A stretch of 64,000 nt of DNA, taken from assembly GCA_037039685.1 (NCBI GenBank), contig JAWNGF010000005.1, positions 2,232,001-2,296,000 on the forward strand, in the 5' to 3' direction. How positions within the stretch are numbered: the stretch's first letter is position 1; each line of letters begins with the position of its first letter. A program made the translations under genes and the position numbers. A model generated the notes under the pieces. It had not been told where the DNA came from. It ran no database searches and saw only the letters and a program-made list of their open reading frames with translations. Shown one piece after another: positions 1 through 64,000 of the stretch. The stretch is from Ceratobasidium sp. AG-K (lineage: Eukaryota; Basidiomycota; Agaricomycetes; Cantharellales; Ceratobasidiaceae).

Positions 1-574
1 AATGTGATGGAACAACGCTGGCATTTCCTTCCAACTCCGCATTCAATCACCCATACCGCTTCACGTGGTTACCCACGGTTTGCCCTCCTATTGGCCAGGC
101 GCTGGCTTAGCTTGAGAGGGTCATGCTGAGTCCTTATTCATTGGTCATTATAGACCCCAGAAACGAGAGTGATGCCCAGCCACCCCGAGGGAAAACACCG
201 AACGACGCGCAGGTAGCACAAAGGCCAGGAATTCGGACAAAATATACGTAGATGCGCAACTTACTACCTTGATTTATCTTAGAGTCTATTTAAGCCTCCC
301 ATTATCCCAGCGCGGGGATACGCAAAGCACTCGAACTACTTTGAGCCTTGGAGCTCGGTTCGAGTCAACCATAGCCACATGGCGGTGTGGTTAGGAACCC
401 TGAATGTCACGTGCAATAGATGACTCGCCAACTCATCGGGTTCATAAGGTACCGCGATCATCGACCTACCTCACCTGTTCTTCCCCCCCAACAATGATCC
501 CGCGAATATAGACATATTATCATCCAACAACTACTAGCTTACTACCAACCGTACGAACCGCACCGCTTATAATC
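1..574. other. intergenic, no gene seen
   Basis: No convincing coding region or RNA gene is visible. The stretch leads into the start codon of the plus-strand gene at 575 and presumably holds its promoter. Confidence 0.5.
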
Positions 575-1679
575 ATGTTTGGAGAGGACGACATCGATTC
601 GCCCCGTCTGTCTTCGCCCTGGGAGGCATTTTCCACGTCGCCATCACCCTGCCCTGGTCTGGCTTCTTCTCTATCGTCAAGTGTGAGCTCTTCCGACATC
701 GAGGCTGAGCTCGCTCGGCGATTGCACACCGAGGTTCCTCGGCTTGTGCCAGAGGTTGAAGAGGTAAGCCTCGTATGTCCACATGATCGACATCGGCTTA
801 ACAAGTTGTTGCCACTAGGGAAACGTGGAATACAAGTTAAAACTCTCCCCCTCTCCCGAACGCCTCACACGTCTCATCACCCAACTCAAATGGCGCCTGC
901 TCGAAGGAGGTGGCCAAGCACTTTATGAAATTGGTGTCGGTGACAACGGTCAACTCATCGGCTTGTCAAGGCACGAGATGGAAGGAAGCTTGGATGCACT
1001 GGAGAGAATGGCAGGTGAACTCGGCGCGACAGTGATGATTCTCCGTGAGATCGTCGTCCCTCAGGTTGCCACTGGGCGCGAAGGCCGAGCGAGAGGCGAT
1101 GCAGCTCTCGATGCCGACCCCAGTCTCCTCATGACCCCGGAGATCTCACGTCCGGCGTCGGCGTCCACATCTGGGTCCGGATCTGGCGACGACGAGCCCG
1201 AGGCGTTCTCGCTCGAGCTGGACACGGACGATTCCAGGCCAATCGCATGGACCGCCCAGGCTCAGCTCCCGAATCCAATCCACGTCGCCAAGTGGCCTAC
1301 CATGTCTGGCCGACGAGGGTCAAAGCAGGTCAAAAAAGCTGAGCACAAAAAGGTTCGACGTGCGGTCAAAAAGAGCGTCAATGCCGCCTTCGCAACCAAT
1401 ATGGGAACCTCTCCTATGTCGCGTTTGGATGTCTTGGATACTGCGGTCCCTGTCGCATTAGGGATCCCAGAGGTTGTCATCGAGGCGCCGTTGCCAAAAG
1501 CTGTGGTCGAACCGTCCTTGGCCGATCCGGACAATCTCTCAATCCCATTTGAACCCATGTCCAAGTCCTCAGACCCGCGCGATCCCAACGACGTTATCAT
1601 CGTCGAAGCACTCGTCGTGCGAAAGCTCGCGCTTGAAGAGGCCTTCCTGGACTTTGGCGGTTTTTCGGTGTTGGAATGA
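575..1679 (+). CDS. GTPBP1/2-like N-terminal domain protein (no GTPase domain)
   Basis: Two exons, 575-763 and 819-1679, are joined in phase 0 across a 55-nt GT-AG intron and give about 349 residues. The first part of exon 2, starting at EYKLKL and running through KWRLLEGG, YEIGV and DNGQLIGL to ILRE, matches the conserved N-terminal module that precedes the GTPase domain in translational GTPases of the GTPBP1/GTPBP2 family. The rest is low-complexity, acidic and basic, with a KKAEHKKVRRAVKK-type patch near residue 210. There is no P-loop (GxxxxGKS/T), no DxxG and no NKxD before the stop, so this protein cannot bind GTP in the usual way. It could be a stand-alone partner, a truncated paralogue, or a gene whose catalytic half was lost. 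The start was chosen because it is the first ATG and gives an open exon 1 that splices cleanly. Confidence 0.65.
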
Positions 1680-2611
1680 GCCCAACGGCGTGGGGGGCAA
1701 ATCCTTTCTCTTAACCAAACCATCTCGCAAACTAAATTACGTCTCGTTTTGTTGTAGTACCTCGTCGCTTTCATCCTTCATTTATATCTTACTGGGAGCC
1801 TGGTCCTTTTTCCGCTGGCGGCGTGTCTGTATCGATTACGTTTGCTTATCTTTTCGTTTTCGATTGCGTACTAGGTATCAAGTAATGTTATACGTTTACT
1901 GGTCCCTCCAATCACTATGCTGCACGACCCATAAGCTGTGATTCAACAAATGCGTGCCAAGGGACCAAACAATCGTGGTCACGGCCCAAATCTTGGGACG
2001 GCGAAATCCAATCATTGGGTTTTACTTGCGATCAATGTAGGCCGGACATCGATATAGAGGACCAGCCGAAGGAAAGGCAGCTAGAGAACTTCTCACCGTT
2101 GGGTTCATTCTATAATTTACTTTAAAGTTCAGGTGAAGACGCGCCAGGCGGTCAACGCATATACCGGACGTCTTACTACTCCTGCTAATTACCCGCCTCG
2201 TGGTGCGAAGAGTAGATACATCCACATGCATCAGCCCGTTCTGCTCCTTTTTTTAGTTCATCTCTGGCGAGTACGCTTCTCGAGACCTCCCAAGCCTTAT
2301 ATCCCAAGGAGAAGGCACATTTCTCCGAAGAAGTCGGGAGGAGTGAGATACAAGATAAGCTCTGAGACGAGGATAGAATCCTGGAAGTAGGGAGACATCA
2401 ATTTCGTAGATACATGCTCGAGAATTGTACCAAAAAAAGGGAAATGCCCTGGTATACAAGTAACGTGAACGAGGGAGAAGGTGGAAGGCTAGATTGAACT
2501 GTCCAAGTATAGAAATGTTATCACAAGTTTTTGGATATTCAGTAGCCTCGGCCGTGGATCGCCCAAATTAATAGAACGGGATGCTAGGATAAGAGCCCTC
2601 CAAGCTGCATC
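1680..2611. other. intergenic between convergent genes
   Basis: This is the 3' flank shared by the plus-strand gene ending at 1679 and the minus-strand gene ending at 2612. Short open frames are present, but none has splice signals or protein features I can support. Confidence 0.4.
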
Positions 2612-3327
2612 CTAGTTTCGCACCAACCCTCGCATAACTCGCGAACGTATGACGTTTTTGTATGCAACCTTTTCGACGCACAATGATCCAGCAGGCTCGT
2701 ATCCAGTCCGGCACGACTTGACTTCACACTTGCCTCTGACACAGCTAACCTCGCCAACGTGAGGAACGGCACTGCAGTCCCGCCCAGTATATGCATCCGC
2801 TTCGTCGTCCTCGGGTCCGACGCAGCCACCACACGAGTCGAGCGTGGTAAGCACGTTGATGCACTCGGAACCTCCCATGCTGCTCCATACGTCGCAGAAC
2901 TTCATCCCGGGTCCTGAGCATATGGACGAAGGACCGAGGACGGGTTGTGCTCGTCTAGAAGGCTGAGGAGCCAGTGTGCACTCCGCTGCACCCTGCTCAA
3001 GGTATTAGCCTGGAGTATATGCGAACGAAAGAGTGGGATACCTCTCCGGAAGTGTAGCCGCGTGGACAAGGCTGGCAAGTAAATAGGTAACCCGGACTGA
3101 ATGTGCCAGCCGTGCATTTGCTGCAAAAGACATTTGGATCGCTGGATGAGGCGCCGTTGTATCCATAACCGGGCGGACAACTGGCGCGTGCCACTAAATG
3201 CGAGTCGCCGGTCTCACTGCAAATAAATGAGCAAGGATAGAAAATAAAGTGAATGGGCTTACACGCTGCGCGCCGCGGCAGGGAAAGCAGGAAGACAGAT
3301 TAAAGTGGCAATGGTGAGGTGTCGCAT
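2612..3327 (-). CDS. CPL1-like cysteine-rich secreted protein, copy 1
   Basis: Three exons (3263-3327, 3042-3216, 2612-2992) join in frame to give 206 residues. The N-terminus is a hydrophobic signal peptide (MRHLTIATLICLPA...). The middle exon has a spaced cysteine module (SCPPGYGYNG, CSKCTAGTF, CQPCPRGYTSG). The last exon carries the conserved C-terminal domain of the fungal CPL1-like family: GSECINV, LDSCGGCVG, GRDCSAVPHVGEVSCV, GKCEVKSC and GYEPAGSLCV. Proteins of this type are secreted, disulphide-rich and common in Basidiomycota; Cryptococcus Cpl1 is the named example. The biochemical role here is unknown. A paralogue lies just upstream on the same strand (4277-5152). Introns are 46 and 49 nt with normal GT-AG ends. 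Confidence 0.75.
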
Positions 3328-4276
3328 GCTTGCCAGAGCAGAACGCGCAGAGCCGAGGTGTCACGGGTGTGGGTAGAGACAGTCCGAGGGGCAGACCTCG
3401 GAGTGCCTCTCATTTATGGCGTGGTCGTTGGTCCGGTCCAGATTCCTCGTCCCTGCCAATATCTGGCTCTATTGCTTCCCCGGTGGTGTAGAAAAAAAAT
3501 GAGGCTGTCCCATAAGTTGGTCGAGGCCATTGGGGCCGATTTTTCCTTTTTAGTCAAGATAAGAATCCACTGAGGCAGACGCTCGTCATGGCAAGTAGAA
3601 TCAACCAATTTAGAGGCACAATTATTTGTCTAGTCATATACTTAGCGATGCGTCGAAGCTTGTAGAAATGGTAAGCATTCGCCTAGAGATGGATCAGTAA
3701 CTATGAGGGATGGAGCCACGTTACAGGCCATTTGAAGAATTGGACCGAGATGCAGTACGCAACAAATCGATACAAGCAAGCCACGTTACATGACCGATCG
3801 ACCGAAAGCTCGAGCAAACCAGCCAAATAAATTATATAGTAAACGTATCAACATGCGATAGTCTAGTAGCTACCGAAAGAATCTAGTTAGACCTTCTTCG
3901 GGTAATAAATGACCGAGTTAGAAATAAAAAGAATCTACATGTATGCCTGTACAGTTTTGTAACAAGCAATCGAACTTGAAAAGTTTGGTTCACGCCAGAG
4001 TTCTTGCAAGAGGTTGGCGTTGCTTTTCAGGCCCTGTAGAAGACCACCAAGCGCAGAAAATTACGCATATATGGAGCATACCGCGTCCCACAACAGGTTT
4101 TGTACGAGAAAGAATGTAGTGTATTATTATCACAAAAAAGACAATACAGTATCGAAACGAAAATATCTAGAGTCCGGAGTAAACGAAGTAAGTGCAACCC
4201 ACAACTACAGTAACGACAGATCAGTTCATCGAGCGTTCGGTCACGGTGACAGGTAAAACACCAAAATCAATTGTCT
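3328..4276. other. intergenic between the two CPL1-like genes
   Basis: No coding signal is seen. It holds the promoter of the CPL1-like gene at 2612-3327 and the 3' flank of the one at 4277-5152. Confidence 0.4.
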
Positions 4277-5152
4277 CTAGAACGAGTCATGACGAGCGTG
4301 CGACCTCTTCATGACCCGCGAATGAATACGCCCGGCTGACTCGACACATAATGAACCCGAGGGCTCGTACCCAGCACGGCACGAGTTGACGTGGCATTTG
4401 CCTTGGACGCAACTAACCTTGTCGACATGGGGAATGGTACTGCAGTCTTGACCGGCGTATTCGCTCGAGTTGTCTCCCTCGGGTCCGACGCAACCGCCAC
4501 AGGAGTCGAGGGTAGTCAAGACATTAATGCATTCGGAACCGCTCCTGCCAGACCAGATGTTGCACTGCTTCATACCCGGGCCGGAGCACAAGGATCGGGC
4601 ACGCGCGGGGTTCTGAGGGCGTCCCGATGGCTCAGGCGTGCAAGAACCGGATCCAGCACTGGAGGTGTAACGATCTGGGCAATTCGTGCAGCTAGTATCC
4701 CCAGCAGCTGCGTAGGTTCCTGCCGGGCAGATTTCGCACTGGCCGTTTGTTTTGTACCGGTTAACCTGCAGAGCACCTTGGAGTGCACGCGGTGGAGCCC
4801 TAGAGGCATGTTAGACAATAGCAGAATGTTGAGTGTGAGTACGAACAGCAGTAGAGGTGAAGCCTGTGCGACAATTGTAGCAGACGCCATTACTGGCGAA
4901 TGTGTCGGCAGCGCATGGGGAACAGCAGTATTTCGCCTGTTCGACGCCTGGCCGGCGGGGCAGACCTCGCACGCGTTGCCATTGGTGGAGCCGCTCGGGG
5001 AGATGTAGCCAACATTGCAATCACAAGAGGATGAACCTCCGATTCGGTAGGTAGAGTGCCGTTGCTGTCCAGCGCTCGACCAGGATCGCAGGTTCTATCT
5101 GCACTGACGCAAACAGCGAAGATGGCAAAAATAGCAACGCTAAGGAGGCGCA
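4277..5152 (-). CDS. CPL1-like cysteine-rich secreted protein, copy 2 (frame disrupted)
   Basis: A paralogue of the neighbouring gene. It has a signal peptide (MRLLSVAIFAIFAV...), cysteine modules (CDCNVGYISPSG, NACEVCPAG, CAADTF, CYNCRTGFTS, CEICPAGTY, CTNCPDRYTS) and an intact C-terminal CPL1-like domain (SECINV, LDSCGGCVG, QDCSTIPHV, VSCV, GYEPSGSLCV). The domain pieces lie in different frames. Changes of frame are needed near 5035, near 4950 and near 4765. A plausible 47-nt intron (about 4821-4867) explains one boundary, but the others have no usable splice sites. Either small indels have broken the gene or the assembly has base errors. The final exon (4277-4612 or so) is clean. Family assignment is firm; gene integrity is doubtful. 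Confidence 0.55.
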
Positions 5153-5848
5153 TGGCTACAGGCGTGGTGGTACGAACGAAAGGAGTGAAGTTACAGACCG
5201 GGACCAAGGCTCAGACATCGGTTCGAAGAAAAAAACCTTTTATATATCACTGATCAAAGGTCCTGTTTGTTCCTGTCATATCAAATAACGGCTCGGTCGC
5301 TTCGATATCCCCGCATCGGATACATTTCCGAGTGACAGGAATGGCAACTCACGCAGCAGCCAAGACAGCTGGGCCTGGGTCTTACTATTCTTGTAAGATA
5401 AGAAAGACGCGCATCAAGGTACGTGATCGGTAGCTATCAAGTTTTGTACATGTGAATAACACTACAAACGCATAATGTTCAAGCAAATGTCGGTCCGAGC
5501 GGAAAAAAAAAAACAGCAGCGGGGGCTAAATATACACATAATCGGGCGAATAAATCCCTGTCGTAGTGACATACTGTGTTGTGTTCCCGCGTCGTTGGTG
5601 TGCCTCTCCGGTACTGGGCACGCGATAGAGGAGCTGGAGGGTTGTGGGACAGTAAAGTTGGTTTGGAATATAACTATCGGGGCGTTCGGACACTGATAGC
5701 CAATTGCCTTCACATCTCAGTAGTTATTTGGGGGGTTGGAGTCGTGCAGGAGATCGCGAGCGCTGAGGAATAGCATTGGGGCAGGCTCGGCAGAGGTGCA
5801 GGAACAGCACAGTTTGGTTTAAATATTATTCTATTGGGATGTCGAAAC
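5153..5848. other. intergenic up to assembly gap
   Basis: Nothing recognisable is present. The 5' flank of the CPL1-like gene is at the left end, and the stretch ends at the run of N. Confidence 0.35.
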
Positions 5849-5948
5849 NNNNNNNNNNNNNNNNNNNNNNNNNNNNNNNNNNNNNNNNNNNNNNNNNNNN
5901 NNNNNNNNNNNNNNNNNNNNNNNNNNNNNNNNNNNNNNNNNNNNNNNN
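5849..5948. other. assembly gap (100 N)
   Basis: Exactly 100 N, the usual placeholder for a scaffold gap of unknown length. The transcription-factor gene to its right is transcribed towards it, so its 3' end may be hidden here. Confidence 0.98.
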
Positions 5949-6010
5949 TGAATAGGCCATGCTATATGCTGACTCTGCACATCGTGCAACAACCTGCATA
6001 ACCTAAACCG

Positions 6011-7827
6011 CTAATGATTCAGACGTCCTCGGCAAACCGAACGGTCGTCCTCCCTATCCAGAACCGGATTGATACCGCCGATCTCCGTCTCCAACTCCTG
6101 TATAACCCTTTTATCGGTACAAATCTCGAAATCTTCTCGCAGGCCGTTTATACGAGCCAACATGATAATAAGGCGGTCTGGGACACCAGTCATCCATTGG
6201 AAACCAAGGTGGTCTTCGACATGAAGCATCGACTCGGTAACGCTGGGCGTGAAATCCGTGTTGTAGCGGAAGAACATGGGTCGGTTCATGAAGATACTAA
6301 GCAAGATATCGGTGGTAGAGTAAGACCGCAGGTTGATGTCGGGGTTTAGAAGCAAGCTCGGCAAATGGACGAGTTTCTCTGGAGGGTCTGGGCAAACACA
6401 ACGAAAAGTGGGTGCTGCAACTTGCATCACTGACACAACCGCAGATAGGTGTGTAGCTTTAAGAGACAAGGCAATTAACTGGGGATGATAAGTCAAAGCA
6501 TTTATGACCAACGTGGTAGTAGCCTCTTACCTCATGTGTGTTATCAAATGTTCCTGCTGGATCGAGCGGGGTCACGCGTCCTCCAGAGCTTCTTGTTGAG
6601 TCGGCCAGTCGGTAACCGTTAAACATGTGGTTCTTGAAAGCTACAATAGTCTGCATTTGGTTGATATCGTATGCGGTATTCCGTGCAAGCGCTCGACCAA
6701 TGTGAGAGAGTGTCATAAGTTTCCAACGCGCGGTGTCTGAGTGCTTATACATTTCTAAGACATGATTTCTACCTGCGGTCGCTACTCGCAGTGGTTGAAA
6801 CGCCATACGACTAATCCATAGTGCATCTACCCAGGTCCTTAGATAGTTTGAACGCCCCGTAGGTGGACACTCACTTACAACATTCCAAATATATATGCCA
6901 ATGCATTGCTCTCAACGGTACGATCCAAATTCAATGCTTCAACCATAAAATTCTTGGTTTCCATATCCCCTGGGTGGCTGGTATCGATTTCGGCGATATA
7001 CAGCCCCACGTCATCGCTCCTTGAGAGAATTGGTGGTTGAGTATCGTTGGCAAGTGAAAGGGCTCGCTTAGTTTCGCCAAGTGGGAAATTGTGTTCATCC
7101 CCAGGTTGCGCGAGGCTAAGCAATGCGCTAAAGAGACCGGCTTGCCCAGGGGTCATGTGTCGAATAAGAGGTACCGCGAGCGATGGGAAAGAAGATCCTG
7201 GATCGAGGCCACCGCGACGCAGGTCGGGGGCTTCATATGTCGGCGCCGAGCTCGATTGGCTGGGGGACTCCGGGTAGCCGACAAAATGAGAAAGGTGGTC
7301 AGAGAAGACGTTGGAAGGCAGCGGCTCTGCGAGATCATGGGGCATTCCAAGAAGGGCAGGATCGGGCCAGGCTTCAGGAGGTAAACTAGGAAGGAAATTG
7401 CCGAAGATGGATATCATCTCCCCACCACCAAGTATGTCCTGGGCCGGAGGTGAAAACGCCCCAGTAGTATCCAGGATATGGAGTGCATTGGCTTCGTTGG
7501 CGACGGAACGCAGGGAATAACCGAGCCGGCGGTTGAGGCAATGGGATGATCGACAACCCGTGGGGGACTTAGACGCGAGTCCGACACAGCGCGGAGTGAG
7601 CGTGAAGCATTGTTGAACACCGGTTCGCGAGTCGCGCTTCTAGTTATTGTGGGGTATCCCCCGCACTTAATTCCTGCCTGGGTACACCGCCTACACCTTG
7701 GTCGAGATTCATCGCATTTTTTCTGCCTGAAGATTCGCAGTTTTCATGAATATTCGAGATACAGGTTTTATCAGAATACGAACCTAACCCAACAGTTTGA
7801 ACACCCTGGCTCATGAGAAAGTAGCAT
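6011..7827 (-). CDS. Zn(II)2Cys6 fungal transcription factor with Fungal_trans_2-type domain
   Basis: The start at 7827 gives MLLSHEPG directly followed by a zinc binuclear cluster. The cluster is split by a 56-nt intron and reads C-x2-C-x6-C-x6-C-x2-C-x6-C (GCSNCWV / RQKKCDESRPRCRRC...GIKC), which fits a DNA-binding domain. Downstream exons (about 6875-7480, 6530-6806, 6011-6500) carry MTPGQAGLFSALLSL, RWKLMTLSHIGRAL and LRSYSTTDILLSIFMNRPMFFRY, then GFQWMTGVPDRLIIMLARINGLRED. These are hallmarks of the C-terminal regulatory domain in this basidiomycete regulator family. It would act in the nucleus; the target is unknown. Near 7540 the coding frame switches without a clear intron, so a small indel is possible. 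The 3' end approaches the assembly gap and may be incomplete. Confidence 0.75.
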
Positions 7828-8040
7828 TCGATGGTTGAAACGAAAGAGTTTGTTCCTGTCATGGCGGCAGTTGAAATGGTGTATCACGTGATACCTTGAC
7901 AACTGGGAGTTGCGGTAAATGCGCAACCGGAAGATCCCAATGGCACTCGCTGCGATGGTTACAGTACGGTAGCGTTGGCGAACTCCACATCTTGAGATTA
8001 AGTTTTATTAGGTTGTGCTCAATTCACATGATATACTTGA

Positions 8041-9173
8041 TCAAATCTCGCCTTCCGTTGGCGGCTCGGGAGGAAGGCGTCCTTCCAACCCTCCCGCGAG
8101 CGAGACAACAGTCCCGGTCACATGAGCTGACACTTTTGAGGACGCTAGTATTACAACTTGGCTAGCTACGTCTTTTGTAGTAGCAATTCTATTCAAAGGT
8201 GTGCTATGGAAGTGATCAGCAATGAGTAAATACGGCTTAAAAGCGTAGCTTACACAGCAAGCGTGCGTTTCATCAGCACCTTGTTCTCGGATAACGGCTT
8301 GCAATTAGCCATAGGAGTATCAACCCATCCTGGTGCAACGGCATTGACCCTTCCAGCCGGTGCTATTTTCGTTATCTCGTACTTGAGGGTGCGAACAAAA
8401 CCAACATGCAGTGCGGACTTGGCACAAGCATAGTCTATATGGAGGGTGTTCGCGACCATTTGTGGAGTATTATGTTGTGCGCAAACGTAGATACGCATTT
8501 ACTCACCGATATGACCCTCCTCGCCAAACTCTCCCGAGCTGCTGCCTATGACAACGACCGCCACTTTTGACATGTCCGGCCCATAGTTCGATCGCGGAGA
8601 ACGAAGATTCCTCAGGAATTCTCGAGCGACAAGAAAGGAGCCTACACAAAAGCTCAGTCTACTGATTGGTGTGGCGAAATAAAGCTAGGATACCCGTGAG
8701 GTTCACCGATACACATTGAGCCCATTGAGAGAGCCCCATGTCCACTAGATCTATATCATCAGGCGCGAAGATCCCATGGTTCACTGGGCGAAGTATCCAA
8801 TTTTAACAAACTTCGACAGTACAAAAAGCGCTTACATATAAGGACTTGCACCTCCTGACTCCACGCTTCGCCCGCGAGTTTGAATAGTGTTCTTACCTTT
8901 ACCTCGTCCGTCACGTCCGCTTGTACTATGCGAAGTCTATTGCAGGTTCCCAGAGCAGATTCAAGCGGCCCGGGCCTACTGTTGAAATGGCCTGTTACTC
9001 GAGCGCCGTGTTCTTTGTGGTTGCAGAATTATTATATAATGTCGTGCCTCAGCACAGACCTAGCAGACCCTGGTACAGAAACACGAACCGAGGAAGAGTT
9101 GCGTAATGGCAAACCCGATTCCGCCAGAAGCTCCTGTCACTAGAACGTGAACATCTTTGAATCCAAGATCCAT
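8041..9173 (-). CDS. short-chain dehydrogenase/reductase (SDR), copy 1
   Basis: Six exons (9089-9173, 8836-9012, 8694-8783, 8507-8641, 8254-8434, 8041-8203) join with correct phases to give 276 residues. Exon 1 holds the Rossmann cofactor loop VLVTGASGGIGFAI. Later exons hold ADVTDE, NHGIFAPDD, VNLTG (the N of the SDR tetrad region), KVAVVVIGSSSGEFGE (the catalytic Ser region), YACAK (the YxxxK catalytic pair) and AVAPGWVDTPM. The end has HVTGTVVSLAGGLEGR. It is a cytosolic NAD(P)-dependent oxidoreductase by family; the substrate cannot be read from sequence. A diverged paralogue with the same exon plan lies at 15616-16700, so the pair flanks the first RlpA block. Confidence 0.8.
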
Positions 9174-9487
9174 CTCTGGTGAGTTGGGAGGTGAAGGCCG
9201 CTGGTTGTAAGCTAGCCGCGAGGCCCAAGTGACCAACACGAGGCAAACATCACGTGCCTGTTAGCTTTCGGTTTACTGGGGCTCTGAACAGCAAACTGGC
9301 GTTGAACCTTGAAGTTATAATGCAACCCCTCCCAAATCTAGTATCTGGCTAGGATAGTAGGTAGAGTTCATCCTCCTCGCTGACAAACCGAATCATTTGT
9401 TTCGGTTCCACTACGACGAGACGCCGAAATGACAGTCCTTTACTTTAGACCCCTGGGGGTTCGTCACCAAAATCCTCTGACGCTAAC

Positions 9488-9604
9488 GAGCGCCGGTTTG
9501 CTCATACGTGCTCGCTTGGGTAAAGGAGCACTCAGGAGCACCCGAGTGGCTGTGCAATTGGTGCTCCTATACCCAAGCGAGCACGCACAAGCAAATTGGC
9601 GCTC
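9488..9604. repeat. long imperfect hairpin, MITE-like
   Basis: Two 44-nt arms (9488-9531 and 9561-9604) are inverted copies differing at only a handful of positions, separated by a 29-nt spacer. The arms share GTGCTCGCTTGGGTA. No transposase is near and no clear target-site duplication flanks it, so it is either a tiny non-autonomous element or a stem-loop of other origin. Confidence 0.6.
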
Positions 9605-10458
9605 ACAAGCCAAAAGAGAACCAACGGATTTGCTTGAGTTGGTGTAGTAGGCGCCCGGTCCCGGGGTCTCTGACCTCCACCAGCTATAGAATTCCCTTGG
9701 CCTCTCCATCGGGCTAAGTACCAGCAAGACAAGGTCAACGGTATGAGAAAATGCGGAGAATGATCTTTATTAGAATTGCTTAGCAAGTTTGACACGTATA
9801 TCGTGTAGATACCAAATTATAAATATACGCATGCGTCGTCCGTCTGGCGGGATGGGAAGAGTCAAATGCTAAAATTTCAGCACCTTTTGGTTCGTGAATA
9901 CAAAACCTGCCAGACTCGTGAGCATAGGAACTTCCAGCTCTTGTCGTCGTGGTTCACACGCCATATCAAACCCACCCCCGTTGATTCTTCCGTGATTAAA
10001 TGCGCTCGAGGAAACGAAGAATTTCAAAAAATCTATGAGAGAATTCAAGCAATCTGGCTAAGGTTAGGATGTGCTGGGAATCGGATACCCTGTATCGCAT
10101 ACCTGGTTGATAGCAACATAGGTTAATATGTCCTTAGTTTAAGTGGGAACCCAAACCAAGGGGCATTAGTAGAGAGTGACGATAATCAATCTTGCCTGAG
10201 GAGCCAATAGGGCATATGATAACTTGTTAAGTTACGAATACCGCGGCGAACGTCGCACAATCTAGGTATTGGATTGGTGGCTTTCACGGAATTTGAAGCC
10301 TAACTTAGAGGCGTGGCTATACCTATGTTGGAACGAATTCTATTCTATTGAAAACCAAGGACACTGTGCATATGTATAGACAATCGAAGGCATAGGGGCT
10401 AGCTAGCATAGTAGAGTAATAGCGCACATGGAGTTAGCTCGCCGCTCGGATCCCGCCT
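9605..10458. repeat. 3' flank of RlpA copy 1, repeated in the other units
   Basis: No gene is supported. From about 9960 to 10450 the sequence matches, with many differences, the flanks at about 12130-12640 and 25070-25570 (shared runs such as TTCCGTGATTAAA and CACTGTGCATA). It therefore belongs to a duplicated RlpA gene unit rather than being unique spacer. Confidence 0.5.
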
Positions 10459-11181
10459 CTAGTTGAACTTCCACGACACACCCTGCAGCTTGCCAGTGCC
10501 TGAGTAGGGGTGAAAGTCCGGTTAATATTTTCTAGACACGAGACACAACGCTCTAGGACTCACCAAGAGGAGCGAACTGCTGGAACGCAGCCGGCGAAAG
10601 ATCGATGTCGTTGTAGCCGCAGGCGTAACAGCGGTCCACGATCCCGACCTTGATGGTCTTGCCTCCCCAGCTCACGTTCGCCGTCTTGCCAGCGCAGGCT
10701 TGGCTGTGGTTCGGGTTGGCGTCTGTAGAGTCCAGTGCGTTAGTGTCTTATCTGCAAGCTAGGAAGCTAAGCTTGAGGCACGAGCGGTCACTCACCGACC
10801 ATCATCTCCTGGAAGAGGCTGGTGCCGATGGCAGCAACCCACTCGTAGTCCTGGTTCTGCCATCCGCAGGCACCGAGACCGACTGAGGGGTTGTCTGAAA
10901 CACGTGTAGTAGGTCAGCATGAGCCGCAACAAATCCGTAGCCCCGGTTCGAATTCGAGTTCGACAACTTACAGTAGGTAGCCTATCAAGCCGAATGTGTC
11001 AGATACTACTCAGGTTCGTACTTGGATAGAGGCATGCACTCACCCAGCCATTGTGGACGTCGTAGGGAGCGCGAGTAGCCAGATCACTGGATGCAGTGGC
11101 CTCGACGGGAGCAGCGGCGGCGGAAGAGGCGAATCCGAGAGCGGAAACGAGGACGATAGAGAGCTTGGTGAAGGCGTGCAT
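10459..11181 (-). CDS. RlpA-like double-psi beta-barrel secreted protein, copy 1
   Basis: Five exons (11044-11181, 10972-10981, 10796-10894, 10564-10722, 10459-10499) give 148 residues. Exon 1 encodes a signal peptide (MHAFTKLSIVLVSALGFASS, then a run of Ala) and a short propeptide-like stretch. The mature part is a single double-psi beta-barrel domain of the RlpA/barwin/expansin type: ATYYNPSVGLGACGW, then GKTIKVGIVDRCYACGYNDIDLS with the conserved Asp and Cys residues, AAFQQF, and a C-terminal VSWKFN. Such proteins are small, secreted and often expressed on hosts by Rhizoctonia-like fungi; cell-wall or effector roles have been proposed for relatives. Exon 2 is only 10 nt and supplies the ATYY codons across two introns. 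Minus-strand copies 1, 2, 4 and 5 share related upstream DNA. Confidence 0.85.
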
Positions 11182-11922
11182 GGTGAGTTGAGTGAGAGTG
11201 AGAGTAGCTGAGCTGAGGCGAATGCTGATGATCAGTTGGAGGTGCTGCTCTTCGTCCTTGACAGCTGCTCTACTTATACTGTTTCCAACAGATATGTTGT
11301 CATTTAGTGGGATACTAGTCGCCTCCCTCTACCTCATCGGCTACTCTTACTGCCTGACTTGGCGGAACAGTCGAATGATGCTTGCCCAGACCATGCATCA
11401 GGTTCTCCAAGGTCGCTTGGTGAGTGCAAGTCGGTGTCAGTCATTGGCGGCATGATAACAATGGTATGCGTGCCAGTCCATGTACCGTCCATGGGCATCC
11501 CATGCGCTTGTGGGTTCTGAGGCCGACAAGAAGCAGTCTGCAAACATTAACAAGCCATCAAGCGGAGTGCTTCCAACGACGATTGTTTGCGCTTATAGCT
11601 TCCCGCTCATGCGACAGCGGAGCTTTTTGGCCGGTAAGAGATATTGTAAACAGGCGAGCCGAGGATACATATCCCGGGTGATGAATTTGCAATTGTTTGG
11701 TTATGCCGGCCAATATTCCCAAACTTAACGGAAAGGAGTTTTGATGCGCCGCCTAAGGGTTCCGGCGGTCATATCGGAGATGATGAAGTAATTAATTGAC
11801 AGAATGAATCCCCTCTCCGGATCCGAGCATAGACACTGGTCGGTACCTATGACCACAACTGTCGTTGTTGTCATGCCCGGTCCAGTTATCGGCGGAGGAA
11901 AGCTTGAGCTGGTGCAAAGCTA
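11182..11922. promoter_or_regulatory. upstream region type A of RlpA copy 1
   Basis: No gene is supported. Blocks of this flank recur upstream of copies 2 (13370-13990), 4 (24183-24790) and 5 (26296-26990), for example GATGAATTTGCAA followed by a GCGCCGC-containing segment. I infer a shared duplicated promoter/upstream region. Confidence 0.5.
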
Positions 11923-11950
11923 TTAGCGGATATGGAAGCAATTATGAATA

Positions 11951-12397
11951 CTATGGAAACGAGCCAGGAGGCCAGTAAGATACATGTGAGGAAGGAGGAA
12001 AGCTAGACTGAGATGGGGATTGAGAGGAGGTCGAGGCCACAACATGACGTGGTGTAGGGAGTGGGGAACCTGCGGTCGTCGAAGTTGACCCGGGGGTGCC
12101 CCGGGGCCGCACGTGAGCAGAGCTCGATTCACCTATCGCATTGAAGCCGCCCTTGCTGATCCTTCCGTGATTAAATCGCTTGAGCAAACGGCAAATTTCG
12201 AAAAGATTTAGGTCAACGCCTAAGGAGCTTAGGTTAAGGTTGGGGTAGCCTGTGAAGCGACTTCCATGGAATGTATATACGGCTGATTCCATTAGTTGAT
12301 ATCTCCTTGGCTTTGGGCAAAAACGCAAACCAAGGGGCGGTTGGAGAGAGCTCTTATAGCTAATTGTGCCTGAGGCTTCGAAAGAACATAGGGACAC
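11951..12397 (-). other. open frame partly conserved in the RlpA unit flank
   Basis: A 148-codon minus-strand frame whose first half resembles the frame at 25104-25325 (both contain KSSLQPPLGL or HSSLQPPLGL, then a basic stretch and FEICRLL or FEIRRLL). The frame stayed open in both duplicates despite many nucleotide differences. There is no signal peptide or known domain. It may be a small gene, an exon, or a relic carried in the duplicated unit. Confidence 0.25.
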
Positions 12398-12644
12398 TTA
12401 TTCAGACATTAATTCCGGGATGTCATCCGTGTAATCTGTGCACATATGTTCACGACGTTCAGAGAACTCGAAGCCGAAATTTAGGTTGGAGCAATATCTG
12501 TATTGAAACGAAATCTATTTTATCAAAAACCGATGACACTGTGCATATGTATAGACAATCGAAGGCATAGGACTAGCTGGCATAGTAGACTGATAGTGCG
12601 CATGTAGTAAGCCCGCCGCTCAAACGCCGCGTCAGACCTCCAGT

Positions 12645-13369
12645 CTAGTTGAACTTCCACGACACACCCTGCAGCTTGCCAGTGCCTGAGTAGAGTGAGA
12701 TCCAGATTAGCATTGTCTAGACACGAGACACAACGCTCTAGGACTCACCAAGAGGAGCGAACTGCTGGAACGCAGCTGGCGAAAGATCGATGTCGTTGTA
12801 GCCGCAGGCGTAACAGCGGTCCACGATCCCGACCTTGATGGTCTTGCCTCCCCAGCTCACGTTCGCCGTCTTGCCAGCGCAGGCTTGGCTGTGGTTCGGG
12901 TTGGCGTCTGTGGAGTGGAGCGTGTTAGTATTATATCGGTACACTCTAGGAAGCTAGGATCGAGGGGCGGGCGTTCACTCACCGACCATCATCTCCTGGA
13001 AGAGGCTGGTGCCGATGGCAGCGACCCACTCGTAGTCCTGGTTCTGCCATCCGCAGGCACCGAGACCGACTGAGGGGTTGTCTGAAACACATGTCATACG
13101 TTAGTGAAAACCGCAACAAACCTGTAGCTCTGGTTCGAATCAGAACTCGACAACTTACAGTAGGTAGCCTACCAATTCGGACGTGTTAGATACCGCTAAT
13201 TTTCCGGACCTATATAGAAGCATGTACTCACCCAGCCATTGTGGACATCATAGGGAGCGCGAGCAGCCAGATCATTGGATGCAGTGGTCTCGACGGGAGC
13301 AGCGACGACGGAGGAGGCGAATCCGAGAGCGGAGACGAGGACAACAGAGAGCTTAGTGAAGGCGGGCAT
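12645..13369 (-). CDS. RlpA-like double-psi beta-barrel secreted protein, copy 2
   Basis: Same five-exon plan as copy 1: exon 1 13232-13369, 10-nt exon 2 at 13159-13168, last exon ending at the stop 12645-12647. The second residue is Pro (MPAFTKL) rather than His. From about 20 nt before the ATG to roughly 110 nt after the stop it is an apparently exact reverse complement of copy 3 (14520-15245), introns included, while the DNA further upstream is unrelated to copy 3. The two genes are divergent, with ATGs 1,151 nt apart. This implies very recent duplication or gene conversion. All domain motifs are intact. Confidence 0.85.
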
Positions 13370-14519
13370 GGTGAGTCGAGTAGGAGTGGCTGAGCTAGAG
13401 GCGAATGCTGATGATCAGTTGGAGGTGCTGCTCTTCGTTCTTGACAGCTGCTCTTCTTATACCCCTTTACAACAGATGTCCCGTTACTCGCTCGCTGGTA
13501 TACTAGTCGCCTCCCTCTGCCCCATTGGCTTCTCCTACTGCTCGGCCTGGCGGGGCGCTCACATGACGCTCGCCCAGACCACGCATCAGGTTCTTCAAGT
13601 CCGATTGCTGTATGCGAGTCGATGTCCATCATTGGCGACATGATAGCGATGATATGCGTGCCAATCCATGTCCGACTCATGGACCTTTCTTACGCCTATG
13701 AGTCCTGAGACCGATAAAGAGCAGGCTGCAAGCATGTCTACACAACAAAGATATGACAAGCGGAGTGCTTCCAACAACGTTTGCATGCGCTTATAGCTTC
13801 CCGCTCATGCGATAGCGGAGTTTTTTGGCCGGTGAGATATGTAGTAAACAAGCGAGCCGAGGTATAACTTGAGGATGCACACTCCGGCTGATGAATTTGC
13901 AATCGTTTGTGTTATGCCGGCCAACATTCCGAAAGGAAGCAACTTTGATACGCCGCTTAAGGGTGTCGACGGCCATGTCGGAGCGGCATGCGCTCACGGC
14001 TAGCTCGGCTCTTGCTAGCCTGACGCCTTAGTGCACAACGTTGCCCGACCAGTTGCTACTGTGAAGAGTTCGCCAGAGGTGCATATTGTATGAACCACGA
14101 AGGCAAAGACGCAAAGATATTGTTCTACAGTATGGGTACAACCGACGCGAGCAGGAGTGCCTCAAACATAATTGCTTGTGACGCGGGAGCATTCAACTAC
14201 GATTTCACGCAGGTTTGTAATGTAATTTTCGCTCGGCGCATCACACACGCATACATGGAAAGTTTTAGGCGTAGTGCACGCGCATTGATCGGGCAAAGAG
14301 TTACGCGCCGACACGCACGGTTATGGAGGAGCGAACACTCCAGGCGGACAGACAACTTTCTGCATGAAGGGAGCCGCCAAGGCGGCGCATGGAAAGTTAT
14401 GGATGGTGCTACATATGACCGAGAATAAGGTCTATTTAAGGTCCAGTGGCCTTGGGTCAACTATATCACAGTTCGACTCCAGTTGACATTCGCTTCCAGC
14501 CACTCCTACTCGACTCACC
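13370..14519. promoter_or_regulatory. divergent promoter region between RlpA copies 2 and 3
   Basis: The left part (13370 to about 13990) is the type A upstream block shared with copies 1, 4 and 5. The right part (about 14090-14519) is type B, shared with copy 6 (about 27070-27455; shared runs include GGTTATGGAGGAGCGAA and CAGTTCGACTCCAGTTGACA). No gene was found inside. Confidence 0.55.
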
Positions 14520-15245
14520 ATGCCCGCCTTCACTAAGCTCTCTGTTGTCCTCGTCTCCGCTCTCGGATTCGCCTCCTCCGTCGTCGCTGCTCCCGTCGAG
14601 ACCACTGCATCCAATGATCTGGCTGCTCGCGCTCCCTATGATGTCCACAATGGCTGGGTGAGTACATGCTTCTATATAGGTCCGGAAAATTAGCGGTATC
14701 TAACACGTCCGAATTGGTAGGCTACCTACTGTAAGTTGTCGAGTTCTGATTCGAACCAGAGCTACAGGTTTGTTGCGGTTTTCACTAACGTATGACATGT
14801 GTTTCAGACAACCCCTCAGTCGGTCTCGGTGCCTGCGGATGGCAGAACCAGGACTACGAGTGGGTCGCTGCCATCGGCACCAGCCTCTTCCAGGAGATGA
14901 TGGTCGGTGAGTGAACGCCCGCCCCTCGATCCTAGCTTCCTAGAGTGTACCGATATAATACTAACACGCTCCACTCCACAGACGCCAACCCGAACCACAG
15001 CCAAGCCTGCGCTGGCAAGACGGCGAACGTGAGCTGGGGAGGCAAGACCATCAAGGTCGGGATCGTGGACCGCTGTTACGCCTGCGGCTACAACGACATC
15101 GATCTTTCGCCGGCTGCGTTCCAGCAGTTCGCTCCTCTTGGTGAGTCCTAGAGCGTTGTGTCTCGTGTCTAGACAATGCTAATCTGGATCTCACTCCTAC
15201 TCAGGCACTGGCAAGCTGCAGGGTGTGTCGTGGAAGTTCAACTAG
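14520..15245 (+). CDS. RlpA-like double-psi beta-barrel secreted protein, copy 3
   Basis: Exons 14520-14657, 14721-14730 (10 nt), 14808-14906, 14982-15140 and 15205-15245 give 148 residues. The predicted protein is identical to copy 2, and its introns mirror copy 2 base for base as far as I read them. It is driven by the type B upstream region, so the same product may be expressed under two different programmes. The 3' flank is shared with copy 2 for about 110 nt and then diverges. Confidence 0.85.
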
Positions 15246-15615
15246 ACTGGAGGTCTGACGCGGCGTTTGAGCGGCGGGCTTACTACATGCGCACTATCAG
15301 TCTACTATGCCAGCTAGTCCTATGCCTTCGATTGTCTATACATATGCACAGTGTCATTGGTTTTCGATAGAATACACTTCGATTTGTTTTTATATATAGG
15401 TATTCTGCGAGTGGAGTTTGAGATTTGAAGATTGACGTTGATTCGTCACTGGGCAACAATATATGCGGCCAGTTCATTTGACTCGATGAGACTTTGAATT
15501 ATAATCCGATTAGTTGACAAAAAATCGGATTTAACTCTATCTACAGTGTTTCACTCGTGAACTGTTACTAAAGCATTCATTATTATGGCAGTTTTAATGC
15601 GTCTTATAGAGGGAC
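15246..15615. other. intergenic between convergent RlpA copy 3 and SDR copy 2
   Basis: AT-rich 3' flanks of both genes; no coding signal. Confidence 0.4.
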
Positions 15616-16700
15616 TCACCTAGGCTTCGCGCCACTGGGCGGGTTTAGTAATCTTCCTTCCATACCCCCAGCGACAATAATATTTTGACCGGTAACATGC
15701 CCAGAAAAGTTGGATGATGCGAGCACAAGCACCTGCCGTGCAATGTCGCTCGTCGTTGCAATCTTCTTGAGCGGAGTCCTTAATACAGAAGTATTAAATC
15801 CCAGCACGAAGTAAAAGAGAAGGCACGCACGTTGCGATCGCTTGTTCAAATGCTGCTGGGTCGGACACTGTCGCTTCAGCCATCTGTGTCCGGACCCAAC
15901 CCGGAGACACCGCATTGATTCGACCGGCGGGTGCAATCTGAACCATTTCGTTCTTTACAGTTCGAATGAATCCGGTTTGAAGGGCCGACTTGGAGCACGA
16001 ATAGTCTTCCCGATTCTCAGTTTTAACCCAAGTAATGATGTGATTGCGCCAACTCACCTACGTGACCAGCCTCCCCAAACTCCCCGGACGTGCTTCCAAT
16101 CACTACAATCGCCACTTTGGACAGGTCTGGCGCGAACTTTTTCCGCGGCTTTCGTAGGCGCCTAAGAAATTCACGAACGAGCAAAAATGGACCTGCTCCA
16201 AGTTGTCCAGGGACGTCCGGGCTGGTGAGGAGCGACTAACCAGTCAGGTTCACGTCCAATGTCCGTCTCCACCTCTCTAAATCCATATCCACAAGATTCA
16301 CATCCTCGGGGGGAAAGATCCCATGGTTCACTAGAAACTCGTGAGTCCAAGATAGGAATCGCATTCGGAGGGACGGACCGATCAGAACCTGCACCTCTTG
16401 CTCAAAAAACTCTCCTCCCCGCGATAAAAGCCTTCTAACAGCAAGTTCATCGGTCACATCTGCTTGGACAAGTTCTAGGGTATCGATTCCTTGTTGGAGC
16501 TCGGGTAGAGCCCCGGAGGTGGGTGTGATATTGTGCGGTGACATAGGCGCCTTGTTCTGGGTGTGGGTTTGGTACGTGCCATCGTGAGAGGAATATTGTC
16601 AATTCTTACTGAGAAACTCTTCGACGACGTCAAAGCCTATTCCGCCCGCTGCACCTGTGACTAGAACGTGTACACGGTTTAGCCCGAGGTTTAAGTCCAT
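15616..16700 (-). CDS. short-chain dehydrogenase/reductase (SDR), copy 2
   Basis: It has the same exon plan as the SDR at 8041-9173. Exon 1 (ATG at 16698-16700) has VLVTGAAGGIGFDV. Following exons give GAYVTAQYH, QADVTDELAVRRLL, NHGIFPPEDV, VNLTG, KVAIVVIGSTSGEFGE, YSCSK (catalytic YxxxK), AVSPGWVRTQM and HVTGQNIIVAGGMEGR. In exon 2 the frame changes by one base between GAYVTAQYH and TSGALPEL (around 16510). No intron fits there, so a 1-nt indel or sequence error is likely, and the gene may be inactive. Otherwise splice sites and catalytic motifs are preserved. The substrate is unknown. Confidence 0.7.
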
Positions 16701-16856
16701 TGTGGATGAGACGGATCACGGACGCAATGGTGGTGCATGATGATCTCAAGAATTAGGGAGGTCGATGACTAAGCCAGCGTGGATATTGTAAATGACGTGA
16801 TGGCTATCTTTCTTTGAGTAGATTTGTAAACCTTAATTCATTTCGCAAATAAATAG

Positions 16857-18097
16857 TTAATCTACAGTGTATCGCCTCGTGTGGTGCCCGTCGGGCATTT
16901 GGGGTGTCAGAGGAGACCTTGGGTCTGCTGGCGGTTCGTGGTGAAGAGCTGGACCGATATGCGAAAGAGCAAGGGAGCGGTATCGCTGGGTGTTTGGTGT
17001 GCGTAGGAATCGCTTTCGTAGCTTTCCGACCACGAGAGCTCCCGCGACGAAGATGAATCTATACATATGGGTTAGTCCACGGCGCGATAAGAGAACAGGG
17101 TTCCTTACAGAAACGTTGCCAGGCCCCAGTTACTACTCTTCGGAGGCTGGGGGACTTGAACGGGAGGATGGTCCGGCGCGGAGCTATCTGGGGCACCGAC
17201 AGGCTGCTTCTCAGGATATCCACCTATTGGGCAAGCGTGCCTTGAGGTCCATGCTAATTTATGTTTCCCTTGATCTTCAAGAGGGTCACCGTGGGAAGTC
17301 AGCGTCGGCATTGATGGCTTTGAGGAGTTATTAATAACCCGCCGAGGAGTAATTTAGATGAACGCACCTCTTGGGCAGAAGGATCGCAATGGAAGGTAAA
17401 TATGGCCTTTTGCAGAATCCCCATATACATACCACCATGGAGTGTAATTTGAAGGGGTGCTATGAGAGTAAATTGTAAGAATTGCGTCAAAGCATAGGCA
17501 AGTGACCATTCTACCATGTTGTGAAGCGTTTTGTTGGCGGGCAATCTTGGATGTTACGTTGAGCTCTCGACCTTGAAGATTCCCCGCGACTGGAACAACG
17601 TATATTACTCTTGGTGGTTCTAGCCTATGGTCTGGGCGCTCGCTAATGACTAATAATGAGTGCTCAATGCTTTAGTGACGGTGTTTAGATGCTGGTTTGT
17701 AACTCACCAGTCATACATATGTTTGTCCCCTGCGAGCACTGGTCGCGAGACGGAAGAGTGCCGTCCCATGCAATGTTGGCACCAAGGTTGATGTCATAAT
17801 GGATCTGTTCAACAAAAAACGTAAATTGATGACTGTGTTGGGACTCAGATGAATACAAACCTTGGTTCGAGAAGGAGGGGTTTCTACATCCCGAGAAACT
17901 TGATATTGTTCGCGCTTGAGTAGCGGACACAAATCGTATTTGAGAGTTGCACCCTCTGATGGCACTGAGAATACACAATCAAAGCTATTTTCGGTGTAGA
18001 TTTGGTTGTTGGTGGTCGGAAGAGCCAGTGCTTGCCCAATTTGCAAAGTCTGAGTAAGGGCAAGGATCGCTCTGGCGGCGCTTCGTAAACCAAACAT
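16857..18097 (-). CDS. ATG27: Atg27-like type I membrane protein
   Basis: At least four exons on the minus strand. After the start at 18097 (an in-frame ATG also exists at 18172) comes a hydrophobic leader. Then follow FDCVF and GATLKYDLCPLL, ETPPSRTK, a Gly-Ala-Asn segment with DQCSQGT, and LTLHGG/YMGILQKAIFTFHCD. This order matches the lumenal beta-rich domain of the Atg27 autophagy family. The next exon has a polar linker rich in Pro. The exon ending at 16857 gives a transmembrane segment (YRFIFVAGALVVG, preceded by WGLATFL) and a short basic cytosolic tail. By family it would be a vesicle membrane protein involved in Atg9 transport. Exon edges in the middle are approximate. Confidence 0.65.
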
Positions 18098-18574
18098 AGT
18101 GTACGACCACCAACACGAAAGCAAAAGGGACAACGGACTCGCTGGTAGCCTGTATATCTTGCTTTTACTCACTCATCTGCAACACCATTCGAATCGGAAG
18201 ATGGCAAAATTATACTTTATGATAATTCCATTTCCGAACACACGCCCGAGCTTCTTCGCACCAGTCGGCCCGGTGTCGCGATCATCTTGTTCATGCGGCG
18301 CGACCAAGAGAAGCAAAGCGGCGGAGCTTCCGGGATCTACGGCTGCTTCGTTGCATTAATCGAAGCCAACATTCCGCGAGAAATGGACGTTATTACGCCA
18401 TTGGGAACCATCGCCGACTCGTGCGCCACCATATCTTCATCACACGGTCACCCGTTCCTTATTTGAGAGTAGGAATGTTCGCCCCGCGGTCCGGGCGGTA
18501 CAATATACATATTTACCGTCTGTCCTTGCTCGACTCGAACTCGTGGTTTCGTGACTTCTCTCGCCGACCCAACC

Positions 18575-21500
18575 ATGTCCAACAAACCTCGTGCGACTGA
18601 CGGTGTTGACCTAAAGTGGGTCGACGGAAAAGCACCAGCTACTACAGCGGCTGGTAGCACATGGGGTGTTCCGTGGGCCCAAGGCGAGATTGATAAGTCG
18701 ACAGCTCTGGCATTGACTACGAGCGACGGAAAGAGCGTTCCTGTGCAAAGCTGGCCGCTTGCCTAGTAAGCACCAAGCACTTTGTTCCACGTCATTTTAC
18801 TGAGCCATCGTTCTCACATACGCAGTTGGCCCGACGGTTCGCTGAAATGGACTGGTCATGCCATTGCCGCAGACGCTGCTCTGACCGATACCCTCCATTT
18901 GGCTCCTGGGTCTCCCTCCGAGCCTTCGGCCGCATTGACTGTCAAGCAAAGCGGCAGCACCATCGCAGTCACCACCGGCGATTTTGAAGGTATAATGTAT
19001 TTTCATTTCATTTAGCAGCAAGACTTATGAATTATTAAACAGCCCAAATTAAAACGTCCGGGACGACCCTTATTTCGTCACTCTCGGTCGGAGGCTCGAA
19101 GAAACTGTCCAATGGAGCGCTTATCGTGAAAGTCCAAGGTGTGTGTCTAAAAGCATTGTTTAACCTATACTCAAATATTGATTAGGCCAACCGGACGAGC
19201 CTGAGAACACAGACCCAGCCAATATCCACACTACGGTCGCAAATATCACTGCTGCAACTATTGAGAGCGACGGTCCAGTCCAAGCATCAATCAAAGTAAG
19301 TTTGATCATCACACTTCAAGCTATCCCACTCATAAACTTCGTTAGGTAACTGGCACATACAAGGGCGATGGTCATGGCTCCTGGCTCCCGTTCACAATCC
19401 GGCTTTATTTTAGCGCCGGTTCGTCAGCGATTAAAATACAGCATTTGTTCTTGTTCGATGGAGACCAAGCCAAGGACTTCATCAAGGGTATTGTAAGTGT
19501 TATGCTTCATTTTACTCGATAGATACTCATCATTATTTAAGGGTGTACAATTTGACGTCCCACTCACAGACGAGCTGTACGACCGTCACATTCGTTTTAC
19601 CTCTACTTCTGGAGGAATCTGGGGCGAAGCCGTCCGCGTCTTGTCTGGCCTGCGACGTGATGCAACTGCAGCTCTGTTGAATCCTCAGTTTGAAGGCACT
19701 GCCCTGCCGGCTCAGGTATGCTATGCAAAAGTCCTTCAATCATCACAGTTTAGCTTACATTGCACTACAGAATTCGGGTTCATGGCCTGCGACGATCCTT
19801 GCTGGAATTGCAACTTTGCCAACGTGGAATGACTACTCCCTGGTCCAGCTCAGCGCGGACCACTTCGATATCTGGAAGCGGTACGCGAGCTTCCTCACCG
19901 ATCCACGCGCCTTGACTAATATAATTGTGTTATAGGACAAGTAACAAGGGTAGCTGGCTCAAGCATGCCGGACATGGTGCCCGGGCCAATGGAACTGGCT
20001 ACATCGGCGGAGCCAAGAACGGAGGGCTGCTCTTTGGTCTACGCAACTTCTGGGAGCAGTTCCCTCGTCAGCTAGACATTCGCGACGCGGCGGGAAGCAC
20101 GGCCAAGGTCACAGTCTGGGCATATTCTCCCGAGGTTCGTCACCTTCCACTTGCTTCCCTCGTCCCTTGTCAAATGAAATTGACACGTGTGCTCGCAGGC
20201 CCCGGCAATGGATCTCCGGCATTATGATACCGTCGCCCACGGTCTGGACCTCGCGTACGAAGATGTCGAACTTGTAACTTCTAACCCAGCGGGAATCGCA
20301 CGTTCGTACGAGCTCACGCTCAAAGCCGTTGCTTCGACTCCTTCGCGGCAGGCGATTGCAGATTTCGCGGCAGCTGTTGCGACGCCGCCTCAAATCGTCG
20401 CCAGTCCAGAGTTTTACCAAAGTCACAGGGTGTTTGGTGGGCGTTGGTGAGTATTCCTTTGACCAATAGTCGGGACAGATAGTAACTACTCGGTGGGTAG
20501 GGCTGTACCTGATAAGTCTCGTACTGGAGCTGCCAAGATTGAGAACGACAAGAGCAAACTTTTGGACTTCTATGTGGCCGAGATTGAGCAGAGACAATTC
20601 TACGGTAGGGTAGTTGCGTTTGGAGGAAAGCATTTGATCGAATTTTCATGGCTTAGGTTTCTGGAATTATGGCGATGTGATGCATACCGTAAGTTCAAGC
20701 CGAGATAGTGCTGTTAGATCTTGAATTTTTACTTGTTTGTCATAGTATGACGACACGCGGCATACGTGGAGGTGAGCTGGGTTGCAAACTTTAGTATTCC
20801 GTATCTAATTCCTCGACTCCGCTTTAGGTACGACGTTGGAGGCTATGTAAGCAGAGTTTTACGTTGAAACGATCATATAAACTAAAAATATAATGAAAGG
20901 CTTGGGATAATGCGGAACTTGGTGAGGGCTAATCATTCGTTTAGTGGATAGCATCCTTGCTCACGGCAAGCATCTTCCAGGCACCGACCTCTGGTTGTGG
21001 ATGTCGTTCCTCCGTACCGGACGTGCCGACATTTTCCGCATCGCGCACGCCATGACCAGGCATCTTTCGGAGGTCAGTCCTTCAATTCTATTATTGTTAG
21101 GCCGCTACTCACCGAAATTTACAGGTCGATTTCCATCATACCGTAAGCAGACTCGTACCATATTCTACATCCTACTAAGCAGCCTTATGGAAATCTTAGG
21201 GTCCATTCGCAGGTAGCCCCTCTCGTTAGTTTAAATGAATAAAATATTGACCATTTTATTAAGGACTCGGTAGCCGGCACAATGTGAGCCATTGGGGAGA
21301 CGGCGCAAAGGAGGCTCGTGTTAGCTCTTCGACCTTGAAACGGCCGTAAGTGTAACGGATGATCCAGATAGACAGCGTACTGATAACGCTTGCTCTGCAG
21401 ATTCTACTATTTGACAGGTAATTCGCATCGCACGCGCTACAATATACCGTTCGATGTTGATGTTGTCTCGCACAGCGGACGAGCTGATGGGAGACTTGAT

Positions 21501-23023
21501 GCGATACTCCTTACAGGCTGATCAGACACTTATTGAATGGGAGCCACTCCGCAAAAGTGAGTGATGACACTAGATTGTTTTGGCCAATTAGTCTGACACA
21601 ACTCTAGTTCTTCCCAAGCCAATCGCGCCCACGCGTATTCGTATTGGGCCCGACTGGACAGCACTAGCTGGGTAAGTTAGTTTACCTATTGTGGAACGAA
21701 AAATGGACTTACATGATTGGTATAGGAACTGGTTCACAGAGTGGGAGGTTCGTGATTCCGAGATTCATTCATTCCGCTTCTAATTTTCTCGCAGAGGACC
21801 AACGATTCAAAATGGAAAGATAGACTCGTTACTAGCATGGTAAGCAGGCATGATTGCTCATCTAATAGGGACTGTTGCTGATATTTAACTAGACCGACAT
21901 TGGGGGATTTAAATACGGACTGGTATGTGGGTGTCGTACTGTTTCGAGGGCGACAAATTCCTAACATGGATCATAATCATAGTTCACTGGATATACCGCA
22001 GGTAAGCCTGAACGATTGTTTGTTGAGAGTCACTGGTTAAAAATGCGCATTTAGCTGTGGGTTTTGATCCTGCAACTGCACATCTTACGGATGAAGGCGG
22101 TCAATTCCAGGCCTCGTGCGTACCTACGTCCGGATCAACGAAATTGTACTTACCGATAGGCAGTTATCATTTGACTATGTTGTTTGGAGGAGGCGAATTC
22201 CTCGTGGAGCTTGTAGACACTCTCAGCGTCCCCGCTTTCGATACTGTTTGGATTGACTTCTGCAAATACTATAGTAAGCTGTCTTCATAAAACAGAAATC
22301 TAAATCTGATTGCGCCCCCTTAGACGCTACCGCAGCCGAGTAATTACCTTTCACGTCTGGTGGTGGATCTATGCTAACGGCCGCATCCTTAGAAAAACAG
22401 CTAAATACGGGCAAACGTTCAACTCCGGAGGATTTGAATACGTGAGTGGATTGGTAACACTCAAATACGCGTACTAAACGGGGCCAACTAGCTATATGCC
22501 AAGCTCCAAGCATATGCAGGACAACGCCTAAACGATAATAATTTGAAGCAGCTTGCCTGGAACCGGGTTACCTCTTCTACCACCGGCTACTTTGCTGACC
22601 CGGTGGAAGTTGGTGGAGTGAACGTGATTGAGCCTATCAAACAGGTAAATGACACAGAACGTCAGTACCAATCATCGCTTACAATTGGACTAGATTACCT
22701 CTCTTGCTACGAACGACGCTGCATCATTCTCCCTTGCGCAATATGCTGGTGCGTAACATGTTGTTATGAATGAGTGGCCAACTCTGATCACGTCGACGCT
22801 ACCAGTGCTTGCAATCGCACCCGAACTCGCGCCCAACTCCTTTGTCGAGCCCCGAGTTTCAAAGTACGCACCTTCTGTAGTTTCTACCTCGACTGCCATC
22901 GGGACTGTCTACGAGAACGAAAAGCGGGCACTCGAGCCCCCACCTTACGGAGCGCAGCGAGCAAGGGCTCATAGGCGAGGGCTTGTTACGAGGGTTCTAC
23001 GATTTTTGGGACTACGCAAGTAA
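18575..23023 (+). CDS. exo-rhamnogalacturonan lyase family protein (PcRGLX/YetA-like)
   Basis: A long gene with about 20 short introns. Exon peptides run in order: DGVDLKWVDG, WGVPWAQGE, YWPDGSLKWTGHA, GTYKGDGHGSWLPFTIRLYF, HLFLFDGDQ, GVQFDVPLTDELYDRHIRF, GLLFGLRNFWEQFPRQL, VTVWAYSPEA, MDLRHYD, EIEQRQFYGFWNYGDVMHTYDDTRHTWRYD, LWLWMSFLRTGRADIF, SHWGDGAKEAR and FYYLTADEL. These match the three-domain family that includes fungal exo-rhamnogalacturonan lyase and bacterial YetA, so a role in degrading plant rhamnogalacturonan is inferred. I see no signal peptide at 18575; an upstream ATG in the same frame lies at 18551. At the 3' end, reading through gives a stop at 22754-22756. Removing a good 57-nt intron (22749-22805, GTGCGT...CCAG) instead extends the protein to 23023 with a basic tail. 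Confidence 0.7.
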
Positions 23024-23457
23024 CAGCCATGTTTAGAATGTGGGATGAACTTATGTTTCATGATGAATTGGGGTTTAACAATGCTCGGGCAATACTAGAT
23101 TACGAAAGCCTGTTGACTGTACCATAGGTGATAAGTTTCAGAATAAGTGCAACCACGGCGACGACACTCATGAGTAAATCCAATGTGTTGAAACGACATA
23201 CGAGGCAAATATTCGCGTTCCTGTCATATACTGCCACACAGGAGGATTTGACGCCCTTATACGGCTAACTTCCACAGGCGGAGTGACGAAACCCTCAGAC
23301 CTAAAACTCAAGTTGAAGCTATGGTAAAACGATGTATGTTCTATTAAAACCAACGGATACTTTGCATATGTACAGACGAGCGAAGGCATAGGACTAATTG
23401 GCATAATGGTGGGTATGTAGGTAGCTTGCCGCTCAGACCGTGCGTGAGACCTCCGAT
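23024..23457. other. intergenic, 3' flank of RlpA copy 4
   Basis: No gene seen. The last about 150 nt before 23458 resemble the 3' flank of copy 6 more than those of copies 2, 3 or 5. Confidence 0.4.
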
Positions 23458-24182
23458 CTAGTTGAACTTCCACGACACACCCTGCAGCTTGCCAGTGCCT
23501 GAGTAGAAGTGAGATCCAGATTAGCGCTGTCTAGATACGAGACACAATGCTCTAGGACTCACCAAGAGGAGCGAACTGCTGGAACGCAGCCGGCGAAAGA
23601 TCGATGTCGTTGTAGCCGCAGGCGTAGCAGCGGTCCACGATCCCGACCTTGATGGTCTTGCCTCCCCAGCTCACGTTCGCCGTCTTGCCTGCGCAGGCTT
23701 GGCTGTGGTTCGGGTTGGCGTCTGTGGAGTGGAGCGTATTAGTATTATATCGGTACACTCCAGGAAGCTAGGATCGAGGCACGAGCGGTCACTCACCGAC
23801 CATCATCTCCTGGAAGAGGCTGGTGCCGATGGCAGCGACCCACTCGTAGTCCTGGTTCTGCCATCCGCAGGCACCGAGACCGACTGAGGGGTTGTCTGAA
23901 ACACGTGTAGTAGGTTAGCATGAGCCGCAACAAATCCATAGCCCTGATTCGAATTCGAGTTCGACAACTTACAGTAGGTAGCCTATCAAGCCGAATGTGT
24001 CAGATACTACTCAGGTTCGTGCTTGGATGGAAGCATGCACTCACCCAGCCGTTGTGGACGTCATAAGGAGCGCGAGCAGCCAGATTACTGGATGCAGTGG
24101 TCTCAACGGGAGCGGCGGCGGCGGAAGAGGCGAATCCGAGGGCGGAGACGAAGGTGATGGTGAGCTTAGTGAAGGCGTGCAT
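23458..24182 (-). CDS. RlpA-like double-psi beta-barrel secreted protein, copy 4
   Basis: Five-exon plan with exon 1 24045-24182, the 10-nt exon at 23973-23982 and stop at 23458-23460. The signal peptide differs slightly from the others (MHAFTKLTITFVSALGFASS). Exons 2-4 and their introns are almost identical to copy 5 (25571-26295), including intron sequence. All barrel motifs and cysteines are present. Confidence 0.85.
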
Positions 24183-25570
24183 GGTGAGTCGAGTAGGAGT
24201 AACTGAGCTAGAGGCGAGTACTGATGATCAAGTTGAGGATACTACTAATAGTCCTTGAAAGCTGCTCTACTTATACTTCTTTCTAATGGGTATTCTGTCA
24301 CTTAATGGAGTAGGATCCCTTCCCTCCACCTCACTGGCTACTCCTTCTGCCTGACTTGGCGAAACAGTGCAAGGATGCTTGCCAAGGCCAGGCATCCTGA
24401 CCCCCAAGTCCGATCACTGTATGCAAGTCGATATCGTTCGTTGGCGACATGATAGCGATGATGTGCGTGCAAATTCATGTACAATCCATGGGCGTTCCAT
24501 GCGCTTGTGAGTTCCGAGACCGACAAAAAGCAGCCTGCAAACATGTCTGTTCAATAATGGAACAGCAAGCGGAGTGCTTCCAACAACGCTTGCATGCGCT
24601 TATAGCCTCCTGCTCATGCGACAGCGGAGCTTTTTGGCCGGTGAGATATATTGTAAATAGGCGAGCGAAGGCATAACTTGAGGATACATATCCCGATTGA
24701 TGAATTTGCAACTATTTGTGTTATGCCGACCAATATTCCCAAAGGGACAACTTTGATGCGCCGCTTGAGGGTACTGGCGGCCATGTCGGAGATGATGCCG
24801 TAATTGCTCACTAACGTGAATTCCCTCTCCATATCCGAGCATAGACAGGGGTGGGCATCTATGACCACAGCTGACATTCTTTATTCTTGTCGTGCCCGGT
24901 GTATTTATAGGTCGAGGGAGGCTGTAGAGGTTTCAGAACTTCACAGACAACAGGGAAAATATACTAGACGAGCTTAGATTCAGCCTATTTTGGTTTACTG
25001 AGATAAACCTTGCCAATTTCGTAGGAGTACGCAGTACGAACTTTTGTTCTCCTGGTTCACTACCCACATTAAACCCGCCCTTGCTGAATTTTCCGTGATT
25101 AAACTACTCGAGCAAACGGCGAATTTCGAAAAAATTCATGGTAGCGTTCAAGAAACAGAGATTAGCGTTGAGACGGCCTGAGAGGCTGGTTCCATGGGAT
25201 GCATACCTGGTTGATCCCACCGGTTGACACCTCCTTAGCTTTGAGTAGAAACACAAACCAAGGGGCGGTTGGAGAGAGCTATGACAGCTAATTTTGCCTG
25301 AGGACTTGATAACACATATGGTCACTCAGTCATGGATACTCCGTTATCCGCCGCGTAATCTGTGCACCTATGTTCGCATTCATAGGGCTTGAAGCCAAAC
25401 TTAGGTTGGGGAGATATCTGTATCGAAACGAATTCTATTCTATCGAAAACCAAGGACACTGTGCATACATGTAGACAATCGAAGGCATAGGGATAGTTGC
25501 AATTGGCATAGTAGACTGATAGTGCGCATGTAGTAAGCCCGCCGCTCAAACGCCGCGTCAGACCTCCAGT
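24183..25570. repeat. type A upstream region of copy 4 plus 3' flank unit of copy 5
   Basis: 24183 to about 24880 repeats the upstream block of copies 1, 2 and 5. About 25060-25570 repeats the downstream block of copies 1 and 2, including the open frame at 25104-25325 similar to 11951-12397. No other gene is supported. Confidence 0.5.
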
Positions 25571-26295
25571 CTAGTTGAACTTCCACGACACACCCTGCAG
25601 CTTGCCAGTGCCTGTGTAGGAGTGAGATCCAGATTAGCATTGTCTAGACACAAGACACAACGCTCTAGGACTCACCAAGAGGAGCGAACTGCTGGAACGC
25701 AGCCGGCGAAAGATCGATGTCGTTGTAGCCGCAGGCGTAGCAGCGGTCCACGATCCCGACCTTGATGGTCTTGCCTCCCCAGCTCACGTTCGCCGTCTTG
25801 CCTGCGCAGGCTTGGCTGTGGTTCGGGTTGGCGTCTGTGGAGTGGAGCGTATTAGTATTATATCGGTACACTCCAGGAAGCTAGGATCGAGGCACGAGCG
25901 GTCACTCACCGACCATCATCTCCTGGAAGAGGCTGGTGCCGATGGCAGCGACCCACTCGTAGTCCTGGTTCTGCCATCCGCAGGCACCGAGACCGACTGA
26001 GGGGTTGTCTGAAACACGTGTAGTAGGTTAGCATGAGCCGCAACAAATCCATAGCCCTGATTCGAATTCGAGTTCGACAACTTACAGTAGGTAGCCTATC
26101 AAGCCGAATGTGTCAGATACTACCCAGGTTCATGCTTGGATGGAAGCATGCACTCACCCAGCCGTTGTGGACGTCATAAGGAGCGCGAGCAGCCAGATCA
26201 CTGGATGCAGTGGTCTCGACGGGAGCAGCGACGACAGAGGAGGCGAATCCGAGGGCGGAGACGAGGACGGCAGAGAGCTTGGTGAAGGCGTGCAT
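25571..26295 (-). CDS. RlpA-like double-psi beta-barrel secreted protein, copy 5
   Basis: Exon 1 26158-26295, then the 10-nt exon and the same downstream exons, stop at 25571-25573. Introns match copy 4 and copy 6 almost exactly, while the 3' flank matches copies 2 and 3, so the gene is a mosaic. It is divergent to copy 6, with ATGs about 1,160 nt apart, which repeats the layout of copies 2 and 3. Confidence 0.85.
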
Positions 26296-27455
26296 GGCGA
26301 ATCGAGTGAGAGTAACTAAGCTGGAGGCGAATGCTGATGATCAGTTGGAGGTGCTGCTCTTTGGCCATTACAACTACTCTTTTTATACCCCTTTACAACA
26401 GATGTCCCGTTACTCGCCGGTATACTGGCCGCCTCCCTCTACCCCATTGGCAACACCTGTCGCTTGACCTGGCGGGGCGCTCGCATGATGCTCGCCCAGA
26501 CCACGTATCAGGATCTTTAAGTCGGATCACTGTATGCGGGTCGATGTTTATTATTGCCGGTATGATAGCGCTGGTATGCGAGCCAATCCATGTCCGAACC
26601 ACGGATCTCCCACACGCTCACCAGTTCTGAGGCGAACGAAAAACAGCCTGCAAACATGTCGACATAACAATGGTATGGTAAGCGGAGCGCTTCGAACAAC
26701 GCCTACATGCGCTTACCATTTCATGCTCATGCGATAGCGGAGTTTATTGGCCGGTGGGGCATATGTAAATGAGCGAGCCGAGGTATAACTTGAGGACACA
26801 CAGATCCCGGCTGATGAATTTGCAATCGTTGTATTATGCCGGTCCGTACACACAAACGAAGCAACTGTGATGCGCCGCTTAAGGATGCCAGCGGCCACGT
26901 CGGGGAGGTATGCGCACATGGCTAACTCGGCTATGATTTGCCTGACGCTCCTTAGGCCTGCATTGCTGCCGTTAACTTCTTGCCAGTGACGCACGTTGTG
27001 GGAATGGTGAAGAAGCCCGACTCAAAGGAATGATTCGGAAGGCGCGACAATGGTCTGCATGAGCGACTGAGTGAAACCAGAGTACGAGTTCAAGCACGAT
27101 CTGCCTAGCAACTGGAGTACGCCAGTAGGAATCTACGCAGTTGTGAGTGGTGTCCCCAGTACTACTAGTCGGCGTATCAAACTCGCATATATAGAACATC
27201 TTAAGCGCGGTGTATGCGTATTGATCGGGCAGGAAATTATGTTCCGACGCACCAGGTTATGGAGGAGCGAAAGGTTCAAGTCGAAAAACATTTCACGTTA
27301 CGCACCCAAAGACCAGAACGACGGGTGGAGAAGTATAGATGACACTGCATATGGAAGGGAGAAAGGTCTACTTAAGGTGTAGTAGTCTTGGGTCAATCAC
27401 CTCACAGTTCGACTCCAGTTGACATTCGCTTCCAGCTACTCTCACTCGACTCGCC
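26296..27455. promoter_or_regulatory. divergent promoter region between RlpA copies 5 and 6
   Basis: The left part is the type A upstream block; the right part (about 27070-27455) is type B, as between copies 2 and 3. No gene inside is supported. Confidence 0.5.
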
Positions 27456-28180
27456 ATGCACGCCTTCACCAAGCTCTCTGCCGTCCTCGTCTCCGCCCTC
27501 GGATTCGCCTCTTCCGCCGCCGCCGCTCCCGTTGAGACCACTGCATCCAGTGATCTGGCTGCTCGCGCTCCTTATGACGTCCACAACGGCTGGGTGAGTA
27601 CATGCTTCCATCCAAGCATGAACCTGGGTAGTATCTGACACATTCGGCTTGATAGGCTACCTACTGTAAGTTGTCGAACTCGAATTCGAATCAGGGCTAT
27701 GGATTTGTTGCGGCTCATGCTAACCTACTACACGTGTTTCAGACAACCCCTCAGTCGGTCTCGGTGCCTGCGGATGGCAGAACCAGGACTACGAGTGGGT
27801 CGCTGCCATCGGCACCAGCCTCTTCCAGGAGATGATGGTCGGTGAGTGACCGCTCGTGCCTCGATCCTAGCTTCCTGGAGTGTACCGATATAATACTAAT
27901 ACGCTCCACTCCACAGACGCCAACCCGAACCACAGCCAAGCCTGCGCAGGCAAGACGGCGAACGTGAGCTGGGGAGGCAAGACCATCAAGGTCGGGATCG
28001 TGGACCGCTGCTACGCCTGTGGCTACAACGACATCGACCTCTCACCGGCTGCGTTCCAGCAGTTCGCTCCTCTTGGTGAGTCCTAGAGCGTTGTGTCTCG
28101 TGTCTAGACAATGCTAATCTGGATCTCACTCCTACACAGGCACTGGCAAGCTGCAGGGTGTGTCGTGGAAGTTCAACTAG
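27456..28180 (+). CDS. RlpA-like double-psi beta-barrel secreted protein, copy 6
   Basis: Exon 1 27456-27593, 10-nt exon 27656-27665, stop at 28178-28180, 148 residues. The body is near-identical to copies 4 and 5. Promoter type is that of copy 3, and the 3' flank is closest to copy 4. All conserved barrel residues (DRC, DIDLS, GACGW) are intact. Confidence 0.85.
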
Positions 28181-29349
28181 TCGCGAGGTCTGACGCAGTC
28201 TCAGCGCCAAGCTACCTATATATGCCCACCATTATGCCAATTAGTCCTATGCCTTTGCCCATCCGTGCATATGCAAAACATCCCTTGGTTTCAATAGAAT
28301 AAAACTCGTTTGGCTGTGATTTCCATTGCGTTTGAAAGCTCCTAAAACCACTATAATGCTGATGCTTGATTGCCACGCGTCTGCATCGGGAAACGTCGTT
28401 AGCGCTGACGGTGATTAGATAGTTGATAAGATGCCGACAGTTTTAGTCGTCGCTTGTCGAGGCTCGTAAGACTGTTGAGACACGGTAATTGCATCATAAT
28501 GTGGGATGTCAATATAATATATCTAAGTGCCACTTCAGACTTAGTTACCACGTGATTTATCACGAGTTGACTTATTGGGCCGCGATTCGCATAAATGCTT
28601 ATTCGATGAGCGCTGCTGTCCATTCATGTGCTGTCCACGCTCGCGCTCCTGGGTTTCGCCTTGACATGTATACGGCGCAAACATTTGTCCGTGGGAGGCT
28701 TTGCTGACGTCTATTTAGTAGTCGTTGCTTGCTTCGCCATTCTCACATCCCCTCCCTCCGGGCCATATGCTAAGCCCGACCGGCATATATTCACATCCCC
28801 CCCTCACGCCAACAACTCTCTTAATGCGACCTGTTGCCCCTCAAATGATTTAGTGTCAGCATACATGCAATCTACACCAATGTAAGGACTCGCCGTACAC
28901 CCGAGTTTGAGAACAAAAGGCTAACATACAAAAACGCATGTAGCAATTGAAGGGGTGAGTCAAACTTGACGAATCATTATCCACAAGTAACTGAGAGTCA
29001 ATTGCAGGGTGTGTGGTGACGGTAGATGGGGGAAACACAAAGATTCATTCACAGTAACTGATAGCTTGTGCGCGTTGTAAATTGTACACCCTCGAGCCTG
29101 TATTTTCAGTTGTCACGCTATTTATCTATATACCATTATGTCCAATATAGCATAATTGATACATATTTAACCTGACAAAAACAGGAGTGAGCCTATCGAC
29201 GGTGTCAGAACTAACGGGCTGTGTAAATCTGGGGTGTAAATATCAGTATGAGCAAGTCTAATAAGGCTGAGGCAATCGTGCAAGTCTGGTATAACATTAC
29301 GGCAATAGTCCTGGCTGAAAGATTGAGACCGCGGGTAATGGTGCCAACA
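28181..29349. other. intergenic
   Basis: 3' flank of RlpA copy 6, then AT-rich DNA to the LINE insertion point. Some short open frames exist, but nothing I can support as a gene. Confidence 0.4.
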
Positions 29350-29554
29350 GATTAGTCACTTTTTTTTTTTTTTTTGAATCGTGTATATAATTAAGTTGTG
29401 TCGAGGCATTGCCTTATGTACAAACTTCTGTAAGGATCTACGGGCAGAGCGAGAAGGGAAAAGGAGGACAGAGCAAAACAAGAGGGAGACTAAGCATGAG
29501 GGAAGGAGAGAAGGAACTGAAGACACACTAGATACTGAGGACAAAATATGTTAA

Positions 29555-32500
29555 CTATCTAAGCGAGGATGCGAAACGGCCCGTGGCCTTGATAAAACCG
29601 AGAAGAATCCGGATGCCCTCCGGCGACGAGAGGAGATAGCCGAGTGACAAATACTCCCGCCCCTTTGAGCCCAGATGCTCGTGTCGTTCCGCCCCTAAAG
29701 CTGGACAACGTGTGATGAAATGTGTGACCGTTTCGGGCTCTGTGTTGCACAAAGAGCACATGTCGGTGTCTACGGTGTTGATACGATGCAGGTGGAACCC
29801 GAGGGCGACGTGTCCTGAGATCAGGCGGAAAAGGAGCGTGGCTCTCGAGCGATTAAGGCCGTCGACCATTCCAAAGTGGGACCTAGGATCCACCATGTGT
29901 AGTCTCCTTCTCAGCTTGGCTGCCGCCTTCGAGTTGGCCCATAGTCTGCCAGCCATTTTGCGGTTCGCCATGACGAAATCTTCGCGGAGTTTCTGCGGGT
30001 CCTTGAGGGGGGTGTAGGTCGAGAGGAAAGGGTGTATTCGGCTAGGGGGGTATGTCTTGCCACGCGTTGCAGCCTTCGCTTCTCGGTCGGCCTCATCGTT
30101 TCCGAAAATCCTTGCGTGTGCCGGGCACCAAGCTAGTCGGAGGCTGTGCCCTTTAAGCGATCGTCTGGCTCTCTGGAGCGTCTTTCGTGTGACTTTAAGC
30201 AGGAGGCCTGGGACGGCCGTGCTCTCGCCCAGTATCGCCCTGATTGCCACTTGCGAGTCCGAGTACACTACCACCTCCTCTACCGGAGGGTCGCTCTCCA
30301 CCAGGTGGAACGCGAGGAGCAGGGCTACGACCTCCGCCTCCAAAGCCGTACGCTCGCCCCCATCCGCCAGCCTGAAGCCAGCCTCCATTCTGCGTATGCC
30401 GTTCTCGAACAGGACCGCCGCTGCTCCAATACCGTCTGTCCCTGCCGCTCCATCTGCGTGGATCGTGACCGGGGTGTTGTCCGTTCGTGTCGCTGCCTTG
30501 GCGTCTGTCTTGGCTGGGAAAGTGACCCCGCACCCTCGCGCCGCTCTTGCCAATTGTAGGGAGCGTTTCTCGATGTCTGCGGGTCTGCAGTTTGCGAACT
30601 GGAGGATAGCTTGTAAAGGCGGTACGTGTTTCCTTCTTCCCCTGAAACATTTTGTCACTGACTTGGCTAGCGGGTGTTCGGCCGGGCTCGAGGCTAGACG
30701 TGTGGCGGCGCGGTGGCATACATCGTTGAGTCGGAGGTGCATCGGGAGGAGGGAGGCGAAAGCGTCGAGCATGTCGGTTGGAGTAGAGCGCATGGCCCCC
30801 AAAACTACTCTGGTAGCGACGTTCTGTATGCGAGCCAGACGCTTCGCTGTGCCAATTGATCCACGCCCTTTCTTCCCTGGGGTGTCGCTTAGGGTGACTG
30901 GCGTGAACCACACATCGGCGGCGTACGTGAAACGCGGGACGGCCACGCTGAGGTATAGCCGTTGGACGATTGCTGGAGAGGCTCCGTAGGAGAAACGGGC
31001 TAGCCTTCCGAGCTGCGAGACCCACGCCATTCCCTTTGCGAGCGCGTTGTTGGCCTGGTCCTTCCACCTCAGCTCTTGATCTAGGCAGACCCCCAGAAGG
31101 GTGTGTATGCGGGAAGGGGTAATCGAGTGTGGGCCGATAGTGAGTTCTGGTCGAGGTAACCCTTTTCTGGTTGCAAAGTCGATACAGGCGGTCTTGTCAA
31201 GCTCGAACTCCGAGTGGTGTGTACGGGACCATTCCATCGCGCCTCCAGGCCGCTCCATCATATCCTCCAACATCGCGTGCGTATCCTCAAAGGTTTTCCC
31301 CCAAACGACGTATGTAATATCATCGATGTAGCCTAAACACCGTTCCCTGGCTTTCTCCCTGGCCACTCGGACGAGTCCGCTGTTGTACAGGAGGTAGAAG
31401 ATTACCGACAAGGGACATCCCTGGTCTATTCCGTTAAGGACCGGCAGTTGCTCCGATTCGTAGTCGTCAAAGGCAAGACACGTTGTGCGACCCTCGAGCT
31501 TCGCTAGCATCCAGACAATGTATGGTTCGGGTACACCGACGGCTCGCATGTTTTCAGCCAGGCGGGTAGGGACCGCGTGTGGGAAGGCGCCTTTCACGTC
31601 AAGGAACAGAGCCGAGGCAACCTGCCCTCTAGCCCACGCATCCTTTACAGTTTGGACGAGGAGATGGAGCGCGTCTGTGGTCGTTCTGCCTGCCCGGCCG
31701 CCAAAGTGGTGGTCCGGTAGCCAGTGGTGCTTTTCGGCGAGGGTGTTGAGACGGTAGGCGACGCATGCCGACAAGATCTTGCTGGAGACGTTGAGTAGAG
31801 CTATGGGACGGTAGGCTTTCGGGATCGTGTAGTTCGGCTTGCCAGGCTTCCTGAGTACGACGGTGCGGGATTGCCTCCACAGCGCAGGGTAGATTCCGAG
31901 TCGAAGAGAGGCGCGGAAGATCGGGATGAGGTGGTCGACTAGTCTCTCAGGGGCGTACTTGTAGAGGCAGGCTGGCAGGCCATCCGGTCCAGAGGCCTTG
32001 AAAGGCTTCAGGGCTTTGATCGCCCTTTGGATATCTTCGTTGGTAAGATCTGGCAGGTCGCAGACCGGGGTTGGCGGACTGGGGCTTGGCAATACTGGGG
32101 TGACGGGGGGCGCTGGGAAGAAGGCGTCGAGCAGAACCCGGCTTTTTGTGGCGTTGTCACTGGCGGACGCTGAACTCCCTTCGGTGTCTGTGTAGCTGAG
32201 GTTTGGGACTCTGGCCCGGCCCCCATCCGACGGGTTACTGCTGACATAACGCGAGGCCGTCCATATGCTCTCCTCGTCCAGCTTTTCCAGAAAACATTCC
32301 CAATGTTCCCGCTTTGAATCCTTGATCTGCTGCGTGTAGATGTTTCTCGCCCTCCGGTGCTCCTCATGGCAAGGGTGGTCTGGCGATCGCCTGTGGCGGT
32401 ACGATTGCCTCGCCGCTACCTTGACGCTGCGTCGGAGTCGCGTGAGCCTTTTTGACCACCAGCGTTTCGTGTACGGGCAGATTTCAGAGCGGGGCATGGA

Positions 32501-33427
32501 TGCCGAGGCTGCGTCCCGGATGGCTTGCGTGAGTTTCTCCACTCGCGTGTCGAGTTCGCTCTGCGATCGGATCCTTCTCCGCCCTGGTAGGCCCTGCAGG
32601 CGTGTCTCTAATTCTGTCCTGTACGTGTCCCAGTCCCCATCCTTGAAGTTGAGCCGCAATGGGGGGTATACTCTCGCCGGGGTGACCTGGATTCGAGTGC
32701 AAATGGGAAGGTGATCCGTGCGGGGTGGTCGTCTCTCCGGGGCCGTGTCGCACGCGGTAAGGTTGTCCAGGAGATCCGCCGACAGAAATACATTGTCGGG
32801 TCTAGTGTAGTTTTTTGTGGACGTGGACTGCAGCGTTGGGGTATCTTTAGGGAGGGCCATCTGGAGGTCGAAGGTGCCAGTGAGTTCGATGAGTGTTTGG
32901 GCGAGGTCCAGGTTGGCAGTTGTGAAGAGGTGCGAGTTCCGGTCTTCGTCCCACATGGGGTGGTGGCGGTTCATATCCCCGAGCAAGATGCATTTTTCGT
33001 CTGGCGCAGTGCCAGAGAGGATCGAATGAATTGGGGGCAGAGAGGAGTTTCGCTCGCAGGGGTTGTATATGTTCAGGACAAGGATCGACCCTAGACTTGT
33101 GCGCAGCCGCACCGCGGTGATGTCGGGGCACGGGCACTCCACTTGTTCCCATCCATTCGTAAGCAGCATAGGGTGTATGGCCATCATTGAGCGTGAGCGT
33201 GGGGCGTTGTCTGTGAGGTGTGTGGACGGGTATATGGGTCTCCAGCCAGCTGGGATTCGCGAGTTATTAAAGTGGTCAAGGTACGGTTCTTGAAAGGCAA
33301 GTATAGAGGCAGATATAATCCTCGGGTCGTGAATGAAAGCTAGCTGTGCCTCGCAGGACTTGTTTACGTTGAGTTGCCACAAGACCAACTCTTCGCCCTC
33401 GAAGTAAGGTTCTGGAGTCTCACTCAT
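29555..33427 (-). CDS. LINE ORF2: AP-like endonuclease, reverse transcriptase, RNase H
   Basis: 1290 residues, uninterrupted. Residues about 1-245 form an endonuclease of the exonuclease-endonuclease-phosphatase fold (WQLNVNKS, FQEPY, LLGDMNRHHP, TDHLPICT). The reverse transcriptase spans about 450-740 with LDVKGAFPHAVP, GIDQGCPLS and the catalytic YIDD near residue 697. RNase H follows, from about 985, with IHADGAAG, ALEAEVVAL, YSDSQVA and an Asn-Asp-Glu-Ala-Asp segment. Near the C-terminus is a CCHC-like motif (CSLCN...HFITRC). It copies the element RNA at the target by target-primed reverse transcription. Its ATG overlaps the ORF1 stop in the sequence TAATG. Confidence 0.93.
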   Translation of the reverse strand: MSETPEPYFEGEELVLWQLNVNKSCEAQLAFIHDPRIISASILAFQEPYLDHFNNSRIPAGWRPIYPSTHLTDNAPRSRSMMAIHPMLLTNGWEQVECPCPDITAVRLRTSLGSILVLNIYNPCERNSSLPPIHSILSGTAPDEKCILLGDMNRHHPMWDEDRNSHLFTTANLDLAQTLIELTGTFDLQMALPKDTPTLQSTSTKNYTRPDNVFLSADLLDNLTACDTAPERRPPRTDHLPICTRIQVTPARVYPPLRLNFKDGDWDTYRTELETRLQGLPGRRRIRSQSELDTRVEKLTQAIRDAASASMPRSEICPYTKRWWSKRLTRLRRSVKVAARQSYRHRRSPDHPCHEEHRRARNIYTQQIKDSKREHWECFLEKLDEESIWTASRYVSSNPSDGGRARVPNLSYTDTEGSSASASDNATKSRVLLDAFFPAPPVTPVLPSPSPPTPVCDLPDLTNEDIQRAIKALKPFKASGPDGLPACLYKYAPERLVDHLIPIFRASLRLGIYPALWRQSRTVVLRKPGKPNYTIPKAYRPIALLNVSSKILSACVAYRLNTLAEKHHWLPDHHFGGRAGRTTTDALHLLVQTVKDAWARGQVASALFLDVKGAFPHAVPTRLAENMRAVGVPEPYIVWMLAKLEGRTTCLAFDDYESEQLPVLNGIDQGCPLSVIFYLLYNSGLVRVAREKARERCLGYIDDITYVVWGKTFEDTHAMLEDMMERPGGAMEWSRTHHSEFELDKTACIDFATRKGLPRPELTIGPHSITPSRIHTLLGVCLDQELRWKDQANNALAKGMAWVSQLGRLARFSYGASPAIVQRLYLSVAVPRFTYAADVWFTPVTLSDTPGKKGRGSIGTAKRLARIQNVATRVVLGAMRSTPTDMLDAFASLLPMHLRLNDVCHRAATRLASSPAEHPLAKSVTKCFRGRRKHVPPLQAILQFANCRPADIEKRSLQLARAARGCGVTFPAKTDAKAATRTDNTPVTIHADGAAGTDGIGAAAVLFENGIRRMEAGFRLADGGERTALEAEVVALLLAFHLVESDPPVEEVVVYSDSQVAIRAILGESTAVPGLLLKVTRKTLQRARRSLKGHSLRLAWCPAHARIFGNDEADREAKAATRGKTYPPSRIHPFLSTYTPLKDPQKLREDFVMANRKMAGRLWANSKAAAKLRRRLHMVDPRSHFGMVDGLNRSRATLLFRLISGHVALGFHLHRINTVDTDMCSLCNTEPETVTHFITRCPALGAERHEHLGSKGREYLSLGYLLSSPEGIRILLGFIKATGRFASSLR

Positions 33428-34428
33428 TAAATATGAGTGGGGGTCAACGCCCTCACGGTGGCGGTAGTAGTGTCTGACGCTGACGAGACGGAGTGGCGGC
33501 GCGCCCTGGTAAGCGGGAACCTGGGTGACTCTGCGACATCTTCCGCCCCGGCAGATGGCCCAACAGGGGGCTCACTGATATCCCAGTCAGCTTCTGAGGC
33601 AGAGCCGTTCCCCCAGGTAGAAACTGCGGGCTGGCTTGGCGAGTCATCACGGATGGTTATGCGCGGGTGTAGACGATCGTAAATGGTAGTCTGGCGGAGC
33701 TGGTTGGAGGACCCATAGGCGCGCGGCGGGAGTAGCTCATCGTCACCATATCCCTGGAATGGACCCCTGAAGCCGAAGAAGGGAGCCGGCTCGTCAACGG
33801 GCGCTGCTGGTGGGGTAGGGTTGAAAAAGCGCCGCCGGTTGTCTGGCTTGCGCTCGTTGAGCCGGTTGCGTGCTGCTTGGAAGGCGGGGCATTGTCGGTC
33901 CCAAGAGCAGTGGGTGTCTGTTTTGCAGCTGACACAGTGTTTCAACTCCTTCTTGTCGCAGTTTGAGAACCTATGGCCTCCTCCGCAGTGGCTGCACGTA
34001 TCTCCTGATTCCTTGCATTTCGCTGCCAGATGACCATATTTCTGGCATTTCAGGCATCGTATGGGGTCCTCCTCAAGCCGCCTGATCTGGACGGGGGCAA
34101 ACTCGATTCTGCCACCCTTACTGATGAGCCTGTCTGCAACGTCCATAGACCTGAGTTCCGCCTTCAAGACTGCGTAGGGTTGGCCAGTTGCACGCCTGGC
34201 TAGGGGTTTGAACCAGGAGACCGATAGGATGTCCCCGGTGTCTAGGCCATTCTCGCGTTCAACAGCGCCAGTTGCGTCTTCCTGGTCTACTCTGAAGACG
34301 GTGGTGACCCGCTCGATCTTGACGATGGCGTGCTGCCCCTTGCATTTTATATCGCTGCCAAAACCTTGTTCAAAAGCCTTGGCTACTGGGCCCATGCTCA
34401 GCCAGCTCGCTTGCTCCGCCGTTTCCAT
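33427..34428 (-). CDS. LINE ORF1, C-terminal part with zinc knuckles
   Basis: 333 residues from the first ATG. They include three clustered Cys/His knuckles (CLKCQKYGHLAAKC, CSHCGGGHRFSNC, CVSCKTDTHCSWDRQC), as in ORF1 nucleic-acid-binding proteins of Tad elements. Preceding sequence has an RNA-binding-like fold region. The frame overlaps the upstream open frame (34398-35366) by 31 nt in another phase, so ORF1 is probably one protein broken by an indel, unless the element uses two proteins or a frameshift. Confidence 0.8.
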   Translation of the reverse strand: METAEQASWLSMGPVAKAFEQGFGSDIKCKGQHAIVKIERVTTVFRVDQEDATGAVERENGLDTGDILSVSWFKPLARRATGQPYAVLKAELRSMDVADRLISKGGRIEFAPVQIRRLEEDPIRCLKCQKYGHLAAKCKESGDTCSHCGGGHRFSNCDKKELKHCVSCKTDTHCSWDRQCPAFQAARNRLNERKPDNRRRFFNPTPPAAPVDEPAPFFGFRGPFQGYGDDELLPPRAYGSSNQLRQTTIYDRLHPRITIRDDSPSQPAVSTWGNGSASEADWDISEPPVGPSAGAEDVAESPRFPLTRARRHSVSSASDTTTATVRALTPTHI

Positions 34429-35366
34429 CGCGTATTCGATTCCTCCTCTGGGTAGTCTGATCGCAGTTTTGAAATTGAGTGTGGGTTTGTGAGACGGCCT
34501 GCTTTCCTGGCGAAATCTGTGCTCTTCAGCTCCTTCCAGGCTGCTTCTGCTGCAAACTCGGCTTTGGCGACTAGCTCTCGGGAGGTTAAATTGGAGAGGG
34601 CTTCCCGCGCGGCATCCCCCTTAGGCTGGACCAAGACTCTGCGGGTAAGGGCTAGCGATCGCTCACTAAGCTGAGGGGCGCGTTTGGGTGCTGGGGGTGG
34701 CCTGGTAGGGGGTTGGCCAGTGACGCTGGCAAAAGTGACTGAGCGGCTCGATAGGCGGGCTTGTCTATCCGGGTGCATACCACTGTTGGAGAACTTGCCT
34801 GGGACTGGTTCGACGGCTGGGGGCTGGGCGGAGGGTGTGTCTGGGGTGGGGGTTGACTTCCAGTTGAGGCTCTCGTGTAGGGCTTGCATGCTCTTCTCGG
34901 CATCGGCGGCGCTGCTTTCTGCTCGGGCCACACTTTCTTGGACCCCAGATAGTGAGTCACAGAGGGGGGCTAACTTTTCGTCGAGAGAGCCCAAAGCGGC
35001 GATCTGATTAGACATCTCCTCCAGTTTGGCGAGAATGTCGGTAGACCTGTCTGATCCGGCCTGAGCCTTCATATGAACCTCCGGGAGGAGGTGGGTGACT
35101 GATTCGATGATGGATGCGGGATGGACAGCTACCCCAGGTAGGCGAACCGCCCTGGATAGGATGCCGATCAAAGTGTAAATGGAGACTTCTTCGTTTTGCT
35201 TGCTGATGAATTTGTGTTCGTGTAACAGTTTACGAGAGGCGGAGATCAATTCTGGAAGCGCATGCGGGGGGTGTGCGGGGTCTTCAGGCAGGTCAGGGTC
35301 TCTTGTTGAGCTAGCTGAAGCACTCCTCATCGAGGCGGGGGCTTTTCTTCTGGCGTCTCTAGACAT
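34398..35366 (-). CDS. LINE ORF1, N-terminal part (coiled coil)
   Basis: 322 residues, polar and proline-rich, with a coiled-coil-like stretch around residues 110-180 (LAKLEEMSNQIAAL...ARAESSAADAEKSM). This is the usual N-terminal organisation of LINE ORF1 proteins, which multimerise before binding RNA. About 150 nt of 5' untranslated DNA separate it from the element end. Confidence 0.7.
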   Translation of the reverse strand: MSRDARRKAPASMRSASASSTRDPDLPEDPAHPPHALPELISASRKLLHEHKFISKQNEEVSIYTLIGILSRAVRLPGVAVHPASIIESVTHLLPEVHMKAQAGSDRSTDILAKLEEMSNQIAALGSLDEKLAPLCDSLSGVQESVARAESSAADAEKSMQALHESLNWKSTPTPDTPSAQPPAVEPVPGKFSNSGMHPDRQARLSSRSVTFASVTGQPPTRPPPAPKRAPQLSERSLALTRRVLVQPKGDAAREALSNLTSRELVAKAEFAAEAAWKELKSTDFARKAGRLTNPHSISKLRSDYPEEESNTRWKRRSKRAG

Positions 35367-35528
35367 TGAGACGAACCAAAATTGGAGCCAGGTCTACCGA
35401 GGTAGGAGGCACGGCATGCAGAAAAAAAAGACGAGTAGTGAGACGAGAAAAGACGAAGAAAAACGAGATAGTCGGGAGAGGACGGGGTCCTGAAGGTGCC
35501 GGCTGTGGTCGTTTTCGATTAGTCACTT

Positions 35529-36307
35529 GTCAATATTGCTCATAATCATACCCTTATCGACCAGCGAGGCCGGTATCCGACCCTTACGCGCGTTCCTCAA
35601 CCTTAAATATCTTATACTAGGAATGAGCGTTGTCTAGGGTGATATCTCCAGGATAAGCGCTTGTCATCCCAGGTGACTTTTCCTGATGCCGCCTGTGTAT
35701 TTAGCGGTCTTCCACAGCCAGGTAACAACAGTGACTTGGCCATCCACATGCCTGACGTAAGTTACCAATGGAGTGCAAGATTTCTTGCATTTCGTTGTCT
35801 TATCTAATTATCACCACCTTGAGAACCCACAGTGATTTTCGGATTCCGTCTCAACTTACGGAAATGACCACCTTCGTGTGTCAAACCACTGTACACGTTG
35901 GCCGACTGAAACCCCCAATTTTGGACATCACTACTTCAGTGTTACTTGCACTGTCATTCGCTAGTAAGAGATTACGCTTCAAAATTGCAGGGTTTTGCTG
36001 CACTTGAGATTTCAGCATTTTGTCTCGCAGAAAGCGAGTAATCGCAATGCTTCATGGGCCCTACAATACACACCTATCTTTTCCTATGGAAATCCATATT
36101 TTACTGATACTCAAGGTTGGTTGAAAGTGTATCGAACGGACCATGCAGGGAAGAGACGGGCTAACCAATAAAATGTCACTCTTAATTCCAGCTGTAGGTA
36201 ACATTATATAACATCCTTCCAGTTCCATCCTTCAAATCAACCATGGTTTCATAAGTGACTCAGCTCGTACATGCAATTTTGAGTCTCTGTTGCCCAACTC
36301 GCAACAC
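35529..36307. other. intergenic
   Basis: DNA between the LINE and the 3' end of the eIF3L gene; no coding or repeat signal recognised. Confidence 0.4.
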
Positions 36308-38787
36308 TCAGGCAGCCAGTCTAACAGTCTTGGCAGCACCCCACGCAGGCTTAGCCCCCGCACCTGTCCCTGCCCCTGCAGCAGTCGGCTTGGCAGCCGC
36401 CGCCGCAGGAGCAGCAGGCACACTACCACCCGCCTCAGGAGCGGCTGTCTTAGAGATCGGAAGTGGGCTTGAGCGAATGGTATCGTAAACTTTGAGTGCG
36501 TGCTCAGTGTTTCGGATGAACCATCCACCGTACCGCCTTCCAATTGTACTCTCGACGATTTGGACCATGTTCTGTGCGAGGTTTAGTCATTCTTACATAA
36601 TATCAGAGGAAAGAACATGGAACACACCTCGTCGATGACAAAGTCCAGGTCGCTCGTGCTGATCACCCCGCCGTCGAGCAGGGTCCCGTTTTCGACAGCC
36701 GCCCGACTCAAGCTCCGGCTCGAGCTCTTCATCACCATCATCTGTTGCACAATTTCTTCCTCGTCTGCGTCCAAGAATCCGGCAAGTTTGGCAGCGTCCA
36801 GACTCGAGTACATCTTGAGGAAGCTACGCAGAGTAGGTACAACCGAGTGCTGGGTGCGCACATCGGAGAGAAAGAGGGAGAGATGTCGTTGCATGGGCTC
36901 TTGTGGAGGAGAGTTGATGTACAAGTTGAGGAGCTCGTTGTCGTGGTAAGGAGGAGGGGTTGAGGAAATGAATTTGGGGCAGGACTTGACGTAGAGTTCC
37001 TCAAAGGCGGCAATGCCTTCTTCGGTGCTAGTAAAGAAATTAAATTCGTGAATTTAGCGTTGGGTGGGTGAAGGATAAGCATACCCCTTGGCCATCTTTG
37101 TATGCTGCTCGCCATATTTTTCTTTCAGGTTGGTCATAATGGCATCGTCGAGCCTGCTAGGGGAAAGTGCGTTACAAATCGCAAGAAGCGCATACATTCG
37201 GTCCGCGGTACGATTGATCTACAGAAGCCAATATTATTATTAACTTGAGCTACACAATGACAAGGCGCATTTTGCGTACCTGATCGTACTGGTAGCTCCG
37301 TGTGTGATACTGCCTCATTCGGGAGATAAAATTGAGGATAGAGTTGAAGGTACGGGTTGCATCGGCATATCGCCTGAGCGACATGTAGCAGAACCCGACA
37401 TAGTAGTAGGTCGCCACATGGCACGCCGTGACACGGGTAAAGAATGCCTAATAAACCCACACAGATATCAGCCAAATTCAGTAAAAGTTGGCAGAATGCA
37501 CCGGCCTTCTGGTTCAGCTTGACCAAGTCCATCACTTTGAGTGCGAGTGTGTAGTCGCCTAGGAGAACGTGAACACGAAGGAGCCCAATGATACTGAAGA
37601 AGCCGAGGGTGCGGTAGATTGGTCGTTGGCCATACTCTCCGGAAATCTCGCTTCAAGACAAAATCATTAGGAACATGTAAAGAGGACCGGGTTTTATGAG
37701 CTTACGCAATCTCTTCAGCAGATGCGCCACGCTGAACTGCCTCCAGGTACTCGTTGATATGAGACTTTTGGATAAGCGAGTATAGCACATTCAAAACGCT
37801 GTAGCAACTCCAGACCTAATTACTAATATCAGGGTGTTGCAAAAGGTGGTAAATATTCCGGTTAGGACTCACCTGGCTACCATCAGCGAGCATCATTAGC
37901 TCCTCGTCGGTCTTCTGAGTCGGTCGAGCGCGCCACACACAGAAACTCTGGAACTGATAGATGAACTCATCGATGATATCCCAAAGCCACTGGTCGGGAA
38001 GCTCGAGTTGAACAGGCCCTTCCGAGTCTTGGTTGATCATTAGCTTAGTTATATTTCGAGGGGCCATCGCACTAGACTCACTCAAAAGGTAGTTGAATAA
38101 CTCGCAGCTGTTTTCGTACGAGTGGAACCGATCGTCTATCTCGGGTTGAAGTTTCGAGTATACGTGACTATCGAAATATCAGTGTGCCGACAAGGTGATT
38201 TGATTATCAACGCGCTCACCGGTAGTATAGCTCCCTATAAAGTATCAAGAAGATAGGGTCTATTCGAGCTTGGGTTACAATAGCGTCATCTCCACGATTT
38301 GGTTACACACCGTCGTTGACGAGCGGGGCTATCAATTCCGCCTCTGGCCATTCTGACTTTGAATAGTACTTCTCGGTTAGGCGGTTCCATCCCTGATCAT
38401 ACGCATTTGTGATTTCTTGGAGGTTGTTATCCATAACGGCTTGATGGAATTGTACGATAAACTGTGGGATATCAAGATCAGCGGCAGCGCCCGTCCTAGG
38501 AGTGATCTACGCACTCGTTTGACGACGTCTGGAATTTGAGCAAATGCGACTTGTTGTGCCATCTGATGCTGCATCGCAGCCATTGTCGCTTCATCTATCC
38601 TCGCTTGGTCTATGTTGCCGTTGATATCAAGACCACTACCCTTCTAAGAGGCTGTTTTATTAGACACACCATCTTCGTACAACCCATGGCCTCCCTGGCC
38701 ATAGTTTCCGACAACTGCTTCAATGTTGACATCTCCGAGGTCCTCCTCGTACTCGTCGTGGGCATAAAAGTTGGCTCGTTGGGCCAT
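36308..38787 (-). CDS. eIF3l: eukaryotic translation initiation factor 3 subunit L
   Basis: Many exons on the minus strand reconstruct eIF3L. They give [85 protein letters not shown], a PCI-region segment ([25 protein letters not shown]) and [19 protein letters not shown]. The C-terminus is Ala/Pro-rich. The protein is a core subunit of the cytosolic eIF3 complex that helps load mRNA onto 40S ribosomes. The conserved N-terminus [13 protein letters not shown] starts at ATG 38787, but an in-frame TAG at 38644-38646 follows. Either a 24-nt intron (GTGTCT...CTTAG, phase 0) removes it, or translation starts at 38583, or the codon is an error. Confidence 0.85.
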
Positions 38788-40191
38788 GATGGATCTTCCG
38801 GCGAAAGTCAAATTTTGGTCGAAGGCGAGTATCCTTACGTAACGATCACTCTAGTTTGTTCCTCCACGTGATCATTTCATCCCCTCGCCTGCCTCCTGAG
38901 AAGCTGGTCAACGAGGCACTCTTATTCCTAGCTTTTATCTGCTTCTCCGAGGACTCTTGAATCTGACAGGAGCTACCTGTCTGCTATCATCTGGTTTACT
39001 TGACAGTGTCGTTACCTTGTTTGCAGGGTCTCTGCAATCCAAAAGAAAACGTCTGATTTGACAGAAATTTATACTTATTGACCGTTGCTGATACCATACC
39101 TTAATTTCTCTCTATTGTGCGGCTAATATGGGAACCTAGGTTACGGGTGCAGACCAGAAGTCTTGCGCTGGTCAACTAATCAAGTATGAAAGTTAGCGTG
39201 CGTAACTTCATGGCCATCACGATGGTAAATTGTGCCCTGGTAGAGCACTATATTATGCTGCTGGGCCCGTGTTGGCATTAAAGTTTTTGCTGGGATAGAT
39301 ATATATGTGTACATAATATCATGGGTATAAACTATACACGGGGTATGTGATATTTCGAATGCGAGTTCAGGTATCGGTATTGGTGAGGGATTCCCATGCA
39401 GCGGGTGCGCGGGTGTGTCGAGGCTTTGGGACACGAGTACGACTTCAGGACCGGGTGGCTCCTAAGTTAACTCCGAGGCAAGCAACCCACACATGTGGTA
39501 ATCACCAGTAGGAATAAACATGGCTTTGTGGTGAACCCCCTTGACGCAATACTTTTGCAGGAGTGCATATGCGCATTCACTGCATCATCTCCTTTTCTTC
39601 ATATTTCATCCACTACTTGCTCAATCTAAATCACACTATATGTCTGCCTCGCAGCACAATTGCCGCTTGTGTGTATTTATCTACCTCTCGGGGTCCATAG
39701 GCCTTTCACCAAGGTTCAATTGAGACACCAATTTCAGGGAGTGCCGTGGGAGCGGAACGCAAACGTAGGCAGTGCCAAGGCTTGGAGAGATCGGCCGGTG
39801 ACTCGCCAACTAACTCAGATTCCGAAAGGAGTGTCTAACAACGTACGTAAATAGACAGCTTATATAGTAGTGGGGAATGGGGATTGTAAATGGGATGTGA
39901 AATGAATATGCCTAGCAGGATAGGAATGCGAGAACGGAAAGGATTGATATGAATATGAGATATAATGTAAGGACAAGACTACGCAAGGTCTGTGCCGCGA
40001 CAGCGGTGCTCATCTAGTTGGTGATGTTCTGCCACAATGTTGTCGCGAGAATGAGTGGCCAAGAGATTGAGGACTTTTCTGTTGGTAAGGACCATCCGAC
40101 TAGTGTCGGGCGACTGTCGTGATGCCGAAGGAGAGGAGTCGTTATAGCAAACGTCCATTCGTTAGACGCACCTGGTTCTCGCGATGATCTA
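38788..40191. other. intergenic
   Basis: 5' flank of eIF3L and about 1.3 kb of sequence without credible coding capacity. Confidence 0.4.
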
Positions 40192-40575
40192 CTGGGTGAG
40201 GCCCCACAGCGGTCAAATGGTCACCTGGCCAGATAGGAACTGGTCAGATGGCGGATACATGCATCCGGGCCGTCAACTTCGGGGCGCTTGACTCGAACGC
40301 CTCTCGCAAACGTACGAACCTGAGCACCGTTCTGAAGGAGAATACATACGCAGTAACCACCTATACTAAAACCTACACTCAACTACACTCCACGAATCCT
40401 AAATGAACTTGAAATTACGGGGTTTTGACGAAGCTATTGCCGCTACGAGCTTATGTGTCCGAGGATCGGACTGAACCGGGATGGACACCTTTCCTCGGAA
40501 TTAGGTGCATCCGCCTGTCTGGTCGACTGACCACTGACCAACTGGACATCTGACCGCAGTGGGGTTTCACCCACT
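40192..40575. repeat. MITE-like element with long terminal inverted repeats
   Basis: The ends are imperfect inverted repeats: left TGGGTGAGGCCCCACAGCGG and right, on the opposite strand, TGGGTGAAACCCCACTGCGG, with similarity continuing towards GGTCA and beyond. Each end is bordered by TA (40190-40191 and 40576-40577), as expected for a TA duplication. About 384 bp and no open frame, so non-autonomous if real. Confidence 0.55.
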
Positions 40576-40780
40576 TATAGTTTTAGTGAGCCTACTGTAA
40601 CTCGGCGGTCACTTTGCAGCACATATCTCAAGTCTGAGTTCGAGAGCAGGTTCGAAGGGGAATGCAGTCTAAGAAATGCCGTTGCGTGAATATCACCAGC
40701 TGAATTCAACGCCGAAGATCAGATGGCCTTATTATCGTCACACGGTGGGGTCGCATGCATCCTGAAGTCCTCAACCTAAT

Positions 40781-42852
40781 TCACATATTGCATACGAGAT
40801 TCCCGGTTACATGGTACATCACATCACCGGACCCTTCCATCCTCCCTATTGGCTCGGATTTCCAGTCCCTCGTGCCGCTACCACCTGTCCCATCTATGCA
40901 GCTGCCATTAAAATGGATATTCGTCCCAGATACAGATCTACTTACCCTCTCCTTCACTTCGGCAGCACTTGGACGATCCTGGGGATTGAAGGCCCAGCAA
41001 CCCTCAAGGAGAGACCAGAGCAGATCGGCATCGGGGCTCTGCAAAGGTATATGCACCTCCGGTCGCACGGGGAGGGCCTTGCTAAAGACTTTGGCGAACA
41101 TAATCATATGTTGGCTCATGCCGTCGTAAGGCACCGCTCCGGTAATGACCTCCTGTTCGGCTGATGGGCATTTGATTTATAACGTGAGGTCCTGGTCAGA
41201 CCCACCAAGATTGTCTACCACGAGGTGTACTCAGGCGTTGTAAGGCGCGGCATTCGATGGACCGTTGACTCACCATCCCAAGCGAGTACACATCTGATTC
41301 CATCGTTGCATGACTTTGCCCGGTGAGCATCTCGGGAGCCTGCCGTAAATCGCGTGAGATTTGCTTGTGTTTCATGCCTCACGATACATACCACCCAATT
41401 GAGGGAGATCCCAGCACTACTTGTAGTGTTTGTAAACTGCAGAGTATATTCCTTGAGCGACGCATTGCCAAAATCGGTAAGTTTGGGCGTAAAATCAGAT
41501 GAAAGAAGAATGTTGTCCTGCGAACGAATACGTCAGTACCGCCGAATTGTTGAGCTTGAAGACATCCTGACGCATTTGAGATCGCCATGCACCTACAAAG
41601 TCAATAACGATCTGTTGGGGGTTCATATATGCATTGGTTAGAAACTGCTCGCACCATGCTCTCGCCGTGCATGTATGCGACACCATCCGTGATCTGCACA
41701 CACTGATCACTCCAGCTGAGTATTGGGCCCATCCAGTATTCATGTCTCATACCAGTGTATACCGATCCACTACCTCTTGCCGTATAAGCAAACGCTTCAA
41801 GCTGCCACGCTCCATCCATGGTGATACCATTGCGATCTGATCTCGGTACTGAGCCACCCCGATCAAGCCTAGCACGTTCGGATGGCTGCACTTGGACCAT
41901 ACGTACAGTTCCCGAGCGGCACGCTGTGGCTATGATTAGGCAGGATACTTCGTAGTACAAGCGAGTCTTACCTTTAGCTGCTTCTTCGTGGTTTCGCTCG
42001 AGTCCGTATGCAACCTGAGGCACTTGACCGCCACTCCGGTCCCATCGCGAAAGGCGCCCCTGTACACATCTCCATACCCACCTGATGAGATGGGATACTT
42101 ACTGAAGTTAGATGTATCAAGTTGATCTGTGACGTCTTTGCATCCATGGTCGCCGAGGAGATCTAGCACTTCGGTAGTAGACTACAGGCGGGTTGATAAT
42201 AAATAACGATTGCAAACAGTGTTGATGCCACACTTTCCATCTCGCGGCTGACGATGAGCCTATCAGTGACGTTTGCTTCATCCAATGCGAGAACTGGTTC
42301 GCTATGTGAAGTGACTGTCCTGGCGTCCTCGCCCTAGATATGAACGGGAAGGGGTAAATGAGATGGTCGAGGAAAGTGCTCCATTCAAACCTCACCAAAC
42401 TTCGGTGCGTGAAGGTACCGCTTTTGCCAAGACGGTGATCTGGCGAGTCGGCCTGTAGAGTTAGAGGTGTATTGCCTGACACAACTGGTTGGGCTCCGGA
42501 GTCCTCTACATGTTGGTTATTTTGATCCGGATCCACTTGGTTATGCTTCTGGGGGCCAATTGATTGAGAAATTGTCACCCATTGGGCAAACGAAGCTTAC
42601 ATATTGACTTTGTTGAGATGAGATCAACACCTCGGGCTCGGTGTCAGGGATGAATCTGGTCTTGTCCTATGCCAATGACAGGAATAATGGTATAAGTATA
42701 CAAGTAGCCAATAATACCAAATTGATATTGAGATGGTTGTCGATCATTGCGACGAGGTATGGCGAGTGCCGACCACCGTGAGGCCGTTGTGTAATCAGTG
42801 GGGGACGTGAACGAACCTCGTTCAGAGTCATGGTGGGATTTCTTCGGAGAAA
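40781..42852 (-). CDS. protein kinase (main exons)
   Basis: Exons in order: a 36-nt exon (42817-42852, FLRRNPTMTLNE), a 60-nt exon (42601-42660, ending SSQQSQY), an exon from 42548 (KHNQVDPDQNN...), and several with the catalytic domain. Kinase motifs are complete: glycine loop SSGGYGDVYRG, VAVK lysine, HPNVLGLIG, HGDLK catalytic loop, KLTDFGNAS, APEMLTGQ, ESDVYSLGM and a C-lobe WSLLEGCWAFNPQDRPSA. The domain type is the tyrosine-kinase-like Ser/Thr family expanded in Agaricomycetes; the substrate is unknown. All N-terminal exons are phase 0. The frame continues upstream through the run of candidate 3-nt exons at 42907-44045 and, past a transposon, at 59877-61639. The stop is at 40781. Confidence 0.7.
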
Positions 42853-42906
42853 CTTGGGGACAAGACATTGTAAGCGATAAAAGGTTTAGTGCGGCCGGCA
42901 ACTCAC

Positions 42907-44074
42907 ATCCTATGAGGGACAGAATAAATCCAGGATCAGTAGGGCCAGGAAGTGATCGACACCAGCAGTACTAACCCGCTAGTGGTGTATGAGAGTTGTT
43001 GTCAACTATAAAACGAGCTATCACAGCCAACGAGAACGTACCATCTGTTCGTAAAGCAACATTTGTTTTAGTGTAGCAGTCGTCAGAATAAATGAATCAT
43101 TCCTACGGCCTGAAAGTGACATGTGATTTAGGAGCAATCGACAAGTAGATCAAAATCGAGAGTAACGTGACATACAGCCTGGATGCATGCAGGTCAGAAC
43201 GCAAACCCAAGAGTGTCGAGGAACGGTTGCTTACGTCCTATAGATTTGTGAGTTGAAGTTGAGTCCTAGGAGACGTAAAAGGGATCCAATACATACCTTC
43301 TGTAAGAGATGGGACATGTTAGAGGGATTGCATGAGAAGTGATAATGGCTCGAGAACTCACAGCCTACAAGGAAGTAAGACTTCACTCATATAATAAACA
43401 AGAATATAACGAGCCTCCTGTGAGGAAGCGCGATTGTTAGCACGGGAGAAATAACCGCCAATAAAACCACGAGGTAAGGACTCACATCCTGGGAGGAGAG
43501 AAAAATAGGCTCGTAGAATCAGTGAGTGTGCGGAAGCCGAATCCTTGTGACACTGACAAGCTAATCAGGGAGCAAAATTGGTAGAATTAGCAGTAGGTAG
43601 TTCGTAGTAGCCAGGCTTGACGCACAGTCTGAGCAAAGGATAGGTGATCGAAAGAAAGTTTTTAGTCAGCACCATCGTCCTCGTGCGATCACTGATTCAT
43701 ACGTACATCCTACAGTCATGGTGAAGCGTCAGACGGCAGCGACGACGAGCATCAGGTGCAGAAATGCGCCGCATTAGTCAGCACCATCGTCCTCGTGCGA
43801 TCACTGATTCATACGTACATACTAATCTCGTAGTGAAGCGTCAGACGGCAGCGACGACGAGCATCAGGTGCAGAAATGCGCCGCATTAGTCAGCTCCATC
43901 GTCCTCGTGCGATCACTGATTCATACGTACGGTCTAAAGTCATAGTGAAGCGTCAGACGGCAGCGACGACGAGCATCAGGTGCAGAAATGCGCCGCATTA
44001 GTCAGCTCCATCGTCCTCGTGCGATCACTGATTCATACGTACTCCCTAAAGTCATAGTGAAGCGTCAGACGGCA
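42907..44074 (-). other. run of candidate 3-nt exons of the kinase gene, downstream half
   Basis: On the minus strand a splice acceptor (usually CAG or TAG), three bases, and a donor (usually GTRNGT) recur at short intervals. Plus coordinates and coding triplets: 44043 GGA, 43931 ACC, 43819 TAT, 43707 GAT, 43626 ACT, 43558 CTT, 43486 GAT, 43415 GAG, 43362 GCT, 43297 AAG, 43235 GAC, 43176 GCT, 43107 GCC, 43042 ATG, 42976 CGG, 42907 GAT. Intervening introns are mostly 50-110 nt, many with a CTAAC/CTGAC-like branch motif. The next exon (42817-42852) follows after 54 nt in the same phase. Donors at 43558 (GTCAGT), 43415 (GCTCGT), 43235 (GTAAGC), 43107 (GTAGGA) and 42976 (GTTAGT) are weaker. No transcript evidence is available. 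Confidence 0.6.
43662..44074. repeat. 112-bp tandem repeat array, left part
   Basis: Nearly four units of period exactly 112 bp (triplets at 43707, 43819, 43931, 44043). Each unit is an intron with a 3-nt exon candidate. Units differ mainly in the triplet and the about 14 nt on its acceptor side. The array continues at 59795-60197 beyond the transposon. Confidence 0.9.
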
Positions 44075-44228
44075 CATCAGCAAAAAGGGGACAAAATAAA
44101 TATCGATTTAAATAATATACCTTTCATGTAATTAATTGTAATCTAGTGCCCATCTCAGATGCAGTTTTGAGCACTCTCAATTTGCCATTGTGCTTGCCAT
44201 TGATGTGAATCCACACGTAAGATTGTAG

Positions 44229-44400
44229 CCATTTGAAATCTAACTGGTGTAATCGTAACTGCTTGCAATCCAAAACAGCACACCAAATCACTGGAAATCC
44301 ATCTGTTGATCGTCAAATCACTTCAAATCCACAAGTTGAACAGCAAATCACTCCAAATCCACCAATCCGATTGTCAAATCACCTCGAATTGGTGCTCGGT
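44229..44400. repeat. left subterminal transposase-binding-like repeats
   Basis: AAATCAC followed by T or C recurs at least four times within about 110 bp (CAAATCACTGG, CAAATCACTTC, CAAATCACTCC, CAAATCACCTC). The right end of the element has the same core in reverse. CACTA elements typically carry such transposase-binding arrays near their ends. Confidence 0.6.
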
Positions 44401-44733
44401 AAACCACTCCCAGACACCCAAGAACCCCAAAGTAATTCAACGGCAAGTTAGCTGTGAAGTGAGTCCCAGGACCCGCAAGTAAGCACTCGCGCTCGTTTTG
44501 AATAAGTGCTTGTTTTTTCTTTGTGATTTGGCACACGGGTACACACAAAGTCCGCTAACTGCTTGAATCGACATTTCTCGAACGGTCTAACCAGGTAGTT
44601 TACATGTGTATTACGTGCTCGCGAATCGATACATCCAATAAAATTATGTTTGCGCGCACGGAAGAACTCGTTTTGGGTGGCCCATTTGCCGTGTGCGTAA
44701 TCAAAACGGGTGCACTGATAAAACAGTCAGATG

Positions 44734-45273
44734 TTACGACAGCCAGCCGAGTGAGGCGTCACGACGTACCTGAATCGACGGGGTCGCACAACTCTGGAGG
44801 TGAGTATACGCGGCCGTGCGGACGCGTCGGACGATAGGGCGAGCGAAAGCAGATGAACGAGCCGCAAAACCACCGAAGCAGCCCTCCAAACCACGGGATT
44901 GAACGGACTCGAATGCGCTCAATTGTTCCCAAAAGGAAGTGGACGCCTCGGGCAGGGCGAATGTAAGACGCGTCGCGGGCGAGCCAATGAACCAGCGCGA
45001 GGACCGACGCGTGCGGGTAGAGTTGTGATGCGCCCGACAACGAGATGGGGCTTGGAGTTGGTTAGGCGGGCCGAGGTGGAGCTGGTACAAGAGCAGGCTG
45101 GGGAGGGGGTCGGAGCGAGCGCGAGGACAAGACAACAAGGGTGGTTTAACTCGGGCATCGAGTGGCCGTAGAGGGGCGTAACAACCGGCATCAGTAGCGG
45201 CAAGGAAGCTTGCGATGAATGAGAACCGGAACGCAAGGCGCCAATTTACGGGTGGGGGCAAAACAACCCCCAA
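44734..45273 (-). other. open frame of unknown status inside the transposon
   Basis: A 179-codon minus-strand frame, Ser/Arg-rich, with no domain I recognise. It lies downstream of the transposase gene within the Plavaka-type element. It may be untranslated 3' sequence that happens to be open. Confidence 0.2.
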
Positions 45274-45719
45274 TCTTGACGGCGACTCTCAATGCCTGAT
45301 GGAAACCACACAAAAAAAACCAAAAAACGTGGGCAAATGGAAAAAAATAAAAGCACGGAGAAGATCTTACCTCAGCGTGCGCGATACTGCAGCCAAGAGG
45401 CCTGGAAACTTGACACCGAATGGGACCGACGTAGGCAATCTATTTAATAACGGTCAGAACGAATTCGTATGCGACGTTTTCAATCGTCACACTCGGATAC
45501 TCACTAAATACTAGCGAGGTCGTAAGCAAATTGAGTAGCGATCGAGCTGAGAGAAACAGCGACGGGATTGCCACCTGTAAGCGCACTCGCGACGTGTGGC
45601 CTGCACCGCCAAGAGGAGTCGCGTGAGGTACGCACGTGCCATCGAGGCTTTGTAGGTCGCGCTTGAAAAAACATGTCAAGTCAGCGATACTTGAGCATAG
45701 GAAACAAAAACGGCTAACC

Positions 45720-48700
45720 TCAACGCGCGGCCAGGCGATTCTCCCAGCGCCGCAGGACATTGAAAACGAAATAGGACGAATACCGGCTAAAGTGGAAGAT
45801 ATGGCAGGTTTGCAGCAAGTCTTCGGACGAGGAGATTTCGTGGGTCGGTAAGAGCGAGCTGAACCAAGGAGTAAGATGGCAAGCCATGTGCAGCCGGTAA
45901 AGGGGCATGACAGAGACGTGTCGGACGGAGGGGCTGGTCATGTCGTGGCTGGTCGAGTAAAACCCATCCGCGTGCCCGGGTTCAGCTGAGAACAGTTGGA
46001 AGTGCTCGACGTAGGCGAGCTTTTTGTCGTAAATATGGCAAAGGTGTCGAGGTAACGTGAATATTACTCGTATGCGACCGGCACCGTAGCCTGCAGTTAA
46101 TCGTTAACCGATACTCGCGTGGGGGCAAGAAATGCGAGAGAACTTACGGTGAATACCCTGGTTCTCGGGGTTAGTAACAAACAGCGCCGTGTCGAAGGCG
46201 CCATGATGCGTCAGACGGTTGTACTCGTCGCGTAACTCGGGGGTCACACGGATGGTATCGATCTGTGGGCCATCCTGGGGGAGGAACGGAAGGCGTCCGT
46301 GTTCGAGTTGGCATCGGTGCCAGGCAGCAAAGTTATGTGTTTTGTTGAGGGGAACATGCGTGCGATTGCCGTTGCGACTACGGAGGAACGCTTGCGTGGC
46401 TTCGACAATCGAGGTCGCGTGGTGTATTCTTGCTAAGTAAGCGCCGGTCCGGCTCACGTGGCTCTTGTTGCCTGCAGTCGACACCATGGCTTGGGATGCC
46501 AGATTAACTCCGAATCCCATTCGCGGCGGACTTCAGCACGACCGTTTGTTGCCTCGGTCGACGGCAGTGCCATTGCACGGCCCAGCAATCCGCCTTGTTC
46601 CTTCCCACTTCTTGGTCAGCGAACGACCTCAAACTTGCCTCCGTCCTCGTCGGTCCCGGTGCCCTCGACCTCGTCTGGTAGCCCGCTGGTGCTGTCCCCA
46701 CTCGGTAGAATGCCGATATTGATTAGGTGAGTACGCAACAATACCCAGGCTTCCCGACGCTGAAGATATCTTGCCATTTGGGGCATAGGGTTCACCTTGT
46801 TTGACGCCCGCCAACCGTCCTTGACATACTCGATATGCAATCGTTTGGTTGCTTCGGTATTGAAGTTGTCGGCGGTCCCAAGGCTACGAATCGAATCGGC
46901 AAAATGGCGTAGCATGTGGAGCTTTGGGGTGCCGTTGAAACTGCCTTTACTGAGTACGTCCCGTTTGTTGAAAATCTTCTTGAGGTCGTGGAATCGAGCT
47001 AAGCAAGCTTCCAGGTTGGTTATGTCCTCCTTGGTCATTTGCAACAAGTGCGCCAGCCGCATGAAATCGACAAGATTACGCGAAGCAGCCACAGCGTCCG
47101 GCTTGTCGCATCCCGATGCGACCGCCATGAAAACCTGGGCAAGGGATTTCGCCTCCTTGCCAGTCCACTGGGAGATCTTTGATTTCCCGTTGCTAAAATG
47201 GCGAAGGCCCAGGGCGCGTGGGAGACTGGTCAACCAGCGGTCGAACCTTTTCGGAGTGAGTAGGTTCATCATCCACTTGACCAAATGGTCAAGGAAGACG
47301 CCTTTGTTGACCTGGTGCAGTAGATCAGGCGTAATCGCGCTAGGAATGTCAGCGAACGGCAGTTTGGCCCAGAACGGGCGCACTGGGCAATAGCCCAGTT
47401 TCCAAAGTGCGGGCCCAGGTCGCCCTCGTGCCCCATCCAACGCTTCAAGGAAATCCACCTTGTCCCGCTTGCGATGACACCGATTGCAATTCCCGCGGCC
47501 TTTTAGTGGGCTATGGCATATGGGACATCCACTTTGCCGAACGCAGGAGACGAGGCACTGCTCTGGCCAGTCGCTGACGAATGCCAAGAGGATGGGGAAA
47601 ACGAGGCGGACACCGCCGTTGGCGCACAACATCTCAACGCCGCGCTCACCAGCCTTTTGCAAAGGCTTCAAAAGCCGTTTCATGCATTTGTGGTAGAACT
47701 GCCACCCCGACTTTCCGTTCTCTGAAACCACTGGGATATATCCAAGCAGAATCTGTGCATGTTCAGACGGACGACGGCGAACCGATTTACTGATGTTGCC
47801 GATCGTCAGGTAAACCGGCCACGCAACACGACTACCGCTCATGAGCGACAGCTGGGTCTTATCGGACGACAGTATGACGGTTGCGACCGTAGCCCCGCGC
47901 CCGCCGCCCAGTACGTTCTACCATGAACAATATGAGTGAGTCTACTTCCGCGTCAAACCAGATCGTTTTAAATACTTACCTGTAGTCTCCACCACCGGTT
48001 ACCAGTCCAGACCTCCCCGTAAATCCGTCGAGCGCGTGATCTTGAGGTGTACTGACGGACTGGTGCATACCGCATGTATTTGGCAAAGCGACGCGTCGAC
48101 ATCAACTGACGGATAACGTCAATCGGGTTGCATGTCCAAAAATCAATCCAATCGCCGTTCGGTTGCTTGATCACCAGTTTCTCCCAATCGGGACCGTGTG
48201 GTAGTTTATCGACCTCCTTGAGGAAGTCGTGGCAGCTCTGCCAGGGCAATGAAGTATTCTGCGGACGCGTAAGTATTAATAACGGTCAAAAAATTGTGTG
48301 CTCACATGTTTACGCAGGTACTCCTCGCGTTCCCAATTGCTTGTGTGGATATTCCCCAACCATTCGCCGTGCTCGAAGAGCTTTGTATCTTCCCAGATTG
48401 GGTTGTACAAAGACCTCGGCTGTTTGGGCGGGGTTTCCCATCGTATGACGCCTCCGGCGGTTGGGTCAGGATGCGATTCCTCATGAATCGATTTGTGCGG
48501 TGGGCGACAAGCAGGGGTAGGGGTGACTTTTGGCGGAGGGCCTTGCCAGCACACATTGTCATCGACGTCGTCATCGTTGGTGCTCTCGTCGCCTTCGTCG
48601 TCGCTGTCCCATTCCGAATCCATCGACTCGTCGTCTGGGACAAAATCCGGGTCGCCCTCATCGCCCTCGTTGTAACTAGGAGGCGGGACCAAGTCCTCGT

Positions 48701-49022
48701 TCTCGTCGTGGGTCCAGCCACTCGGGCCAGCACCATCAAAAGCGTCCTTCATTTTGATATCTTTGTCCGCCACGCATTCTTCCTCGGGCAGGGGCTCAAC
48801 AACGACCTTGGGCGAGCGCAAACGTAGCGGGTTTTTTGGCGTGGGATGGGAAGTGGGGTCGCAGGTGTGGTTCCAGTGAGCTACGAGAACGCGCGCATCA
48901 TACTCAGCGAGGTAGTACTTGCAACACTTAGGTACTTGGGAATAATGGTTTCTCAGACCGCGAGTGCTGGGTACTGATTTCTTGCAACTATGGCAGCGGA
49001 ACTTGGACTTGCTGGGGATCAT
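45720..49022 (-). CDS. Plavaka-type transposase
   Basis: Multi-exon gene. The N-terminus (ATG 49022) has a zinc finger (FRCHSCKKSVPSTRGLRNHY), then a long acidic linker. The catalytic region follows: SLYNPIWEDTKLFEHGEWL, WIDFWTCNPIDVIRQL, GGRGATVATVILSSDKTQLS and SGSRVAWPVYLTIGN, then CPICHSPLKGRGNC, ITPDLLHQVNKGVFLDHLVKW, and the C-terminal GTPKLHMLRHFADSIRSLG and FNTEATKRLHIEYVKDGWRA. The last exons (to 45720) read VRHVSVMPLYRLHMACHLTP and SSEDLLQTCHIFHFSRYSSY, the usual tail of these proteins. It would cut and paste the surrounding element. I saw no clear stop inside the core exon (46616-47920), but exon joins near 46520-46616 are unresolved. Confidence 0.8.
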
Positions 49023-49408
49023 GATGGGGTGCGTAGCTGGCGACAATCTCCGAGGGGTGAGTGAGACTTGTCGCAATTTTCGGAGAACTTACCCCTCGGA
49101 TATCAGGGCGGCCGGAAGGACTTCGATCGCAACTGCGATCCCGACGCCGATTTCGACATGTATGTGCCCTAAGTCCAAAAACGGCTGAAGTTGACCCATC
49201 CTGGCTATGTATGCCAAGTTAGTAAGTGTCAGGAACTGACACTCTGAAGGTTATTTGCATTAACGTTTGATTTCCGAAGCTGAAATGAATTGGCTTCGAG
49301 CTCCAAATGCAGCAACAAAGCACCAACTTCTTGCTTCTAATGAGATGGGCCGGGCTTCGGCCCCCACTTTCAGACCTTCATATATGGGCCACGCGAAAAT
49401 TCTCTAAG

Positions 49409-49825
49409 TGTCCCGACTTGGGTAAATTAGGTATATATAAAGGTTAAGGGGTTCGACTTAGACAAGTCTTAGAACCCAAGGAATAGTGATAGTTTAGAGG
49501 ATTTGATTGAGCAAGTCTTAGTGGAGAGGAGGTCAAGCCTTGTCGTTAACCGGCTTGACCTCTGGGTTTATATACATGAGGGAACCGTGCCACGTCATCA
49601 TATATCAGTGTGGGAAAGCCGAGTACAACCGATGATAAGCGAGATAAGAGACATGACTCGACATTCTGGAAGTTCCGGAAGCATCACCAATATCAAATGA
49701 AAAGACAAATACATCACATGATACAAATTTAAGCGCCAGAGGACATTTGTACCAAAAAAGGAAAGTGTTCGGAAAAAAAGATATAAAATCGGAATAAAAT
49801 GTCTGAGCTTAGTCAGCTCATGACA
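49409..49825 (-). repeat. 3' LTR of the Gypsy element
   Basis: 417 bp, same length as its partner. Contains a TATA-like element and the self-priming motif discussed for the 5' LTR. Ends TG/CA on both strands. Confidence 0.93.
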
Positions 49826-49835
49826 TTACCCCCTC

Positions 49836-50429
49836 CTAAGGGCCTGGCGCGGTGGGGTGGAGTTTGTGAAATTTATCAACCAGTTCAGGAGCGTTCTTGA
49901 GATCTTCCTTTGACTGCCAAGAGTTGTCTGCATGAGAGTATCCCTTCCACTTAATGTAATAGTGGAGTTGACAGCGGATTTTCTTGGAATTAAGGACCTC
50001 TTTGACTTGCCATTCTTCCTCTCCATCTTGTGTGACAATGGGGGGTGGTTGAGCGGGTTTGCGGCCATGGGGATCAGAGTGGAATTTCTTGAGCAGCATG
50101 ACGTGGAAGACAGGATGAACTTTCATTGATTTTGGTAATTCCAGTCTAAAGGCATGAGTTCCTACTTTTTCCATTACTTTGTAAGGGCCTAAAACTTTGT
50201 GGGAGAGTTTTACTGAGGGTCTGTCTGTGGAAATGTTCTGGTGATTAAGCCAGACTTTATCCCCCGGGTTTATCTCTTCTGGTTCTTTGGCTCTTTTATC
50301 AAAGTAGTATTTATAGGACTGATTTGCTAGGATGAGGGCAGCTTTGACTTCGTCGTATCCTTTCAACAGGAATTCCGCATGGGCATCAGCTTCAGGAACA
50401 GTATAGTCTGATTCTTCCCCGATGTTCAT
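49836..50429 (-). CDS. Gypsy pol C-terminal part with chromodomain
   Basis: 197 residues continuing the integrase C-terminus: GDKVWLNHQNI, LSHKVLGPYKVMEKVG, LPKSMKVHPVFHVMLLKKF. Then comes a chromodomain (HYYIKWKGYSHADNSWQ) that in related elements guides integration to modified histones. It starts 4 nt inside the end of the main pol frame in a different phase (ATGA overlap). In relatives this is one polyprotein, so a 1-nt loss at the junction is likely. Confidence 0.85.
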   Translation of the reverse strand: MNIGEESDYTVPEADAHAEFLLKGYDEVKAALILANQSYKYYFDKRAKEPEEINPGDKVWLNHQNISTDRPSVKLSHKVLGPYKVMEKVGTHAFRLELPKSMKVHPVFHVMLLKKFHSDPHGRKPAQPPPIVTQDGEEEWQVKEVLNSKKIRCQLHYYIKWKGYSHADNSWQSKEDLKNAPELVDKFHKLHPTAPGP

Positions 50430-53233
50430 TCTAGGTTGAAACCCTGGCAGATTTGGAAAGGGGTTTTGCCAGTGGATGCTTGGATTCCATTGTTGTAAGC
50501 AAATTCTGCCATAGGGAGCAGGGCCACCCAGTCATTTTGCCTATGGTTGACGAAGGCCCTGATAAAGATTTCAACGACTTGGTTTGCTCGTTCTGACTGT
50601 CCGTCTGTCCTTGGATGGTAGGCTGTGCTGAAGGTAGGTTTTACGTCCAACCGTTTGTACAGATGCCTAATGAACTTTGAGTTGAAAGTGGATCCTCTAT
50701 CCGAGACTGTTGCTTTTGGGGTGCCGTGAAGTTTCCAAATGTTTGCAATGAAGATATTGGCTATGTCTACTGCTGTGGCCGTTGATTTGCAAGGGAGATA
50801 GTGTGCCATCTTGGAGAACCGGTCTACCACTGTCAAGATTGCGTCATATCCTTCTGATTCTGGGAGCCCTACAATCATGTCATAGGAGATCTCTTCCCAG
50901 GGTCTCTCAGGAATATGTAAAGGACGCAGTAGTCCTGTGGGGAGTTGGTTTGATGGTTTAATTTGAATGCATGTTTCGCAGTGTGACACATAAGAGTTGA
51001 CAAATTTCTTCATGGTTGGCCAGTAGTAAGTTCTTGAGACTACTTCTAATGTTCTTGCTTGTCCAGGATGCCCAGCTGTAATATTGTCATGGCGCGATTC
51101 CAATATCAGGTTTCTGATGGTTTCATCCTTGGGGACAAAGATCTTCCCTTTGAACATTAGGAGTCCTTCTCTGTATTCCCAATCTTTGACTTTTTCTCCG
51201 TTTCTCAGCTTATTGTGGGCTTCTTCTAATCTGGAATCTTCAAGGATTGCTTGTCTGATTAGATCGTTAATCTCCTGGTCAGGGGTAATAGCCAAAATGA
51301 AAATGTCTGGTTTGAGGAGAACTTGGTTCTCTACCCCCCCCAAAGGTTCTAGGTCATATTGCCTTGAGAGAATGTCTGCTTTTTTGTTTTGGCTTCCTGG
51401 CCTGTACAAGATTTGGAAGTTGAAGTCTACTAAGAAATTCATCCAGCGGATTTGGCGTTGATTCAATTGTTTGGATGATGAGAAGTATTCCAAATTTTTG
51501 TGATCTGTTATCACTTGAATGGCTTTTTCTGTGCCTTGAAGTAAGTGCCGCCATTCTTTGAAAGCCCTAATTATTGCCAATAGTTCTTTGTCAAAAATGT
51601 CATAGTTTCGCTCAGCCGGATTTAGTGATTTAGAAAGAAAAGCTACAGGGTGTAACTTCCCTTCTTCGTCCTTCTGAGATAAAACTGCTCCTGTGGCAAA
51701 TCCCGACGCATCTGTCTCGAGGAAAAATTCCTTATTCTGATTGGGCTGCATCATTACAGGTGCCACTTTAAGAGCTTCTTTTAGTGCATTCATGGCCTCT
51801 TGTTCTTTGCTTGTCCACTGCCACTTTTGATCCTTCTTAAGTAGGTTGTACAGAGGTCTGGCTTTGCTGGCAAAGTCTTGAATGAATCTTCGATAGAAAT
51901 TGACGAATCCTAGGAATTCTTGAACTTGTTTGACATTTTTGGGAGCTTTCCAATTCATAGCCGCCGTGACCTTTTCCTGATCCGTTTCGATTCCTTTATT
52001 GGAAATGACCAATCCTACCCAGTCCAGTTTGGTTTGGTGGAACTTGCATTTCCTCAATTTCGCAATCAGCTTGTGTTCCCTTAGTCTTCTTAGCACCTCT
52101 TTCACATGTCCTGGATGATCTTCGACTCGTTTGGAAAAAACAAAGATATCATCAATGTATACGAGTACAAAAACCCCCATAATGTCCCTGAATATAGAGT
52201 TCATTAGGGACTGGAAGCTTGATGGGGCGTTTTTGAGACCGAAGGGCATGACTTTCCATTCGTACATGCCGTATTGAGTTTTGAATGCTGTTTTCCATTC
52301 ATGGCCTGCTGCTATTCGGGTTTGATGGAATCCTTGTGCCAAGTCTAGAGTGGTGCCAATGACAAATCCTTCCAGGGCCCTTAACCATTGGTCCAATAGA
52401 GGTATTCCACTTGCGTTGAATTTGCATAGCGAATTCACATATCTGTAGTCAACGCAAAAGCGTAATTCTGGGTTGTTTGGATCTTCTGGATGTGGTTTTT
52501 TGACAAACAGAACTGGGGAAGCCAAAGGAGACTTAGAAATCTGAATGTGTCCCCTTCGGATAAGGGTTTCTAGTACTTTCTTCATTTCTTTGTCCTCAGC
52601 TGGGGATGTTTTGTAAATAGGGCCATGCTTTAGTTTAGCTTCTGGTAGGAGGTCGAGCGTAATGTCAGTTGGCCTGTGAGGTGGGAGTTCTTCTAATCTG
52701 GACTCGTCAAACACATCTGCGAACTCTTTGTATTCCTCTGGTAATGTAGTTTCTGCTGCGATTTGGAGCGTAGATGGGACTTCTAGGCAGTTTTTTGAGC
52801 AGAATTCGCTTGTGTATGCAATTGTCCTATTTTTCCAATTAATTTGTGGGTTATGTTTCTTGAGCCATGACATCCTGAGTACGATAGGGTGTCTTCCAAT
52901 GTTTGTGACATGACATTCTATTTCGCTGGAATGTGTTCCCATGACAAGTTTAAATTTGGTATAGTGGGTGACTTTTCCAGACAAGACTTCTCGTCCGTCT
53001 ATAACTCGCAGAGTCTTGGGTTTTTCGTGTTGGAAAAGGGGAAGGTTTGCCTCTTTTGCTAGGGAAGGGTTGATGAAACAGGAGGTTGCGCCGCAGTCAA
53101 GAAGTGCTTGTCCAGAGAATCTTTTTGATCTGTTAACTGACTTAGAACCAGGAGCCGTAGCTAGTGGATGAGTGGTGAAATCAAGGTATAATTGGTTTTC
53201 ATTTGATATTGACATGATTTCTAGTTCATCCAT
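50426..53233 (-). CDS. Gypsy pol: protease, reverse transcriptase, RNase H, integrase
   Basis: 935 residues. The aspartic protease site LLDCGATS is near residue 46. Reverse transcriptase has LDLAQGFHQ, FGLKNAPSSFQ and YIDDIFVFS near 357. RNase H has ETDASGFATGAVLSQ and ITDHKNLEYF. The integrase zinc site is H-x-H with CETC (HDNITAGHPG, SHCETCIQIK), and its DDE core is in VVDRFSKMAHY and SDRGSTFNS, with TDGQSERANQ. It is intact except at its 3' end, where the stop at 50426 splits off the chromodomain part. Gag ends 35 nt upstream in another frame. Confidence 0.93.
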   Translation of the reverse strand: MDELEIMSISNENQLYLDFTTHPLATAPGSKSVNRSKRFSGQALLDCGATSCFINPSLAKEANLPLFQHEKPKTLRVIDGREVLSGKVTHYTKFKLVMGTHSSEIECHVTNIGRHPIVLRMSWLKKHNPQINWKNRTIAYTSEFCSKNCLEVPSTLQIAAETTLPEEYKEFADVFDESRLEELPPHRPTDITLDLLPEAKLKHGPIYKTSPAEDKEMKKVLETLIRRGHIQISKSPLASPVLFVKKPHPEDPNNPELRFCVDYRYVNSLCKFNASGIPLLDQWLRALEGFVIGTTLDLAQGFHQTRIAAGHEWKTAFKTQYGMYEWKVMPFGLKNAPSSFQSLMNSIFRDIMGVFVLVYIDDIFVFSKRVEDHPGHVKEVLRRLREHKLIAKLRKCKFHQTKLDWVGLVISNKGIETDQEKVTAAMNWKAPKNVKQVQEFLGFVNFYRRFIQDFASKARPLYNLLKKDQKWQWTSKEQEAMNALKEALKVAPVMMQPNQNKEFFLETDASGFATGAVLSQKDEEGKLHPVAFLSKSLNPAERNYDIFDKELLAIIRAFKEWRHLLQGTEKAIQVITDHKNLEYFSSSKQLNQRQIRWMNFLVDFNFQILYRPGSQNKKADILSRQYDLEPLGGVENQVLLKPDIFILAITPDQEINDLIRQAILEDSRLEEAHNKLRNGEKVKDWEYREGLLMFKGKIFVPKDETIRNLILESRHDNITAGHPGQARTLEVVSRTYYWPTMKKFVNSYVSHCETCIQIKPSNQLPTGLLRPLHIPERPWEEISYDMIVGLPESEGYDAILTVVDRFSKMAHYLPCKSTATAVDIANIFIANIWKLHGTPKATVSDRGSTFNSKFIRHLYKRLDVKPTFSTAYHPRTDGQSERANQVVEIFIRAFVNHRQNDWVALLPMAEFAYNNGIQASTGKTPFQICQGFNLE

Positions 53234-53268
53234 ATTACTAGCTAGTATATCACCGAGTACTTGGCTCC

Positions 53269-54621
53269 TTAATAAGCCTCGGTGACGTCTTTTCCCGATT
53301 CAATGTCTGAAGAGATTTCTTCAATCTGGGCTTCAAACCCTGACGCTGTGTTCTTGGAAGGACAGACCCTTGCTGAGTGTCCCTTACCGCCGCAGGTGAA
53401 GCAGATCATTGGTCCTTTTCCTTTTCCATCAAGATCCATTGCATTAGGGTCTTTAGCAGGAGTGGAGGGTTTGGGTGTTTGGATGGTAGGAACGTTGAGG
53501 TTACTGGTTCGGGTGTCTTTTTGAATTGCTCCAAAAGGGACATTTCCTTTTGTCCCATCATCCCAGGAGATCTGTGGAACTGGACGGCCCTTGGCGTTTT
53601 GGGTGATGCTTGAGATTTTGCCGTATTGCACCCCCCCTGTAGGTTTTGACATAAAGACTTGATCGTTTACATTGAATCTTTGACCTAGTGAGGCGTTTGG
53701 AGTACTTTGGGTTGTCTTGGAAGTGCTTTGTTTCGAAGTGGTGGTTTGTGGGCTTTGCAACTTCTTTGGTGCGTTAATAGCATTCATTGTGGAGTCAATT
53801 TCCAGGGCTCTTTCGCGAACTTGGTTGAATGTCCTTGTCACTTCGTGGGGTTTAAAGTTCTGTGACACCATGGCCATCTTGATTTCATCCTTAAGACCAT
53901 CATAGAAATCATCACGAAGTACTCGATCAGTGTACCCAAGTACCAATGAATAAGTGACGAAGTCTCGTAGATAATCTTGGACAGAGTTCTTCTGGATCAA
54001 TTTCTTGTATAATTGTCTATATCGGTCGATCTTGTGAACATTGCCAAACCTAGCTTGCATTTCGTTCCAGAATTCATCCATATCGTGTAGCCAATTTGTT
54101 GCTCCCCTTCTTGCTGTGTCTACATCAATTCCAGGTTGCATCCATACATAGGCAGGCCCCTTGCAATAACCCATGATATAAGTGATTTTTTGTTCTGTGG
54201 TTGCTTGTGGCGACGTATGATTTATGTACAAGGTACATTGCGACTTAAACTCGTCAAATTTATCTACATCTCCAGAAAATTCTTCTGGGGGATGCATTTT
54301 GAGTTTGTATCCTGGGGTGGTTGTTGACGCGTTGGTGGAGGGTGTTGCCCCTAGGTTTGCAAGTGACTGAGACACTGCATTCATTAATTGGTGAAGGGGT
54401 GCAATTTGTGCAGTTTGATTTTGAATTGCGTGGATATCTGCAGTGTTATTGTCGATCCCCTGTTCTAGGGTAGAGGTGATACCATTTAAGGCATTAATAT
54501 GACCGTTAATTTTTCGCACTTCGTCTATTAAGGCATTGATTGCATGTGCAACTACCTTGGGTCCGGACGTCGCTGAGATTTGGGTAAATCCCCCTTGACT
54601 TGGTGATGGGGCTCTTGACAT
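53269..54621 (-). CDS. Gypsy gag with CCHC zinc knuckle
   Basis: About 450 residues from MSRAPSPSQGG. The capsid-like core has FSGDVDKFDEFKSQC and a region with FWNEMQARFG. The nucleocapsid part near the C-terminus has one knuckle, C-x2-C-x4-H-x4-C (CFTCGGKGHSARVC). An upstream in-frame ATG at 54678 overlaps the preceding small ORF by 32 nt, so the start is uncertain. Forms the virus-like particle shell. Confidence 0.88.
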   Translation of the reverse strand: MSRAPSPSQGGFTQISATSGPKVVAHAINALIDEVRKINGHINALNGITSTLEQGIDNNTADIHAIQNQTAQIAPLHQLMNAVSQSLANLGATPSTNASTTTPGYKLKMHPPEEFSGDVDKFDEFKSQCTLYINHTSPQATTEQKITYIMGYCKGPAYVWMQPGIDVDTARRGATNWLHDMDEFWNEMQARFGNVHKIDRYRQLYKKLIQKNSVQDYLRDFVTYSLVLGYTDRVLRDDFYDGLKDEIKMAMVSQNFKPHEVTRTFNQVRERALEIDSTMNAINAPKKLQSPQTTTSKQSTSKTTQSTPNASLGQRFNVNDQVFMSKPTGGVQYGKISSITQNAKGRPVPQISWDDGTKGNVPFGAIQKDTRTSNLNVPTIQTPKPSTPAKDPNAMDLDGKGKGPMICFTCGGKGHSARVCPSKNTASGFEAQIEEISSDIESGKDVTEAY

Positions 54622-54646
54622 ATTGGAGTGGGGAAAACAGGTAGAT

Positions 54647-54898
54647 TTATTGGGATCCCAGACCGTACAAAATATCACGGATTCTTCTTCGAACCCTTCT
54701 GTCTTTAATGATGCGCAAACTTCTCAAAAATATCAATTCAAGATTTTCGTCTTCCAAGAACAACGCGTTGATTACTCCTAGTTCGTCGTACTGTTTGTAT
54801 ATGTAGTTACGATGAATGTCTTCAATAAAGAGTTTTAGGGACTCTAGTCTAAGTTGTTCCCTGTGTTGTTCCTGTGTGAGTCGAGGTCTTGGTCCCAC
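54647..54898 (-). CDS. Gypsy accessory small ORF
   Basis: 83 residues, highly charged and predicted helical, ending YGLGSQ. It overlaps the coiled-coil ORF upstream by 55 nt and abuts gag, each in a different frame. No known domain. Tight packing suggests it is translated, or that ORFs were split from one gag precursor. Confidence 0.5.
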   Translation of the reverse strand: MGPRPRLTQEQHREQLRLESLKLFIEDIHRNYIYKQYDELGVINALFLEDENLELIFLRSLRIIKDRRVRRRIRDILYGLGSQ

Positions 54899-55458
54899 TG
54901 AAAAGGGTTGGGTGCGATAGTATTAAGGTGATTTAGAAGGCGGTAATCCTGATTAATAGGAATACGCACTTCTGCTGCTTGATGACAGTATTTGCCCTTG
55001 ATTTTGTCTTTAAGGGTTTCGATAGTATGCCACTGACGTTTGTTGTTGCTGATGAGATTTTTGACCTTTCGAGTGTGTTTCTCTTGGATTTTTATAAGTT
55101 GATCGCAGTTTTCGATCAGGACACAGGTTTGTTCTTGCAATCGCTCAACTTCGATATTAGTGTCCGCTAGATTTATGCTTTGGACACGATCTTGATCGGC
55201 TTGTTGCTTGTTTGTATTGTCGAGGTTAATTTCGATGAACTCAAGCCTTGAATGGAGGGATTGATAATCGGCTTCGAGTTGATTGTGGTTTTCGTCGTTT
55301 CTGGTACGTTCGACCCTTAAATCCTCTGCTTGTTCAACTTGATCTTCTTCTAGCACTTCAATTCGACTGTTTAATTCGTCGACTTTGGTGTCTAGATCAA
55401 GTACGAAGTCCTTTAGTCTAAAGACTGCTTCGCAGAGGCTAAAAAATGCGGGGAACAC
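54844..55458 (-). CDS. Gypsy accessory coiled-coil ORF
   Basis: 204 residues with heptad-like leucine/isoleucine spacing through most of its length (DLDTKVDELNSRIEVLEEDQ and onward). It is the first ORF after the 5' LTR. No enzyme motif is visible. It could assist particle assembly or RNA binding; that is a guess from shape only. Confidence 0.5.
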   Translation of the reverse strand: MFPAFFSLCEAVFRLKDFVLDLDTKVDELNSRIEVLEEDQVEQAEDLRVERTRNDENHNQLEADYQSLHSRLEFIEINLDNTNKQQADQDRVQSINLADTNIEVERLQEQTCVLIENCDQLIKIQEKHTRKVKNLISNNKRQWHTIETLKDKIKGKYCHQAAEVRIPINQDYRLLNHLNTIAPNPFQWDQDLDSHRNNTGNNLD

Positions 55459-55936
55459 TTTTAAGGTTAATTAGTTAGTTACTAATTAGTTCCTTTTTAG
55501 TGCGTACTGATGGAAACAACAGGTTGATGGGGTTCTTGATGGATGAGAGTGTTAACTTGGGTGGTGCTCTGACCACTTTCCAGTTTCACTTGAGAGGATC
55601 TGGCTTCCTCGAGATGTTGATTTGGATGTGAAGGGTGCTAGACGCTAAGCTTTTGCTTTATATACTCCTTATCTGATCTTATCAGTTATCAACAGCCTTG
55701 GGCGGGCGTGATAGCGACAGTGTATAACAGAGTAAGGGTGTATTTAGCTGACTAAAGCCACTATGACCCGAAAGAGGATAACGATTGGGTTCACTGACAG
55801 CATATAGCGACGTGGGACTACTGGTCTATATCAAGTATAGCTCTTCGTCCGTTGTACTATGCCCGTTTTCCCGTGTACATTCTATCTACTTGGTGGAAAA
55901 AAGCAGGAGCTTTGAGGCTGATGCTTTTTTTTTTAA

Positions 55937-55948
55937 AAGGCTTGACCT
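55937..55948 (-). promoter_or_regulatory. predicted self-priming primer-binding site of the Gypsy element
   Basis: Two bases inside the 5' LTR border, the minus strand reads AGGTCAAGCCTT. Its reverse complement AAGGCTTGACCT occurs in the LTR at 56083-56072, about 25-30 nt after a TATA-like sequence (about 56109-56116), where transcription should start. This is the Tf1 arrangement, in which the mRNA 5' end primes reverse transcription. No match to a tRNA 3' end (TGG start) is present. Confidence 0.6.
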
Positions 55949-55950
55949 AA

Positions 55951-56367
55951 TGTCCCGACTTGGGTAAATTAGGTATATATAAAGGTTAAGGGGTTCGACT
56001 TAGACAAGTCTTAGAACCCAAGGAATAGTGATAGTTTAGAGGATTTGATTGAGCAAGTCTTAGTGGAGAGGAGGTCAAGCCTTGTCGTTAACCGGCTTGA
56101 CCTCTGGGTTTATATACATGAGGGAACCGTGCCACGTCATCATATATCAGTGTGGGAAAGCCGAGTACAACCAATGATAAGCAAGATAAGAGACATGACT
56201 TGACATTCTGGAAGTTCCGGAAGCATCACCAATATCAAATGAAAAGACAAATACATCACATGATACAAATTTAAGCGCCAGAGGACATTTGTGCCAAAAA
56301 AGGAAAGTGTTCGGAAAAAAAGATATAAAATCGGAATAAAATGTCTGAGCTTAGTCAGCTCATGACA
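55951..56367 (-). repeat. 5' LTR of the Gypsy element
   Basis: 417 bp. Contains the TATA-like box, the predicted RNA start motif and a short inverted repeat around it (AGGTCAAGCC and GGCTTGACCT). Three of the four differences from the other LTR are CG to CA or TG changes. Confidence 0.93.
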
Positions 56368-56631
56368 CTAAGGTAGAGCGCCCCCCTTGTTCGTTCTTCT
56401 CTCTCCATCACTCGAACCTCTACGATCTCCACTTTGTCAACTCATTTTTTCATCGCATGCTGCCTCCGAGCAACTTGCTCGATGGAAGAAACCCAGGCTG
56501 TGAGCCCCACCGGCCGCCCGCTTTGCTCACCTAAGATCCCCGCGAACGCGTTTGACTACGGTACATCTGGCGCCAACTAATTTGGATGGAATGCTGACAT
56601 CGCTTGAAGTGAGCAAACACCAGCCTACGAG

Positions 56632-59140
56632 AATGGCACGTCTATCTCAGGCCAGCAACACTGCTGTTGTTGCTGATGGTAAGTGCCAGCTCATCGGCAT
56701 TTAGTTCTCGCATTGCTAACTTGATCTATGTAGCCCGCCATCTGTCCCCCGCAAGAAGCCTGCCCCGCGCCCTCGAGAGGACTCTGACGCCGTGCCATCC
56801 ACCAAGTCGGAGTCGGAGAGGGCCAAGAAGCGACAGAAAAAGGGCAAAGACAGAGTCGATGACCCCGAGAATATACTCGGTAAGTTAAACACGAACAACA
56901 AACGCTCCAGTTACTGACATATTCACTCAGATCTGCCGTACGATCAACTTGTCTCTGACGAGGATCGCACGCGTTGGTTGTTGACAATGCTTCGCGCTCG
57001 CAACTCTCGCGACTTCTCTGAGGAAGGCTTGGACCTCAACAACCTTGAGTTCTTGTGGCATGGCCGACCGAGTAAAACGGTACGTTGACACTTTGCATCA
57101 TTCTTTTGGTCACTAATTTCTCATGCATTTGCAGCCACCTCCCAAGCGCAACGCATCAGCGCCGCTTGAGAGGACGGACTCTTTCACGATCGTCCCGGGG
57201 GGCAAGCTCCCTTCGTTCAAGGACAAAATCAAACCCCAAGGTACGCTCTGGGTTGATTTACCTTATACATGTAGCTTACTCCTCTTCGTTTGCTAGCACC
57301 CGAGCCGTTGCAGGGCCCCCAGCCAAGTGCTGGACGCCATTCGCCTTGGATTGGCGCTGTCAGTCCTGTGCCTGGCCCCGCAATGGCAGCTTCATTGTCA
57401 CAGGCACGCGTCACTATGCGTCTACGCCTTGCCCATTCCATTTCATCTCGCCCAACACCATCAGAGGATCCACCCAAAGCCAATCTACCTCGAAATTTGC
57501 CGAACCCCGAGGCAGAAGCACCCAATGTCGGCCCAACCCCCCCTGGCTCTCCAGTTCAGCCTTGCGTTGCGGTTGAGCCAGTTGGCCGTGAGCCTTCAGG
57601 CTCACCACTTCGCGCCTCACCCAAAGTCGTTAGTCGTCACTCAACCGCCCCACCATCGCCTCAGCATGTTCCGTTTTCACCCGACCGCATTCAACCTCAC
57701 CAGGACGATCAACTATCCTCTCCGTCACCGCCACCTTGGACTCATGCTGCTCGCAAGCCCCGCCAACCCGTGCCTGTGGCCCAAGGGGATACGTCTGATG
57801 ACGATCTCCCCAATCCTCAAGATGCAAGGATGTTGGACCGAGAGCAACCAGAGGTGCTGCCAAAACGGAAGGGCCAGCACCCGCCTGCGAGGCAATCCCC
57901 ACCTCCCCCTGTTCCGGACAATGGAGATGATGAGCAGTCAGATTTTGAAGGTACATACTAACTTATACGGTTCAAGCTTGCCGCTAAGTTGATCTTTATT
58001 AGATGTTCCCATCAACGTCCCTATTGCCGGCCTTCTCACCATGAGACAACAGTCCCAACAGCGTTGGTTTGGCTGTGCAATCCTGATCGTCTTGCCAAGC
58101 ACTGTGTTCTACTTGCGATTACTACAAACCCTTTCGCCAACTGCACGCCTGTCATTGTCGACGATGACAAAGACGGCGTCCCTATTGCCAATGGCGTTGA
58201 ATTCGACCTGATTGTCACCAGGGAGTGGGCGGCCGTCAACCACGAGTTACGACCTGGCCAGCGCCCCTTCAAGCTCCACAAAGAATACCGCTTCAACGTG
58301 AGTACATTCAATTAGGATAAATCACTTACTAACCATGCCCAAATAGGTGAAGCAGGTTTATACCCAGCTACGCAATGCCATCAAAACCGATGCTATAGGG
58401 TTTGTCAAGACTTACTATGACCTGGGCCCTGATCATTCTCCAAAGGATGTCTGAGAGACTGTTCAGAAACTACTGGACGATAATTTTCACTCAAGCGTAA
58501 GTCCTTGTGTTTTGTCTAGCTGATATCAAAGGCTGATGGTATGAAAGACTTTGACTCTGGGCTGCAATGAGTTCAAGCACCAGATTATAGCCAATACCAT
58601 TGCGCAGTCTCACTTCTCCATGCCGGGAAAATCAATCGGTTACCGGTTTGCCAGGCATTTCAAACCTATGCCCCGCCCCACGATTGCCCTGCACTGCACA
58701 ATAGTAAGTCCTGTGTAGACCCTCGTTCCATGCTAACTCCCTTTTTTAAATTCATTTCCTCATCACAACGTTCAGCACTGGCCAGCAAGTCCAGAGTGCC
58801 AGTCTTGCTGCAGAGAATCAACGTCACTGGTTCAAGTATTACCTGGACCAGCTTGACTTGATGGCTGACCCGGATAACAACCCTACACGCATCTCGAACA
58901 TCCAGCGGAGGTTATTCAAGCAGGTTTAGTAGGTGAACATCTTGTGCGTGGAAGCAGGCTAACCAGCCACTCAAACAGCCAAGTCCAACCTGTCCGTCAG
59001 GGCCTTCCCAAGCCTCGCCGTCGGGCTTATGAACCTGACAGCGAGGAGGAAGCTATGTCGGACATTGACTTGTCTGATCAAGGTGAGTACAAGTGTCAAC
59101 TCACCATGGTGGTCACTGAGAGATGTGTTGTTTAGATTAG
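56632..59140 (+). pseudogene. decayed cargo gene of the Plavaka-type element
   Basis: Plus-strand exons with typical introns give a basic, proline- and serine-rich N-terminal half (PSVPRKKPAPRPRED, PENIL, LPYDQLVSDEDRTRWLL, SRDFSEEGLDLNNLEFLW). A more ordered C-terminal half follows (VIVDDDKDGVPIANGVEFDL, YRFN, KQVYTQLRNAIKTD, RHWFKYYLDQLDLMADPDNN). No known domain is recognised. An in-frame TGA at 58452-58454 interrupts KDV and ETVQKLL, and the exon 1 to exon 2 join is out of frame, so this copy is probably dead. It is divergent to the transposase and inside the same terminal repeats, hence an element gene. Confidence 0.5.
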
Positions 59141-59519
59141 TTATAACTGTTCTCTCGTGATAGATGTTGTGTAATTAATTCTGGACTTTGTACATTACCC
59201 AACTGAGTGTTTCTTGGACATTTTCGCATATTTTCTTTCCATGTGTATCCCTTAGTACTTGTTTCTTCCTAGGAGTTATACATGACTCACATGTGCTTTC
59301 ATTCATTCTTGTCATATCTGTTATCCTTTTGACCGTGTCACCTGGTGACAGTGACATCCAAATGCAGTTTTGAAGACAAATATCATGCTATGAACCTCTC
59401 ATCTAACATTCAGATGAATATTGGAAGACTGCACTGGCCATAGCATGCAAAACTGTGCAAGTATTGTGGGAACAAAAAAAACTCGACTGAGCCTATGGCT
59501 CAATCATCCTAACAAGTAT

Positions 59520-59770
59520 TAGAGGTGATTGAATACTTAGGACTTTAGATATGAAGTTGGATTGTTGGACTAAGAGTGATTTGAGGATGGGGTATTGGAT
59601 TTAAAGTGATTTGAGGGTGGGTAGCTAGATTCTGAGTGATTTTGAGGCCACATTGACGATTTCAGGTGATTTCAAGCACTATCAATGTGTCCTGGGTGGA
59701 TCCCAAGTACTCTCAGATTTAGACCTTGCTCTTTTGGATTTCGTGATTTAAAGTGATTTAAATCACTTAT
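59520..59770. repeat. right subterminal transposase-binding-like repeats
   Basis: GTGATT with a short AT- or GA-rich tail occurs about six times (AGGTGATTGAA, GAGTGATTTGAGG, AAGTGATTTGAGG, GAGTGATTTTGAGG, AGGTGATTTCAAG, AAGTGATTTAAAT), the reverse of the left-end motif. Confidence 0.6.
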
Positions 59771-59794
59771 TATCTAAGTACCTTTTTGCTGATG

Positions 59795-60197
59795 CAGCGA
59801 TGACGAGCATCAGGTGCAGAAATGCGCCGCATTAGTCAGCACCATTGTCCTCGTGCGATCACTGATTCATACGTACATACTAATCTCGTAGTGAAGCGTC
59901 AGACGGCAGCGACGACGAGCATCAGGTGCAGAAATGCGCCGCATTAGTCAGCTCCATCGTCCTCGTGCGATCACTGATTCATACGTACATACTAATCTTG
60001 TAGTGAAGCGTCAGACGGCAGCGACGACGAGCATCAGGTGCAGAAATGCGCCGCATTAGTCAGCTCCATCGTCCTCATGCAATCACTGATTCATACGTAC
60101 ATACTAATCTCGTAGTGAAGCGTCAGACGGCAGCGACGACGAGCATCAGGTGCAGAAATGCGCCGCATTAGTCAGCTCCATCGTCCTCGTGCGATCA
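59795..60197. repeat. 112-bp tandem repeat array, right part
   Basis: Three full triplet positions (59877, 59989, 60101), all TAT on the coding strand, spaced exactly 112 bp. Same unit as 43662-44074. The array was split by the transposon. Confidence 0.9.
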
Positions 60198-61639
60198 TAA
60201 ACCCACACTCGCTTTCTACAAGCCAAGAGTCGAGTTTCATTGTTTGCTACCACGTGTTGACATCACGGCTACTACTAGCCAACGTACTTTCTGCCAGCAA
60301 CAGAAAGATCTCAGTCTCATGCCGCGTGGTTCTTCTCAGTCCTACCCACAATCTATTATTTCACCAATGAGCTCAATTCATATCTCAGCCCCATCAGGCA
60401 GCCGCATTCTACTCGCCGTCTTCGTCCAATTTATATCTCCTGTTAGTCGAGCTTCCGCATCTACATCTGTTGTCTACTTACATACTGGAGTGCCGATATC
60501 ATCAATCAAATACGAGCCGTGGGCCTTTTTAGTGTATGCTTTTCGGTTTCTGAAGCGGCACTCACTTTCTGTCATTGCCATGTTTCGATACCGCAAGTAA
60601 GGACTGTCAGCATCTCGCCACCCGCCAACAAAGCGCAGTGACCCACCCTGTTTTTATCTATCGTCTAAGAGGTCGCCCGTTGCCTGCTTGTTAGCACGCA
60701 TCATTCATGCTTTCTGGTGAATGAACCCACCCACTGAGGTCGTTTGAATGCCGAGTCAGCTAATAGCAATATCGTGTCAACACAATGTCACCCACAGTCT
60801 AGAACAATGGCAATGCAACCACATAAGTGAATTACTTCTGGCAGCTCCATATCCACCACGTGCACTCACCCACTTGATTGCGTGGAAGCAAATGAGGTTC
60901 GACGCGACAACAATCAAATTCCATCATTGTTATACTGATTAGCACAATCTCCGCTCTACCATGTAACTCCTACATACAGTCTGATGTTATCGAACGCCGC
61001 AGGAGGGCAGCGAGTACGCGCACAAGAAATCCATGCACTGATCAGCAGTCCTGTGGCCCGTAAGACATCACTTACATTCTGGTAACAGTACAGTGTGCAA
61101 GAAACGGGTTCGGTCGTTGGCCAAAGCGAATGCGATCCTAGTCAGCTCTAGTCCACCCAGCGGTCGAGGTACGCACCCTCTGTCATAGTCAAGTTCACGC
61201 ATCCGAGGCCAGATCAATCGATGTCATTCGCTCGTCAGAGTCATGCCTCGGTCGGCACGAAGGACACGTACCCCCTGCATGCGTGTGACCGTTCGAGGCA
61301 GGCCCAATGGTTCATCGACAGTCCCAAGGATGGTCAGCAGCATGCTCGGTTGAGGGACGGAACCGGCACACCTTGTAGTCGCAAGTAAAACAGCAGTCGG
61401 TTTCCAGTCATGTTCACATTGCCGTGTCGGCGTTCGCAAGGTCAGCGTCGTGCTTGGTGATTATGCCGACGCGGTGCACCCACCACCTAGGGTAACGGCG
61501 GATCATTGAGCCACAGGAATCACCGGAAAGGAGCAGCAACGAAGGGATGCACTCACATGATCTTTGCCTTCAACCTGACAGGCGTGCAGGAAATGATTCA
61601 TCAACCCTTGTCATGGCTATACGACGTCTAGCGCACCCA
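59877..61639 (-). other. run of candidate 3-nt exons of the kinase gene, upstream half
   Basis: Acceptor / triplet / donor units on the minus strand at 61637 TGG, 61484 GTG, 61272 GGG, 61177 AGG, 61076 AAT, 60978 ACT, 60870 TGG, 60796 ACT, 60731 TGG, 60566 AAA, 60482 TAT, 60350 ATT, 60288 AAA, 60209 CGA, 60101 TAT, 59989 TAT and 59877 TAT (plus-strand lower coordinate given). Two 18-nt exons of the same style fit between them: 61557-61574 (VEGKDH) and 60647-60664 (TIDKNR). Weak sites are 61637 (GTGCGC donor), 60870 (AAG acceptor) and 60209 (AAG, GTGTGG). The first exon of the gene was not found; it should lie between 61640 and about 62400. Confidence 0.6.
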
Positions 61640-62440
61640 CTGCGAAATCGCATCTCAGCAAACACCATAGACATATCAGACTTCAACGCACAATTATTTC
61701 AATCTCCATTGTCAGTCGGTTATTCGATTCGATTGATCTTGGTACTCGTCGGCCTTTGCTCGCAGGTCGTTGTCAGAGGGCAAGATCGTTCATCCCACGT
61801 GCAGATCTGTGCACGAACCGGCATAGGGTGCCTATCACGTAACATCACCAAAAGCAGAAGGCCAAGTTGTGCTAGAAATGTTCGCGACAATTCGCGTCAC
61901 CAAGTGAGATGTCATCGGGGTAGTTCAATCAATTACTATGAGCAGGCTCCGCTACACGTTCAACACCCTCGAGTCCGTTGACACAAGCATTGTTCTGGTG
62001 GCCAATCCACGCTCGCTCCACCCATGTGCGCCGACCAATGGCTGCACCTTCTCCCATGGCACCGTGCCGCCGGCCTACTGCCTCCTTTCGCTTTTTTGTC
62101 CCGAGTCTGGTTGACAGCCTATTGGGGCGCTCATCCAAGGATCATCCTCTCTTGTCAATCCCGATCGTCGCAAGGGTAAGGAACACTTCGATGTGGCGCT
62201 CCGGATCGGTTTCGGTCCCGCCATGAATGTCCGTCAATCAAATGGTCCAAGACGATGACGACCATCATGTTGTCAGATGATATTCAAATAGCCATCGCCG
62301 TGCCTTCTTGCCTTGTCAATTACTTTGTGACGGCTCCCCGGGAAATAGATTCGCGAATATGGATGTGTGAAGGCGTGTAATTAAAAGGACGGGGTTCATG
62401 CATCGAGCGCTGCAAGTGGACTGATTCATCGAGTTGAAAG
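61640..62440. other. probable 5' region of the kinase gene and intergenic DNA
   Basis: It should contain the start codon of the minus-strand kinase gene. The frame at 61929-62138 (begins MDERPNRLS, basic) is a possible first exon, but I could not find a convincing donor. Nothing else is recognised. Confidence 0.3.
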
Positions 62441-62446
62441 CAGCGT

Positions 62447-64000
62447 ATGCAATGTTTGTTCCTAGCGCTATTCTCGTGTGGGCCAGACCTCGCAGACCGT
62501 GGTTTCAGAAAACTTCCTCGATGTTATTACCTTCGAACACTTCCCCGCGTATCCGCCTCAGGCATTGTCGTTCCGATTATTGGCTCGGCTATTATAATAC
62601 CTCTCCATGCCCTCATACAATCACACAAGCTACTAGTTTGGCTCCCGAGCCCACCTGCCAAGAGTTGAGTTACAGGTAAGTGTTTCAAATAAAATTAGGT
62701 TAATTATATCGATATTTACGACCCAAAGGCCATTCGGGGGGGGGGGGGGTATTTTGGCACTGCGAGGTGAGAAAAGATTTGGATTAAATGATGGACATGC
62801 TCGCTGACATGTAGTCTGGCCTCGAGGTGAGGAGCATCGGGCTCATCACAGGGTAGATCAATCTCGTCGTTGCTGTCGAGTATTAGGCCACTAATGCCTA
62901 ATTTCAGCTACTTAATTCAGTATTTACAATAAAGTTTTTGCGTGAACGTACGTCATCGGTTGCCCGGGCAAATTTCTGCAAGCTCACCACCACCTAGTGG
63001 TATTTACAAGGTTGAATTTCGTCTCGCTCGACCACTGACCAGAATTTCAATCACCACAGATGCCAATTTTTATGGATATAGCAAAGCGGGCAACTCGTTC
63101 TTATTTCCTTGTATTTTCCGACACTGCCTGATCTAAACGATCTCAGACGAGCGAAGGTATCAAGGATAATTTGATCAAAACCGAACACTGCAGCGGGGTG
63201 ATAGACGTATTTCACTGGGCGACAGTTGCAGCGCTTGAGCTAATCGAAGAAGCTGGGCTCGGTTATTCTTTCAACTCGTTCACCGGGGAACGGAATGAAT
63301 GCAACAAATCAATCAAGATAATCGTGTTAGTATTCTACCATTTACATCACCTCACGGCTACTCTAACACTTTTTGCGCATATAGACCGTTCTTTCTAAGA
63401 TAGGCCCATTCATAAGAATCCTACCGTATATACATGGTCTTGGCACACCCTCATTTCGCCACCGGATTCTCGACCGTGTTCCATTTCCAGGGTTTCGGCA
63501 ACTACTTCATGCGATAGAAGTGAAAAACACTTGCGGAAGAGGTGCTCCAGGCTCGGCAGGCCTCATGTCTTCTGGATATGACCTGTCATCGGAAGCTGGT
63601 CGGGGGCGTGATATCATGACGCTACTGAGTAAGTTCATATTCTGTGTCGCGGTCGCTCGACTTGGACGCTGATACGTATTACACGTAGTGAAGACCAATG
63701 AAGCGGGAGGATCTAATTTTCACATTAGCCGACAAGCAATGGTGGGACATATGAAGTAAGAACTTCATCAATTCCATGGGTTACGCAAGTTGAATAACAA
63801 CGAAATCCTTAGTGTATTTATATTCGCTGGATATCAGACCACATGGTACGTTTTTCACACAATAACAAACGTCCTTGTACAGTTTTTAATCACCGCTGGA
63901 ACTTATCTAGTGGGGCGATATCCCGCCTACTTGATATACTAGCCAACCATCCAGGCGTTCAGGTCAAGCTTACAGAAGATACAGGAATGCTTTTCAGAAC
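62447..64000 (+). pseudogene. cytochrome P450, decayed, runs off the window
   Basis: The N-terminal exon has a membrane-anchor-like segment (VPIIGSAIIIPL) and the proline-rich hinge LPSPPAKS. A TGA (62666-62668) then replaces the Trp expected before VTG. Later exons show P450 sequence: VFHWATVAALELIEEAGLGYSF (C-helix region), SFTGERNE, RGRDIMTLL, KTNEAGG and the I-helix FIFAGYQTT, then LLDILANHPGVQ. Around 63550 the frame changes within EEVLQAR... / ...SSGYDLSSEAG. A run of 13 G lies at 62737-62749 where an exon would be expected. Heme-binding parts lie beyond the window. By family, a microsomal monooxygenase. Confidence 0.65.

Follow-up and report, generated by a model that had tools for sequence, protein, structure and literature searches.

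The window, a stretch of 64,000 nt from Ceratobasidium sp. AG-K (GCA_037039685.1, contig JAWNGF010000005.1, positions 2,232,001 to 2,296,000 of the forward strand), raises the question of whether a protein kinase gene can be preceded by dozens of exons that are each a single codon long. The sequence comparisons reported here indicate, with a probability of about 0.86, that the gene encodes an N-terminal domain fused to the kinase and written largely in single-codon exons, with stepwise splicing producing a hypervariable peptide on a signalling kinase.

Structure of the window gene

The gene model comprises ~50 exons, of which 34 are 3 nt long, with every intron in phase 0 and a protein kinase, encoded in ordinary exons, at the end. 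One frame is continuous from the ATG to the kinase. Introns are 48 to 209 nt long (mostly 50 to 130 nt), the transposon-bearing intron excepted. The 34 sites, all on a single strand, consist of 32 one-codon exons of the gene model plus E14b and F1b, which come from the comparison of copies. Splice signals are weak at some sites (AAG acceptors, GC donors, GTCAGT, and GCTCGT). Two kinase exon ends (K1 and K4) were revised by comparison with the database protein P0001. A possible zero-nt splice site lies near 61371. The features are as follows (−, minus strand; basis, comparison of the six genomic copies unless another is given).

61692..61709 (−), E1, first coding exon, 18 nt, MEIEII, donor GTGCGT (six copies, model, first-exon pattern at 10 loci)
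61637..61639 (−), E2, TGG (W), 3 nt; W also in L035, L036, and L038/39
61557..61574 (−), E3, VEGKDH, 18 nt (six copies, model)
61484..61486 (−), E4, GTG, 3 nt; V in the window copy, S in the other five
61272..61274 (−), E5, GGG (G), 3 nt
61177..61179 (−), E6, AGG (R), 3 nt
61076..61078 (−), E7, AAT (N), 3 nt
60978..60980 (−), E8, ACT (T), 3 nt
60870..60872 (−), E9, TGG (W), 3 nt, AAG acceptor (six copies, subfamily loci)
60796..60798 (−), E10, ACT (T), 3 nt
60731..60733 (−), E11, TGG (W), 3 nt
60647..60664 (−), E12, TIDKNR, 18 nt; single codon in L035, L036, and L038/39 (six copies, subfamily loci)
60566..60568 (−), E13, AAA (K), 3 nt
60482..60484 (−), E14, TAT (Y), 3 nt
60417..60419 (−), E14b, ACG (T), 3 nt, AAG acceptor, GC donor (comparison of copies)
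60350..60352 (−), E15, ATT (I), 3 nt
60288..60290 (−), E16, AAA (K), 3 nt
60213..60215 (−), E17, AAA (K), 3 nt, GC donor
59795..60197 (−), minisatellite (112-bp), upstream part; TAT exons 60103-60101, 59991-59989, and 59879-59877 (YYY)
44075..59794 (no strand), transposon insertion within the minisatellite, 15,720 bp; 14-bp inverted ends CATCAGCAAAAAGG, TG on either side
43662..44074 (−), minisatellite, downstream part; GGA 44045-44043, ACC 43933-43931, TAT 43821-43819, and GAT 43709-43707 (GTYD)
43626..43628 (−), F1, ACT (T), 3 nt
43558..43560 (−), F1b, CTT (L), 3 nt, donor GTCAGT (comparison of copies)
43486..43488 (−), F2, GAT (D), 3 nt
43415..43417 (−), F3, GAG (E), 3 nt, donor GCTCGT
43362..43364 (−), F4, GCT (A), 3 nt
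43297..43299 (−), F5, AAG (K), 3 nt
43235..43237 (−), F6, GAC (D), 3 nt
43176..43178 (−), F7, GCT (A), 3 nt
43107..43109 (−), F8, GCC (A), 3 nt
43042..43044 (−), F9, ATG (M), 3 nt
42976..42978 (−), F10, CGG (R), 3 nt
42907..42909 (−), F11, GAT (D), 3 nt
42817..42852 (−), F12, 36-nt exon FLRRNPTMTLNE, AAG acceptor (six copies, P0017 alignment)
42601..42666 (−), F13, 66-nt exon DKTRFIPDTEPEVLISSQQSQY
42396..42548 (−), F14, linker exon, 153 nt
42238..42333 (−), K1, linker exon; end fixed by P0001 (...SREM|STTEV)
41972..42181 (−), K2, kinase exon with the glycine-rich loop GGYGDVY (model, Pfam)
41753..41923 (−), K3, kinase exon (model, P0001)
41655..41702 (−), K4, kinase exon; start shifted 9 nt up after P0001 (CVQITDG)
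41572..41592 (−), K5, kinase exon, 21 nt, VHGDLKC (model, P0001)
41392..41517 (−), K6, kinase exon with DFG (model, P0001)
41274..41339 (−), K7, kinase exon APEML... (model, P0001)
41206..41214 (−), K8, 9-nt microexon TIL in the kinase, TML in P0001 (model, P0001)
40846..41152 (−), K9 (41152-40946) and last exon (40893-40846) up to the stop codon (model, P0001)

A preliminary description of this DNA had placed about 33 consecutive candidate 3-nt exons before the kinase. The run does exist on one strand, but it contains 34 sites and two 18-nt exons are interspersed among them, so that it is not strictly consecutive. The transposon left out of the earlier count spans 59794-44075 (15,720 bp). There are three 18-nt exons rather than the two described, the first of which (61709-61692, MEIEII) carries the ATG, and the exon after the 36-nt exon is 66 rather than 60 nt long. 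That all triplets are sense codons (34/34 in the window gene) and that a phase 0 frame runs into the kinase (all introns of the model) agrees with what had been described.

Frequency of the site motif

The strict site pattern, YAG-NNN-GTRNGT, occurs 28 times on both strands of the window, compared with a mean of 6.7 and a maximum of 16 in 100 dinucleotide shuffles. Of these sites, 25 are on the minus strand between 61489 and 42901, the number counted previously. In the regions around the six copies, the gene spans (41.6 kb, with limits set by hand) contain 220 sites in the sense direction and 0 in the antisense direction. The density is thus 5.3/kb in the sense direction of the gene spans versus 0.064/kb outside, where 26 strict sites in 404.9 kb of strand correspond to 1 per 15.6 kb, close to the chance rate of ~1 per 16,000 positions that had been calculated.

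Conservation among copies and subfamilies

The genome contains five further copies besides that in the window, with 33 to 64 sites each. All 27 constant one-codon exons (25 from the first comparison of the six copies and 2, E14b and F1b, added later) are present in every copy; random loss of sites in relatives, which was to have spoken against the exons, is not seen among these copies within one genome. Three loci were examined from two more kinase subfamilies, L036, L035, and L038/39, which have 37, 32, and 28 strict sites, respectively. They contain these exons too, almost unchanged in order, with introns that can barely be aligned, and C7a shares almost no DNA with L036 and L035 outside the kinase exon. 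Copies also show damage in the form of 1-nt length differences, in C7a and C3a. A first-exon pattern matches 10 loci at ≤2 mismatches (reversed-pattern control, 0), and the first exon, MEI[EK][IL][IV], is kept with synonymous changes at all of them; nine of the matches lead into one-codon exon sites. The nine loci examined are the six copies plus L035, L036, and L038/39, the tenth being a pattern match only. Ten such matches in one genome suggest that Rhizoctonia-like fungi have a signalling family that has been overlooked.

Across four lineages, none of the 100 AG and GT/GC columns and none of the 25 G+5 columns vary in 25 constant exons, seven of which are off the strict pattern and were chosen after the copies had been seen, compared with 493 of 2018 intron columns (24%) and 21 of 75 triplet columns (28%). 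For the 18 constant exons whose sites in the window gene match the strict pattern, 0/72 core columns vary (chance, ~2e-9). As a control, the introns of the window gene offer six further AG-NNN-GT/GC positions, of which 4 have all four core bases conserved; this exceeds the 2 expected, but the sample is too small for a judgement.

Between subfamilies, with exons paired by order and by hand, 12 to 16 of 25 to 26 amino acids in one-codon exons are identical, and pN/pS is 0.40 to 0.63. The values are 16/26 for C7a and L036 (0/20,000 shuffles; pS 0.64, pN 0.28) and 14/25 for C7a and L035 (pS 0.75, pN 0.30). Stop codons are absent from 129 pooled codons, which has a chance of 0.002 if codons are independent, as they are only in part. 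Upstream of the sites, the branch-point-like motif CTRAY shows enrichment in C7a (34/44) and L035 (11/32; 7/500 shuffles), with no clear enrichment in L036 (9/37; 48/500) or L038/39 (4/28; 305/500). Because AG and GT are invariant, amino acids rather than bases are conserved, and stops are absent, the triplets appear to behave as translated single-codon exons. By these comparisons, the copies retain the sites as splice sites, and what is conserved in the constant triplets is the encoded amino acid. The earlier proposal of many in-frame 3-nt exons before the kinase is strongly supported by this conservation, in nine loci and, for amino acids, across subfamilies.

The minisatellite array

A minisatellite with units of 109 to 112 bp, each consisting of one intron and one codon exon, sits between two conserved blocks of one-codon exons. 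The flanking constant blocks read W, ...TWTW..., and T-L/P-D-E-A-K-N-x-A-V-Q-D running into FLRRNP. The six copies have 7, 6, 26, 37, 24, and 17 intact units, and damaging insertions occur in the window copy, C5b/c, and L038/39. In C7a, C3a, C3b, and L036, no columns of the unit vary more than the three of the triplet; the third triplet column ranks 6th in C7b, 5th in L038/39, and 4th in the pooled units. Within single arrays, triplet diversity is 0.50 to 0.71 versus per-column means of 0.05 to 0.07. AG is kept in 117/118 units, which were identified with a motif tolerant of two changes, and in some cases unit haplotype and codon are linked. The array codons are more variable than nearly all of the surrounding intron.

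The kinase and database proteins

Residues 193 to 445 of the predicted protein match the Pfam families PF00069 (151.6 bits; cut-off, 31.7) and PF07714 (136.6 bits; cut-off, 23.1). GGYGDVY, which we take to be the glycine-rich loop, and HGDLK and DFG, which we likewise take to be kinase motifs, are in frame in both the spliced model and P0001, a transcript-like protein that is 80% identical over 88%. P0001 starts at a methionine inside F12 (MTLNE...) and does not show the upstream exons; it may be a truncated record or an isoform. Another protein, P0017, from a 1707-base contig, starts with M-N-H-FLDGHPEVTLSE and aligns without gaps to F9-F10-F11-F12; of its first three residues, only H matches C3b and only M matches the window copy.

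The microexon-coded peptide was not found in a collection of 5.8 billion proteins, where the proteins reached had ~239 to 761 aa and ~53 to 168 aa, the probable reason being that 3-nt exons are seldom permitted by gene finders and read aligners. For the N-terminal domain, 0/5 peptides exceeded the Pfam cut-off and no significant PDB sequence match was obtained (best E, 1.1). The domain may resemble a PB1 or ubiquitin-like fold. By eye, MEIEIIWVEG is not secretion-signal-like.

Proposed mechanism and alternatives

Since spliceosomes cannot occupy both sides of a 3-nt exon simultaneously, the introns would be removed successively; each step would lengthen the 5' exon by one codon and expose the next donor, a form of recursive splicing in which a codon is left in place each time. 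Gain, loss, and shuffling of units would alter the peptide by whole residues with the frame intact, as would the skipping of any unit within a cell. The anatomy, with exons that are multiples of three and introns in phase 0, fits the addition or omission of residues by splicing. Many versions of the front end would be possible because there are dozens of 3-nt exons, some of them in a fast-changing repeat. The most likely use, which is the weakest step, may be as a hypervariable recognition peptide before a signalling kinase, in self/non-self or partner recognition. We propose tentatively, at somewhat less than even odds, that codon-by-codon writing makes the self-shuffling minisatellite a changeable "peptide register," in which turnover between strains or copies, together with exon choice in the cell, could generate a recognition repertoire.

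The sites might instead be stepping stones for recursive splicing, at which a long 5' intron is excised piecemeal, the triplets are removed, and the protein starts at the F12 methionine. P0001 starts exactly there, the upstream residues are in no database protein found, and sites 3 nt apart are not usable at once, so stepwise use would be needed anyway. However, discarded triplets would have no reason to conserve amino acids, and the 16 of 26 residues shared by C7a and L036 despite synonymous differences at 0.64, the synonymous changes in the first exon at 10 loci, the 129 codons free of stops, and the register of P0017 with F9 to F11 make this reading very unlikely. When the preliminary description raised ratchet points as an alternative, it was probably right that removal is stepwise, but nothing about the triplets looks discarded; its other alternative, one long intron skipping all sites, may exist as an isoform, P0001 starting at a methionine downstream of the sites. 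A gene with both a full microexon form and a short form from F12, in which the array acts mainly as a switch that lowers the output of full-length kinase as units are added, is possible but rather unlikely. There are hints of both kinds, in the conserved coding triplets and the start of P0001, and dozens of serial splicing steps would be expected to cost yield; such a switch alone, however, does not account for array codons that vary more than the surrounding introns. It is compatible with translated single-codon exons.

The domain could also be real and the array decaying or neutral, its codon diversity being old drift spread by unequal crossing-over with no role in recognition. This would agree with insertions inside the array in three of the examined loci and with the linkage of some unit haplotypes to codons, but drift should affect triplets and introns alike, and the excess of triplet diversity within single arrays, the retention of AG, and the lack of stops render it quite improbable. 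Some sites do belong to a tandem repeat, as they would if chance or a motif-rich minisatellite without splicing function had produced the pattern. Such an artefact has a negligible probability: every one of the six copies has 27 constant sites that are not part of the repeat, the gene spans have no antisense sites, the core columns of strictly chosen sites are invariant where 24% of intron columns vary, and the same exons recur in subfamilies whose introns hardly align. The conserved core bases and amino-acid-level conservation contradict it.

If confirmed, translated single-codon exons would set a new extreme for the spliceosome, with each splicing event adding a single residue to a domain, 33 to 64 times per gene, and would open the steric limits, the order, and the fidelity of splicing to direct tests. 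They would also represent a new route to a hypervariable protein, in which whole residues are the unit of mutation, duplication, and skipping, without risk to the frame. The family suggests that genome annotation overlooks 3-nt exons.

Comparison with known systems

The micro-exon genes (MEG) of Schistosoma, as characterized in PMC10526429, have short exons (3 to 81 bp) and long introns of up to 5 kbp, are linked to protein variation through alternative splicing, and encode secreted proteins. In the window gene, 34 of ~50 exons are 3 nt long, but the kinase part is in ordinary exons. The family differs from MEG in that each gene has 33 to 64 exons precisely one codon long, together with a minisatellite built from exon units, a kinase, and short introns, the 48 to 209 nt of the window model, apart from the one bearing the transposon, falling outside the long introns of MEG. 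In recursive splicing at zero-nucleotide ratchet sites, the acceptor adjoins the donor, so that removal is stepwise (PMC13149111); microexons in other eukaryotes are typically 3 to 15 nt (PMC13149111). Ratchet sites of this kind leave no base and serve very long introns, whereas here three bases separate AG from GT, and one codon would be left per step in introns of mostly 50 to 130 nt. One functional microexon is described for Trichoderma Xlr2 in PMC11121469. Single microexons such as those described in other eukaryotes are isolated, unlike the dozens per gene, with a variable tandem array, found here. Fungal NLR-type receptors carry tandem repeats under diversifying selection in non-self recognition genes, and those are protein repeats within exons; here, in contrast, each repeat consists of an intron and a one-codon exon, and the putative effector is a kinase.

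Gene model of the window locus

The strict pattern YAG-NNN-GTRNGT, in which NNN is a candidate exon of one codon, occurs 28 times on the two strands of the window, and 25 of these sites are on the minus strand within the stretch singled out in the preliminary description; in shuffles of the window, the pattern occurred 6.7 times on average and 16 times at most. Outside the gene spans, the fetched regions have 26 strict sites in 404.9 kb of strand, or one per 15.6 kb. Within the gene spans (41.6 kb, with limits that we set for this count), 220 strict sites are found on the sense strand and 0 on the antisense strand. A chance origin of the sites is thus contradicted by the shuffles, by this one-strandedness, and by the invariance of AG and GT among copies of the gene reported below.

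The spliced model runs from the start ATGGAGATTGAAATAATT (61709) to a stop at 40846 with no internal stop, and its introns are in phase 0 throughout. It has 48 exons, of which 32 consist of one codon, and comparison with other copies added exons E14b (AAG-ACG-GCGAGT) and F1b (TAG-CTT-GTCAGT), bringing the one-codon exons to 34 of 50. GC donors follow E14b, E17, and F3. These results agree with the earlier count of about 33 three-nucleotide exon sites before a protein kinase and with the earlier claim of a phase-0 frame running on into it. The run had been described as uninterrupted; there are indeed dozens of predicted one-codon exons, but the two 18-nt exons, correctly noted, are interspersed among them, and a third exon of this length is the first exon of the gene. 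The exon after the 36-nt exon, previously given as 60 nt, measures 66 nt. A further candidate 3-nt exon at 61371 was dropped because its triplet has no donor after it. The conserved CTACAAG/GTG at this place, in the long intron between E4 and E5, may instead represent a genuine recursive splice site of the zero-nucleotide type.

The ends of kinase exons K1 and K4 were set from P0001, a database protein (411 aa, from a 1,539-base ENA contig) that has 80% identity over 88% of the model and that presumably derives from spliced RNA, because numerous introns interrupt the gene in the matched stretch. At window positions 42237 to 42182, the P0001 junction after ...SREM would imply an intron beginning with GA, not GT. 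A small exon lies within the kinase domain itself:

41214-41206, minus strand: 9-nt exon encoding TIL inside the kinase domain (P0001 has TML at the same place)

Six copies of the gene and conservation of splice-site bases

DNA searches of the 53.6-Mb genome (17 contigs) with the repeat and both constant blocks found six copies: the window gene, a second copy on the same contig, C5, that is split by insertions (C5b/c), and two each on contigs C7 (C7a and C7b) and C3 (C3a and C3b). All 27 constant one-codon exons (25 plus E14b and F1b) are found in 6 of 6 copies. Between the constant blocks is an array of 112-bp units, each contributing one codon exon, with 7 intact units in the window gene, 6 in C5b/c, 26 in C7a, 37 in C7b, 24 in C3a, and 17 in C3b (117 in total), so that the number of one-codon exons per copy ranges from 33 to 64. 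The array peptide of C7b, in unit order, is GYYYRLTRYVYRDYGGYYYYGVVGYRGDRVVDYGVVD. C3a and C3b lie in segments that are ~98.7% identical, which represent either a segmental duplication or two haplotypes, and they differ by seven units and in several codons. Exons with 1-nt length differences are present in C7a and C3a, and C3b and C7b are apparently in frame, as judged by eye from the alignments. The kinase half of C7b is a poorer match (DNA identity falls from 90% upstream to 73% in the final piece aligned) and comes after a piece resembling the kinase end, with the frame intact by eye. Kinase matches on C3, C6, C12, and other contigs include many pairs of equal score within one contig; such pairs may reflect segmental duplication or the joining of haplotypes.

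Splice-site conservation was compared among four lineages (window, C7a, C7b, and C3b), with C3a and C5b/c omitted as near-duplicates. Across 25 constant exons, none of the 100 AG and GT/GC columns and none of the 25 G+5 columns vary, compared with 493 of 2,018 intron columns (24%) and 21 of 75 triplet columns (28%). Seven of these 25 exons depart from the strict pattern and were chosen after the copies had been viewed. For the 18 strict exons fixed on the window alone, 0 of 72 core columns (~2e-9 at the intron rate) and 16 of 54 triplet columns vary. Looser controls within introns show conservation of 33 of 61 other AG pairs and 56 of 96 other GT pairs, and all four bases are conserved at 4 of 6 control AG-NNN-GT/GC places versus 2 expected, in a very small sample. 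Random loss of the sites in relatives, named in the preliminary description as contrary evidence, is not seen among the copies of this one genome.

Related kinase loci with the same exons

Strict sites also precede other kinases of this genome on the gene strand, with 37 at L036 (contig C7) and 32 at L035 (contig C6), each with 1 on the antisense strand. The stretch upstream of a further kinase, L037, has 1 strict site and no array. A further locus on C7, L038/39, was located via the first-exon pattern and has 28 strict sites and 1 antisense site, and its array carries an inserted element; its 83% identity to L036 over 2 kb places the two in one subfamily. At 3 mismatches, the first-exon pattern gave 5 extra loci versus 4 in the control, and the extra loci were dropped.

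Outside the kinase exon, the only DNA match between C7a and L036 is a 145-base stretch (68%) inside the array, and none was found between C7a and L035 at an E value below 1e-3. Despite this scarcity of shared DNA, exon order is nearly alike in C7a, L036, and L035. Their 18-nt first exons encode MEIEII, MEIKIV, and MEIELI and are followed by a lone W, an 18-nt exon, and single codons up to T-W-T-W or E-W-T-W; all three then have Y, the array, a closing block of one-codon exons, and a 36-nt exon. The closing block reads T-L-D-E-A-K-N-A-A-V-Q-D in C7a, T-P-D-E-A-K-N-D-A-V-Q-D in L036, and, preceded by an uncertain first codon, L-D-Q-A-K-D-R-A-V-K-H in L035. The 36-nt exons start with FLRRNP, FLRNNP, and FLEKNK (the last L035 exon was read by eye). 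Two exons differ in length: E12 has 18 nt in the window family but is reduced to one codon at the other loci, and E5 extends to 9 nt in L035. The GC donor of E14b is common to the window family and L035.

Apparent selection on the triplets as codons

We paired one-codon exons by order at 26 positions, excluding E5 and E12 because their lengths differ between loci. For L036, the last twelve sites were used in order with none omitted, and for L035, some loose candidates off the order or spacing were set aside. These include two with stop triplets (TGA at 659423 and TAA at 659544), which overlap strict sites by four bases; three stop-bearing candidates in the inserted element of L038/39 were likewise excluded. 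Identical amino acids were found at 16 of 26 positions between C7a and L036, a value reached by 0 of 20,000 shuffles (synonymous difference, 0.64; nonsynonymous difference, 0.28), at 14 of 25 between C7a and L035 (0.75 and 0.30), and at 12 of 25 between L036 and L035 (0.69 and 0.35). Against L036, C3b has 14 of 26 and C7b 15 of 26 identical. Given these identities and pN/pS values of 0.40 to 0.63 in the five comparisons, selection seems to act on the amino acids of the one-codon exons. Stops are absent from 129 pooled codons (one of each window-family array codon type, the constant codons, and the L035 and L036 arrays), for which the chance is ~0.002 on the assumption of independent codons; this assumption does not hold for the constant ones. 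The alternative that the sites are pure ratchet points with discarded triplets is contradicted by the conservation of amino acids between subfamilies.

Variability, insertions, and mutation in the arrays

Within arrays, the triplet positions are among the most variable of the unit. Its three columns rank as the top three in C7a, C3a, and C3b; 1, 2, and 6 in C7b; 1, 2, and 4 in all 118 units pooled; 1 to 3 of 109 columns in L036 (16 units); and 1, 2, and 5 in L038/39 (10 units). Triplet diversity within arrays is 0.50 to 0.71, compared with a column mean of 0.05 to 0.07. Many of the array codons, such as TAT, CGA, AGC, and GTT, are two or three bases apart, and certain codons accompany particular 3' intron haplotypes.

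A transposon of 15,720 bp (44075 to 59794) interrupts the window array; its ends are 14-bp inverted repeats (CATCAGCAAAAAGG), and TG flanks it on both sides. Repeats of 30 bp are present near its ends (44280 to 44382 and 59573 to 59647), and it contains a 7-kb stretch with 93.7% identity to a sequence next to the C5c array. The two ends of this 7-kb stretch resemble one another over ~420 bp, in the manner of an LTR element. Insertions also occur in the C5b/c and L038/39 arrays, the latter with identical, LTR-like sequence at both edges; apparently, the three loci have separate array insertions. Between C5b/c and the window, 65 of 90 substitutions (in three partly overlapping alignments) are C to T or G to A, a bias resembling that of repeat-induced point mutation. 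The window locus itself may represent one damaged copy in a family that is still live.

Proposed splicing mechanism and encoded protein

A 3-nt exon cannot fit spliceosomes on both sides simultaneously, and short fungal introns are recognized across the intron. The introns would then be removed stepwise, each step leaving a 5' exon that ends in NNN and exposing the next GTRNGT. In C7a and L035, a branch-point-like CTRAY is clearly enriched upstream of the sites, but no such clear enrichment is seen in L036 or L038/39. All exons are multiples of three and all introns are in phase 0, and therefore skipping, loss, or gain of an exon keeps the frame.

Among the best 120 of 1,134 protein matches, the named ones are nearly all from Rhizoctonia solani or Ceratobasidium. 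P0001 starts at the methionine within F12. A second database protein, P0017 (421 aa, 1,707-base contig), starts with M-N-H-FLDGHPEVTLSE, and its alignment with the residues of F9, F10, F11, and F12 is ungapped (E of 3e-7 against the best 120 matches); of these three first residues, C3b shares H alone and the window shares M alone. P0017 would fit a transcript bearing three consecutive one-codon exons. The upstream microexon-coded peptide was absent from the protein-collection searches, one of which was blind to short matches, since P0001 and P0017 were absent from its output. Five N-terminal peptides gave only Pfam matches below the cutoff (AP2, E of 0.02; NADH_oxidored, 0.05; haemocyanin, 0.15), and the N-terminal peptide had no significant match among PDB sequences (best E of 1.1). 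The conserved ends point to a small folded domain that carries a variable insert, and its resemblance to PB1 or ubiquitin-like domains is only an impression, unsupported by Pfam or PDB. The likeliest role, which is speculative, would be recognition upstream of a kinase switch.

Relation to known systems

Previous reports describe microexons, micro-exon genes, and recursive splicing (PMC13149111, PMC11121469, and PMC10526429). In a Rhizoctonia solani AG8 genome study, RNA-seq data were aligned by TopHat with the microexon search on (PMC4014442). Runs or minisatellites of one-codon exons do not appear in the titles and abstract openings among the matches listed, which covered few subscription journals and preprints. 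The component phenomena are known, but in the literature covered no precedent emerged for writing a variable protein codon by codon.
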